Positions 1-64,000 of a stretch of 64,000 nucleotides of DNA are shown in pieces. Position 1 is the stretch's first letter. Every line of letters begins with the position of its first letter. A program made the position numbers and the translations under genes. The notes beneath the pieces were generated by a model. That model saw only the letters and a program-made list of their open reading frames with translations, had not been told where the DNA came from and made no database searches. This DNA is from Tribonema minus (lineage: Eukaryota; Sar; Xanthophyceae; Tribonematales; Tribonemataceae): positions 124,001 through 188,000 of the forward strand of contig JAFCMP010000335.1 in the NCBI GenBank assembly GCA_017506865.1, written 5' to 3'.

Positions 1-33
1 GTCAATCTTGCCATGCTTAAAGTTGCCTGCAGT
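1..33 (-). pseudogene. Possible partial exon related to the b561 third helix
   Basis: Read on the minus strand, an acceptor-like tgcag is followed by codons for NFKHGKID. Sixteen bases (AAGCATGGCAAGATTG) are identical to the b561 exon at 14,013-13,873, which encodes TKHGKIG. The match stops at the window edge. It could be the end of a neighbouring paralogue or a decayed exon copy. Confidence 0.35.
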
Positions 34-753
34 CAGGCCCTGACCAATACTATGCTGGTGGCAAGTCCTTTGTGTAGCATCTTGTTGAATCTCTGAGCTT
101 GGCCTTTGTGGTGGCCGCAATTGTCATAGAGTCAATCAGCTGCTTTTCGTTTCGATTTGCTGGCTCCAAGAGCCTGAGGGTGCATCATGATGCACTTGCC
201 CAATACTTGGGGTAATCCTCAGGATGCCCAAGCATGTTGGCATGTACTTCTGAAGTATATACTGCCCTGGCCGCCATGCAACATAACTTGCGGTCTGTTC
301 ACAGTTGCAGGAGTTCTATTCGATGACCAGTCCTAGCACGCAAGCTCATGCCCGTTGCAAAGCTGGCAGGATACCAATGCGTAGCAGCGAAGGAAGCAGA
401 GGCGCTGGTCGTGTGTGCGAAAGAGGAGTGGTCATTCACAATCTGCACCAAGGTCATGGTGGCAAAATGATGGGCAGTGGCATCACCTTCCTCAAAAATT
501 TGACAGAACCTGCCAGGACTCGCAAAGAGATCTCGACCTAAAGCTCAGCCTTGTTGAACGCGCCTCTCTATCTGAAACCCTTGGTGACCAGTGACAGTGT
601 CAACATACAACACACAAATTGTCTTGTAGACGGAGTAAGTCCACCCGCCATCGTTCGCATGGGACGTATAAGCACCTTCCTGCATGCATGACATGTTGAG
701 CAAGCTCAGCCCACTTCGTGCGCACCACGCCTCTCGCCCAGCCCTGATGCACG
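34..753. other. 3' flank of the redox fusion gene, no feature recognised
   Basis: No convincing exon, repeat or RNA gene was found in these bases. They should include the 3' untranslated region of the fusion gene that ends at 754. Confidence 0.4.
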
Positions 754-3700
754 TCAATCCAGATAGAGGACCACCTCTGCAGGGACCCCCAGCGCCTTCA
801 GGTGAGCCTCAATGGTGTCCACGAACCCCGGCGGGCCGCTCACAATGATGCGCGTGTTGCTGCTGCGCTGCCCCCACGCTGACCGGTTCGTCGGCCCCAA
901 GTCTGCGGGCATGGCGACAATGGCACACGACTCGCCGCCGCTGCCGCTGCCGCCGCTGTGACCCACCGCAGCGAGGTGCGCCAGCAGCGGCGCCAGGTGC
1001 ATGTGCAGCGCGGCGACGTCTATGCTGCCGCTCACGAGCTCGTTGCGCCCGCCGCGCATGAAGCTGGTGGGCGCGCTGCGCAGCCGCGGCGGCGTCCGCA
1101 GCCCATGCGGCGGCGGACCCCGCTGCTGGCTCCGCGGCCTGAGCGGCGGCCGCTGCGGCGATGTCTCCGCCGAGGACGGCAGCGCGACGGGCAGATGGTT
1201 CATGGTGGCGAGATCCTGCAACGAGGTGTGGTGGTGGGGCAACCTCGTGCTGACTGCACCGCCTGGCCCAACGCCACCACGCCCAGCCCCTGCTGGGCCT
1301 GAAGCCCTCACCGGCTCCTCATAAGCCACCGGCGACTCTGTCACGGTGACCATCGAGCTGAGCTTAGTGGCCAGGGCCGCGCGGCGCGAACCGGCACGCG
1401 CAGAGGGTTCCACCGGCACAGCAGCCGGCAGCGGTGTCAGCGAAGCAGACCGTCCCTGCGTGCCGCCTGCGCGGGCGGCCGCGAACGACGGGTCGGGAGA
1501 GAGCGTGACGCGGATGGCGGGCGCCAGGGCGCTTGCGGCGGCGCCGCCCTGCCTAGAGTCCATCTGCACGGCGGTCGCCAGGAGCGCCTGGTGGAGGCTC
1601 GGGGCAAGGCTGGCGCTGGCGCCGGACGTGGCGAGGGCCTCGGTGTGCGCGCGGCGGCTGCGCATGGCCTCCTGCACGCGCTTGTACTCGGACTCGCCCA
1701 GGGTCGCCACAAACTCGAAGGCCTGCCACGCACCGCGCGCCAGCGCCCTGCTGTGCCGCCTCTTGGTAGCCTCCATGGCAGCGCTGGCGGTGGAGTCGGC
1801 CGCCGTCTCTGAGTCCTCGCCATCATCGTAGCTGCAGCCGTCAAAGGCAGGCGTGCCGAGAGAGTCTATCGCCGCCGCGGCGGACGGAACGCTGCTGACC
1901 GGGGCCATTGTGGCAGGCTGAGCGTTGCTGTGCTCCTCCGAGTCGGCAGGTGCCTCGATGTCACTGCTGCTCCGCGCCGCTGCTGCTTTTTTGGCGGCAG
2001 TGGCAGGGGCGTCGGCAGCGACGACTGCGTCCACGCTGCTGCCTGCGCCGCCACACCAGGCGGAGCACGCTGCCACCGCTGGGCCACAGGCGCTGTCGAC
2101 GGGGGCGCTGGCAAAGGTGTCACGGCCGCGCAGGTACTGATCAAAGGTAGCATGCTGGCGGCCGCCTGGGGACGTGATGCCCGTCTTGATCAGGGTCTTG
2201 TTGGCGTACTGCTGGTAGTAGAATTGGGGGCTGCGGCAGGAGTAGAGGAGGGTAGGCAGCAGTGCGAGCATCAAGCAAAGAGCACTGACTGAAAATTGAT
2301 TGAGCGGCAGGCGTATGGAGCGCTGCCCGCATGTGCACGGGTCGATCGCCAGTTGGCCGTGATCATGGTGGTGGTTGAAAATCATTGTCACAGTTGTGCC
2401 TTTTCACGCAATGTTGCAAGTGGAGCTGGAAGCTGCGCAGGCACCGGCAAGTAACCACTGTGGTGGTGGTGTAATGTGCTCAGCAAACAGAGTGAGTACG
2501 CGTACTGTCAGTATCTTGGTGGTCCGCATGGCATCATGGTTCGTGGAATTGGGACACGTTGAAGGGGATTGCAACGGCAAGGCCCGGGCAGACAAACTGC
2601 AGTAGAACATGCATTGTGACCACAGGAGGGCAAGAAGCGATGCATTGTGCTACTGAAATGTCCCATGCGCAAGTCTTTGCGGTTATGAGTCAGCTCATGC
2701 CGCGAATTGCGTGAATTTTGGCTGCATCAGATATCACCTGTATTTGTCAATGCGCCTGTGCTGCAGCATGACTTGTAAGAAGACTGCTTCCAGGATGGGC
2801 ATACTGTTGTCTGCTCCTGCTGACTCACGCAACCATTCACTGCTTCAAGAACTCATAGCTCAGCACAGCAGCACAACTTGCATTTTGCAGTTGCTTTGCA
2901 GGATTGTGGGCTTGAATTTCATTGCTGCCAACAAGTGTGAAATCTGGACACCAAACATTAAAGTGCAGGCCTGCACGAGCCAATGCTGGCCTGAGTAGGC
3001 GGTGCAGTTGAAGTGCCACAAATCTATTAAAGCAGGTGCGCTACCCTTACCCTTAGTTTTGGGCTGACTACCACAGCGCCTCGCCGCTGAAAAAACACCT
3101 ATCGACCGAAGTACGAGTTGTCACAGGCACCCCTATTCGTACCATCCGTGTGTGATTGCAATAGCAGCAGCGTGACTTACGCTGTGAGTGGGTTGGCGGC
3201 TGCCAGCGCGTCGGTGCTCCTAGCAAATGCATCAAGATCCTGCGCGCAGAACGTATCCAGATCGTCGTGTGTCTGCCACAGCAGCGTCATGGACCGCATT
3301 GCAGACCTCATTTCGTCCCTTGCTGCCTGAAGACCAGCAGTGAAAGAGCAGCAGAAGAGGCATGTCATTTGTCACAAACCTAGACTCATGCATTGCGCAG
3401 TTGAGCCGGCTGATGTCCTGCAGTGGTAGTAGGCAGCACGAGCTGTTTACCGAAAAGCTGTCCTGGACTCCGCGCGCACAGAAAGATTGCATGCCACCAA
3501 ATTGAATTGGGTGTTGCACACTTGACATGGCGCAGCAAGCCACATTTCAGAAAATCAGCCACTACGTCAGGACCGATGTGTCACATTTGACAACTCCATC
3601 CTCGCCACTGCACAATGTCATGCATTACTCTTAGCCCATACCAACTGTTGATTTTGATGTGGGCATCAGTCCAGAGCACCATGCTTTTCACCAGCTTGCC

Positions 3701-6700
3701 CCATCTAGGTACATCTCCTTGTTTAAATTATCGCACCAGTATCCACATCCTCATTTCCAAGCACTGCGGCTGCGTTGATCAAATGCTTCGCAGCTGTTCG
3801 CCCCTCAAACTTTTTATAGATTCAGCAATTCAGCTCTTATCATTCTTAAAATACCGTCCGACGAGTCATGCTGGTCAATCATCAGCACTTGCCTGCTCCA
3901 TTGCGGTTGTCGCGCGCGCGTTCATGGCCTGTCGTGCTGCCTTGCGTGCATCGTCCTCCTCCGGAGGTGCAGCCGCACGGCTGAAAAAGCTCTGGAAGCG
4001 ATCTGACATGCCGCTGCTGCTGACGCCGCCGCCGCTGCCAGCGCCCAAGCCAGTCTGAGAGGTGCTGCCGCTGTACTGCATGCTGCCTAAAGTGGACGCT
4101 GATGATCGATTGGTGCTGTCGACGAGTTCTTCGTTCTCCACGCGCGTGCGTCCCATCTCAAGGCTCTGCGCCGAGCCCTGGTTGCGGTAGGGAGGCAGTA
4201 GAGAGGCATTTGTCGGTTCAGTGAAGCTCTGAAACAGTGCACAATCAAACGGTGCAGTTCCTCACATAGCATATTTGTAAGGAGTCTGCCCTCAAGCAGT
4301 AAAGACACAAGTACAACAGAGGGTCCAATGCTGATAAGCATGTACACACTGCACCAGCAGCAGCAACATGATTAACAACCATGATGGCAGTTCAATTGGT
4401 CGTCTACACATACATACCACTTTCTACATGACAGCAACAAGGACAGAGCTCAGACACCGAATTCAAACAAGCACCACGGTTTCCAATCACTTCAACACTG
4501 CATGCTCTGCAGCAAGACGCACAATCAAGAAGGAAAAATGAGAAGATCAACGTCTTACCCCATTGGCCTCGTCGTCCATGGCATTGAGCCTGTTGATGTG
4601 GCAGCGGACCAGCTGAAGCATGGGTGTCACGCCCGTGCCGCCAGCTATCATGTACACGTGCGGTGGGCAGTTGCGAATCTGCGGTTCAGAGAGAACAGCG
4701 CGCAGTCAGCTTGGCAGTCATCGCAGCATGAACAGTTGGCGCTACAAGAGGGCTGTATCTTGTACAATATGCATGAAGTAGTTGGCTTCATAGATAGCAT
4801 AGCATATGTGCCTTGAGCGCCTTATGGCAGTTACTGTATTGAAAGTACCAAGCTGGCCAGGATGCGTGTCTACAGCCATACACAGAGCACCTAGGTATAG
4901 CTATAGCACGTGCGTGCAGTCAAATCCGCGTTTTTGCAGGCGAGCACAAGTGTTGCAAGGTGATGATGGTAGCCTGACAGGGCCAACTGCAAGCTAATGA
5001 AGCCTGCTTACGCAGCTTGCGTCGGCTTCTCCATCGCAGGATTTACGTTCATGCACAAAGTTTTACAACTCAGCGCAACACTGGTCAGATGTATGTGTGT
5101 GTACAGGCTGACATAAAGACTGTATAGCAGCTCATAGTTATACTAAAATCACAGCAACCAGCAGGACACCAATACAGCACACTAGTCTTGCTCAACAAGA
5201 TCCACACAACAGCACTGGGCAACCGTGAAGTGATGTACATGCACATGACTGACACACAAAGAAACCTGCAAAGCACAACGAACACCCTCCTGCTTGTTGT
5301 CACATGATGAAAACAACAAAAATGGCTTTCTTCAACATGACAACTGCTTACCGCTGGAGCTCCAGCACAAAATTCACAAGCCAAGGCCACAACCAAGTGT
5401 CACGCACTGCAGAATGTGCCCCTTCCAGCGAGGGCGGCAACGCATTCCTGGCAAAGCTGGTCAGACTGAGGCAAAGTCATGAAGCAACACGTTCCGCCTG
5501 GATCTCAGAAGGCCCCTGAACTCCGGATGCGCACTGTGTCGCCGAACTTCAAGTAGCCCAGCGACACCATTCATCTGCCGTGTTGTACTGTTGAATGCTC
5601 AGGTCAGTGATTCTAAAGTCAATGCTGAGCCGTTTCAGAAGCAAGCAAGCAAGCAAAAGCGTATGGGCAAGAACACGTCCAGAGCCATCACGCGCACTGA
5701 CCTCCTTGATCTCAAACGGGCCTTGGATGCGCACAGTGTCGCCAACTTTCAGGTGTGCCAGCGCCACAGACATCTGCCCTGACTCATACAGCCTGCGCGC
5801 AAGAGCATACGCACATCAAACTCAAGGCTAAGGCGACCTGCAAACAGTCGAGGTGATTTTGACAAAGGTTGCTTGTACAACACGGGGCTTATCTCAAGCC
5901 ATCCATTTTGGAGCTAATCTTGCTCGTCTTTCACAGCCACAGTTGAAATGGCTGTCCCGGCGCAACAAGCCAAGTACAGCACAAAAACTGTGGCCGTGAC
6001 GCTTGACAAATGACAGCACACTGTTGATGAGACCTGGGCAAGCACTGCCTGCCTGAGTTGTGTCGTTGTCTAGCACAGCAGACATGATGCAGACGACCTG
6101 AGGTAATGCAGTGCCTCACCTGATGTAGTACTCGAAGCCAAGGCGTCCGGAGGGCATGGTGTGCTGCACAACGGGCGTGTAGCTGCGCTGTATGACGCTC
6201 CCATGCGACACCACCCTGAACTTGTGGTAGAAGCCCACGTTAAGCGGCATCACCCTCACGCTGTCATCCTGCGCAGAAAGCAGTAATGAGGTGTCATTGT
6301 AGTGTTAGAGAAAACAGAAGAAGCTTGACGTGTTGGCACAAAGCAATTGTGTGTATTAGTGGCACTGTTGGGTCTGTGGGCTGCGTGCCAGCAAAGCAAT
6401 GACTCTGGTATGTGGGCCATATTTGATTGTCAAGCTCAGTCGCCCAAAGCATCATGAATCTTTCACCCACTGTGTTGTGGCCTTCAGAACTTGGGTCTTG
6501 AAGGCTCTCAAATGAGTTCGTCAGCGAAGCGGCTAGCGCTTACCATGGACATGTAATGTTTGTGCCCAACTGCTTGCACAGCTGAAAGGCAAATGAGCAA
6601 ACACAGCAAACACCATCAGCTTCCGCGTGTTGCAGATGCTATTGCAGCTACATTACCAACTCAGCGCACCGCTGACACTCATGCTGCACTCAAGGTCAAT

Positions 6701-7412
6701 GCTCAACGTCATGCAAGCAGCGGCGCCCGCAGCCACGCAAACACAGCAGTTATCCACGAGGGCTGCTAGGGCATTTATCCTGCTTTCCAGCCTTTGGCTG
6801 CCCAAATCTTGCATGGCCTTGCCTTGGGCTCGAAGATGAAGCTCAGGACGGGGATGCTGTTGCTGTTGATACTCAGCAGCCTCTTGCTCCTGCAGGTATA
6901 CAGGCAACAGCATTTGCATTGCAGCACATCTCAACGTCGAGCACTGTAGCCAGTGGCTGGCAAGAGTTCAGCAGATGTAGTGACGGTCAGATCACCGGAG
7001 CATGTCATCGACATCAGTGTCAGGCGACGCCAAGTCTGCCTCAAGAGTGCAGACATGATCTACTCCGCGCAGCAGGACATATTTGTGTGGGCAAGCGAGG
7101 GTACCTACTCTAACTGAAGACGGTCATTGTGTCTCCTGCGGCTTCTGCACTCTTACATGCCAGTGCTGCCGGTGTTGCTGCCGTGCAGCGATGCACGTTG
7201 CGGCATTCGCCGAGTGGCGATTTGCAAAACAACATCCTTGAGTGTGGCGTGCCATCACCCAGCTTCAAGCCCAATCTCAATTTCAAACAGCTCGAGCTCA
7301 CCTCAGGATAAACTTCAGGAACTGCTGCTCTCCGCCCATGGCCTTGCGCCTCAGGCTGCTGCTGCTGCCACCAACGCTGGCGTCTGGAGTCGCTGTTGCA
7401 GAGGGCAGTTTG
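754..7412 (-). CDS. Exons 23-30 of the fusion gene: cytochrome b5 reductase-type FAD/NAD(P) module with a giant insertion
   Basis: Exons 7,412-7,302; 6,889-6,823; 6,268-6,120; 5,792-5,702; 4,678-4,559; 4,228-3,893; 3,326-3,181; 2,230-754. The FAD lobe shows RSYTPV (flavin binding) and GQMS plus KVGDTVRIQGPF. The NAD(P) lobe begins with HVYMIAGGTGVTPM. The family would normally reach its CGPP motif within about 70 residues. Here roughly 600 residues of Ser/Ala/Pro-rich sequence come between, and the protein ends with IIVSGPPGFVDTIEAHLKAL and VVLYLD. Two introns use GC donors (gcaagg after 6,823, gcaagt after 3,893). The last exon is open for 492 codons to a TAG/TAA-type stop at 754, so the insertion is probably translated. 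Confidence 0.85.
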
Positions 7413-10400
7413 CTGCAGGCGCCGCATCACGGCAGTAGTGGCGCATCAGCCAGAGGCGAGCTACTGGTACTTTAAGTACGACTCCACGAGAACATGATTG
7501 AACGTCACAGTGTGAAACCTCTCCTGCGAGAGCGCTAGCTGAGGCCTGATGGTTGTCTGGACTGCTTCTAAAAAGTGGACTCAGTGGCGTGACAAGAAGG
7601 GCGGCGGCGGCTGCTTGGTCTTCACCAACTGGCGGCAACTGCTGGAGGCCGGTAGCATGGCCGCCTGACACATGCGGTCGGAGGCTTGTATCATCTTATG
7701 TGACAAATTCATGGACGTGGTGCGTAGAAACAAAATAATAGGTGGGCTGCTGGAATGGGGAGCAAGCAGCTGGGAAAACTATGCAACAGATTGAAATGCA
7801 CGTTGTGGTAAATATTGAAATGGCAACTGCAGATGGGCGCAGTGGGAATGCAAGGAGGTGCACCCAGTGTGCGCTAGGAGCCCGTTGCTACTGGTGCAAT
7901 GGGTAACCTGTACATGCTCCATATCAGTGAGATAGTGTTTCCAAAAATGAGTACTTGGCGTTGAATGTTATAGAGTCTGCATGCTTAAAGCACACACATC
8001 AATTGTTGTGTGCATGGTTGATATTGTCTTCAGTAGGGGTCAGACTCTTTTCTGGCGGACGGGCAAGGTTTCAAAGGTGAGGCTTAAAGCTCGGATGGTT
8101 GCTGCAGCCATCTATGCTGCAAGTTCATCACAGCTCACGTTACGTCAGTACGTATGGACTTGTATTTATGTTACGTCAGTACAGGTGAGAGAGATGCCTG
8201 CACTTAGGACGTTTGCATACAACGTCATGTGCAAGAACTCCTGAATACTAGAAGTTTGCAAAAGACGTATCTGATCATACCATTCAAGCAGTACAAGCAC
8301 AAGCGTACGCACTGGGGCATATCACTTTGCAACTTCTAGAAAACTCCATAGGCGCCTCAGGAGTAGAATCAGGATAACAGTCAGGTTTGATGATAGGGTT
8401 AGAGTCAGCACCTGCTGCCCAGCATAGCAGGCTGTAAGTCCAGCACCTCCTCGTGGACATCCACCTGTTTACAGCCACAGGCGCACATCGAGGGACAAAT
8501 TGAGAAATGACTCTGACTCAGAGATGCTGCAGAGTGCTGGTGTTAAGCCAGCAGGCCCTACTAGTAGTGTCCTCAATGGCGCCCTCATTACTGCATGCAT
8601 GACACAATAAAAGTTGCGTGGAATCATGTGATATGTCAACGGTCAGAGGAGCCTGAACAGCAGCAACAGCTGTGACTGTCACAGCCACGAGCACAATCGA
8701 AGTGTCTTGCAGTACAAGGAACTTGTCTGACTTCCAAGAGGCCTCTGGTGAGGAAAAGGGTCCTTACAACATGCAGGTGGCATGCTGCCTGCAACTAATG
8801 CATACGCGGTAGCAGGTTCAGCCACGACAGACCCAGATGTTTATACCTGCAAGTTTGACATGATGCGGACAGGGCTGCACACAACTTGAAGTTGTCATGG
8901 TTATGGTCACTTTACGCGCACTGGCACGCAAATTGCACAGCGCCCATCTTTCAAGATCAGCTATACTGTTGGTATAACCTCCTATTCTGGGCATCAATTG
9001 AGCATTTCTGTTGTCCTTCTGCTGCTGTTGGGAGGTAAAGGCTGGTGACAGCTCGGCGCGTCGGATTTTCGAACATGACCACCTAGTTGCAGCAGCTGCA
9101 TCAGGCGTTGTACTCACGTGGGCGATGATGTGCGCCTGTATGGCCATCCAAGCCTTGTCACTGTTGCAACGCAGCAGCAGCAAGCAGAGAGCAGAGCTGA
9201 AAATGAGTGAGTGATGTGTGGCAGCTCCATCAACTACACCTCTGAGTCAGCATCCCAACTCTTGCTCACTCGGCTCACTCGACAATTCGCTCATCTCCAT
9301 GAGATAGTCGTGCTGCTCCTCCGCTTGCCTGGCGCATCAACCGCAACCGCAACATTTGACGCACCACAGGACAAATAATTTCACAAATGTTGACAATGAA
9401 ACGCCCTGAAGCAGGCAGTCTGGCATGTGAGTGTGCGTCATGAGATTGTGAAGCTGCTGCATGCGTGGACGCAATATAGGTACTGCGGAGTACATCCCAT
9501 GCCGATGAAGGGTACACATGCATGTAGACGTACACTTGCGTCGAAGCGTATTGTGAGGTCTGCAGCGGGCACAAGCATGTGGTGTGTTTCCGGTAGACTG
9601 GCATGTGCTGTCACTCCCCGATGACACAGGTGTGCAGTAGTTTTCAGAACCACATCCTCTTCCGTACTCCACAACAAGACTCATAATGATACGAAATTAG
9701 TGCTCACCACTGTTAAACCATTTCAATGTGGTCAGCTAGCTGCTTGCCTGTCACCAGCACCCCAAGTACTGATGTTTGATGAGGTTGGTACGTGTGGAGT
9801 TTGATGATGCTACAGTGGCTGCAGTGACTTCTCCAAAAAATCGCAATCTTGAAAGTTTCTCCTGAGTACAGAACCGTTGGCGCTCGTGCGTTTAGTCGCT
9901 GAGGATCAATAAGACGCATCGATTGCACCCGCTCTCGCTTCTGCGGTCGCGTGTGCTGAGGCCCTAACTGATCTGGCGGGAAGGGGCCCGAGCAGTCGCT
10001 CCAAAGCAAACTTCGTCCCACGACGGTCCGCAAAATCATGGGCGGGTCTACAGAACCCTTTCGATGTGGCGATTATTCTCCAACTTTCAGATTGTGCCGA
10101 AACGGCTGTACTAAGGAGAACTTTCAAGACTTGCCGGCAAATAAAAACCCTATAGTTTAGCCCAAATTTGTAAGGGAACCTCTTCAAGCGTCCCTACAGC
10201 TATGTACGCATGTGCCCCACGTGCAATGAGGCAGTGATGCAATCAGCACTTGCGTCGGTGAGGTTGCCTTCTCAGACAATCACAGAGTCTATACGGATGC
10301 ATGTAGACATGTGTTACTGTTATGCTTGCCTGTGCTTGTGGCCGCCTTGCACAATGCCCTGCCCTACGCCCTCCAGGCCAGTGATCTCCTTCGTGATGTC

Positions 10401-13400
10401 GGTGCCGATGCTAGGCAATAAGGAGAGTACAATAATCAACTTAGCCAAAAAGTATGCGTGTTAATTGGAGGTTATCAGCACTGCTTCGATGATTTGAGTC
10501 AGCAATCCAGCCTTGCTGGCATTCATGAGGTTGACCTTACACTGACAAGGCACTCGCTGGGCACTGTCACTGCTGGCACGCATCTTTGCGTTTGCTGACA
10601 ACTCTGGACGCAGGCTAAACAGCATAGCTGTTTAGATGAACCCATGTCATTGAGTGCTTGGTTCAAAGTTTGTCGAGCATTTGTATTCAGCATGGACAGC
10701 ACATACATGAGGAGGTGAAATGACACAACATGCAAGTGTCAGGTGCAAGAACTGCACAAAGTGCTACTTTTCAGCGACTCAACGTGCACATCGCAGTTGA
10801 CAGAGAACTGTCGGGCCAGGCGTGCCAGCACTGCACCTTGCCGATGTTTGCCTGAGGGGCATCAGAGTCCGCCTCACCATTGAGGGCTGATCCTGTCCAT
10901 AACCTTGCGTTGCGTGGAGTTGCAGAGTCCACAACCGAAGAAGAAAAAAAAAACACCGTATGTGCTTCGAAGTACAGCATACTTTGTTGGCAAACACAGG
11001 GGTGCTCGCATGATAAATGCTGAGGAACCAACTTTTTGAACTGGTTCCGTGTTCATTTGAGCAGTGCCGACAATGCCCTGATCACCAGGACATTGAGTAT
11101 TACCTGTCCTTGAGCACTTTGGAGCCTCCAGGGTGCACCCTCATATAGTCAGCCACGTCCACCACAGCGTCGTTGACAATGACCCACTTTTCCCCCTGGG
11201 CATGAGGGCATGGCACAAGCGCGGTATGCATGAAGTCGAGGAGCAATAGCTCTGAGGTCTTGCAGTGAACAACCTGAGGTCACGCATACATGAGGATGCC
11301 AACCTTTGCAATCAGTCGGCCACGTCCACCGCCGCATCGTTGACAACGCCCCACTTTTGCCCTAGTCATGAGGGGCCGGCACAAGGGCGGCTTGAATTAT
11401 TCGCCATCGAGTCGTGTGTGAAGCAAATTTGCTGGGCTGTACCGATCCAGCATCAGCGTGTTCAAGCCATGCCGTGCGTGCAAGCCGCAAGGTGATAGTA
11501 ACTCGTGCCATCACGAGCCTGCAGCACGACACAAATGCACCTTCTGAAATCTTGGCAAATGCTTCACATGGCGCTCGTTGGAGTTGCGAACTGCTGAGTT
11601 TGCCTGTCTCGTTCGCCAGCAAATTAATGGTGGGAAGAACGTCACCCCTGCACAACTTCAGCGCCCCCTTGAAGTTCCAGCAGCAATGGGAGCACAATAC
11701 ATAAACGACTTGCCCAATTTATGTTGGTGGATGTACCTGCATCACGCCGTCATTGAACTGCTCCAGCGAGAACGACGGCAGCGTGAGCTTCTTGGTAATG
11801 GCATTGTTGAGCTGCCGGCGCCCCAGCTGCAGGTGTATCTCCGCAGTCACAAAGAGGATGATGTAGAGGAACAGCGCTATGGGCCCGATGTAATGCGTGA
11901 CCACCTCGAAGCCCGGCAGCTGTGGCGGGAATGACAGCAGGCAAGCGTACAGGGAATGTACCAGACATGAGAACACGGATGCGTAGCTGTGTAAGAAAGG
12001 CTGTTGCACTTGAGGCCCCAACATTCCGGGAACAGCAGGGGCGCTAAGGCTGTGTCACTGCCATGGCGCGCTTCTGGAAGCTTGCGCTACTGACTGTTCT
12101 ATGTTCATGGGTCATATGCAGCCAGGCAGCAGTACAGATGTCCATTCCCCGCCTAAAACAAGTGCTTTACCCTTTTCGAGAAGCATCCAACTTGATTTCA
12201 AAGTGCTAAGCACTTCTGCAACCCGCGCCGGCGCACACCACGGGCATGCTGTGGCCCATCTAAAAGCATTGTGCAAAATGGGGGCCCCAGCAAGCTAGGC
12301 TGGAGCAGGTACATATCCTGGTTGAGGTATTTGGGTTGCACTCATCCCTGTCACAGATCGCAGAGACTTGCGCATGCATTCATAGATTGCAAGTAAGCGC
12401 AACACAACAGGGTTTTTGAGGGATGCACTCACCGCAAGGTTGAGCGAGTCGCTGCCGTTATCTGCGAGGCCCTGCGTCAATGCACAAGGACAACAGCAAA
12501 ATCAAGGTTGGAATTCGGGTTGACACGTGATGATTCCAAACCTTGCATGATCAGAAAAGGCGTGCAAGATGCTCCTGACGCAATCCCCACAATGATTCCC
12601 ATACGTACGCCAATACCCACCCTGGTGGTCGGCTAACGGGATCGCCGCCTCTGCTCGCGAGAAGAATTGGACGCCTGTCGCTACGCAAGGACAACGGTTT
12701 GTGCGCTGTCAGACTGCTGTGCAACAACATCACCCTGACTGTAACTGCACTTATGCGCCCTTCCACACAATTGTTAAGCTATGCCCACGCCTCTACTGAG
12801 AGCACCGTGCCGCGACAAGCAGCAGCTGAAGCCTTTGAAAGGCTTCAGTGAGTCGAATGATGCATGTCCGACACATCAGAACTCACCTGCACCGGAAACA
12901 ACCACTTGCTTTGGTAGCCACCCTTCTTGCCAGTAATGGCCATCAGACCCATGCAGCAGTTGAACAGGCCCAGCACCACCATTGCACGCCCCAACCAGCG
13001 GTGCAGGTACTTGTTGATCTGACAAATGCGTGCACACAGGGCAATGAATGATGTTTTAGTTTGTTGGCTTATTGTTTGTTCTCGCATATATCTTGCTGAC
13101 GCTCGACATTTACAAGTATGAGACGCATTGACAAAAGTGCGTTTGCCCGTCCAACATGAGGCTGCGCGTCCTGCCGCACTCGCACGCGCCACTGCTGTTA
13201 CAGCAACGGCCAACTTGAAGGAATTCAATCTAGATGCGCTGAGCACTGTGCGCATCCGCCATGACGTCAAACATCATTTGTTGTCAGGTCAGCTCGCGTT
13301 GTTGTCACTCTACAAGTGCTTTTGAGGCTTCACTGTATTATCTATCATTGAGCCCATTGGGCGAGCTCTTTTACGTGGTTCCGAGCCCATACACGATGAT

Positions 13401-16400
13401 GCCCCACCCTTTCTTTGAAAGCAGTGCCTGCTGGCCCAAAGTCGTCAAAAGACTCAGTCAAAGGCAACAGGCAAGAAAATGCTAGTGTACTGCAAGGCCA
13501 CTATTCTCAACACAAGGACAGCTGCGCCACACAACTTCAAGTATGATGTGATGTGCAGCTCGGTTTGCTGTGGCTTGCAGGTGATCATCATCATGTGGCT
13601 CTATGTGCTCATATGGCTGCCCTGCTGCACCTGATCTGGTGCGCAGATGGCAGATGCAATGCCCCCATGTCACCATCGCGCACGCTGTCGTTTGCAGGCG
13701 TGCAAAGCCAGGCGCTCATATGGCAAGCGATGGCAACTTGCAAGCATGTACACGACGCACTGCAAGGAACTACAACCACTAATGATCCGGCATGCTGCAC
13801 GTGCTCATCAACAAGCAATGCGCGGCACTCGTGAAGACGGCCGCTGTACTATGACGAAGAATTACGAAGTACCTGGTGTGGCCTTCCGTAGTTGGACCCC
13901 AGGTACTTGGTGCCCTGATTGCTGATACCCATCTGGCGCACTGTGCCGGAGATGAACAGGATGACAACGCCTATGAGCATTGCCAGTCCAATCTTGCCAT
14001 GCTTTGTGGCAAACTGCAACACAGCAGGGCCAGCGAGCAGCCTTGTTCAGTTTAAGTTGCAAGTTGCTTGAACGGCCGACACCAGCTCAAGATAACTGAT
14101 GTCGTCCGAGGTGAGGGTGCAAGCTTGGCATTCAGGAGACAAATTGACGGCAAGTTGCTGCACAGTTTGCACACTCATTGCCAAATCTGGTGTTGCCATT
14201 GAAGCCTCAGGTTCCATAATGCAGCTCGCGCTACTCCAAAAGGGTAGAAAGCTGAGGCCGATGGAGCATACCTTATGGTTTGTGGAAGCCATTGCTGCGA
14301 CAGCAATTGGGAGGCTGGCCTCCACGGTGAATGAGGCGGCCATGGCATGGACGTCCATCCAGTTGGTCCAATGCTGCACGCGTGCGAGAGTGGTACGGTA
14401 CGAGCTATTGAGCATTTAGAGTCCTGAGCGAGACAATCAACCGCGACTTCCACTGAGTTTGTATATGCCTTTTGCGTCCGCTGAGCTGACGGCTCCACAA
14501 TACGCACAACAAAACCGGCAGGGCATTGAATGTCACAAGTGAAATTATATGGCAGAGCCAGTCACAACTTCAAACACACAGGAGCCAGCAGGGTGTGTGC
14601 ATCATGCACTCAGCTGTCAAGCGAAGACGCACAGCAATAGGGCAAGCATAATGCGCGGGCGTGCACAAAATAAGAATGCACACCGCAGCAGCTGCACGGT
14701 GGTAAAGCCTGAGTTCAACAAGTTGTCAAAGTTGCGCTTGGCCAGATGAGGCATGGCGCACTTGAATATCTGGCAGCATGAAAGGCTAGTCTGAAATTTT
14801 CTATTTGTCTAGGTTTGTTTGCTCAACCAGAACGTTGCAATCACATGTTACACAACTATAGTCAGTACAGGTACTTGATGTGCCTGACGTTGCTGCATGT
14901 ACTACAGGCTACAGCAGTAGGCATCAGGAGCTTGACAAGGTATACCGACTCAAAGCTTTTATGCAGTGACGACCGTTCCTTGCGTTGCGCACCTTTTTGT
15001 ATCGCACTACATACATGGCAAATGGCGCAGACACTCCCCAGGCGACAAGCATCACCAGCCCATGGAGCGCAAAGAACCCAGACTTCGAGTTGGTATCAGT
15101 GGTTTGAGTGGTGCCAGATTCAAAATTGACGATGGCGGTGCCTGCATTTTGGAGTACGACATTCATTGTGATAGTGTCAGAGCCTGATCAAGCACTGAGT
15201 TCCGCCAAGCGTGGTATAGCAAGGACTGGAAGGCAGTGGTAGCCAGTTGCATCAGACGCATGGGTCATGATGAATTGCTTGAGCATCCATGAAATAGAAT
15301 ACTGTAGGCGAGAAGAGGCCTTGTCTGTATTCAAATGAGACGTTTGCAGTGGCAATGTCTGCGCTGGGACAAATGAAAAAGACGCGAGAGCACCTGGCAT
15401 CCAGTGCTTGTCAAACTGCATTGGACGCCTGTAGACTCACTGCTCCTTTCAACTCAAAAGCGCAGGCATCAGGCATGGCCTTACGGCACAAACTTGCAGG
15501 GTCATTGTTCAGGAAATATAGAAGACTCGTGATGCTGATCCGCTGTGAAGCACAAGAGTACACAATTGAGCGATGGTCTGGTGCTGTTGAGCGGATGGGT
15601 AGCCAGGAGCAGCATGCCATATTGGGTCGCAAAGCAGTGCTTGATTGTGACGACTGATACATGGTAATTGCTACTCGATTGCATCGCTGTACAAGTACGA
15701 GGTATCCTTGGTCGCATGCTACTGCCAGCTGACTAAGTGACCGCGGCAGTGCCTTTGTGTCACACCTGACATGCCAGCTTACTTTTGCATGTTTACCTCT
15801 TGTGCACTGAGAAGAGGCCCTTGCTATACTGGCAACTGTGCACATCACAAATGGACAGCCAATACATCTTCAGTATATGTGCCGCCCTGCTCTTAGTCTC
15901 TTTCAAAGTCGTCCACAAAGCACGTGATCACAGTTCAATCACAGATCAACACTCAACTCGATTCTGGTACGAGTGCTGGGTGACACCATTCATGTTGTAG
16001 CTCCATATGACGGGGGTGTCTGCGTCGACGTCAATATCCTTGTCTTGAGTGTCCCCTGTCTTGAGGTTCCTGGTGAACTCCACAGTTGCAATCTGCACAC
16101 CATCAAAAGCAAGGCGGCAGGTCTCAGCAGCTACCATAGCACATTGTTCCAAAGTACTTGTGAAGCTAGTGGGCTCACACACTGGAAAAGTGGGCTGACA
16201 GCCTCACAGGTGGCATGTGACAATTGTGTCCTCCCTCTGACGTGCTTTGGTGCATATGTGTAGTACAGATTGCAAGGACTCGGGGCAGTATCTTGAAAAA
16301 TGCTGGTAAGCGGCATCGATGCCACATAACAAACATGTGCTGCTGCAGGCTTTGGGAGCACGACACAATGCAGGTATTTTATGCAAACTGGCAAGTCACA

Positions 16401-19400
16401 TCTACTGCACGCTTTGCAGACAGCATAATTCTCGCCCTTCCATACGAAGCATGCCAAGTTCAACACATCACGTGCCTGCGTTGGAGAATCATATTTCACG
16501 TCGCCCACCACCAAATCGTTCGTTTTGTCCTCTACAGGCTCCATATTGTTGTAGCTGAAGCGATCCGTGACACTGAAAGCCTTTTCCGCACTGTCACATT
16601 TAGCCTGTAGGGTTGCAGCACATGCCAATGTAGCAAGGCACATATGAGTAGGAGCGTAGTACACGTCAATATTACATGTGTTGTACGTCTGACCTCACGT
16701 GCTGTGACCGTGACATCAAGGTGTGTGGAATGGAAGCGCAACATTCTCAGCACAATAGCAGGGCACACGCAACAGTTGGGAGACTGTATACAGCTCAGCA
16801 TGAGCCAGAGCTGCAGTTAGTGAATACTGTCGGCATGCATTGGGTGTTGTGTTGGTGAGCGCAACCTGGAAGCCAGGTAGCACACCTGTATGACAGTGAC
16901 GCCAGGTAAAACACACGTGCGACAGTGACGCCAGGTATAACAGACGTGCGACAGTGGCTGTGGCACCAGTATTGCAGACAACCGTTGACACACAAACTTT
17001 GAGTGAAGGACACATAAAGTAATGATGGTGTGGGGTGATGGCAGAACAGTCGCATCAGGGTCAGTGCTGGTGCCAGGCTGCAGCAGCCAGTAGTCTGAAG
17101 CAAAATTCTGGTATTTCGATGACCTCATTGATGAGAAAAATTTCTCATCATGGAATGGACTATGATCTGCAAGCAGCCAAAGCAGGATTTCTAATGCAGT
17201 CTCAGAACGGCAACCGCAGAGTGATGCGCAGTGCAACATGTCGTCCGCCTAGCTCTGCTTTCAAGTTGGTAGCTCTGATGTCAACTGCAGTGCCCTGAAG
17301 ACAAACGAGCTGTCCATATCAATATCAGGGGTGACTTCTGTTTGTGTATCATCGTGGCCTGCTGGCATCTGCAGCATGACTTTCACATTACCCCTACACC
17401 ACAAGAACTGCAATCTGCACGTGCCACATAGTGCTCACAGCAGGGGGCGCACCTGGTATGTGACAAACATGACGTCGGCGTCAACCATCTTGTCGCCAAG
17501 GCCGATCGCAAAGTAGAAGGTGTCGCTCGCACCAGTCAGCGTCGCCGTGAAGGTGATGGTGCCCTTGCTGCTGTCCACAGTCCACGCCACCTTGTAGGCG
17601 CCCTGCAGCAGCAGGACAGGACCCGGACTCCGGAATGTCAAACCTTGTCACATCGCCCCGGACACATCAGAACTAATGAATTCATCTTTGTTTGCAATGC
17701 GCAATTACGCTAGCTCGAGTGCTACAGCAAGTCATGGCAAAGTCACCCAGCAGGCAGTAGCACACGAGCGCATTGGCAACTCCAAGGCTCTGAACATGGC
17801 TTTGTAAAGTGCAGCTCCGCGTTAGTGTTGAATGCTCGGTTATGTCTTCAACGCGGTAGGTCCACTCAAAACCACTGACAGCACATGATGCCTCTCCGTG
17901 AGTCACTGAGTGGCTGCCAATCTGTTGTGTGTTATCTATGGCCTCAAATGCTGACATTCTAGCTAAGAAAAGAGGATCACAATCCACGCATGGTCGAGAT
18001 CCCCCACTGGCACCAGCAGCATCAGCGCGCTTGAGTCAGTGTGAGGGTTAGGGTTAGGGCTAGTTTAAGGACAAGCGTTAGCAGCAGGGCTGGAAAGCTG
18101 GCCTCAGTGCACCACACACGCTTAGCTGGGTCCAATCCAGACCATTTGCCTTAACCCTTACAGAGACCCTGAAGGCATGTGGTTGCTGATCGCCACTCTA
18201 TGCTGTGCTGCAGCCATTGTTTTCAGATCGGAGCACCAGCAAAGGTGGTGCTGAACCCAAATGCTTGTATTGACACCATCCCAAACTGCTTTTCAACCAG
18301 CACCACCATGCAGGGCACGACAGGCAATGGGCTACCTGCAAAATCCAGTACTCGACATGTCCAAGTGCCCCTGCATGGTCATTGTGTCGAGCGTTCTGCA
18401 TTTGCTGTATGGAGTTGCCGCACTTGGCACACGCAGTACTTGTGTCCCTCTGCTTTTCCAGTGCTGCAACATGTTTTTGCCTAGCGCACCAAGTTAGTCA
18501 GCTGTGCATCGAAGTAGCAGCTCGCACCACGCTGTACATATGCAAGTCAGCATGACAGCATGGCGCACATGTTGGTACGATTCCATGCGCTTTGCTCTAT
18601 AATCATACCACCCAAGCCCTACCAAAACGTTTTACTTCTGAAGTACTTCACAGCAAAGCTGATTAAATTCAGGAATACAGGTGCATTTCATATCGCACTG
18701 GAAGGACAGCGGTAGGGCATGGGTGACGTACCTGCACAAATTCTATGGCCCCTGCGTCCTGGCCGTTGGCAGCAAGGAAACCGTCAATGATCTTGTGCCC
18801 TTCCGAGTGGAAGCTGTCGACTGGATACGCCGTGTTGTTGACGCCACTGGTTGTCAAAGGCCGGAGTGCAGCAGTGCATGCAGACGATGAGCGCTAGCAG
18901 CAAGAGACAGCAACGCAGAGTGATATACGACGTATACTGGTATACTGCTAATATGTAGCAATTGAATGGGTTTGCATGCCAGAAGAGGTCGAGGCAGGCG
19001 TGGTGGGCATTGCCAGTGTCTGCAAGTCCCCTGCATATCATGGTCGTTGGCAGCGTGCCCCACTGGCAGCAACGGCTTGTGCTGTCAAGCAGCCAGCGCG
19101 TCTGAGGCACAACTGCAGTATGTAGAGGCGATTCCTATATACGATACGCAAACTGGCGGACCAGCCCAACCTCTGGTCTAATCATTGAGACAAGGATCAT
19201 GTAGAGAATTGGAAAAAAAATCTACTCTGACACTATGCTGTATGGAGTACTTGCAGCACATTTGCTGTGGACCTCTCTTCACCCCTCACGTTAACCTTAC
19301 CTTAATCCCTATCCCAAATCTCAGGCCAGCACAAGAGACAGCAGCAGCAGGTGGAAGCTGGCGTGCAATATTGCAATGAGATGGTTGAGCGTATCTTCGC

Positions 19401-22400
19401 AGCTGTAGTAGCGGAGGCAAGGGGATGAGGGGGCCTACAAACTTGCGCCTGCGCTGTCAGATGAGTGTCTAGGAGTGCTTTTACGAGACTGCCAGTGCAA
19501 TATACTGTAAGTTACATAGAGCCGTGCGACTATAATGGAGGGTACTCAGTGCAGCAGAATGGAGCTTAATGCTGTGGCAGGTTGACGGCAACCGTTGCAA
19601 GCAACTTCTGAAGCTTCAGATGAGAGGTGATAGTTCTGCCAAATAGCAAATTGAATGCAAAGCTAGGTGGACATGCGCTAATCTTAGTACATGGGTGGCT
19701 TTTCTGCTCGAGCGGGCTGCAGGCTCAACTGTTGAGACGCACGCATGCTACTAGGAACAAACCTCAGGCTGAGTACCAGCGGCAGCTGTGCTGACATACC
19801 CCAAGGCGCACTAAATTCGAGCTACTTCTACAGTGAAATGGGTTTGCCCACTCCGCTGCAAGAACAGTGGCTGCTGGTCAGTAGGGCTAGGGTTAGGTCA
19901 CGGCTAGCCATTAGCCTGACGGTGAGGGCTGCGGTCAGGGTTATTAGTAGGTCAGTAATGCACATGGTAGCCCTAGGCTTTGGAAAGATATCTTCATTTC
20001 GGGCGAGGAAGATGAGAGGGCAGCAGGCTAATCACTTCCAGGCTGCAGTGCAACCTGATTTCAAAATTTTGCAGCAGTTGTGTGAGTATATTCAAGCAGC
20101 AATGACTGGTGGTCAGAGGGGTCAGGATGAGGTTTGAGATAAATGTAACCGGTATTGCATGTGACTGCAGTGAATCATCAATAATGCACTGAAGGTCCAG
20201 AGGGTGTTACGGCTGCTGTTGTGATGTACATACCGCACAACAGTTGGCGGTTGCAGCGCACTGACCTCTGATCTCTGACGGCGTTCTTGATCAGCTCTGG
20301 CAGGCTTACAAGGCGAGAGTCCTCGATCACGTTCTGCGCTCGCAGAGCAATGCATATCGAGCATACACAGACCTCAGCATGAGTGGCCAATGCAGCACCA
20401 ACGAACGCATGCAAGCCTGCAGCACAAAATCGCCTTTGTGTGATAAATTGGCACTGTTTGATGCAGGTGGACCTCCTTCGCTGCTTGTGAAGTCATAAGA
20501 TACCAACGTCACTATGCCTGACACAGACCGTAAGGACTCTTGTATTACCCATCATATTCAGAAGCTGTGAATGCAACAGCGGACAATGCAGGTGGCTGCC
20601 AAAAGGATCAGCAGCAACACACAGTGCGGCACTGAAGAGAGCGAGTGCCCTGGCATGACTAAAATGTGGTGCAACATCAAAGGCGGTCGCCGATTGGGGG
20701 CCTGCACAGCTAGTCCGGCATTGCTGCACTCATACCATGCTCAGCGTGTGGAAAGCACGTCATTGCGCCCGAACCTACATCTCATAGCTTGCGTAGGTGC
20801 GGAGCAGAGCTCTGCATAACACTCTTACCGCATGGTTGTGGTAGAAGTAATCCGCTTTCTTGATCCTCTGAAGCTGCGACAGGAGGATTTTCCTGCATGT
20901 GCGCGCACAACAACACAAAAAAAGATCAGAAAGAAGAAGGCAAGACAACGACAGTGCCACCGTCTACCAACAACGAATCAAGGAAGCAGCAGTGTATGTG
21001 TGCTCAGTGATCAGCGGTTACGCTATTTGGCATTACACCCGCACACTTGAGCAGCTGCCCCTCTGCGCCGCTATTTAGCTGGCTGCCATGCAAGCCTCCT
21101 GACAGCCCCACCAACAAATGAAGCATACTAGCGCCTCAGTACTGCAGAACACCTTGGCGTCCATGGTATACTCTTCAAGTTGATGCAGTCTGCCTTCAAG
21201 GCTGAATCGAAGGTGGTGCTTCTCCGCAGCCACTCTGCAAACCCCCAAGCCCCCTGAGCTACAGTGCGCATGCATTCTACAGCAATCTAGTTGCATCAGG
21301 CATGTGTGGATTTCTGAGTCATGGTAGCCCTAAATTAGGGTTGCGATGCAAACACAGGTTGCGCAGACAAACTCACTTGAACAGCGGCCCCACTTGGCTC
21401 GTCCCCTGCGGCTTCTCCGCAAGCCCCCCCACAAGGAAGTCCACATTGTTCACGTCGTGATACATATTCTTCAATGTTGTGGCCGTTGCTGCAACCGCCG
21501 TTGCATCCGGCGCTGCAGCGACTGATGATGCAGACGACACACTGGCAGTTCCCGCGACGATTTCTTCGAATGAATTCGCTGGGTCCAGCCCCCAGGCCGT
21601 GCGCGCGTCGTTGTAGCTCCATAGCTTGAAGTCACGCCCAGCTTGTAGAGTGGCGTTCAGCGGCTTGTGCAGGCATGACCCAGGCGTCGCTGCTCCCGCC
21701 GCCCCCGCTGGCAGCCGCAGGTCCACCTACACAATAGTGTTATACGTACGGCCAAACAAATCGAAGTGCTTGGCACAGAGCTCACCACAGTGAAGCTGCA
21801 GCAGTTACTGCAGGCGCAGGTCTGCCCTGGATCACGGTATCACGTGCAAATGAACACAGGGCAGTGCTTAAGTGCTCAAGACTCGTCAGTACATGCAGAC
21901 AAACACACACGTCAGTACTCAGCTCAAAACTTCCATCGGCGCTAAGCTCAGTGCGGCAGGCAGGTTTGCTTGCATGACAGTGTCGCGTATGCACACAAAC
22001 GACCTGCTATACAAGCGCTAGCACATAGGCTACAGCAATAGATGCTGTGTTGCGAAATAGCGCACACTTGACAACAGCGGACGCCTGCGTTAATCATTCA
22101 GGCGCGCCGCCAGGCACGCACTGCAGAACTGCTCAGCGCAGAGCTGACACAGCGGTGCACAGCGTTGCAGTGGCTTGCTGTGCTAGCCGCGTGGTGCTGG
22201 TGTGCGCAGCACTGGCACGAATTGAATGGCACAGCATCTGCCGCCACACCTCCACGCAGATGTACTTGAAGTTGTGCCAGGGACATGCCTGTCCCATGCA
22301 AGCCGCCCCCTAACGAGAAGTGAAAATGGTGAGCGTGTTTGCGTATACATGCTTGCAGCTTAGTCTCGTGATTTGCTTTGCAAACTTCGGCAGCACATGC

Positions 22401-23981
22401 AAAAGTGGTCAGCACATGCCTCACACGTCCTGGTGCATCTTTTGCAGCATGCATCTGCATACCAAGGCCATTGAAGTGCTCATTGCCAAAAGTGGCAACT
22501 GCTTCGCGTTGTTGTAGCTCAGCAACACGCTGGAATCCTGTAAGGGTTTTCATGAGCACCACTGACTAATAGCCTGTAGGAGTCAGGACATGGCACTGCG
22601 TCCATTGTCATGTCAGCAAGCAGCTGCTTCTTGCTCATGCATCGCATTGGGGCCAACATTGATCATTGAACGTGCACTTGAGAGGGTACCGCAGTGGTGC
22701 GTGATGATGTCTGTGCTGAGCTAGAGGTGTGCCTGCCTTTGCCTGTAGAACGGGGACACTCGCACGTTGAGCACTGTAGGATCTGGTGATCCGCAGGTCA
22801 CCCATAACCCTACTCTCGCAACCCCAAATCTGACAATTAAAAATAATCTATGTCACCTGCTGGAAGGCACAAGGACTTCGTCTGGGGAACCACAATTCAG
22901 TTTCTCTGCTTGTGTTGGTGCCTGAGGCTCCAGCATGTACAATTCAGTTTCTCTGCTTGTGTTGGTGCCTGAGGCTCCAGCATGTACGCTCACCTCGCCT
23001 GCGTCTGCAAGCAGCATGCCGCGCAGCAGGCCATCAACGCCACCGTTGCTCAGCATGGACACCATGTCCTCGTGCTCACAGACAGTGCCAACGGGGGACA
23101 TGTCCCACGCAGAGCCGGCTGTCCACGTCGCGTCCAGCACGCGATCGACTGCAACGACAATGCCAAATTGAAGTTAGCGCATCACTGAGCTGTACGCTTC
23201 TCAGCATGGCACGCATCCAATGGCTACCACCAGAGCGGCGCATGCTGTCATTACAGGGGCTGCGGGAGCGCAAGCTTTGAAAAGTGTCTGCGAATTGATG
23301 CAGTGCAAAAAGAGAGTTTCCACGAGGGTTTCAAGCCACTAATAACGTACATCAGTCGAGAGCTCAGCTTACAACGCTAGCCTTGCATGCCCTACCGTCA
23401 GAGCCAGCCAACAACGCCCAGAATTGGGCTCTCATGGCCTGCAGGTGATATTGGCTGGTGAGGGCATTCTGGCTCTCATCATGCATTTTGGAGCAGATGG
23501 GCATACAACCAAGTGCAAGGTCTTGCGTTGACTACTATTTCTAAAATAAAAATGCGGGCCAAACATATGCATGACCTTCGGTGACCTGCAGACTATGCAC
23601 TGAGTCTTGGGCCGTAAGCCATGTACAAGACTGGCAGTGCGGCATATTATATGCTCTGGCAAGCATACAGTCAAGCACATGGCCTCATGTCGATGCGTTC
23701 CGTTTACACTTAGGGACGGTGGATGGATGACTCTCATTGCCCTACAAGAATGACGCCACGCACTCAGGCCGCGGCGCGTATGCAAACGTCAGCGCAAACG
23801 CTGCTAGTGCATCCATTGTTGCGGCCATCTCAGCGTCACACAGTAGTAGTCAGTGAGGCTGGCGCTGCTTGGGCTGGGCAACCCCAGTCATCGCAGAGTA
23901 GTCGAATGTGATAGGCTGAACGATCTCACCAGAAACGGCTGCCACACACCCGGGCCGGGAGCAGTAAGCGCAGCCGCCAGC

Positions 23982-24027
<46 letters not shown>

Positions 24028-27000
24028 CAAATGCTGCTACTGCGTCTATAGTAGGGTTCCTGATGTTATGGCAGTCGTTGAGACTGGTGCTGGCTGAGTA
24101 CAACCAGAGTCAGCTGGACAAGCTTGAAGTGGTCGAAAATGATTCAATTTGGCTGAATGATCCTACTGAGAACGGTCGGTACGCACCTGGGCCGAGAGCC
24201 GTGTACGCAAACATGAGTGCAGACGCTGCTAGTGCGTCCATAGTAGGGTCCAAATCCTCCTCGTAGTAGTTGGTGACGCTGGTGGTGATTTGGCTGGGCA
24301 GGCCCAGTGTCAGCGGGACGAAGTAGTCGAACGTAATGTGCTGGAACATGGCGGTCGTCAGGGAGCGTGCTGCTTGGAATATTTCTTCATCAGTCCACTG
24401 CAGCAGCACAAATGAGTGACAGTGACAGAGAATTTATCACTGCTTGCTCATGAGGCAGCACAGGTTGTGCTAAAAGTGCGCTGCTTGGAAACATGGGATT
24501 CTTGGTCCACCGGAGTGACGCAAGCAGCAGGGACAGGACAACAAGGCAGCTCATATGGCAAGGCGCAGATGTGTGCTAAAACACGCAATTGTTGCAGGGT
24601 GTGTTTTGCAATGAGTGACAATGAATTCAACATGAGTTGCTAATCGCCACACAAATGGCAAGTTTTGTGCTGCGTATGATTATGCGCAGCCCTGCAAAGC
24701 GGTGTCTCAAGTGCGACAATGCGATTGCAGAGGACGAGATCAGCGCAAACCTCGAACGACATAGCGCAATACGCATCGGGCTGGGGGCGATCATCATTTA
24801 GTGCACCGGAGATGTCCTTTTTGCGCAACTGCAAGAAGGTCACACAGCATATACTCACATGCACTCAAACATTCTGCATATGCCAACAAATATACAGGTG
24901 GAGGGTCAGCGTAGAGACCACAATCAAGGCACTGCAAAAAGTGCCGGCACTGCCTTGATTTTACATACTATTCAATCTGAATTGTGGGGGGCATCATGAA
25001 ACATGCTTGCTTGGCAATCTGTTCGGCACCACACTGCAGCGATGCAGTGAGGCAAGAATGATGTCAGCCTCAATCACAATAAACAGTGCGACAATCGTGG
25101 TTTTGTGAATACAAGAGGCAGCTAGCTGACTGTGGCGGCGCCAATTGTCAGAACCTACTACTCACCGTGCTGCAGCGAAATCAACAAGCATCCAAGAGGG
25201 GCAGTGCAAATCCGGCATTATTGGCGCCTCTGTCTTCATGCAGCGCAGGCAACTTATCAACAGTTTCCGGCTCATTCAGAAGTGCTTGGCCGTCATCAGC
25301 AGTCAAATGCATCCCACAAGATGACATGGTTGCGTTGAATTAGGTCAGATGTAGCTATTACTCGATGCGACTGTGTGAAAACAAAACCGTACCTGAAGGG
25401 CAAGGTTGGGGTCAGGGACATTGCAGCAGCCAGGGGCAGGTGCGCATCAGGCTGGGCATTGAAGCAAAGCTGGCGCTATTTACTAGTGCTTAGTGCTGCG
25501 CACACCTGCTGGCCTGATGTTCAGGCAACTTGCTTGAAGTTGCATCATCAATCGCTGAACACTTTTAACAGGTAGAACGCTGCTGCTGATGAGTGCTGAT
25601 GGCAGTTTCTGAACGCCGCGCACATTCCAACCCAGCCGCTTTTGGTGCACTTGTTACACGTAATACAGCAGCGCACCCGGTACATGTGGCCTTACTCACT
25701 GCCCTGCCAGCGCTGCTGGCGTCATCAGCGGTGGGCTATGGTAGCCTTACGCTCACCTCGGTGCAGACTATGAGCATGTACTTCGCAGTATACACACATG
25801 AACACGCTCACCTCAGTGCAGGATAGTACGGGACAAGACCGTGAGCTGGGCTGGGCGCCCGGGTCATGCTTCGGGTCGCACACGCTGCATCCCGGCTTGG
25901 CCGTGTTGTTGTGCGCAGTGTCTTCCATGCTCTGGAGCTTCGTCGTGTCGAATGAAGCGGCAAAGATGTTGTGCTGGCGCAGCAGCAGCGTGTGCAACGC
26001 CATGGTCCCCGGTAGCTGCGCGCTGCGCTGATCGGCAATTCGAAATTGCTTGGTGCCTCTGGCATCGACGTCATCCTCCATCGGAAGGTCGTCGTTGTCT
26101 GACATCCACATTCTGCCGCCTTCGAACGAGCGTAAACGCTGGAGAGCTGTCACATTGCGCCCATAGATGCTGGCAATTCACGGGACAAAGTGCGACAGCC
26201 GCCAGCAAAAGGTTCCGCGTCAATGGCTGAAAGTTTCGCACATGGCTGATGCAAACAGTGTCACACCCAGGGACGCTAAGCTCACTGGTTGTACAGCAGC
26301 GCTAGTAGGTGCTGAAATGCAAGCAAGCTGACTGAAATTCTTGGCACTTTGTGGTGACTCATTGTGGTGACTCATGAGTAAAGAGGCCATGTCACGCCAT
26401 GGAAGCTGGCTTGTACAAGGTCCCTCCTGAAGCGCAATGGCCTGAAGAGGGGAGCTCGAAGCGCAATGGCCTGAAGAGGGGAGCATTAGAACTCTGACGA
26501 CCATGTTGATTTAGAGAGAATACTACCAATGTCATCATGTACTAAAGCCACAAGCCTCAGCTACGACCACATGATACATGCATGCTCCATTGCAATTGTC
26601 AGCATACAAAGTCAATGCTTATATGTACTACTTCTGTTGGTAACAGACATGACTCCGTTGATGACAGAAATGTGAAGTGCATTGCTGCCCCTGCAAAGAT
26701 TGACCTGAAGGGTCAGAGTCAGAATGGCCGCCAGTTCAGCTTTGGCTTCACCACCATACACAGCGCAACCTCAAGCCTTTCAAAAGTTCAAGTTGATTCT
26801 GAGCAATGTTGCGCCGCTCACATGTCAAGGTCCAGGAAGGAAGTCGCCATGTTCAACGGTGCGGGCGGGTTCTGTTTTGGGTCCGTCGCTGCATCACAAA
26901 TCGCATCCGACCCCGGATGACAGTGCTGCGGATGCAATGGGGCCAGTGGTGTGTCACCTCTTGAAGCGCAGCTCTCTTTCTCAGGACAACGTGCACGTTT

Positions 27001-30000
27001 GGATTGTGGCCCTTGTGCTAGTAGCAGAAAAATTGCGGCGTGCTTCACACAAATATGCACCATCCATAGTCTCCCGATATTTCTGATAGTAGTATGCTGG
27101 TAGAAGTTGTGCAGATTTGGGTATTGTGCCATCGTATTTTGAGGATTTCACTGTGTATGTGCTTATCAGCTCCCATGCTGGGTTTGATGGTACAAGTTGT
27201 ACCAGCACAACAACGTCACGAGACAACTGTATTGGTTGTCCGAATTGAGACAGCACGGTGACACCAAATATGGTGTGCTTAGCAAAGTCAGCTGCGTCTG
27301 CATCATTGCGTCCGCAGTAGCATGGGGTAAGCAGGGCGTGGCACCTCAGCAACAGCATTGTCACAGGAAAGTCCGCAGCGCGTTTTTGCAGCACAGCAAC
27401 TTGTCAATGAATGGTCTGGGAGCGCTGCTCATAGTACAGCAGCAAGGCACTTTGAGCTCGTTTCCGGCATATGCGCATTGCAGTGTCAGCACTAGCGTCG
27501 GCATCAAAAGGATACCGGCATAATATGGTGTAAGTTTCATATGTGTATCATAATGTCGCCAGATCTCGAGGCATGTCTGACTCAGCCCACTGCTGATGTA
27601 CATCATAATAACTGCATATACTACCAAGCTGTGAGTACTACCAAGGTGTGAGCCCCTGACAGCCAATTTGAAACAGGCAGGCCACTTGAAATGATCAAGC
27701 ACAACTGCCATCATGGTGCTCCTGACATTAGTACTATGTGGATGCAGCTGGGATTATCGCCAGATAGGTCTGACACTCTTGGCGCAACGAATATTCTTGT
27801 GACGCGCTTGCAAGTCACAATGGCGCAATTGCTTCAGATTGCTGGGATTGCGCTATGGCCTGCGTCGGCCAAGCAGGCAATATCCTGACATATGCTGCAC
27901 ATGGCATAAGTGCATGTGCCCCTGAGCTCATGCCACAGTGTAAATGAAGGTACAACATCGTGTGACCACGCATTTCAAATTTCTAATGCAATCCTCAAAG
28001 TAGACAAAGCTGGTGGCTGCAGGCAGGTGTTTACTCTATTGTTATGATTGTACATTATGAATGGAATTAAGGCTCACGTACGTCAGACCTGATCAATGAC
28101 TCCTGTTACGGCGGGGCACTTTAATTGTACCGACAGGTATGTGGGCTACCTGGACAGACTTCCTTGTCCAAAGAGCCAGTTGCCTCACATATACGGTATG
28201 TACCCTATTCTATTCTCACAATCTAGCCAGTTGCATGCCTCACATGTACCCCTACCTCACAGGAGTCCCGAATATCGACCATGTCATGGTACACCATCAG
28301 CGCCCAGTACGCCCATGCCTGGTACAGCCAGAATATGCAAAAGATACAGCACGTTGTCAGTGACATATTCTAAGTCTTGTTCGCAATTCCGTTGAATTGT
28401 TGACTTAAAGGAAGCGGCACAGTGTCACATGCATTTGCCACATGACTGTCATGATGGAAACAGACTGGAACATCATACAGCTCTGGACAAAGAGTTGAAC
28501 ATGTGGCTTCTGAATGCTGCATGCTGCCAATGGTTTCATGTACGCTACAGTCGCAGTATAATACTGCTTGTAGTCAGGTCTGTGGCGCATCGGAGGAGCG
28601 GGTAGCTGTGCAAGCGTGCATAATGATTGCATGTATAGTGCATCTGTGCAGCATGTGCTAAGTACTTCAGAAATCTGGTGCAGCACACCTTGAAGCTTGT
28701 CAGGATTGCGCCTTGATGACATGGTGGTCCAGGATCATCTGCGATATATTACTTCTAACGTAATATGTCAAGCGCAATGCACGTTTAACGTTTGCAGTCT
28801 GTGAAGCCACTTGTCACTGTGCTCAGATTCTCACAAATTGAAAGAGCTTCAGGTGCAACAACAACTTACGCATGGTGAGTGAGACAACGTCACAGTGGTT
28901 ACCGTGGCCATTGCTGAAGGTGTGGACCTGAGGCTACTAGTAGGTGGCAAAGGGCCAACTGAGTCAGACTTTTGGAAACAGGATGTTGTGTGACCACAAG
29001 CAGGCTGAGCGTTGTAACAGTGACTTCTCCGTAGTATTAGTGGCACACATGTTGCGGTGTGCCACTGGGCTGCGACACTGTTGCATGGGAAAGTGGCAGT
29101 CACAACGTGTGTGCCCATGCTGCCAGGCTGAGTGTCATCAGCCTGAGCATGCAACTGTGCATCCAACTGCAGCTACAAGTTGCCTGTTGTCAACCAACTT
29201 GAAGGTTGCAGTAGTAGCAACATGCAGCGCCAAAGTTGTCGGGCCGACAATCGCTCGAGCGGCTCGAAAGTGTTGCTGACAAGGAGTCTGATCTTAAAGG
29301 CTACTTAAAATTTTGTGCGATGGCACCAAATTGAATTTTCCTGCAATGTGTTGTTACAATGTATGTCGTATACAAATGCAAGTGTAGAGCACCTGATTCA
29401 GCTTCTGCGGGTTTAATGGCGCGTTGCCGTCCGTGGACTCCAGGAAGACTCTGTTCAGGATCTGCCAATGAGGCAGCAGAAGGGCAACACATGATGGTGC
29501 AATCAGGTGAAGCAGATGCATGCGGTGTGCACGTGTACTTCAAGTAGCACTGCTAGCGCGAAGCCGCTGCGTATGATCCTGATGATACCTGAGTACCCTC
29601 TCTTGCTGACCACGTGCGGTGACCCTGTGTGTCAACTGCCACGCATGATCGACGTCAGTTGCGTGGAGGTGCAGTGTGCTAGTAGTAATGTGGCACGGGC
29701 AGCTGTGGACCCACTGGCTCTATGTCCGGCGCGTCAACAATTACAGACATCTTTTTGACACTAACTGCTATACCCTTGCCATTGCGGCATTTGGTTCTTG
29801 TGATGTTAACAATTGTTCGCGGCGAAGCGGCCGCGCTCATGCATGACATGGCGCATTTTGCAACACACGACAATAGCGCCATCGGGCCCGGGCTGCAGAT
29901 GAGGTTGTCGCAATGGGTGATGTCCTGTTGGGCTGCGCCCCAGTCTTGTCCGACACGGTGGTGGTGCCCTCTAAGAGGGATCGGGCCGCCTGGCAGCGGC

Positions 30001-31127
30001 GGAGGAGGCCCCGTCTGAGTCTATTCTGTAGATAGCTTTGTGAGTATTTGTGTATGCTCGAGATCTTGCAGCAGGGAAGACATGCACGAGCTCAAGAGGG
30101 GCATACCTGTTGTACGCGATGTGCGATCATGGGGTTTCCGCCCCTCAAGTAACCCGGGAAGAAAACAAGTACTACTACACACAAGTACCCAGTGGCACAC
30201 AACCACGTAGTACTCATACTTTTGTTGTGATGCACCGCAGCAGTTTCATGTTGTAGTCATTGTTGTATGTGATGCGGTAAAAGTGATTCAGAAGCTGATT
30301 TTGAATCAGAAGCCTTAGGTTACCACACTGGCAGGACCTTGTCTTGCAATGGGCTATAGTCACCATGGTCACCGTATTACTAGACTAGCGGTACTGTCAA
30401 CTCCTCTGGGAGCATTGCTAACTTCAAGATGTTGAACAGTACTTACAGCAATACTTGCCGCCCTAAGCGCAGGGCTATGATTTTGAAATTGAACATCAAT
30501 GTCATCGCATAACAAAACAAGAGTTCGTTGGTGACACGTGTCAACTGTGTGCCATGGCCAGGTTCTGTGCACACCAAAGACACTGTGAAAGCGAAGCAAT
30601 CATTGCACTGTACAGCAAGAGCACCCGTGACTGCAGCAGTTGTTGAAGCAGCAGCAGCTGCAGCACAGGAAGCATCAGCTGGCAAACTTTTGTCTGGCAG
30701 CACTGCTGCGATGCACTGCTGCGATGCACAACATGATGATGCCGCGTGGCATTGAGCTGACATGAACTCAAGAATCGACACACTGACAGACTGCCTCAGC
30801 GCGACGGTATCAACTCATGTTTTCTGCCGTCGGGAGCCCAGCAGGCTGCGGGTTGGGGTCGAAGGACAGGGCTTCGCCCTGATCAGGCTCGTCAGGCTCG
30901 TCCTGAAGCTCCTTGTTAGCGGCCTCCCGCAAAGCAAAAGGACTGCAGGCTTTGCCCCACCCATGCTTGGCAGAATTTAAGCTCCCGTCCATATCGTGAG
31001 GGTCGATCTCTACATATTGAGCAAAGGGTGCAGGAGCTGGCGTTGGAGAGAGAGCAGAGCAGTCAGCCGCCACCCAGCGCACTTGCAGTAGCGCTGCATA
31101 CGCACTGAGCAACGCCTTCCGCTGCAT
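754..31127 (-). CDS. Peroxidase-DOMON-cytochrome b561-cytochrome b5-b5 reductase fusion gene (dual-oxidase-like architecture), about 30 exons
   Basis: Thirty minus-strand exons were joined by splice sites. From the exon starting at 26,925 down to the stop at 754 the chosen junctions keep one frame, including the critical peroxidase-to-DOMON joins (20,266 to 18,846 in phase 2; 18,732 to 17,602 in phase 0). Order: signal peptide, animal heme peroxidase, DOMON, five-helix b561 with four heme His, cytochrome b5 (HPGG, HKHS), FAD domain (RSYTPV), NAD(P) domain (GGTGVTPM, GPPGFV). Inferred topology: peroxidase and DOMON outside the cytosol, b5 and reductase inside, so electrons from NAD(P)H would cross the membrane to oxygen or to the peroxidase, as in DUOX. 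The protein would be roughly 1,700-1,900 residues. Weak points: one or more exons between 28,870 and 26,925 and the first junction (30,815 to 29,461) are unresolved, and two DOMON splice sites are non-ideal. The alternative is two adjacent genes, but no start, signal peptide or terminator was seen between the halves. Confidence 0.75.
5500..5578 (-). repeat. Decayed extra copy of the FAD-domain exon at 5,702-5,792
   Basis: The stretch repeats most of the exon at 5,702-5,792 (same GATGCGCAC, GTGTCGCC and AGCGACAC blocks with mismatches). It lies about 130-200 bases downstream in the intron on the transcribed strand. The copy has lost an open frame. Confidence 0.75.
7413..10329 (-). other. 2.9-kb intron between the b5 and reductase parts
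   Basis: No exon fitting phase and family was found here. The join from 10,330 (GC donor) to 7,412 restores a normal HKHS motif, which argues that nothing coding is missing. No repeat was recognised. Confidence 0.5.
10330..11195 (-). CDS. Exons 21-22 of the fusion gene: cytochrome b5 domain
   Basis: Exon 11,195-11,104 encodes WVIVNDAVVDVADYMRVHPGG, in which HPGG holds the first heme-ligand His. It ends in phase 2 with a gtaata donor. Exon 10,410-10,330 continues with GTDITKEITG and ends in GGHKH, with the second ligand. The split Ser codon joins it to the exon at 7,412, giving the family signature HKHS. The donor after 10,330 is gcaagc, a GC-AG intron. The domain sits directly after the last b561 helix (FNDGVMQ then GEKW) and so should face the cytosol, relaying electrons from the reductase. 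Confidence 0.85.
11280..11395 (-). repeat. Decayed extra copy of the cytochrome b5 HPGG exon
   Basis: It matches the exon at 11,195-11,104. Its translation runs KWGVVNDAAVDVAD and then hits a stop before HPGG. It lies upstream of the real exon in transcription, unlike most other copies in this window. Confidence 0.8.
11737..15141 (-). CDS. Exons 15-20 of the fusion gene: cytochrome b561 transmembrane domain
   Basis: Exons 15,141-14,993; 14,373-14,272; 14,013-13,873; 13,018-12,887; 12,471-12,433; 11,919-11,737. All internal junctions are phase 0. Five hydrophobic helices are visible. Four carry the family histidines expected for two hemes: FALHGLVMLVAW, NWMDVHAMAAS, TKHGKIGLAMLIG and KYLHRWLGRAMVVLGLFN. 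The fifth helix is HYIGPIALFLYIILFV. The role would be passing electrons across the membrane between the cytosolic b5/reductase side and the DOMON/peroxidase side. The 39-base exon at 12,471-12,433 encodes only a hydrophilic 13-residue loop. Confidence 0.85.
15951..18846 (-). CDS. Exons 11-14 of the fusion gene: DOMON heme-binding domain
   Basis: Exon 18,846-18,732 (GVNNTAYPVDSFHSEG to AIEFVQ) starts with one base that completes the Arg/Ser codon left open by the last peroxidase exon, and it ends in phase 0. Exon 17,602-17,453 carries the DOMON opening (AYKVAWTVDSSKGTITF, FYFAIGLGDKM). Exon 16,604 to about 16,500 carries VTDRFSYNNMEPVEDKTND. Exon 16,122 to about 15,951 carries the closing DOMON pattern FTRNLKTGDTQDKDIDVD and VIWSYN. 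The last two exon ends are tentative: the donors would be gtgaaa and gttgat. DOMON domains bind heme or sugar on the non-cytosolic side and commonly precede cytochrome b561, which fits the next exons. Confidence 0.75.
16868..16962. repeat. About 28-bp tandem repeat, three copies
   Basis: Units built on gacagtgacgccaggta followed by acacacgtgc or acagacgtgc occur three times in tandem within a DOMON intron. Confidence 0.8.
20266..31127 (-). CDS. Exons 1-10 of the fusion gene: signal peptide and animal-type heme peroxidase domain
   Basis: Exons (high to low): 31,127-30,815; 29,461-29,393; 28,927-28,870; 26,925-26,822; 26,169-25,812; 24,397-24,187; 23,148-22,994; 21,726-21,377; 20,892-20,829; 20,333-20,266. 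Exon 1 starts with a hydrophobic leader (MQRKALLSAYAALLQ) chosen over an ATG at 31,196, then the family opening DGSLNSAKHGWGKA. Later exons match the peroxidase family in order: TSFLDLDIIYG; the gapped motif D.RSAQLPGTMALHTLLLRQHN; WTDEEIFQAAR; FQHITFDYFVPLTLG; GGVDGLLRGML; AGRDFKLWSYNDARTAWGL; VDFLVGGLAE; QLQRIKKADYFYHN. The distal His is probably in exon 3 (HCDVVSLT). The usual proximal heme-ligand position in the FRFGH motif reads MFAYT, with Tyr in place of His. The heme-ester Glu position reads Gln. At least one exon is missing between 28,870 and 26,925. Confidence 0.8.
22897..22985. repeat. 45-bp exact tandem duplication
   Basis: The unit beginning aattcagtttctctgctt and ending ctccagcatgtac is present twice without change, immediately next to the donor of the peroxidase exon at 23,148-22,994. 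Confidence 0.9.
23745..24160 (-). repeat. Two decayed copies of the peroxidase exon at 24,187-24,397, one interrupted by a 42-base A tract
   Basis: Blocks such as gctgctagtgcatcc, gggctgggca, agtagtcgaatgtga and the donor region repeat the real exon twice more downstream in the intron. In the middle copy, 42 consecutive A (23,984-24,025) break the duplicated sequence. Read on the minus strand it becomes a run of about 14 Phe between AAFA and ALAAAL. Confidence 0.8.
26404..26490. repeat. 31-bp tandem repeat, two copies
   Basis: The unit gaagcgcaatggcctgaaga plus ggggag occurs twice in a row in an intron of the peroxidase part. Confidence 0.8.
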
Positions 31128-31689
31128 TGCTCTAGCCGAACCGCAGCCGCTGCAGCTGGCATCAGGCGAGGCCTGCCTGCCGTGGGGGTCAGGCAACTTT
31201 CTGCAAATAATTTCTTCGCGAGAACTGGCTGTGACGATGAGAGGTGCTGTTCGTCGTACAGATGCGTTGTATCGGCACGTGGGCGCACATCATATGTAGC
31301 AGACTGAGCCTCTTCAATACGTTAGCATTACTAGGTTGGAAAAGAAGGGTCACTTGAACAACATAACCTCAACTGTAAACTTTTGGCAGAACCTGAAGTT
31401 TGAAAAGTGCTCAGTGCTCATCATGGAATCCCTAACCAATGTAACCTCATGTTGAGGATTTCGCAGTGAATGCTGGCAGGGTTTAACCAGACTTCGCCAA
31501 AGTGGTTTGATGCTGGGTCCCATTCTCCCAATTTCAGGTACTGTTTTCGCAATTTAATCCTAAAAGAGGCCGGGTGTTGTGTTGTGTGCATTCTGCATTC
31601 TGCAGTCCAAAGGTGTACTCCCAATAAATTTTACGGGATATGCATATGCAGCAACTTGCTGAATAATTAGCCTAGCCTGCACTGCATGC
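31128..31689. other. Upstream flank of the redox fusion gene
   Basis: This is the presumed promoter region. No TATA-like box or regulatory motif could be named with confidence. Confidence 0.3.
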
Positions 31690-31855
31690 CATGTACACAA
31701 TGCTGGGGTGTTGGTGGTAGTGTGAAGAGGGGGAAGCCTGTTTGCGTTTGAGTCTCTTCGGAGAAGGAATGTTGCATTGTGTGCACATCCAAAGAGAAGG
31801 AAGGCTTTTTGTGCCCCTAGCGAAGCGAAATAAACAAAAGTACACAATGCGTGCA
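31690..31855 (+). repeat. Dispersed repeat, copy 1 (see 57,605-57,765)
   Basis: About 140 bases match 57,605-57,765 in the same orientation, including gtttgcgtttgagtc, gtgcacatccaaagaga and agcgaa plus aaagtacacaat. It lies about 560 bases upstream of the fusion gene start. Its end (cccctagcgaagcg, then an A-rich tail with aagtac) resembles the 3' tail of the retrotransposon copies nearby, so it may be the 3' end of a related element. Confidence 0.75.
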
Positions 31856-32523
31856 GCCCTGCAACAGCACATCTACTAGCACGCTTTGTGCGTACCATTT
31901 GCTGTGAAGCGTGCAGGGCGCAGTGCTGACTCCTCGGAGGCTGCTGCATAGGGTTCAAACCCTAGAAGGAACACAAGGGCTGCCCGGCCTGTCGTGGAGT
32001 CTTTATACCAGTACATGAATGCAAGTACATGAGGGCAGACACCTAGCAATGCTCCAGCAATGGCCGCACTTCAATGCTGTGCAACAGCCAAGTTTGCACA
32101 GAAACATAGGCCTGGGTGCAAACACGTAGCATCATGATGATAATCACAGGTCGCTGCTGAGGTGGCACATCAAATTCAGCACCCACACCCACATCTGTCA
32201 AAGCCACAATTGTTGACTTCTTCGAAGTATCACAAGTATCTTTCTCGATTAGCTCGCGGCATCGCAGAGGCTGCATACCTCCAAGTGGTGCCCGCACACA
32301 CACTGTGGCACCTGTGCCGCTGTCGCGGTCTCGGCACGATGTCACGGCACGCAAGCAGACCATCGCTGGTGTGCTCGTTTCACTGATGGCATGTGGCGAC
32401 TCTGCTGGGTGGATGACGTCGGCTGCCTGACCTTAACCCTAATAGCCGCACGTCAGTGCTCGGCCACAGCCAGATGGCATTCCACGCTCATGTCGTCTTC
32501 TTCTGCAGTACCAGATGCAGGGT

Positions 32524-33725
32524 ATACGTACTTTTTATTAATTCTCGCTCAGGGCGCAAAAAAGCCCAGATGATTGGCATCTAGCTGTAAAGAATCTATA
32601 TGTCGCATGACAGTCTGAAAGTGTCGCAACGACAACCACTCAAACGCCGCAGCCGCCAAATGGCAGCTCGGGGTCCTCCCCTACGTCCTCCTCCATGTGC
32701 CCCCCCCCCTGGATTCTGCCATGTGTGTCATGACACGGCCAGAGTACGCCATGTGGAGCGCCGCCGACAGTGCCGAGCGTAAGCGCGCCAGGGCGATGCC
32801 CTTGAGAGCTTTAGGGCGCGCTCCTCCGGGCACTGACATCCTGCTGGCATACTCCGTCGCCACAGCCTCCAGCAGCTTCCGCCCCTGCTCCCCGATGCTG
32901 CCAAATGACCCTATTGCCAAAGTGGCAAGTTTGTAGCAATTCTGATCATAATGACCAGAATAGTGGGTAGTCCTGGCGGCCTCTTGGTCGCGGCAGCATC
33001 GCTCGGGGTCTGCTGCAGTCTTCGCCGCCCGCGACGCCACCTGTGCCTCGAAGCAGGTAACGTCCACCATGAGCGGTAGGTGGCGTGTCGGGTCGTCGTA
33101 GCCGGTCGCCGGGAAGGCGTCGGCAGGCAGCACGATGTCCATCCTGCGACTCCCCGGCGGCCCGCGGCGGATCCCAGAAATGGCGTGTAGTCCTCGTCCA
33201 CCAGTCCCGTTTTGAGGTATTGCCGCAGGATGCGCTGCGTGGCCCTCTTGACGCTATTGTGGACGATGGTGTCGTGCGCCTTGACGCGTGGCGCTTGACA
33301 CAGCCGTGCATGCACGAACCATATTTGGGCCAGCCTGGCCCAAATATCTCGTGCGCCAGGTAGGCCACGTCATTCAGCTGAGAACTGCGCTGCTGCCGCA
33401 CCCCGAAGCGGCACATTGTGCCCCAAAGCAAAGCGCCCCTAGTGGCAATAGGACACTAACACGCCAGCAGAGCGATGGGCGAACGGCGTGATGCCTACGG
33501 AGCATGCTTGAAACCTGCATCGATGCGCTGCCACTCGCTGCAGCTCCAGGTGAGGCGCCATGCACGTGTACCCTCAAAACGCTGGTTGCGCCAACTGTCA
33601 TGCTGCCTCTTGCACGCTGTAGCGGTGTGCTCACGGTCGGGCAACGCAGTGCAGCCAGTCAAACTTGCAGCAGCACATCTCCTACCGCCTGAAAAAGCAC
33701 CGCAAGTGCTTGTGCAGGTCATGTT
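32524..33725 (-). mobile_element. Truncated non-LTR retrotransposon, copy 1 (about 1.2 kb, frame broken)
   Basis: On the minus strand it encodes the region after the reverse transcriptase that is shared by many LINE-type elements: VKRATQR, YLKTGLVDEDYTPFLG, MDIVLPADAFPATGYDD, LMVDVTCFEAQVASRAAKTA and LATLAIGSFGSIGEQG. The frame shifts near 33,165 (between FLGS and RMDIV) and again near 33,310, so the copy is dead. Its 5' part (33,300-33,725) also encodes FGVRQQRSSQLNDVAYLAHE. The 3' end is an A-rich tail (aattaataaaaagtac) at 32,530-32,545. The reverse transcriptase itself is absent. Confidence 0.85.
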
Positions 33726-34254
33726 AAAAGATCGTGATCTGGCACACAACACAGCTCTTCCTCGTGCTCTTCCTCACACGCGGCTGTCGGGTTAGCAGAT
33801 CATTAGATATTTTAATGTGAGTGTGCAATGCATTTCTTGTCGGCGAGTCTTGCATGCACTTGTGTCAGGGTTCTCTAGAGAATGGTAGCCTGGTCAATGA
33901 CGAAGCAGATGTTGAGCACTCAGTGCATTCGCCATTGGCCAAGGGTTCAAACAGAGCATATTGCAGCAAGGTGAAAGCCGATTGCTAAGGGGCACGTGTG
34001 CTCGAGGCAGACTGCATGGTCTTGTACTGGTTTTGGATTCTGCATCTCAGAGTGAACACGCTGAGCAATCTGGCTTGGAGTAGTCACCTAATACAGTAAG
34101 CTCTGGATGCTACAAATGACTGTGGGAACATTTACCATGGGGCTGTTGCACTCCATTCGTGAAGATGTCATGTCGTTTTCATGTAGTGCGTTGTGTTCTT
34201 TGCAGTACGCATTGTGATGCCGCTGCCACATGGTCTGTGAACTCATGCTTTGCA

Positions 34255-34425
34255 ATCAGCAGCATGCATGATAACCCATCGCCTGTTGGCTTCTGTGTGT
34301 GTAGTGTCAGCAAGTATGACCTTGGCAGGTGTTCACACGTGCATATGTATTCAATGACCCATCGCCTATTGCCTTTATAGTGTGTGACGTGTCGGCAACT
34401 GTGACCTCGGCAGGTGTTCATGTAC
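34255..34425. repeat. About 75-bp imperfect tandem duplication
   Basis: Two units share gacccatcgcct, tgtgacctcgg or tgaccttgg, and caggtgttca. They lie just upstream of the orphan gene's first recognised exon. Confidence 0.7.
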
Positions 34426-34554
34426 AATGCTGCATGCAGCTTGTGCCATGCAATGTAGTACGCAGCTTGGAGCAGTGGCTATTCTGTAACATTTACACAT
34501 CAATCTTTTCAAATTTTCCGCTCTTTGTTCTCTGTTTTTGTGATGCCTTCGCAG

Positions 34555-36540
34555 GATTGCAAGTAGGGCTTACTTTGTATGGCGAGCAACCGAATGCAAA
34601 TGTTGACATCAATGGCCTGAGCAGGTGAGGTAGCACGTGAATACAGACTGTGGTGTTTGATCTCAGTCAGCGCTTATGTCGTGCAGCATATGAGTCCTCT
34701 GTAGCTGTGACCAGTCCCTTGCTGGGACCTATGTGCAAGCATGTGAGCATTATATGCTTCTAAGTACATTTAATTACGTAGTTTGAAGTAGCAAATATGC
34801 TGCTTTGAAGTATGTAGTAAATGTGCTGCACCTGCAGTGCTCTCGCTCGTTCCCAGATCGTTAGCCACACCTGTGCTGGTTTCTCACATCTCTGCTGAGC
34901 GTCGCTGTTCGTGTGAGTTCTGCAAAGTTGTCGTGCGTAACGGCATGCCCATCATGCCAATTGCTGAACCCAGAAGCGCACGGCAACTGGTGCGGGTCAA
35001 CGCGCCATTGCAAGTAGAGTGTCATGTGCACCTTTCCAGGCAGATTTGCACGCGGGGACTGCCAACGAGCGCCGCTGTCACTGCCTGTGCTACAACACCA
35101 CCTTCACCTTTGGGGTGCTCTCGCGAACCGCGACGCTCAAGCTTCAGCTGCATCGGCAAATCACGCCTCGCGCCGCTGCCCACTGGCAGACCACCGCAGG
35201 AAGAAATGGCGCGCTACCTACCGGCGTTCAGCTCTGGGATGTGCGCTGTGCACGCTGGGCGATGGAGCCAAGGCGCGTGCAAGCGCGCCGTAAGCGCTTG
35301 CGCTTCCGTGGCAAGGCAACTGACCGCAGTGGCAGGCGCAGCGTCTTGGGCACGCCTTGGCCAAATTACGGCTGCATCAGGTTGGCAGCATATTGGTGCG
35401 TTACGGCATGACGTTGGTCATAGAGCATCGCCATGGCCATGCCTGGATGATAATGGGTAACTATGCACCGGGTCATGCGGCAGTAAGCTCAGCGCTGCGT
35501 TTCACCTGTGCACCCACACATGTGCAGCAATGCCGGACTGCTGTAACGACCGTGTGTCACTCCACTGGGGACCCTGGCGCATGAGAGCACATTTGCACTG
35601 TGTACACAACGCCATGCTCGCCAAGTTTAACATCATGTGCATACCAGGAATGCGTGCCGTTGGTGCATGTGAACCGTCAGTTGAATATTGGACCATGGCA
35701 ATTTGGTATCAGATGCCGATCTGGGATAGCGGCAATGCTGTCATTGAATTTTTATTGACGGCACCGGTGCTGGAGCGCTGCTGCTGCTGCTGCTGCTACA
35801 CGTCAGATGTGCAGCACTAGACGCAGTTGCGTACCGCCGCCTCTTGGCCCTCCTGCGCGCACGTGGACACAGCAGCTGCAGCAGTGCTCAACACTAGATG
35901 AAGCGGCCCTGAGAGCGCTGAATGCGCCTGCATCCTAGCCCCGCGGCCTGCCCCCCGCCCCCTCTCGCTAGCATGTGCGCCTTGTCCACCCCTTGAAAAA
36001 TACTCTAACTTGTGGCGTCAGCGAGGTGGTGCACTGCCACTGCTCCGTTGCGGCTCGCCACAGGGGTCGCCGCAGAACACCGCCTCTTTGGAGCGTCGCC
36101 GCAGCTGCAGGTTACGGCAGCGCTCACCACTGCAGCAGCGCTCACCACTAAAGCAGTGCTCAACGCTACAGCTGCAGCTATGCTCAACGTGCAGCTGCTG
36201 CTGCAGCGCTCACCACTGCAGCAGCGTTGAGCGCTGCAGCAGCAGCGCTCGCCACTAGTTGAAGCAGCGCTGAGCACTGCAGGCGCAGCAGCGCTCAATG
36301 CACGCCCACGTCCCAGCCGCACGGCCTGCACAGTCCACGGTAAATTTGCAGGTGACCTGTTGTTGACAATTTCACCCTCACCATAGCCTTCCCCCTACTT
36401 GCACACACAGGATCGGACTGACATTTTGGCCACGACGCATTCGGCGTCGCTTCAAGCACGAAGCATTACGGGCAACGCGCGCTCAATGCCAGCACTGCCA
36501 TTGCCCGGGTCTCGTCGACGCCCCACTTGATGAAAATGAG
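34555..36540 (+). CDS. Unrecognised Cys/Arg-rich orphan gene, at least three exons
   Basis: Exon 34,555-34,625 follows cttcgcag and ends before gtgagg. It encodes LQVGLTLYGEQPNANVDING. Exon 34,857-35,456 follows cgttcccag, stays open for 200 codons with CSCEFCKVVVRNGMPIMPIA, and ends before gtaact. Exon 36,411-36,540 follows a pyrimidine-rich acceptor (ccttccccctacttgc...acacag), encodes IGLTFWPRRIRRRFKHEA and CQHCHCPGLVDAPLDENE, and ends before gtaagc. Both introns join in compatible phase (2 to 1-base). No domain was recognised. The two C..C clusters could bind metal, but this is only a guess. Upstream and downstream ends are not resolved; a further candidate exon starts at 36,706. It could also be an old transposon gene, given the neighbourhood. 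Confidence 0.45.
36105..36300. repeat. Degenerate minisatellite of gcagcagcgctcaccact units
   Basis: Many imperfect copies of a 12-18-base unit built from gcagcagcgctca occur inside the second intron of the orphan gene. Confidence 0.75.
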
Positions 36541-38490
36541 GTAAGCAATTGCGATGAGCTTATGCCGACATTTTCTCAGTGTGCCGTTCAGCATGCACAT
36601 CGATGTGCATGAACGTTGGCAGCAACCATGTGTGAAGCACGTGCAATAGAGATCCGGCCTTGACCACTGAGGACGCTTCTTGTCAATGTGTAATGCGCAC
36701 TCCAGGTTGGCAGTTTGGCACTGCCTGTGGTGGTGAGCGCTGGGCGATGGCAGGTCGTGGAGTAAGCAATCCTAATAGCAACCTTAGGGCTTGGATGTGC
36801 TTGCGAGTATTTGAGTTGTTGCACATGCTGTTTTGTGGTCCGCTCTGATGCTTCACCATACACAATTAAGGGAATGTATGCACACGAGAGCTTTGAAGTC
36901 TGACTTTGCTGTAAACTGAACATCCTTTTGAACACAAGGCTCATGGAGTACGTCCCTTCTGCAGTCGCTGGGGAAATGTCATGCGTCGTTTGCAGAAAAC
37001 TCACTGAGCCTGCTTGCTGTGTGCTTGCGACAGGGGGCGGTGTTCAAAATAACGGCGGCTGCTGCGGCGCGGCCGATGCAACATCAAAAAAAGTTTATAC
37101 TTCTATACTTGTTTTTAAAAAGTAGCGTGTTTGCAGACACAGGGTATAACACAGACATACCAGCAGCCATGTTTCAGCTCATCTACATTGCTTTGAAGGC
37201 AGCAGTACGGGCGAGTGAGACGCATGCATCAGATAATTGCGGACCTTTTGCTGCCTATGCAAGGCACCCATCATGAGCAGTGCACCATTGCACCACCAAT
37301 AAAGCACATCAAGCATCAACAGTGCGACAAACATGTAGGAGACAAACATCAAAAGTGTTGTCTTGCACAGTGGAGAGTCGAGTATTAAATTTTGTTGATT
37401 CAATTAAGTAGTCACTACAACCAGTGCCACGCGCTGCCATATGCAACTGACACAGCTGCAGGCGCGCTGCATGAGCTAAGGTGCTCACACTGCTTTGGTC
37501 GCACACATGGCGGACATGGAGCAGCTGCAGTATGCCAATGCGTCTCACAATTCTCAAAATCTCAGCATAACTTGTTGAATCTGCGCTCGCTCATCACAGC
37601 CAGATAGCAGTCGAAGCTGCGCCTGTGTATGCGCTCTGCGCGGCGGCACACCTGCTGCTGCGCTGCCTGTCAGTGCGCGTCATCGGCACGGCCCTTCGCG
37701 CTTGCGAACCGAGCATCTTGCGCCACGCCTGCCACTGCAAAGGCGCTGCTGCTGATCAGGCCACCTCGCTTGCTGTCACCGCCAGAACGTTCGCCCTAAG
37801 CCGCCTCCAGTGGCCCGCATGCTTTGACCCGCAGTGCGCTGGTGCGCCAGACCGCCGCCGGCACCCCATGCTTGCAGCACGCACCACTGCTGCCGCCGTA
37901 AGGTGATGTGAGCTTCGGCGCTAAGTGCGCTGCGCTGCTTGCCTTCCTTGCCAATCACACGCGCTGCTGGTATACGCGCAGTGTGCCGCATGTATACCGA
38001 TGTCAATGCAGGTGTGCCGCATGTATACCGCCGTCAGTGCAGGTGCCGCCATTGACGTTGCACGCAGCACACATGCCGCGCGCAATGCTCGCTGCCCACG
38101 CGCCTGTACGCACCCTTTTCAATGCTGAACATGTGGCTGTTCTGCTGCTGCTGTCGTGCATGCACCCATCATATGCTGCGCTAACCAGCTGTCTGAAACG
38201 CAAGGACAATAGGCAACAACCCTAATGAGCAATGTCGATGGGTGTGTTGAGTGACAATGTGCGCCACATCACATGCATTGCCGTGCTCACAAAAAGTCAA
38301 CTTTATGGCGTGGTCAGAATGGACTGAATGCATGCAGGTGCACAGCAAGCCCTTCTTCGAAGGTGACGATTGGCACACACGAAAAACGAGAAACTGGTAC
38401 GGCTGCCAGCTGAGGGCGCCACATGTGCATAATGCACATGAGTGCACAAGGGAAGAAACTGTTCTTTGGCAAAGCTTCCTTGCTTGCAGT
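36541..38490. other. Region without an assigned gene
   Basis: One GC-rich open stretch (37,600-37,906, plus) and a candidate exon at 36,706-36,760 are seen, but neither has a recognisable domain. At 37,985-38,045 a 34-base unit around gtgccgcatgtataccg is duplicated. Confidence 0.3.
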
Positions 38491-38597
38491 TATGTAGGCT
38501 TCAAAGTTTGGTATCTTCCTCTGATGGCATCAAGAAACACAAGTGGTTCAAAGTCGAATATCTTCCTCTGATGGCACGATACACAAGTGCCACATGT

Positions 38598-38851
38598 ACG
38601 CTCGGCTCTGTCGGCAGCGCTCCACATGGCATACTCTGGCCGTGTCATGACACACGTGGCAGAATCCAGGGGGGGGGGGCACATGGAGGAGGACATAGGG
38701 GAGGATCCCGAGATGCCATTTGGCGGCGGCGGCGTTTGAGTGGTTGTCGTTACGACACTTTCAGACTGTCATACGACATGTAAATTCCTTACAGCTAGAT
38801 GCCAATCATCTGGGCTTTTTCGCGCCCTGAGCGAGAAATAATAAAAAGTAC
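38598..38851 (+). mobile_element. Retrotransposon 3' end, copy 4 (plus strand)
   Basis: It matches the last about 250 bases of copies 1 and 2 in inverted orientation: the final codons (AALHMAYSGRVMTH), a G-run, the 3' untranslated region and the tail aataataaaaagtac. Confidence 0.85.
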
Positions 38852-38856
38852 AACTG

Positions 38857-39033
38857 GGGGGGCACATGGAGGAGGACGTAGGGGAGGACCCCGAGATGCC
38901 ATTTGGCGGCGGCGGCGTTTGAGTGGTTGTCGTTGCGACACTTTCAGACTGTCATACGACATGTAGATTCCTTACAGCTAGATGCCAATCATCTGGGCTT
39001 TTTCGCGCCCTGAGCGAGAATTAATAAAAAGTA
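38857..39033 (+). mobile_element. Retrotransposon 3' end, copy 5 (plus strand)
   Basis: About 175 bases repeat the 3' untranslated region and tail of copy 4 directly after it, again ending in aattaataaaaagtac followed by aactgg. The two tails form a tandem pair. Confidence 0.85.
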
Positions 39034-39544
39034 CAACTGGCTGTGAACGAAGTACACGAGTGATGTGGGCGGGCAGTTGGTCAGAATTGATACATTGCGC
39101 GCCACAAGCGACCTATGCAACGCATTGCACGGCACAAGCGACCTATGCAACGCCTAGCCTAGCTTTCATGATCCCCACATCAAGAGTCGAGCAGGTTCCC
39201 TGCCTTTTCTATACACCAGCATCATTAGTTTCAAGCAAATTAGCATCGCGCACTCACCTTTCCTTGCCAGTATGAAGCCACATGATGTTTCCAAGCGCCA
39301 TTATGCTGCACTTGCAAGGTTCTGCAGCATATTTTCATCCATCATGGTCAAAATCTTCCCTTTCGTCAGCTACGAAGCCCGTTCAATCTCAGCTCCACCG
39401 ACCTGCAAGCAGCAGAAAAGCAACATGCATCAGACAGCGGCTGCTGCCCGAAGCAGACAGAGTATCTCGAGGGCACAAGCATCAGCAACGCATGAATATG
39501 TACAAGAGGCCAAGACGTCCGTGTTGGCTGTTTGAATGTGTCGA

Positions 39545-39945
39545 GGCAGGCTGCACAAGCACTTTCGGCGCTTCAGGCGGTAGGAGACGTGCTGCTGCAA
39601 GTTTGACTGGCTGCACTGCGTTGCCCGACCGTGAGCACACCGCTACAGCGTGCAAGAGGCAGCATGACAGTTGGCGCAACCAGCGTTTTGAGGGTACACG
39701 TGCATGGCGCCTCACCTGGAGCTGCAGCGAGTGGCAGCGCATCGATGCACGTTCCAAGCATGCTCCGTAGGCATCACGCCGTTCGCCCATCGCTCTGCTG
39801 GCGTGTTAGTGTCCTATTGCCACTAGGGGCGCTTTGCTTTGGGGCACAATGTGCCGCTTCGGGGTGCGGCAGCAGCGCAGTTCTCAGCTGAATGACGTGG
39901 CCTACCTGGCGCACGAGATATTTGGGCCAGGCTGGCCCAAATATG
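39545..39945 (+). mobile_element. Retrotransposon internal fragment, copy 3 (plus strand)
   Basis: About 400 bases are the inverted counterpart of 33,320-33,725 (copy 1), including the coding blocks RRAAASLTGCTALPDREHTA, FEGTRAWRLTWSCSEWQRID and QRSSQLNDVAYLAHEIFGPG. Both ends are truncated. Left of it the sequence is unrelated to copy 1. Confidence 0.85.
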
Positions 39946-40104
39946 GGGTGCGTGCATGCAGGGTGCCGCCCGGCGTCTTCCCGCACAGCTTGCAGCCTGC
40001 CGTCTGCTCCTCTACTCCGATGGCGCGTTTGACGGCCAGCTGCCAGGATAGGCCTATGTATACTTTTATTATATTCCACTTGTGGCTATACTATACATAT
40101 ACAT

Positions 40105-40845
40105 AGGTATACGTACTTTTTATTAATTCTCGCTCAGGGCGCGAAAAAGCCCAGATGATTGGCATCTAGCTGTAAGGAATCTACATGTCGTATGACAGTC
40201 TGAAAGTGTCGCAACGACAACCACTCAAACGCCGCCGCCGCCAAATGGCATCTCGGGGTCCTCCCCTACGTCCTCCTCCATGTGCCCCCCCCCCCTGGAT
40301 TCTGCCATGTGTGTCATGACACGGCCAGAGTACGCCATGTGGAGCGCTGCCGACAGTGCCGAGCGTAAGCGCGCCAGGGCGATGCCCTTGAGAGCTTTAG
40401 GGCGCGCTCCTCCGGGCACTGACATCCTGCTGGCATACTCCGTCGCCACAGCCTCCAGCAGCTTCCGCCCCTGCTCCCCGATGCTGCCAAATGACCCTAT
40501 TGCCAATGTGGCAAGTTTGTAGCAATTCTGATCATAATGACCAGAATAGTGGGTAGTCCTGGCGGCCTCTTGGTCGCGGCAGCATCGCTCGGGGTCTGCT
40601 GCAGTCTTCGCCGCCCGCGACGCCACCTGTGCCTCGAAGCAGGTAACGTCCGCCATGAGCGGTAGGTGGCGTGTCGGGTCGTCGTAGCCGGTCACCGGGA
40701 AGGCGTCGGCAGGCAGCACGATGTCCATCCTGCGACTCCCCGGCGGCCCGGCGGACCCCAGAAACGGCGTGTAGTCCTCGTCCACCAGTCCCGTTTTGAG
40801 GTATTGCCGCAGGAGGCGCTGCGTGGCCCTCTTGACGCTATTGTG
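40105..40845 (-). mobile_element. Retrotransposon 5'-truncated copy 2 with intact partial frame and probable target-site duplication
   Basis: About 740 bases are nearly identical to copy 1. The post-reverse-transcriptase coding region is uninterrupted here (YLKTGLVDEDYTPFLGSAG to MAESRGGG). GTATACGTACTTT lies at the 3' end (40,108-40,120) and again right after the 5' truncation point (40,845-40,857). This is what a 13-bp target-site duplication of a 5'-truncated LINE insertion looks like. Part of the left copy could belong to the element's tail. Confidence 0.85.
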
Positions 40846-40999
40846 TATACGTACTTTATCCGTTTTCGGGCAGTGGTGACAGGTCCAGAGGCGTGCATGC
40901 ATTTACATTCTACACGGTCAAGTAACAAAGGGCTTGACAGTCCATGACTCTAAAGGCAACCCGCAAAACATGACTTAATGCAGTGCCACTTGCGTTGAT

Positions 41000-42125
41000 G
41001 TAAGAACAGTAAGCACCGTGCACGCACATTGGGTTCAATGCATGCTAATTTTGCATGTTCAGCAGTTGACACACCACTACAACGACGAGGGACATCTTCA
41101 TTGATAGAGGTGCACCTGCCACTCCGCAACAGGCGCAACAGCGTTATCTGCTCGTCCATCCACCTGTGCCATTGTATTGGTTCCAGAATGCCAGGCACAT
41201 GAAGGTAACGAGCTGCGGGCAGAGCTGAGAGCATATGCTATCCAAAAGGCAGAGGCCTGGCTGACACTTGTCAATTGCATCTTCATGCAACTCTGTTTCA
41301 CACATCGAGTGCATCATCAAGCAATTATGTTGCATACATCGAGATACGGATATACTACATACAGGTCAGAGCAGCAGCCCCCCTGATGATGCTCACCAAC
41401 CACTGGCATTGCACAGAGTCGCTGCAAGTGAACGCATGATGGCATAGCGTAGAAACCCAAAACGCAGTGGAGCCGCCTGGTGTGGCAAACCTTAAACGGT
41501 GCTGCCAGGTTGCTGCATCTATTTGAACAGGACGAGTGGCTAATCAACCAGGCAGACAAGCAGAACCAGGACAAATCTGAATTTTCCTCAAGATCAAATG
41601 CATGGTATTAAGCAATGAAGGTGTTCGGTCGTCTGGTGACCGAATGATGAGTCAATGGCGCACGGCCCGGAGACAGCACAACGGGACGCGTGCGTTATGA
41701 TACACAAGACCAATGCGCAATGAGTGATAAATGAGGTGCGGATCCGCAGGGGTGAAGCTGCTCACCCGCCCCAACAGCTACGGATATACAGTTACAGCGT
41801 AACAGCTCCTGCTGCCTTCTCCTCAAGGGAATCTCAGCGGGGAGACCGGTGTGCACAGTGCTCTTTCCGAGCACCCAACCACATGCAAATACGGGCCTAC
41901 CACAGCACCCCGGTCTATGGTATGGACCCCTGGGCTTCACCAGTGTGAACATGCAAAACTCGCTCCTCCCCCTCTCACACACCGTGGCGTTAAGTATTGG
42001 TAACAAGCAAAACGGTGGTGCGCTGCATGTGCCAGCGCATGCCGCCGCAGTCTCTGCGGCGGCCATCAAAAGGAAGGCACTGCTTCCCTCTGGCATCGTG
42101 ATACCTGCCTCCGCCTCAATCGCAG
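41000..42125. other. Region without an assigned gene between the retrotransposon cluster and the xylanase 3' end
   Basis: No exon or repeat with support was found. The stretch 42,137-42,211 that follows holds two long C tracts separated by about 40 bases with duplicated catcgtgaaacctgcctt-like sequence. Confidence 0.3.
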
Positions 42126-42405
42126 CTAGGTGTTGTCCCCCCCCCCCCCCCTGGTCATCGTGAAACCTGCCTTCATCGCAGGTGTTGTCGACCCCCCCCC
42201 CCCCCCCCCCCTCATGGTGAAAAAAAATCCAATGTTGAAAAAAAGACCCAGCACACCGCTTGTTGAGCCAGTGAATCAGAGCGTGAGGCCGCTGTGCTGG
42301 GGCCGCGGCTGGCGGCACTGAGCGCTGTTGCGACTTTTCCCTCTGCGAGGGCACGTGCAGGTGCCACCCGCTGCCTGCTCCGCAACGCCCCGTGCGGGCA
42401 GTCGC

Positions 42406-44624
42406 TTACTGAGGGGGCGGCGGCGCATATGGGTCGGCTGGGGGTGCATAGGGATCGGCCGGGGGCGCATAGGGGTCAGCTGGGGCCGCATAGGGGTCCG
42501 CTGGGGGCGCATAGGGGTCCGCAGGGGCGGCGTAGGGGTCGTAGGGGTCGCCTCCCGAGTTGGTGCCCTGAGGGAGCGGTGGTGGGATGGATAGCACGAG
42601 GGTCGTGAGAGACGAGACAGTGGCAGCAGCGTTGACGGTTCATGGTGCTCAGAGATGGGGCAACGTCAGAAGTGTACGAGGCGCGCGAGAGCTGTATGGT
42701 ACGCGGTATGGCCAGCCGCAGCAGCGTTGACGGTTCATGGTGCTCAGAGATGGGGGAATGTCAGAAGTATACTAGTCGTGCAAGAGCTGTCTGGTACGAG
42801 GCCAGGTGCACCCCATTGAGCTTTTGAATAAAGATGGTTGCATTGTGAACATCGTCAAGTACTGAAGTGCGAGAGGGATAATGACGTTGTTCATGCAAAG
42901 GGCGCAGTTGTCTGTCGGAGGCTGAAACTGCTGCGATGGTTGTCTTTGTTCGTGCCGACGACCACGGTAATCAAGTGCAGCAGCCATTGCAAGACTATGG
43001 CTCACTCTGGCATCAGTACACTTATACGGCATTACCGACTTATCGATAACTAACTCTACTGGACGTCTTGTTTTTAGTTTTGATCACAGCAACATAATTA
43101 GAGGTCACCCCTCCTTTCTTGTGCCGCAGTAAGGTACGTTCACCCCCCCCCGCGTTTTCACGCTGCAGTCGCTTCGCCGCACGGATGCAGCGGTAGCACT
43201 GCGGATCGGCGGCGCCAGCAGCAGTAATCAGCAGTGCCAGCTCAATGTCAAATGGGAAAGGCAAGGCCAGGCACCGCAATCGCTGTCATCACCGGCAGGA
43301 GAGCTGGGGTCGCGTCGCCTGGCCTTGACTTTCCCGTTTGACATTGTGCTGCCACTGCTGATGCTTGCTGCTGCCGCCGCCGATCCGCGATGCTTCCCGG
43401 CTGCTGCTAGCAGCAAAGTTGGAGCCTCAGAAACGCTGATCACGAGCAGCAATCAGCAGCGATAACTGCATAGCAGCTGTCTTGGCTTTGTCGGAGCCTG
43501 GCGGTGGCTTACAGGGGTTCCGTTCTGGCCTAAGCATGGCCAATTCCGTTGGTGACCCTGGAAAAGTCTGCGATTGTACAACTTTGGTGCATTTTATATA
43601 TTTAGCAAATGAGACAGGATCCGGGCGCTCCTTCTTCATAGCTTAGAGGTAGGGTTAGGGCTAGTGACGCACTGCAACCACCAAGCTCACCTGGGAGCCG
43701 CTCGTGGGAGGGGGGGGTACATAAGGTACATAGTCAGGGCGTGGCGGAGGCACCGGCATCACCTGTGTATCAAGCAGCAGCGCAAGCAGCAGCGGCAGGG
43801 CAATGTTCCCATTATTGTTGGATAAGCTGCGGGCCTACGTGACAGCAGAGGCAGGCGCGAGCTCTGCTTGCAACATGGTGTTCATTGCGGCATGAGCCAC
43901 TGGCAGCTGCGCTGCTGCTTGATGAAGGTGAACACAGTTGCCGCGCTGGTGCGCGCCGTGGCAGTGTGGCGCTGCAGCGTGTGTCGCTCCACCGCGTCTC
44001 TGATGCTCACTCTGGATCAAGTGATTGCACTTCAACGGATATATGATGTTGGGTTTGCTGAGCGCTTCATGTGTGGCATGTGCGCATCGTTTTGGCTTCC
44101 ATTTCGCAACCATGCAATTCAACCATGACAGTGTAGGCAGCAGCGATCACAGCAACAGCAGCAGCAGTGCTCAGCAACAAAGCAGCAGCGCTCACAGCAG
44201 CAGCAGTAGCAATCACGCAGCAGCAGCATTCATAGCAGCAGCAGCAGCAGCAGCACTCAGCAGCAGCAGCGCTCTCAGCAGCAGCAGCGTTACAGCAGCA
44301 GTGACAGCGCTCTCAGCAGCAGCAGCGTTACAGCAGCAGTGACAGCGCTCCATAAGCAGCAGCGCTCAACAGCGAAGCTGCGGCGCTCACCTTCTTGACC
44401 GGCACGGTGGGCTCGACGATCTTGGCGACGCGCGCTGTTGCCGCTGCTGGGGCACCCGCGGGGCACGTCCACTTGAGGTTTCCAGCCTGGAGGGGCAAGT
44501 CACTCAGCACCTTGAAGTTGGCGGTGCAGCCGCCCAGTGCCACCTGGTAGTCGCCCTTGAATAGGTTCATGAGCATGGTGCCGCCCGTTGCGGGGATGGC
44601 CTGCGTGTAGGTGCTCTTGAAGGT
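42406..44624 (-). CDS. Xylanase exons 12-14: C-terminal beta domain and repetitive Pro-rich tail
   Basis: Exon 44,624-44,391 (TFKSTYTQAIPATGG, LFKGDYQVALGG) matches the small C-terminal domain of plant-type GH10. Exon 43,762-43,691 is VMPVPPPRPDYVPYVPPPPT. Exon 42,567-42,406 holds about seven DPYAPPA or DPYAAPA repeats and ends PPPPQ. Such tails in algae are often cell-wall anchors or O-glycosylated spacers; that role here is inferred. Confidence 0.8.
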
Positions 44625-47600
44625 CTGGAGTAGCGAGGGGGGCGACAGCGGACATAGACAAGGGAAGATGAAGGGGGGGGGAGGGGGTAGGGGCGTTTGA
44701 CTGTGTTGAGGTTGCCCCTGCGGTGGCTGGTGTTCTCATCTTGTGGCACATGGAAGCTGGGGCAGTGCGGCCAGAGCATTGGCATACTGAACTGCGTCTG
44801 AAAGGTGATTGTCGCCTCAAATGTATTCGGCAACTCACGCTCTGCAGGAGTCCGTCGTCGCTCAGCTCTCGAGTTTATGATCAACTTACGCGCTGCAGGT
44901 TTAAAAGTAGGGGGCTATCGTGTGCATTCAACACAAGGTGATCACGACGACTCAGATATACTCGACGACTCACGCTCTGCAGGAGTCCGCGGTTGCCCGC
45001 AGGGTTGAACTACAGCAAAGATTAGACTAGAGGGCTATCATTTACATCTTTGGAAAAAGGCAATTATGTCAACTCAGATGCACTCGACGACTCACGCTCT
45101 GCAGGAGTCCGTCGTCGCCCAGCACGCGGTCGCCCGCAGGGTTGAACTGCAGTGTGTCGAGGCTGTCCAGGAGGCTCGTGTAGGGCCTTGCATCCTGGTC
45201 AAAGGCAACGGTCTCCTTAGCCCACCCCCACAGCGTGATGCCCATGTTCTTGGGGTGGGAGAAGCCTGCGAGATAGCCCATTTCGTAGCCGTCGGCGCGG
45301 AGGAGGACGTCCGGGTCGTTGATGTCAAACTCAGTGAACCTGGGGGGGGGGGGGGGGGGGGGGGGGGGCAGGTAGTGGTTAGTGACATGCGTGCGTAGCC
45401 TGTACATACTGGGCCAGTGAACGGTGGACATCAATCATCCAGCACCCAATGAGATGGATGAGGTGTTGAGAGCCTGACCACATATCCGTGAAACGAAAGG
45501 CTCGAGCTGCTTGGATTCATCCTCCAGTCACTTCACTTTCAGGAGAGGAGGAATGCAGACAGCAGCAGCTGTCGGTGCCACAGCTGCAGTAGCGATCGAC
45601 AGCGGACTTTAACTGATGATGGTCTTACTCCAGGCAGTTGCTATGGGAGTGCTGCCGTATGCAGGGGAATGTGAAGCTATGGTGAAGTTTGGGCCTAGCG
45701 GTCATTTGGCGTGCAGCAGCAAAGAAAGGTGTTGCAGGGTTAGGTTAGGGTTAGTAACCATAACCCTAACCCTAGGGTTGCAGCTCACATCAGATGCGGT
45801 GGCGCCAGGGCCAAACCCAGCCCAATCTGGCAGCTCTCGGTGGTCGACAATTGAGCACAGCATACTGTTCCACAAGCCAGTTAAACATGTGGTTGTCACT
45901 GTGTATCGTGTAGTACACGGTGATCTGGCTACCAACAGCAGTATGACGGTACAATGGCTGCCCTTGTCCGCATGGCGATGTGCACTGACGCATGCAATAT
46001 ATACAGAACAGATGCAAAACATGTTGACCAGTTGGTGCCTGGCGTGGGTCTGGTAAGTCCATCAATGCGCATGTGGAGGCCTTGTTCGCACACGAAGATG
46101 TGCACTGACTTGCCATACAGACTGATGCAATACATACGGTGACTCACCACCAGTCGGTGCCTGGCGTGGCTCTGGTGGACATGTCAATGCACATGTGCAG
46201 TATGTAGTGATCTGGCTACGACAGCAACGACAGCAGTACCAAGATATGACGGCAGCCATTTTTTACAGAATTGTTTGTGTATCGTGATATGCACTGACAC
46301 TTTGCAACATATACACATGCAAGACACGTTGACTCACCACCAGTCGGTGCCTGGCGTAGCTCTGGTAGATTCGTCAATGCGCATGTGCAGGTCGAAGCCG
46401 CACGTCCCCTTGGCAAGCCCCTGGTGCAGCTGGTTGCCGTACCCCGTGTTGCCGACGATGGGTTGAAGGCGCACCATGTTGCTTATGCCGTTTGGTGCGC
46501 CACAGAAGCTGGCTGCTCGTATGGAGACAAGTCAGGTACACGTGAGCAGATGTTGGGACACCATCTCAAAACTACCATCTATGTCATTTGGTGATGTTTA
46601 TCATGATGAATGTTGAACAAGCTCATGTGAGAATGATTCCAGTCCTTGGGCACATGAATTCCATGTCAGTGTGACGTTTGGTGCGCCACAGACGCTAGCT
46701 GCTCGGATGAAGATAAGTTAGCGTACACATGAGCACGAGGTTAAGCTCCACGCGGAGATGACTGCTCTTCAGTTAGCAGACTTGCACGCACTGAGATGGT
46801 GCGCATCTTGGAGCGTCACCGAGGCCAACCGCAGCAAAATCCAGGTATGAGGTGAAACGATAACGCTTGCGCAACATTTTGGACACAAGGGGGGATGCGG
46901 CAGTGCTTACATGTACAGTTTGTGAACAGAGCAATGAGCTGCGTGCGCTGTTCTTGCGACTGACCGGGACTTGATGCACGGTCAAGCTGAAGTTGTTCGC
47001 TGCACATATGTCTGCTACAAGTTCTCAACCTTGGACTTCTGATTACCTGTGCAGTAGTCGTTCTGGTAGAGCCCCTTGTTGCCGCTCCCTCGCAGCGTCA
47101 GCACATGCTTCGTCTGCGTGACAGTGCACGCACAATGAGGGTAGCATCAGGATGAGTACGCAGGCAGAATCTTGTTTATCAAGACAAGGCATTGTTATGA
47201 CGTCCCAGTCCCAAATTGAGATCACTGGGTGGATCACAAACATGGTACTCTGAAGTATACTGAATGAACGGGGATCTGAGATACACATCGCAGAGGAGTG
47301 CCGTTGGCAAGCACTCTAGCCAGGCAGGTGTCAACGCGGCGGAGCAAGAGCTAGTGACACAGTCGCTTGCGGCACGAGGCAATCGCTGGCGGCGTCATGA
47401 TGCAGACTGGCACATCAGGCCCGGCTATTCACGTTCATTGAAATGCTTGTGAATTCACGACTCCTGCAAGCGGTGTGCATCAGGGGCGATGGCTACAGCT
47501 AGCTGCAAACGTAGTTGTCTAGGGTTAGGGGTTGGCTGAGCAGCAGTGCTCACCGCAGCCCAGGCCCACGCCCACCTTGATTATTCATGTTCAATGCTTG

Positions 47601-50600
47601 TGGGCGCATGGCTGATGCATGCTGCATGTTTTAACCAACAGCTATAGCTAGCGGCACATGTAGTTGTCTAGGGTTAGGGTTACGCTGAGCAGCAGTGCCC
47701 ACCACAGCCCAGGCCTGGCTTTTTCATGTTCCATGCTGTGGGACCCATGGCTCATGCATGCTGCATGTTAAGCCAACACACAGTTGTCTAGGGTGAGGGT
47801 TAGGCCGAGCAGCAGTGCTCACCGCAGCCCAGGCCCACGTCCACCACGGCGTGTTGATGGCAAGCGCCATGCCAGCACACGCGGGCTTGTACTGGCACAT
47901 ACAGCCTTCGCCGTTTGGCTTACACGGTAATAAGGTTATCATCTGCGGCGGTGGGAGCATGGCAGAGGTATGGGGGCAGTCAGAGGTGATGCCTGAGTCT
48001 GCTCGATGCTCAACATGAAGCTTTGGGCAGGGTGTGCATAGGCCTTGATGGTATAATATATGTGTGCGTGTCCAAATGCATGAGAAAAGCAATGAGCTGG
48101 TTCTGTTGCCTGTGAACAAACCGACACAGTCAGCCGACTACATGCGCTGCACAACTCTGCACAGCAACATTTTGGTACAGGGTCTGCAACATTGCTAGCT
48201 GGTTGATCCAGCATACTGCGGGCTGGCATGTTTGTGCGTACTCAATTGTGGTGTGTGTGAGCTAACATTGGCTTCAGTACAGAAAGCAATGATCTGGCAC
48301 ACTGATTCCGTATTGACGATCATCGCCAAGTGCCTTTAGATTTATAAATGTCTGATTCGTTGTGGAAAGCACGATGCCATGGACGACCTCAGTCATCATC
48401 CCCTACCACACTCAGTTGAGGACATCAGACACAGGCGAGTCACTACTTGAGAAGTGGCCAACGATGTGAGGTGTGCAGAGGCGCTAAACATGGCAGATGG
48501 CAGCTGCACAGAGTAATTGTTGTGGCGCGTCACCTTGTTGAAGTGCGTAATCTCATTAACCACATCGTAGTTGATAACCTGCAAGAGAGCAAGGCAGGAC
48601 AAGAGAAAGGCAGGTGAGCATCGATGCGTGCAGTCGGGCATCAGTGCTCATCAGCAGTGCACTTCAGGCGCCATGCTGCTACGACCTGATCATAGAGCAC
48701 AGTCGCGATGCCTGGTGCATGCGCTCTACCGAGCATATCCTGCACGTGATGTTACCGAGCGAGACCTTCAGGCTGAACGCGTGGATTGAAGTGTTCCGAG
48801 GTCAGAGCCAGCGGCAACAGCAAAACAAAGGCTGGCGTCCTTGCTCTATGATGTTCCACAACAGGCCATCTAACTGTGCAACGGTCAGGACCTGGCAAGA
48901 CTTGCTGCTATCCTACCGGACCCCTAGCACAGACAGTACCGCTAGCACATTCTCACGTTCTCTGCGCTGCTACTCACAGTGCTCGGTGAGAGACCATTTA
49001 GGCAAGCTGATGTCAGCTGGCTGCCTGACCCAGCCCGCAAATGGACTGCCAAGGGACTGTCTGTAGAATATACAGACCACCCGAAAACTGTGGAAAACCC
49101 TACTCCACTCGCATGCTCACCTCATAGCGCTCGATGAAAATTGTTGTGCGCTGCCAGATGGCCGCCTGCACCGACTTCTTGCTACTCATTATTGCAGTTG
49201 GAACACACATGGAGCTTCACCTGCTCCACTCTACTTCACTTCACTCACATGCTTGTTGTAGCGCTCAATGTAGTCGTTCAGCCGCTGCCAGATGGCCGCC
49301 TGCACAGCTTTCTTGCTGCTCAATATTGCAGTTGAAACACACATGTAGCGTCACCTGCTCCACTCTACTTCACTCCACTCACATGCTTGTCATAGCGCTC
49401 AATGTAGTCGTTCAGCCGCTGCCAGATGGCCGCCTGCACAGAGTTGGCGCTCCCATCCGCAGGCAGGTTGGCCAGCCAGTCGGGCCCCCCTCCCTCTGCA
49501 AATATGTCGTGGCCGCGCATGCCCAGGTCGTTCTGCACGGCAAAGTCGTAGATAGCGTCGCCGCCGTCCCACGCAAACTGCCCCTGCTGCGGCTCCGTCT
49601 GCGGCCACTTCTGCTCGTACTCGTCGGCTGCGCGTCGGGGGGGGTGCAGTGGGGGGGTGAGTACGGCGAGTTGAAGTCAACAATGGGGTTGAAGTTGAGA
49701 GGCGGAGTTGAACTCGCCACTTCTGCTCATACTCGTCCGCTGCGCTTGCATGGGGGGGGGATGGGGTGCCAGCACAGAGAGTTGAAGTTAATGACGGAGT
49801 TGAACTTGCAATTCCAGGCTCTGATTAACGGAGTACGGCGACAGCAGCCGGGTGCTGGTTCTTGGTGGGTGTTGGTGACCCGGAGCGCCTGCCGCTTCTG
49901 TTGCTGTAAGCAGAGTATATCATAGAAGTATACATACTGTGATTTGGTGATGCAGTCTGCATGGTAGTGCTGGCAGCATGCTGGCAGCATGACTCGAATG
50001 CCGCGCCTGCTGCTGCCAGCATTACTACTACTGGCACACTAGCCGCAGCTAACTTCAACTTCAAGTCCAAAATAAAATGGCGGTGATCACCTATTCGAGA
50101 CGTGTAGTTGTCCATCACTCAAGTTGCAGCATGGTTCAGAAATTTGCCTGGACCGCTGCCGCCCTTGGCACCTGTTGCGCTTACGCTCATTCATTCAACA
50201 GCTGCAGGTGGAAGCCTCTCCGCCGCACCGCGCATGCAGAACGTAAAAACTGGTAAAGAAGAAGTATGTGAAACAGTTTGCCTATACCCCTGTCACTCAC
50301 TTATGGCGTTGAAGTGCTGCAGAAAGAGGTCCGCCAGCCCCGCCACATTGTCCAGGCTTACATTACCAAGGGGGGTAGCATTTGCTCTAGCATATGTGAA
50401 AGTGTTGAAGAATTCTTAAGAATATTGAAGAATTCAAAACAGTTTGCCTAACCCCTCCCATCACTCACTTATGGCGTTGAAGTGCTGCAGAAAGAGGTCC
50501 GCCAGACCCGCCACGTTGTCCAGGTCCGGCGAAGCCAGCGTCGCGCCAAACGGGTACTCGTGCCGCGTCATTGTGATGGTGGCCTGCCCCGCTATGCCGG

Positions 50601-53600
50601 GGCCTATCTGCAGCGCGACGTCGCGCTTGCGCAGATCCGCTATCTTGGGCAGCGAATAGGCTCTGCAAGCCAGAGAAGAGTGATATTGCGGTGTGACTGG
50701 TCAGCGGCACTGGTATATCTACAAATGAGGTCACAAATGAGATAGTGTTTTGATCTGACACGGTGGGAAAGCAGCAGAGATCAAGTGAGCAGCCAACTTG
50801 CTCTGTGTTGCGGTGTGTGGGGTCTGTATTCAGGGGCATGTGTCTGCGGCAATGCTGTGGTCTCCACATATGAGATGGCGTTTTGATCCGACGGGTGAAA
50901 AAGCAGCAGAGATCAAGTGAGCAGCCAACTTGCTGTGTGTTGCGGTGTGAGGGGTATGTGTTTAGGGGTATGTATGTGCGGCAATGCTTTGGTCTCAACA
51001 TGCGAGATGGTGTTTTTTGATCCGACGGTGAGAGAGCAGCAGAGATCAAGTGAGCGGCCAACTTCATTTGTGACATTGTGTCGTCATGTGCCTGTTTCGA
51101 GCGCTGCGCCGCGCTTACGGCACTCCGCAGTCTCGTGTTACATTATGGCTCTGTTGCAAGAAATAGGTTTACATGCCCTAGTTGAGGTTTGCACCTAGCG
51201 TTGTAGTTGGAGTGCAGCGTGTGTTCGCAGATGGACTGCACGCGGGAAGCCAGGCGCATCCCTATGGTGCCCTCTGACGCTCGACAGGTGGCGGCGCTTC
51301 GGTGAGCGTCGACACGCATGCTGATGTATCGGATCCATCAGGTCGGCTGCAACCATCACGGAGGCAACAACAACCTAAGGTCGTGCGGCACATGCGCCCA
51401 TGCGTGTGGGAACACAGAGTGACGTTTGCTGTGCCCTCCTCAGGTCGACTCTCAAATGAGCTCTGCAGAGTCAACAGGGTATGTGCAAACTTATGCAGAG
51501 CTCATTCCGGAGTCGACCGGGGGGGGGGGGGGGGGACAGAAGACGCCACTCCGTGTTCTCACACACCATGCGGGGGTGCAAGTTGCCGCACGACCCTTCA
51601 TTGTTGTGGCCGCCGTGATAGCCGCAGCCGACCCGATAATTCTGAGACATCAGCATGTGAGTCGGCGCGGACCAAAGCGCCGCCATGGTTGGAGCGCCAG
51701 AGGGCGCTAGAACGATGCGTCTGGCCTCTGTTGTGAAGCCCATTTGCTGTAGACTCACTGGTAACTTGCGTGGGACGATCAGGAGTTGCCAGGTGCGGGT
51801 CGAGCAGGTTGTGAGAGACTGAGCAACTCGACCGTGTGCCGCAGCGGGTACCGCTCTCATGCTCAACACCAGCAAAGGTCTGCACAGCGATCCAGGGAGA
51901 CGACAAATTCGTCTGAACATGTGAGCCGACAGGCGCAAGCCTGCACTCCTTCAAGGAAGGTTGCGACGAGGCAGCATCGATACATGTCATTGTTTAGGGT
52001 TAGGGTAAGGGTTAGGCCTACCCCTAACCCCTAACCCTAACCCTAACCCCGAGCAGCAGCTGAACAGCAGCCTGCAAACTGGAGCGGCCGGAGCTACTGC
52101 ATGAGGTGCAGGTGGAGAAGATTCCCTTGGCTGGAGGGCCTATCTTGAGCTGTTGCAATTTTCAGGGGCAAGTGTGCGCAGTGGATAGCGTAGCAGGCTC
52201 TTACGATTTCAGTGTGCCATTGCAGGGTGCAATAGGCTGGGCGGCAGCAGCAATGCCGAGTAGTTGTTGCAGGTCTTACACAAGAAGGGCAGATACCCAG
52301 CAGTGCATACAGCTTCAATTCTTACGACTTCAGTGTGCCATTGCAAGGCGCAATAGGATAGCAGCAATGCCGAGGAGTCATTGCATTATTGGTTCGGTGT
52401 GACCTAGGTGACACACTCGTGGTGTTATCAGAAAGTAAGGTGGTGAAGGACGCGAGATTACTATCGACAGCATACCTGCGCATGCCAGCTCAGGATTGCT
52501 GAGTCACCTACATCAATGACCTGGAGCTGATCTCAAACAGCTTGCGCGAACAAACTGTGCTTCAACTGCAACTTTAAGTGCAAACCTCAACTAGGGCATG
52601 TAACCCTAATTGTGCAACAGAGCCATATTGTGTCCTCCCCCAGTCAAAGCTCCTTTTCTTAAGCTTGACTGACAAAGTACGCCGGATGGTTACTTCCTTT
52701 CCTACACACAAGCATGTGAATGCTCTCACTACATACAGCCAGCAATGCTGCACCGTTGTTTGGGGTAGGTTTGGGGTTGGGGTTAGTGTTAGCCTAACTC
52801 TAACCCTAAACCCTAAGGGGTTGCGTTAGGGTTGAAACCCTAAGGGGTTGGGTGAGGGTTAGGGTTGGGGTTAGCCTAGTTAGGGTTAGGGTTGGCGTTA
52901 GGACTAGCCTAACCCTAACCCCAACCCTAACCCTAACCCTAACACTCGGGCACAGCGCGCGCATACTCAGAGAGCAATGGAAACAACCTACATATATGCT
53001 AAGACAGAAAAATCACACACGCGACTTCAAAGTGGCGTGTCAACCAACTGGTCAACCAACTGGCGTCAACTCCCGCGACGGTACTTGTTGCAGGCGTTTC
53101 TTGAAGCTGCATAGAGTATGCGCGGCATGGTACATGCTGCTGATGTACGGTGATGGCTGCGATATAAGAGCGCTCGATATGAGAGCGGTCACAGTGTAAG
53201 AGCGCTCAGTCGGCTGGCTGAACACGGATCTGGTCGACATAAGAGCGATTTGGTGCTGCGATTTGGTGCGGAGCAGACTGCTCTTACATCGTGCCCACCT
53301 ACCGCTCGCCGCTGCATGATCAATGGTCAGCAGCTTTTGCGCAAAACTCAAAACGCTGAAGCGTATCACAGCAAAATTGCAAGCGGTGCCGCGGCTGCGT
53401 GCTGCGATGGTTGCTTTACGGAATAATTCTAAGCCAAGTCCAACCATGGTTACACTAGCCCTAATTAAATACACCAAGACCTGGATCTAGGGTTAGGATT
53501 GCCTTGGGTTAGCCCTAACTTTACTTAAGCCCCAAGGACGATATGTAAGCGGTCACGGTATAAGAGCGGCGAGGCTGGCGGGGCGGACCCGCAGTCGTAT

Positions 53601-56600
53601 CGTGACCTCCCCAAATAGCTGATTTAACAGCTGAGCACTGCCACCTGACCACACATGAAGAATGGCGCGAGGTGACGACAGCGGCACCTTGCACTTTCCG
53701 CAGCATCACTGCTTGTGACTCGTGGCCAAGTGCTGCAGCAGCGGCGACCACGGGCATTGCTGGAAGGCATTCAATTTGACGACTAACCACACCTTGTCAC
53801 CTAGTGCTCTACGATATTTTGATTTGTTTTCATCAATGATTTGTACGCTGGTAGGGGTAGGGTTAGGGTTGGCCCTGATGTGTGGTGTGCAGTGCAAACT
53901 GCCGTGGGGTTGATCGTGAATCAACAGAGAAGCAATGTCATCAGTATCCTGTCTTCCTTCAAGTTGTTGCAGACTTTCACAAGCTCAATGTCTGCCGAAG
54001 ATCCTGTATACTTTGGCAGGCGTTTCAGACTGCAAACATATGAATGTGCTGAGATCTTGAAAAGCAGCTTTTATAATTGTAGCTGTCCATCAACACTTTC
54101 ACATGTGTAACAGCCTACCAGGCTTCCCAGAGTATCAAGTCACATGTGTAACAGTGTAACAGCCTACCAGGCTTCCCAGAGTAACAAGTCACCCATGCAC
54201 TTTGTATTTCAAGTGCAATGTGACAATACAACAGTGCTTCTGTAAAGTTGCAACAATCTATTCACTGCATGCACTAACTTTTATCCAAAACCCAAAGCCA
54301 GCATTGAACAACCTCCATGTGCGAGCAGGGAGGTGCCGACGACATCTCCAGCAGTGCAGAGCATGAAGCTGCTGCAATTGCTTCTGCAACAATGAATGCC
54401 TCTCTGTTGTACATAAACTATCGCCTGCATTAACTATCGCCTCTCTATTGTACATTACTAACATGAGAAATCACCAGCCCTCATGCGTGCTATACTTGTG
54501 TGAGACTGAAGTCGCAATACTAGGGAGCGTCCTGCCCCCCTGCCTCCCCCTATGCGCTCCTTATGCTGAGGCCTCAATAAGTGCTTGCGGTAAGCGCGTG
54601 CATCGACTCAGGGAATGATGAGCTACACCGCCTTGCAGTGCCCACTAAGGTTAAGCGTTGCGGTTAGGTCAGGATTAGGCTTTCACACTGTGTCATGCGT
54701 ATGCAGAAGCACCACATATGCATATAGAAAACTACAAAACACGATTTGCAGATCTATCTAGGCTGCTCTGCAGTACGACAGGGCGTAAGGTATCGCTTGA
54801 TGCTCAGCGATCCGCTTTTTTCAAAGGGTAAATAACTGTTTAAAAAGCGTTGCATCGCTTCATCAAAGTATGTATAAGATATTTCTTGTTGAACTATAAA
54901 ACTCTGCCGAGCTGCCATACACCGAGGCAGCAGACACGATGGTCACTCTTAGGTACATAGGTTTTTTGGGTGCATACCTGAAGTTATCCAGAGAGCAGTT
55001 TGTCAGCCAGACATCGTCAATGTACACCGTGGTGCCCATGGGCAGCTGCTTGATGAGAATAGTCAAGTCCCCCCCCTGGCTGACCACGGTCCCCGACATT
55101 GCATTCCAGCGGTTGGGTATCCTTGTTAGCAGCGTTCCCGCCTGCAGTTTTGAAAAGAGAATGCAAGTTCAACAGCAAGAGTGTTACGTCAGAGCCTGCG
55201 AATGCAAGAGAGCATGCGCGTTTGACAGCAAGAGCGTTGCGTCAGACCCTGCGAATGCAAGAGAGCATGCGCGTTTGACAGCAAGAGCGTTGCATAGAGC
55301 ACTGTAGTTCGACAGTGGGACGCTCATGTGTGTACAGTACTTCAACACAGGCGCTCCTGCATAGAACGTCCGTGGAGAAGGTGCGTGAGCATTGAGGAGG
55401 TAAGCACGTTCCACTGCAGCAGCAGGATCAGATGCATTGCAACTTGGATCTGGACTGTCAATGGACCCAACTCAGTGAGATGAGATGTTTGATAAGTGCT
55501 GATGTGATGTCGTCACGTGAGCCACAAACCCGCAAACACCCATACAGCAGAGGGTTCTGTTGACAGCGCGCGGCTCTTAGTGCTGTTGTGCTTTTCAAGC
55601 ACAAAACTCTGTCAGCAAAACCAACGTGTAGGCATTCAAAAATACTTTTAACACTGATTGCAATGGCGCGCTTCACTGCTAGCACTTACCGCGCGATGGT
55701 GAGAAAAAGGCCCGGGCAAGTGCAAGATGCTGCATGGAGGAAGAACTTGTCGTCTCTGTTGAAGCATGCCTGAGCCAGCAGGTTCAAAAGGTGACGCTGC
55801 ACATCTGATGCCATGGCCACTGCGTGACAACTTCAACAACTTGCGTTTACATGACTGGGGGTGTTGAGCCAGCAAAACGGTCAGCACACAAGTGCAACTT
55901 CCTCAAAGGCACAACAGCTCTTGATAATGCACTAGAGCGCCCCTTCTAATTTGTTTTCATCTGCTGTTTTCTTTCTCACCCCGTCTTCGATGCCATCTGC
56001 CTGGTACTTCAGGTAGGGGCACTTGAGGGATGTGATTTCATCTGTGCAGTCATACTGGGGCAGGTACACCCATGCCTGCAAAGCACACAGGGCAGCCAGG
56101 GAACTTTTAATAACAAACATTGGACTCATGGCGTATGACTGCAGCAGCAGCGACACACGGTTGTTGGTGGAAGGCACTTGCGGCTAAGCACTCCTTGTCA
56201 CCTAGAGCTCTACGATATTTTGATTCGATTCCATTGAAGAGTGTGCAATGCGTGATCAATGTGTCCACCGCAGCATGCGCCATCACTTCACAAGAGTGCA
56301 GGCAAAAATGGTGCTCTGCGCTGCAAGCTTGACGTGACAGCAAACTCTGTGAATCAGGGGCAGCAAAGTGGTTGGCACGGCAGCAGCTGCGGTGCCAGGA
56401 ACAGCAAGTACTGTACATTACGCAACGCTCGAGACTTGCTCACAATGCAACCATGGACTTGTACACGCATAATCGCTCACAACAGGCAGTTGTCCAACAT
56501 CAAAGCGTGCACCAGCACTTTGATGGTCAGAAAACTGCTGTCATGCTGTTAGCGGTAGTCAGCACATGCACAGCACAGCCAGCACGTGGTGGAACGCATC

Positions 56601-57223
56601 AATTCCCCTCTTACTACTGTACTTGTGTGGTGGGATATGAACAGGTGTGCATCAGCCGTTGGGGTCAGAGTTCTAGAAGACATCTTACCGCCAGATGGTA
56701 GGCTTCCCCGGGTTGAAAGTTGGCGCCGGGCACTACAAAGTTAAGCGACGAGCACAGGGGCTGGTTGGCGCCCGTGAACCTATACATGCCCTTGGTCCCA
56801 GGCGTGCGCGGAGGCGGGACCCCCGGTTGGCCGACCTGAACCCATTCTGCGACGTCCGCGCACTCAGCAACCCAACCCTCTGCCCCCTTCTCGAAGTTTT
56901 CCACCACCATCAAGCCCTGCTTGCGAACGGCATCCAAACAGCAAGAAATACGTGCGGTCAGGCAAAGCGCCATGAGCAGCAACGCTAGATTTCCTGCCGC
57001 AAGCAGGACAGCCTAGCGGCAGCATTTAGTGGCACGTTAGGATCGTAGTACATACCGGGAAGATCTTCTCGTAAGCGGGGACAGGTAGCGATTGTGGTGG
57101 CAGCTTCCTGCCAGGTTGCTGTTGGCGCGCATCGGTGTTGACTGTACCCCTCAGGCTGCCAGCGAAGCTGAGGTGCGCGCTGCTGCCAAGCGAGCATATC
57201 AGCAGCGCCGCCTTGAGCGCCAT
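42406..57223 (-). CDS. Secreted GH10 endo-1,4-beta-xylanase with N-terminal CBM and Pro-rich tail, about 14 exons
   Basis: The protein should hydrolyse the beta-1,4 backbone of xylan-like polysaccharides outside the cell. Exons: 57,223-57,056; 56,919-56,689; 56,075-55,980; 55,141-54,978; 50,662-50,469; 49,627-49,383; 48,578-48,534; 47,942-47,823; 47,113-47,047; 46,481-46,338; 45,339-45,096; 44,624-44,391; 43,762-43,691; 42,567-42,406. The start at 57,223 opens a signal peptide (MALKAALLICSLGSSAHLSF); an ATG at 57,286 is the alternative. Frames agree at all junctions except 47,047 to 46,481, where a short exon may be missing. Catalytic residues are present: acid/base Glu in YDVVNEI and nucleophile Glu in WFTEFDIN. 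The layout (CBM then GH10, RGHDIF, GITLWGW, FKGDYQVAL) is that of plant-type GH10. Confidence 0.85.
42640..42800. repeat. About 80-bp tandem duplication upstream in sequence of the xylanase tail
   Basis: Two units begin gttgacggttcatggtgctc and continue agagatgggg, caacgtcagaagt or gaatgtcagaagt, then gagctgt. They lie in the last xylanase intron. Confidence 0.85.
43201..43388. repeat. Palindrome: about 70-base arms with a 46-base centre
   Basis: The left arm (43,201-43,270: ggatcggcggcgcc to aaggcaaggccaggc) is the inverted complement of the right arm (43,317-43,388: gcctggccttgactttcccg to gccgccgatcc), with a few mismatches. It lies in the intron between the C-terminal domain and the Pro-rich exons. 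Confidence 0.85.
44140..44375. repeat. CAG-rich microsatellite with embedded longer units
   Basis: Long runs of cag, with a unit of about 36 bases (agcagcagcgttacagcagc plus agtgacagcgctc) duplicated at 44,280-44,350. It sits next to the donor of the xylanase exon at 44,391. Confidence 0.85.
44835..45010 (-). repeat. Two decayed copies of the 3' end and donor of the xylanase exon 45,096-45,339
   Basis: ctcacgctctgcaggagtcc, the complement of the real exon end plus its gtgagt donor, recurs at 44,837 and 44,970 besides the true site at 45,091. Each copy is followed by sequence like cgcccgcagggttgaact. Confidence 0.9.
45096..50662 (-). CDS. Xylanase exons 5-11: GH10 catalytic barrel
   Basis: In order: RKRDVALQI and HEYPFGATLASPD (50,662-50,469); KWPQTEPQQGQFAWDGGDAI and MRGHDIFAEGGGPDWLANL (49,627-49,383); YDVVNEITHFNK, acid/base Glu (48,578-48,534); a Cys-rich 40-residue exon with GEGCMCQYKPACAG not typical of the family (47,942-47,823); GLYQNDYCT, the usual NDY strand (47,113-47,047); GTCGFDLHMRID (46,481-46,338); WFTEFDIND, nucleophile Glu, then FSHPKNMGITLWGWAKE (45,339-45,096). 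Confidence 0.85.
45342..45368 (-). other. 27-base G tract forming the pyrimidine tract of a splice acceptor
   Basis: On the minus strand the acceptor of the exon at 45,339 reads as 27 consecutive C followed directly by AG. Confidence 0.85.
45736..45780. repeat. Short head-to-head TTAGGG/CCCTAA block
   Basis: aggttagggttagtaaccat is followed at once by aaccctaaccctagg, so the block can fold on itself. Confidence 0.9.
46018..46205 (-). repeat. Two decayed copies of the 3' end and donor of the xylanase exon 46,338-46,481
   Basis: The block around gactcaccaccagtcggtgc, then ctggcgt, ctctggtgg or ctctggtag, tcaatgc and catgtgcag, occurs at 46,140-46,200 and, weaker, at 46,020-46,076, besides the true exon end at 46,331-46,395. 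Confidence 0.85.
46485..46740. repeat. Duplicated acceptor-side block of the xylanase exon at 46,481
   Basis: cgtttggtgcgccacagaag at 46,488 and cgtttggtgcgccacagacg at 46,675 start two similar blocks of about 60 bases that continue gctgctcg, atggaga or atgaaga. Confidence 0.8.
47510..47725 (-). repeat. Two decayed copies of the donor region of the xylanase exon 47,823-47,942, each with a TTAGGG motif
   Basis: A unit of about 145 bases with gttgtctagggttaggg, gagcagcagtgctcaccgca and gcccaggcccacg is present at 47,513 and 47,658 besides the true exon end at 47,785-47,840. Confidence 0.85.
49100..49382 (-). repeat. Two decayed copies of the 3' end and donor of the xylanase exon 49,383-49,627
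   Basis: Units of about 125 bases with tagcgctcaatgtagtcgtt, cgctgccagatggccgcctg and cacctgctccactctacttc occur at 49,120 and 49,255 besides the exon itself (49,383 upward). Confidence 0.9.
50285..50355 (-). repeat. Decayed copy of the 3' end and donor of the xylanase exon 50,469-50,662
   Basis: cactcacttatggcgttgaa, then gtgctgcagaaagaggtccg and ccagccccgccac, is identical or nearly so to the true exon end, including the gtgagt donor. Confidence 0.9.
50685..51070. repeat. Intronic tandem array, three units of about 125 bases
   Basis: Each unit has gagatggtgttttgatccga, agcagcagagatcaagtgag and cagccaacttg plus ctgtgttgcggtgtg. It lies at the upstream side of the xylanase exon at 50,662. 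Confidence 0.85.
51182..51795. repeat. Large inverted duplication: about 255-base arms, 100-base centre with a 17-base G tract
   Basis: 51,182-51,440 and 51,541-51,795 are inverted complements of each other at perhaps 70-75 percent identity by eye (for example ggtcggctgcaaccatcacg against gggtcggctgcggctatcac). The centre includes G17 at 51,519-51,535. It sits in the 4.3-kb intron before the GH10 barrel. Confidence 0.8.
51985..52950. repeat. Interstitial telomere-type TTAGGG arrays, partly head-to-head
   Basis: 51,992-52,048 reads ttagggttagggtaagggtt and then flips to ccctaaccctaaccctaacc. 52,765-52,945 holds a second, longer mosaic that switches strand several times. Confidence 0.9.
53700..53830. 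repeat. Intronic dispersed repeat, copy 1 (see 56,125-56,235)
   Basis: cctagtgctctacgatattt with flanking ctgcagcagcggcgac and tggaaggca matches 56,135-56,235 in the same orientation. Confidence 0.75.
54100..54200. repeat. About 50-bp tandem duplication
   Basis: aacagcctaccaggcttccc followed by agagtatcaagtcaca or agagtaacaagtcacc occurs twice in tandem. Confidence 0.9.
54978..57223 (-). CDS. Xylanase exons 1-4: signal peptide and carbohydrate-binding module (CBM22/CBM4_9-like)
   Basis: After the signal peptide and a Gln/Pro-rich linker, exon 2 reads VVENFEKGAEGW and GMYRFTGANQPLCSSL, exon 3 continues YHLAAWVYLPQYD, and exon 4 ends with WNAMSGTVVSQGGDL and TTVYIDDVWLTNCSLDN. The beta-strand spacing and the closing YIDDV are typical of these modules. 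Exon 4 joins the GH10 exon at 50,662 across a 4.3-kb intron through a split Arg codon. Confidence 0.8.
55180..55300. repeat. About 56-bp tandem repeat, two and a half copies
   Basis: The unit tgcgaatgcaagagagcatg, cgcgtttgacagcaagagcg, ttgcgtcaga repeats next to the acceptor of the xylanase exon at 55,141. Confidence 0.9.
56125..56235. repeat. Intronic dispersed repeat, copy 2
   Basis: It shares cctagagctctacgatattt and flanks with 53,700-53,830, 2.4 kb away in another intron of the same gene. Confidence 0.75.
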
Positions 57224-57604
57224 GCCGGGAAGCAACGTGAGCTGCCGTCCCTGCGTTAGGCTTTGCTTGGATGCGATGGCATGCAACTGCGTTGATCACA
57301 CTGGGCACCACCCTCGGAGCAATTTAAGCGGCACCGTCGTATTTCAACGAGTTCCTAGATTCTCCATACACCAGGTTCCGGACAGACCGAATGTATGCGC
57401 AAAAAAATCTTGCCGATCTTCAGTGGGGGTCCGCACCTGACTTTGTACGTACCCTCGGATCTCGATTGGTGTCAGTATGTTGTCCAGGTGTAAACATACA
57501 CCTTCAGCGACTGTATCAGCCAGGCCAATGATATAGGTGTAGTTTATTGTCCAGTGTGAACGTACATCTTTTCCCAAGTGCCTCACGGCTGGGCAACCCT
57601 AAGT

Positions 57605-57765
57605 AAGGCTTGGTCGTAAGGTGTTGGTGATGGTGTGAGAGGCCTGTTTGCCCGTTTGCGTTTGAGTCGCTCTTCGGAGGAGTTTTGCATTGAGTGCACA
57701 TCCAAAGAGAGGGCTTTTGCGCCCCTTGCGAAGCGAAACAAATAAAAGTACACAATGTGCAGACA
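57605..57765 (+). repeat. Dispersed repeat, copy 2 (see 31,690-31,855)
   Basis: Same orientation and content as copy 1. It starts about 380 bases upstream of the xylanase start codon, as copy 1 lies about 560 bases upstream of the redox fusion gene. Its A-rich end (aaacaaataaaagtacacaa) suggests a retroelement tail. Confidence 0.75.
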
Positions 57766-58894
57766 TGCTCAACACACGACATGAGGACTGTCAAGTCATA
57801 TTTAGTGGCGTATCATCAACGAGGGACGTGCACCGGATGCAGCTGATCGACGCACCGCCCTTTGCACTGCACGCGAATGGTGCAACACATACATACTGTG
57901 GATATCAGAGCACTGCAGGGCAAGCACCACAACAGCGCGCGGCGTCATCAATGGGCAGCTGCACTCAGGGAACTCAGACCCGCAAACCCCAATGGTGGAG
58001 GCAGTGCCTCATCTGAGCCCGCTCCCCGTTCCATGCCTGCCGCCCAAGCGGAGGCAACAGCCAGCCGCGGTGTCGTGGCGCTTGATGATGCGTGACTTAC
58101 ATACGCATGGAAGGACTTTGAGCGGCATGCACGTGGCATGGCACGCGCGCGCATGCATGGGGGGCATTGCTTCCGCCAGACACGGGGCGCCGCGGAGGCG
58201 ATGGGCGGATGTGTGCGCGCCGCCGTCACAGCGCTCCGCAACGCCTCCCAACTGACAGTAGTGACATACGTATGCTGACCACGTAAACTGGTTAGAGTAG
58301 AGCACACCAGAGTAGACCGCCTGAGAGAAGTGTGTTTTGCCCGCTGCTGAACCGGTCCTGCTGTGGTGCTCCAGCCGCCCCTGATGCGTCCCCCCCTCCC
58401 CTCGCCCCCCTACCTCCCCCTCGAACGACCGTTTTTCTATGTCTTGTGCGTCTTGTGGATGTGTGCGCGTGAGAGCGCAGCGCGCGTGTCAGCTCACGCT
58501 GGCCCGCACGCTGCAGCTGATGCTTGATGAGCCGTGTCACAAGGGTGAGCATGCGCCCCCCCCTCCCCCCCCCTTTCCCCTCACGCTCGGCTGACCCCTT
58601 CCTGTGCAGCGCAGGGGGCTCTCAAGGCGTATGTCGTGCCGGATCAGAGGAAGGCGAACTGCAGCGTCAGGGCGAGCGCTGCTGTTTCCAACGGCCCCCT
58701 CGCCCCCCTCGATGATGTATCATCACAGTGGCTTCCCCGCCTCACCCCCCCCTTCCCGCCCCCGTGCAGCAGCGAAGCAGCAGCTGCCACACACGGGTCG
58801 GGCGCCGCGCCGGGCCACACACGCGCGGCCACACACGCGCGGCGTGCTGTGCACGCACTTAACTAGGGCTAGGTCGAGTCACTCGAGTGTGCGC
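57766..58894. other. Intergenic region between xylanase 5' end and bZIP 3' end
   Basis: No exon with support was found. The left half should contain promoter sequence of the xylanase and the right half the 3' untranslated region of the bZIP gene. A TGTAA motif, the green-algal polyadenylation signal, occurs on the minus strand near 58,097, but a single pentamer is weak evidence. Confidence 0.3.
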
Positions 58895-61800
58895 CTATCG
58901 CCTGCCCCCCCTCCCCCGCCCCTGCCCGACGTCCCCCATGGCGGCTGCGGCGCCGCGCGTTGTCATGCGCCGCGGCCGCTCCGCCGCTGCTGCCGCGTCA
59001 GCGAGCAAGTCGCCGGCAGCAGCAGCGGCGGCATCAGGCATGTCGTCATCATCGTCCATGAGCTGAGCGCTACTTGCGCCCACCTGCGCCTGGTGCGCCT
59101 CGTGAGCGGCGCGTGCCTGAGCGAGGGGGAAGGAGGGGGGGAGGGGGGGAGGGGGGAGATGAGTCAGTCGTATGCATCTACACAACTGTTGGCATCACAG
59201 CCGTTTCCATGGGGTGCGCACATGAGTTGTGCGCTGCTTGGTCCGTCGCGATGCGGCAGTGCCGCTCCGCACGCTTCTCATCCGTTCCCTCAGATTAGGT
59301 TGCGGATCATGGTCAGTACCTCACGCACTATGCAGGCCTTGTACCACAACGCGAGCAAACCGGTCAAGTCAAAAGGCCGCTTGCAGCGGCCCACACAGCA
59401 TCCGCGCGTACACGCACGCACAGGGACACCTACCCCTGACCCTTACCCTACTAGTGACCGTAAAAGTAACCTCAAACCACACGTGCACAGCCACTAACCC
59501 CAACCCAAAAGCACGCGCGCAACGAACCGCAAGCGCCGTCGGACGCGGCGGCGACGCCGGCCAGCAGCTCCTGCGCGCGCGCGCACAGGCACTTACCCTA
59601 ACCCCGATTCTAACCCTAACCGTAAACCTAACCTTGCCCAAGCACCCACAGGCACTAACTCCAACCCTAAGGCGCAACTCACCGCGGCGCAGGCGCCGTC
59701 GGACGCGGCGGCGGCGCCCGCCAGCAGCTCTCGTGCGCGCGCGCACGGCCGCGGCGCCAGCGGCGGCTGCCCCCGGCGCGCGCGGCTGCCCTTCACCCAG
59801 CCCATCAACCACGCCATATTATCCAGGGATAGGTCCGCATCGGGCGTGTCGAGCAGCGCTGTGAGCTTAGCGTAGGTGGACATTGCGCCGCTGCCGCCGA
59901 GCGCTGCTGCTGCTGCGGCGGCGGCGCGCGGCCTGCCGCCGTTGGGGGCCGTGGTGCTGGCGCGGCGGCGGCGCGCGGCGAGGACGTGGTGGGCGTTGTG
60001 GTGCGCGATGGCGTCACGGTTGTGCTGCACCCAGCCGAGGTACGCGACCATCTGCGCTGGGGAGAGGGTGGACGCCAGGCCGACCATGCGCTCCTGGCGC
60101 GCGCGCAGTAAGGGGGGGAGGGGGGGAGGGGGGGAGGGGGTTACATGGAGCAGGGGTTGAGCGAGGGCTGAGGTGAGGGTCAGGGGGGAAGCGTATTGAA
60201 GACGATACATTTTTGTGGTATGATGCTTAGGGGTAGGAATGCAGCATCTTAGGGGTAGGTATCTGCCGGCAACTGGTCTTGCTGCGATAGGTAGAAGTGA
60301 ACAATACCTGACTTAGGTACTGTGACTCGCTCCGTGGCTCAGTCATTGCGGCGCCATGCTTGCAGAGCCCATGCCCTGCACTACGTGGGTCAACCGACCT
60401 CGCAAACCTGCTACACGAGACCGAGACTAATGCTGAGCAGCGTCATGCTGCTGAGGCATGCTGCCTTGGAAGACACCTGCACAATGATGATGTAGGGCTC
60501 CTTAGGGTCCGAGTTAGGCTCCAAGGGTTGAGGTTATCTCACCCTGAGATGCTACTTAGGGGTTCCCTCATTTACTAGAGACAAGAACAAGGGTGACGCT
60601 CAGCAGCGCCATACTGCTGAGGCATGCTGCGCAATCAACTCACCTGCACGATGGCCATGTACGACTCCACGCGATCAATGAGCAGCGCCATGCTGCTGAA
60701 GCGTGCTGCGTCAACACGCACCTGCACAGTTGTCCACGCCCCCCTGGCATGCGGCCGAGACTGCTGAGGGGTGATATTGAGCAGTGCCATGCTGCTGAGC
60801 GTGCCACACAAGCAATGGTGCTGAGCCATGCTGCTGAAGCGCGCTGCGCGATCAAACTCACCTGCACGATGGCCATGTAGGACTCCACGCCGCCCTGCAG
60901 GTCGCCCAGCAGCGCGGTGAGCTGCAGCAGCAGCGGCCGGTCGCGCATGAGCTGCGGGTCCTGCGCCGCCGCCTTCTGGCAGATCTGCGCGGTGAGTGTG
61001 CGAGTCAGAGTCAGAGGCGAGTCACACAGCGCTAGATGGGCTTATTGAGGAGGAGGCGCGGTCTTGGCATGAGTGCATCGAGAAGGAGGCGCAGTGCGTG
61101 AGGAGTGCACGAGTCGGAGTCAGAGGCGAGTCACAGCGCCAGATGGGCTTGTCGGCAAGGGATGCGCTCTTATGAGAAGCGGCACACCACAGGCGCCTGC
61201 TCATAAAGCTTCCCCTAGCCTTGACCCACGACATATGTGAGGTGCAAGTCCACAACTTGTCCAGACATGCTGGGAGCCGCTGGCATCACATGATGCTGCG
61301 GCGTCGTCACAAATAACATAGATTTGACGATGCGTGCCAGGGTAGTACTTCAAGTAGGTACTTAAGTAGCAGATTTGACTGCAGGCACCAACAAAAAACT
61401 GTAATTAAGTGCAGACGCTCCCCAGCAACAACTGTTGAAGTGTTCCACTTGAAGTTGCACTCACTTGCCAGCTACAAGCCAGTTGGCTTGTCGCATTTTG
61501 AATTTTGCACGAGTCAAGAGGTGCGCTCTCGATACTTGTCCATAACCCGCTGATGAATGCATGTGACACAATGAAAGCATGTCAACCTTGCACACGTCTG
61601 TCGTGCAGCCATGCTGGTCTAGTGCGTCACCACGCCTGTAATTCCTGCGCCTGCACGTAAAGTACACCTGCACAGTAAGATCACTTAATTTTGGTACCGC
61701 TACTATCTACCCTAGTTCTGCACAAGCCATCTGCCAGAGTTAACCCAAAAAAGTTTGTGCACACTGCTGAGCTGCTGACTCAGCAGCTCTCAGCTGCCAC

Positions 61801-64000
61801 ACAGCGGTTGGTGCGCTGACCCTTTCAACACCTCCTCACGCTTTTTGCACCTTTCCTTGCCTCCATGGTGCATGCCTCGTGCCTTTTAATGGCATGATGA
61901 TGATGACTCTGATTTTGATGCTGATGAAAAACGAATCAAAAGATCTGACAATGACTTGAATAGTGCAAGCCTCTCTGATGATGACTCAGTGTGTGCGTCA
62001 TGCTCGCCCTGATCTCGTTCCCTTACTCTGACGACGACTCTGATGATGACTGAGACCATAACTCTGGTGACGCCTCCGATGAAGCCTCAGCGCGCACCTT
62101 GATCTTGTCCTCCTGCTCCGTCGTCAGCGCCAGCTCCTTGCACAGCAGCGGCCACAGATCCAGCCCCACGCCGCACTGCACCGCCCCGCTCGCCTCCTGC
62201 CGGTACTCCACCCGCCCCCCCGCGACCCCCTTGCCCCCCGCGCGCCCCCCCCCCGCGCCGCCCCCTCCCCCGCCCCCCCCCCGCCCCGTCGCGCTCGGCA
62301 CGAAGAACTCGTCCGGGCGCTCCGTGAGCCACAGCAGGAAGCGCGAGTACGTGGGCAGCACGATAGACTGCAGCTGGTCAAAGTGGTACGCGACGACGGC
62401 AAGCCGCTCGCCGCAGCACGGCCCCAGCCGCAGCACGAGGTCGCGCACGCCGCCGGCGACGGCCGCCTCGCGCGCCTTCAGCGCCTCCGCAGCAACGCCG
62501 CCGCCGCCGCTGCTGCTGCCGCGCTCCGCGAGCATGCTGAGCTCGCTCTGCAGGCGCTGCAGCAGCTGCGCGCGCATCGCGCGGAGGTGGCTGCGGCGCG
62601 GATGGGGGGGATGGAAGGGGGGGGGTTGAAGCGCCTGCGATGGCCCATTGCTGGTCTGCGGTCACTGGCTCGAAGTTGAATGCACAGCGGGACCGGACGA
62701 TGTTGCGTTGCAGTACATGGAAGGGTTTCCGCCCCTCAAGCGGAAGTAAATAAATTACATGAGAGTGTCAGGCAGTCCGGGTCCCACCTGCTGCCAGCTT
62801 CAAGCGCACACTGTGAACCGCGCATCACACGCTGTCAATGAAAAAAACTCCTTTGAGAGCGGTCGCAGACTCCATCAGGTGATGCTCAACAAGCATCATA
62901 CCTACCGCCATCCACCACCGCAGCTGCCAAGACTGCTGCCAACAGCATCATCAACTTCAACTTTTGTTGAAGTTCCACTTCACCTGTTCGCGTCCTGCAG
63001 GTGCCCCCGCCTCAGCCCCTCCAGCTCCTCCGTCAGCTGCCCCACCTTCTCCTCCAGCAGCTCCAGGTACTGCTTCTTGCGCCTCCGCGACTGCCGTGCG
63101 CTCTCCCTGTTGCGCGCAAGCCGTTTCGCGCGCCGCTCGTCTTGCGTCGACGCAGCTCCGCCGCCGCCGCTGCCGCCGCCGCCGCCAAACGCAATGCCTG
63201 TCGCCGCCGCTGAGTCTGAGCGCTGCGGCTGAGACATGCCTGCGTTGCCAGCATTATTCAACGCGCGTTGATGGCTAAGTGAGTCATTGATAACGGGGTC
63301 AGCATGGCCGTGCCGCGGCAGCTGACGCGGGAGCACAGCACCTTACCATGCAAAGGCAGCGCCGCAATTAAGTGACTGTTAGCAAGCGGAGATAAGCGAG
63401 TCGTTGTAGTGTCAACGGCCGCTTTACTGCACTGTAGTGGATCATGATAGTAGTGGATCATGATGGTACCTGACCAAATACCCGGGGACAAGCGCGAGTA
63501 CCGAGCTCTTGGTTGGAGCACAGTCAGAGCATGTTTCTGGCCAGAAATCTAAACACAGTCTAGTCATGAATGCGTGACTATGTGTTGAGCAAACGAAGGT
63601 TTGATACAACTGCTAGGCCACACAGAAGGTAGGTACACCAGAGAGTGGTCACTAATTGCTGATCGCAAGCACTAGCCAGTTCAGCATGAATGCACCCATG
63701 TCACCATGAGAGTACGCCATAGCCCTAACCGCAGCTCAAACTCTGACCCTCACCTGCCATCATCCCTTGCGACGAGACCATTATACCGTTGCTCACAAAC
63801 GCCTGCTCAGTGCCGCCAACGCTGCTGATGCTACTGCCGCCAGCCCCCCCGCCCTGCGAAGCAAACGAGTAAGGCACCCCCCCCGCGGGAAATGCAAACT
63901 GCGCGCCGGTGGTGGGCACTGCCACCGCCGTCACCGCTCCGCTGCTGCTGTTGCTGGCGAAGCTTGCGGCATGCGAGTTGACCAGCTGCTGCGATGTGTG
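58895..64000 (-). CDS. bZIP transcription factor with a long conserved-looking C-terminal region, 5' end outside the window
   Basis: Exons: beyond 64,000 to 63,754; 63,239-62,984; 62,590-62,098; 60,984-60,862; 60,093-59,683; 59,116-58,895. All junctions agree in phase. The second exon holds the DNA-binding basic region (RRAKRLARNRESARQSRRRK, with the required Asn and Arg spaced N-x7-R) followed by leucine heptads (LELLEEKVGQLTEELEGLRR) that continue into the third exon (SHLRAMRAQLLQRLQSEL). The N-terminal exon is Ser/Gly/Val-rich. Beyond the zipper come AVVAYHFDQLQSIVLPTYSR, LWPLLCKELALTTEQEDKI and LSPAQMVAYLGWVQHNRD, which look like helical conserved blocks. A Gly-rich loop, an acidic patch (MDDDDDMPDA) and an Arg/Gly end follow. 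It should act in the nucleus; target genes are unknown. Confidence 0.85.
59530..59670 (-). repeat. Decayed copy of the 3' end and donor of the bZIP exon 59,683-60,093, with TTAGGG-type array
   Basis: gccgtcggacgcggcggcga plus cgccggccagcagctc at 59,538-59,575 repeats the true exon end at 59,693-59,735. Telomere-type ccctaacc blocks follow at 59,590-59,670. Confidence 0.85.
60590..60860 (-). repeat. Decayed copies of the 3' end and donor of the bZIP exon 60,862-60,984
   Basis: aactcacctgcacgatggcc, then atgta and gactccacg, occurs at 60,635-60,672 and at the true exon end at 60,857. A weaker, partial match follows at 60,700-60,730. Units are spaced by gctgctgaagcg(t/c)gctgcg blocks. Confidence 0.85.
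61000..61165. repeat. About 105-bp imperfect tandem duplication in a bZIP intron
   Basis: gagtcagagtcagaggcgag, tcacacagcgctagatgggc and its second copy at 61,108-61,152 bracket an aggaggcgc-rich spacer. Confidence 0.8.

Follow-up and report, generated by a model that had tools for sequence, protein, structure and literature searches.

A six-member gene family in Tribonema minus that joins a peroxidase-homology domain to a putative NAD(P)H-driven transmembrane haem path

The minus strand of the window, as we call the 64,000-nucleotide stretch of the Tribonema minus genome analysed here, carries between positions 31,127 and 754 an exon chain encoding, in this order, a peroxidase domain, a DOMON domain, a b561-like membrane part, a cytochrome b5 and a FAD/NAD domain of the cytochrome-b5-reductase type. 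Judged from its sequence, the product is probably a transmembrane reductase driven by NAD(P)H, and its ectodomain, a peroxidase-homology domain as in DUOX, is probably not a classical peroxidase. PF03098 matches in the genome (at least 17 listed) all fall at six loci, the window and C479, C63, C540, C542 and C543, these match and locus counts being lower bounds, so that figures given below for six loci cover the loci found. DOMON, b561 and b5 exons lie downstream of the peroxidase exons at all five other loci, on the same strand and in the same order as in the window, and reductase exons are also present downstream at each of them. This shows a six-member gene family in which every member combines peroxidase-homology, DOMON, b561-like, b5 and b5-reductase-type flavin domains in one strand-consistent chain, and chance splicing of unrelated exons is ruled out by this recurrence. 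Since the paralogs have a common ancestry, the six loci do not represent six independent fusions.

The animal-peroxidase-family domain of the window gene gives a significant, full-length PF03098 match (4.6e-61, profile positions 4-493 of 530), computed on exons 1 and 3-12 with the doubtful exon 2 omitted. The domain starts in exon 1 (30,815-31,127), which provides the ATG, an N-terminus that by eye resembles a signal peptide and the first stretch of homology (DGSLN), PF03098 matching from chain residue 46; its donor (30,815) is a GT in a very poor context (-8.6). Exon 2 (30,107-30,174) is the doubtful one, and exon 3 (29,393-29,461; ILNRVFLES...) lies within the PF03098 match and resembles exons modelled in C479 and C540. 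The distal haem region is found in exon 4 (28,256-28,318; AYWALMVYHDM), with the His present and the Gln replaced by Leu, followed by exon 5 (26,822-26,925; NMATSFLDLD) and by exon 6 (25,812-26,169; IYGR...ADQR...LLLRQHN), whose ADQR holds the distal Arg. Exon 7 (24,187-24,397; ALMFAYTALGP) encodes the proximal helix, where Tyr takes the place of the haem-ligand His. The domain continues through exons 8 (22,994-23,148), 9 (21,377-21,726; LQAGRDFKLWSYNDAR...VDFLVGGLAE, within PF03098) and 10 (20,829-20,892; KILLSQLQRIKKADYFYHNHA) to the last peroxidase exon, exon 11 (20,266-20,333), which ends in phase 2. It should be noted that an intron contains decayed partial copies of exon 7 at 23,740-24,109, on the same strand, together with a 42-base A/T run, and that the later of these relics still encodes the Tyr by our reading.

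Exon 12 (18,732-18,846; phase 2 in, phase 0 out, without Met) bridges to the DOMON domain, whose core with the Met ligand (GDKMVDADV; PF03351) is encoded by exon 13 (17,453-17,602) and which extends over exon 14 (16,476-16,604), with a GC-AG donor, to its end in exon 15 (15,951-16,092), where the His ligand (VTQHSY) is found; the 3' boundary of this exon is uncertain and its exit towards 15,141 poor. The membrane part follows, with exons 16 (14,993-15,141; helix 1), 17 (14,272-14,373; helix 2, weak), 18 (13,873-14,013; helix 3) and 19 (12,887-13,018; helix 4) carrying the first to the fourth b561-like His in turn, then a short loop exon 20 (12,433-12,471) and exon 21 (11,737-11,919) with helix 5 and a cytosolic linker. 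Cytochrome b5 is built from exon 22 (11,104-11,195; PF00173), with the first haem His (HPGG), exon 23 (10,330-10,410), with the second haem His region (GHKH), and exon 24 (9,118-9,160; SDKAWMAIQAHIIAH), where it ends; the latter and exon 25 (8,412-8,464; VDVHEEVLDLQPAMLGS) were located via the paralogs. After a linker towards the reductase in exon 26 (7,302-7,412), the FAD domain starts in exon 27 (6,823-6,889) and runs through exon 28 (6,120-6,268), which bears the RSYTP motif, PF00970 and likeness to cytochrome b5 reductases in the PDB, and exon 29 (5,702-5,792). The NAD(P)-binding sequence GGTGVTPMLQ is in exon 30 (4,559-4,678), a low-complexity insert within the NAD domain in exon 31 (3,893-4,228), a further part of this domain in exon 32 (3,181-3,326; MTLLWQTHDDLDTF) and a second insert in exon 33 (754-2,230), which closes with SGPPGFVD...VLYLD and the stop and becomes two exons under a laxer setting. 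Four introns of the window gene are GC-AG. The Rfam scan of the window at gathering scores gave no match, nor did a PF12499 search, whose controls were likewise without match.

The first-pass annotation had described this chain with five named families, and profile searches bear it out for four of them, namely peroxidase, DOMON (PF03351, 1.6e-14, above cut-off; 8e-17 in C479), cytochrome b5 (PF00173, 6.8e-9) and reductase (FAD_binding_6, PF00970, 1.7e-9; NAD_binding_1, 2.5e-6 once both low-complexity inserts are omitted), whereas the b561 part stays below the Pfam cut-offs (Ferric_reduct 0.0026; Cytochrom_B561, PF03188, 0.27). We call it b561-like because it is placed after the DOMON domain and has four His conserved at all six loci; four of its helices are called in the window and the fifth is seen by eye. 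CDH-cyt, a haem-binding relative of DOMON, matches paralog C479 weakly (0.0021, below cut-off). All six loci retain the Met and His of DOMON, the four His of the b561-like part and the two of b5, which are taken as haem ligands from the example of HYP1 and b5. The flavin domain, with FAD and NAD domains by profile, also has the RxYTP and GGTGxTP motifs, and its closest solved relatives are NADH-cytochrome b5 reductases (2eix, 3.4e-15; 7rom, 7.7e-14). The families involved suggest that the C-terminal flavin domain would oxidise NAD(P)H in the cytosol and that the electrons would travel over FAD, the b5 haem, both haems of the b561 part and that of DOMON to an extracellular acceptor, the built-in b5 and reductase standing in place of the ascorbate used by HYP1. 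The peroxidase-homology domain would be positioned over the outer end of this haem wire, and the likeliest outer acceptor may be ferric iron or a similar oxidant.

Concerning the haem site of the peroxidase-homology domain, the family departs widely from the canonical residues. In the order window, C479, C63, C540, C542 and C543, the proximal residue is Tyr, Cys, Tyr, Tyr, His and Tyr, so that only C542 keeps the His, and the distal His position reads His, Tyr, Tyr, His, His and His. Distal Gln is replaced by Leu in all six, the window included, and distal Arg is retained in all six, the window copy thus holding both distal His and distal Arg; C542 retains proximal His, distal His and Arg. In mammalian peroxidases the haem is covalently linked via an Asp and a Glu. 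At these ester-link positions the window has Tyr for Asp and Gln for Glu, and neither acid is retained in any member; the Asn partner is altered to Asp or Thr throughout (Thr in the window). The first-pass annotation had the domain making or using hydrogen peroxide, which for the window copy finds no support, given its proximal Tyr, its distal Leu, the Tyr and Gln at the ester-link sites and the Thr at the Asn partner. A DUOX analogue with an active peroxidase domain, making or using peroxide at the cell surface, is consistent with the full-length PF03098 match, the constant distal Arg, the distal His of four copies and the two His of C542, but the loss of the proximal His from five of the six, the window among them, and the changes of distal Gln, both ester-link acids and Asn partner in every copy make it unlikely. 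As the haem site is altered in all members and the proximal His missing in five, we propose instead that this ectodomain may act chiefly in structure, assembly or substrate binding, by analogy with human DUOX1.

In the close pair C479/C63, both without both His, the peroxidase-homology domain is still under purifying selection: dN/dS in this one pair is 0.28 over 569 codons (z 6.2), with exon 3 and low-complexity parts omitted, and for DOMON alone purifying selection is not significant (z 1.7). The selection in this pair, the proximal Tyr in four copies and Cys in one, the Asp or Thr at the Asn partner and the invariant distal Arg could also be taken to mean that Tyr or Cys ligates a haem in the domain, the electron wire feeding a new catalase-like or thiolate-haem chemistry. 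We hold this to be quite improbable, since the proximal residue differs within one family and C479 and C63 have lost the distal His too, as expected without haem binding. It is a similarly long shot that the family forms a natural series in which an NAD(P)H-fed transmembrane haem wire leads to a peroxidase-fold site with the proximal His exchanged for a catalase-like Tyr or a thiolate Cys. Such proteins would not make peroxide but would act as surface reductases, using electrons supplied directly from the cytosol to reduce peroxide or another oxidant.

The window copy could be a decaying pseudogene of the family, as the very poor exon 1 donor, the poor exon 15 exit and the relic exon copies with their A/T run might indicate. 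Against this, some 30 homologous exons have open frames (although only open exons are ever chosen by the model), GC3 is 0.73 in exon anchors, every electron-path residue is retained and repeated exon pieces occur in the model of paralog C543 too; hence, we give decay little credence.

That the chain forms a single polypeptide, in which a peroxidase-family domain precedes a complete haem path from NAD(P)H to the outside, as first suggested, is strongly supported at the sequence level because all six PF03098 loci found share it, and this recurrence of the same parts, order and strand is the best evidence for one gene. The two joins reported earlier between the peroxidase and DOMON parts, 20,266/18,846 in phase 2 and 18,732/17,602 in phase 0, are indeed present. 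Of all acceptors in the chain, that at 18,846 scores lowest (-1.6); a same-phase alternative is found at 18,813. Exon 11 has tblastn counterparts in all five paralogs, with weak E-values (0.045-0.78), yet in order. The bridging exon is modelled at all six loci, always phase 2 in and phase 0 out, and lacks Met in three of them; tblastn with the window exon gives no convincing match at the five other loci, where the counterparts are model-placed, and the C540 and C543 models contain an extra exon adjoining it. Its motif [YF]Px[DNE]xF, picked after inspection of the sequences, occurs in all six and, per sequence, in 10-54 of 20,000 shuffles. From the last peroxidase exon to the bridging exon there are 594 bp in C542 and 607 bp in C540, and in C479/C63 the sole conserved ATG-to-donor candidate in the exon 11-12 intron overlaps the bridging exon itself. 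Identity between C479 and C63 is 72% in the intron before the bridging exon, 92% in that after it and 88-96% in exons, and because intron identity is so uneven it is by itself no exon marker. An alignment with bacterial peroxidase C-termini places the exon 12 Phe in an invariant column; the similarity is not significant (516-1532 of 5000 shuffles equalled it), and this likeness was dropped as proof of bridging. A pair of adjacent genes, one for a secreted peroxidase-like protein and one for a DOMON-b561-b5-reductase, which were duplicated jointly to six copies, might be read from the peroxidase frame continuing past exon 11 to a stop at 20,181, from a short ATG exon at 19,797-19,763 (11 residues, weakly hydrophobic start) that could in principle begin the DOMON part and from the model-based placing of the paralog bridging exons, but we reject this pair as highly improbable on the identical phases of the bridging exon models and the missing Met in three of them, the gaps of some 600 bp in two paralogs, the lack of a usable conserved start exon in C479/C63 and a crude gene-finder score, which places the best split between exons 11 and 12 below the unbroken chain by 17 bits with one penalty and by 27 bits with another.

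As to relatives, the earlier statement that no described protein has this full order agrees with our search of the open-access literature in PubMed Central, where none of this architecture was found, eukaryotic protein databases lying outside this search. Among genome contigs a pattern search matched 22 stretches, 6 of which encode a relative, all labelled bacterial, and a plasmid search with one bacterial relative yielded 58 records with bacterial peroxidases; three scans of viral contigs for relatives of the gene gave none (35 pattern matches in one scan, 0 confirmed). Two light-harvesting reading frames compared with solved structures were closest to antenna types other than those of green algae, and a green-alga label was dropped on this account. 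Six bacterial PF03098 peroxidases (L001-L006) share full-length homology with the window domain at 24-27% identity and retain the proximal and distal His, Gln, Asp, Glu and Asn; by eye, no DOMON-b561 part is present in any of their six reading frames.

Several known systems resemble parts of the algal gene. The C-terminal flavin domain and the b5, with its HPGG and second His region, are like NADH-cytochrome b5 reductase and cytochrome b5, but the algal version is fused behind a transmembrane haem wire and its NAD domain has two large inserts. The eFRE proteins of Naegleria and oomycetes, as described in PMC3591440, join an extracellular DOMON to a transmembrane ferric-reductase-type protein; their core is FRD and not b561-like, and the description consulted mentions neither a peroxidase domain nor b5. 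Closer in order are the CYBDOM proteins Arabidopsis HYP1 and CRR and Chlamydomonas TEF22, which have DOMON followed by b561 where the algal gene has DOMON followed by its b561-like part. HYP1, according to PMC10784544, has a DOMON with Met/His haem ligands, then a five-helix, four-His b561, and uses cytosolic ascorbate as donor to reduce ferric and cupric ions; for TEF22, PMC4855317 gives DOMON plus b561. The algal gene has in addition an N-terminal peroxidase-homology domain and, after the membrane part, b5 and b5 reductase. It would be a self-contained CYBDOM driven by NAD(P)H, and might take part in reductive iron uptake or in some other redox task at the surface of the algal cell.

The animal dual oxidases DUOX1/2, like the window gene, have at the N-terminus an extracellular PF03098 domain, fused to a membrane domain for two haems, behind which comes a FAD/NAD(P) domain in the cytosol. 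They differ in that the algal membrane part is b561-like with DOMON instead of NOX/FRD, cytochrome b5 is inserted, and the flavin domain has FAD_binding_6 (b5-reductase type) and NAD_binding_1 above cut-off, with NAD_binding_6 and Ferric_reduct below; by Pfam the window gene has no NOX/FRD core with FAD_binding_8/NAD_binding_6. No EF-hand family, as found between the DUOX peroxidase domain and core, is listed in the Pfam-scanned pieces, exons 24-27 being outside the scan. The parallel with DUOX extends beyond what was first claimed, since in human DUOX1 too, according to PMC7794343, the peroxidase-homology domain is without the haem His and no haem was seen. On that description the haem-ligand His is lost in human DUOX1 as well as in five of the six algal copies. 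It appears that transmembrane electron wires driven by NAD(P)H have been fused to a peroxidase fold twice, on a NOX core in animals and on a DOMON-b561-b5-reductase core in the alga, and the role of such an ectodomain becomes testable in a second lineage, with natural His, Tyr and Cys variants side by side.

The minus-strand chain of the window was modelled with a small purpose-written exon-chaining program that learned from exons of the window itself and used anchor peptides as guides (GC3 of the exon anchors, 0.73). In its last version the model runs from an ATG at 31,127 to a stop at 754 in 33 exons and 1,957 positions, stop included, and contains both joins proposed in the first-pass annotation, 20,266/18,846 (phase 2) and 18,732/17,602 (phase 0). 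The donor of exon 1 is weak (score -8.6), exon 2 is doubtful, the exit of exon 15 is a weak spot, and the acceptor of exon 12 (score -1.6) is the weakest of the chain, with a same-phase alternative at 18,813. Two b5 exons, 9,160-9,118 and 8,464-8,412, were located via paralogs. Four introns are of the GC-AG type, with donors at 16476, 10330, 6823 and 3893 (-). Decayed partial exon copies, some with stops, lie in introns at 24109-23740 (exon 7), 11362-11315 (exon 22) and 5585-5523 (exon 29), all (-); repeated exon pieces also occur in the model of the paralogous locus C543, and tandem exon duplication looks common in the family.

For the upstream region of this strand, a crude model at 63972-40225 (-) includes one stretch matching bZIP (1.2e-10) and another matching glycosyl hydrolase family 10 (3.5e-19), and probably merges separate genes. 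The reading frames 40228-40902 (-) and 32684-33253 (-), about 7 kb apart and near-identical by eye (MDIVLPADAFP...), give no Pfam match at E 0.01 and are a dispersed repeat. Telomere-like CCCTAA runs also occur within the contig (13 matches with at most one mismatch, 0 in 100 shuffles), among them 18045-18059, 52029-52049 and 52907-52945; one is located in the intron that separates exon 12 from exon 13. The chlorophyll-binding family PF00504 is matched 92 times in the genome; against solved structures, part of one such frame retrieves LHCI-11/9/6/8 chains (9vfj) first, then ACPI, CAC and ACPII, and for part of another the top matches are FCP and fucoxanthin chlorophyll a/c proteins. The alga more likely has antennae of the chlorophyll a/c type than those of a green alga.

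As a genome-based substitute for transcript evidence, six loci were compared in a genome of 158 Mb (554 contigs). The PF03098 matches listed, at least 17 in the genome, all fall at six loci, itself a lower bound: the window, C543, C479, C63, C540 and C542. Queried with the DOMON-b561-b5 part, the genome returns the same five other loci, with these parts lying downstream, at most about 20 kb away, on the same strand and in the same order; C533 gives one further, weak match; the C543 DOMON exon is absent from this match list and was found by exon-wise tblastn. Reductase exons come next at all five paralogous loci, and order-filtered chains retain 26 (C479), 24 (C63), 24 (C540) and 23 (C543) exons of 30 queries. 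With the same parts, strand and order at six loci, the single fused polypeptide proposed earlier gains support, and the fusion, present six times over in this genome, very likely exists.

Were the DOMON part a separate gene, a start exon would be required in the intron before exon 12 (18732..18846), the bridging exon between the last peroxidase exon (20266..20333) and the DOMON core (17453..17602). As a tblastn query exon 12 finds no convincing counterpart in the five paralogs; a bridging exon, entered in phase 2 and left in phase 0, is modelled at all six loci, with one extra modelled exon before it in C543 and after it in C540. All six share the motif [YF]Px[DNE]xF, which was chosen after inspecting them and is present in 10-54 of 20,000 shuffles per sequence. 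The distance upstream of the bridging exon is 594 bp in C542, 607 bp in C540 and 1,419 in the window, and at three of the six loci the exon has no Met. Between C479 and C63, identity is 72% in the intron preceding exon 12, 88% in exon 11, 96% in exon 12 and 92% in the following intron. Within the preceding intron just one ATG-donor candidate is conserved, and it overlaps exon 12. The window intron offers 12 start-exon candidates, the best an 11-residue stub, and the best two-gene split scores 17 and 27 bits under the optimum for the two gene penalties, which we set ourselves within a crude scoring.

Regarding the domains of the modelled chain, the peroxidase family (PF03098, 4.6e-61, profile positions 4-493 of 530, chain without exon 2), DOMON (1.6e-14), Cyt-b5 (6.8e-9), FAD_binding_6 (1.7e-9) and NAD_binding_1 (2.5e-6, with two low-complexity inserts omitted) are matched by Pfam profiles as previously annotated; the b561 assignment is not, the membrane part staying under the cut-offs (Ferric_reduct 0.0026, Cytochrom_B561 0.27). 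Among the solved relatives are, for the first domain, chains labelled lactoperoxidase, peroxinectin A, myeloperoxidase and dual oxidase 1 and, for the last, NADH-cytochrome b5 reductases. Four helices exceed the hydropathy threshold; exon 17 holds a weaker fifth, assigned by eye, and with five an outside-in topology would fit. The four membrane His are spaced by 32, 30 and 48 residues; those of HYP1, an Arabidopsis CYBDOM protein, are placed at 211, 245, 278 and 314 (PMC10784544). All six members retain Met and His in DOMON, the four His of the membrane part and the two of b5, which by analogy would be haem ligands.

The peroxidase-homology domains of the six members were aligned with six bacterial relatives in which the sites in question are intact, the roles of Gln, the ester-linked acids and Asn being those in myeloperoxidase. 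The proximal ligand is Tyr in the window, C63, C540 and C543, Cys in C479 and His in C542; the distal His position holds His in the window, C540, C542 and C543, and Tyr in C479 and C63. In every member Leu replaces the distal Gln, Tyr or Phe the Asp preceding the distal His, Gln or Arg the ester Glu, and Asp or Thr the Asn partner; the distal Arg is retained, as is the Asp following the distal His, a calcium ligand in myeloperoxidase. Judged from these residues, the window copy is probably not a classical peroxidase, and the hydrogen peroxide catalysis formerly proposed is doubtful, given its proximal Tyr, the Gln to Leu change and the altered ester Glu and Asn partner. Between C479 and C63, dN/dS is 0.28 in this domain (569 codons, z 6.2; exon 3 omitted), 0.56 in DOMON (z 1.7, not significant), 0.04 in b561, 0 in b5 and 0.07 in the reductase exons used; by this one pair, the peroxidase domain is not simply decaying.

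Beyond the observed architecture, conserved residues and selection in one pair, we infer an electron route that would run from NAD(P)H through FAD, b5, two b561 haems and the haem of DOMON to some acceptor outside. For HYP1, transmembrane transfer of electrons from cytosolic ascorbate is described, with reduction of ferric and cupric substrates and a proposed three-haem path in which a Met-His pair holds the DOMON haem (PMC10784544). The electron-donor side appears to be built into the algal protein, whereas HYP1 uses ascorbate.

The portion of PMC7794343 on human DUOX1 describes a peroxidase-fold domain without the haem His, with no haem shown and two cation sites, packed on the membrane domain. 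The peroxidase-homology domain of the window family probably covers the outer end of the wire likewise; the DUOX analogy of the first-pass annotation is apt. Identity as a DUOX is rejected, since the window protein has no NOX core; the genome, where FAD_binding_8 has two matches (G000:C290:658806-658913 and G000:C11:255962-256072, on two contigs), may hold NOX or ferric-reductase-type genes beside this family. In a study of ferric reductase evolution (PMC3591440), DOMON and the peroxidase domain of DUOX figure as additions in different clades, and not jointly in the passages on these domains. We file the window family as a CYBDOM variant that has a reductase of its own and an ectodomain like that of DUOX.
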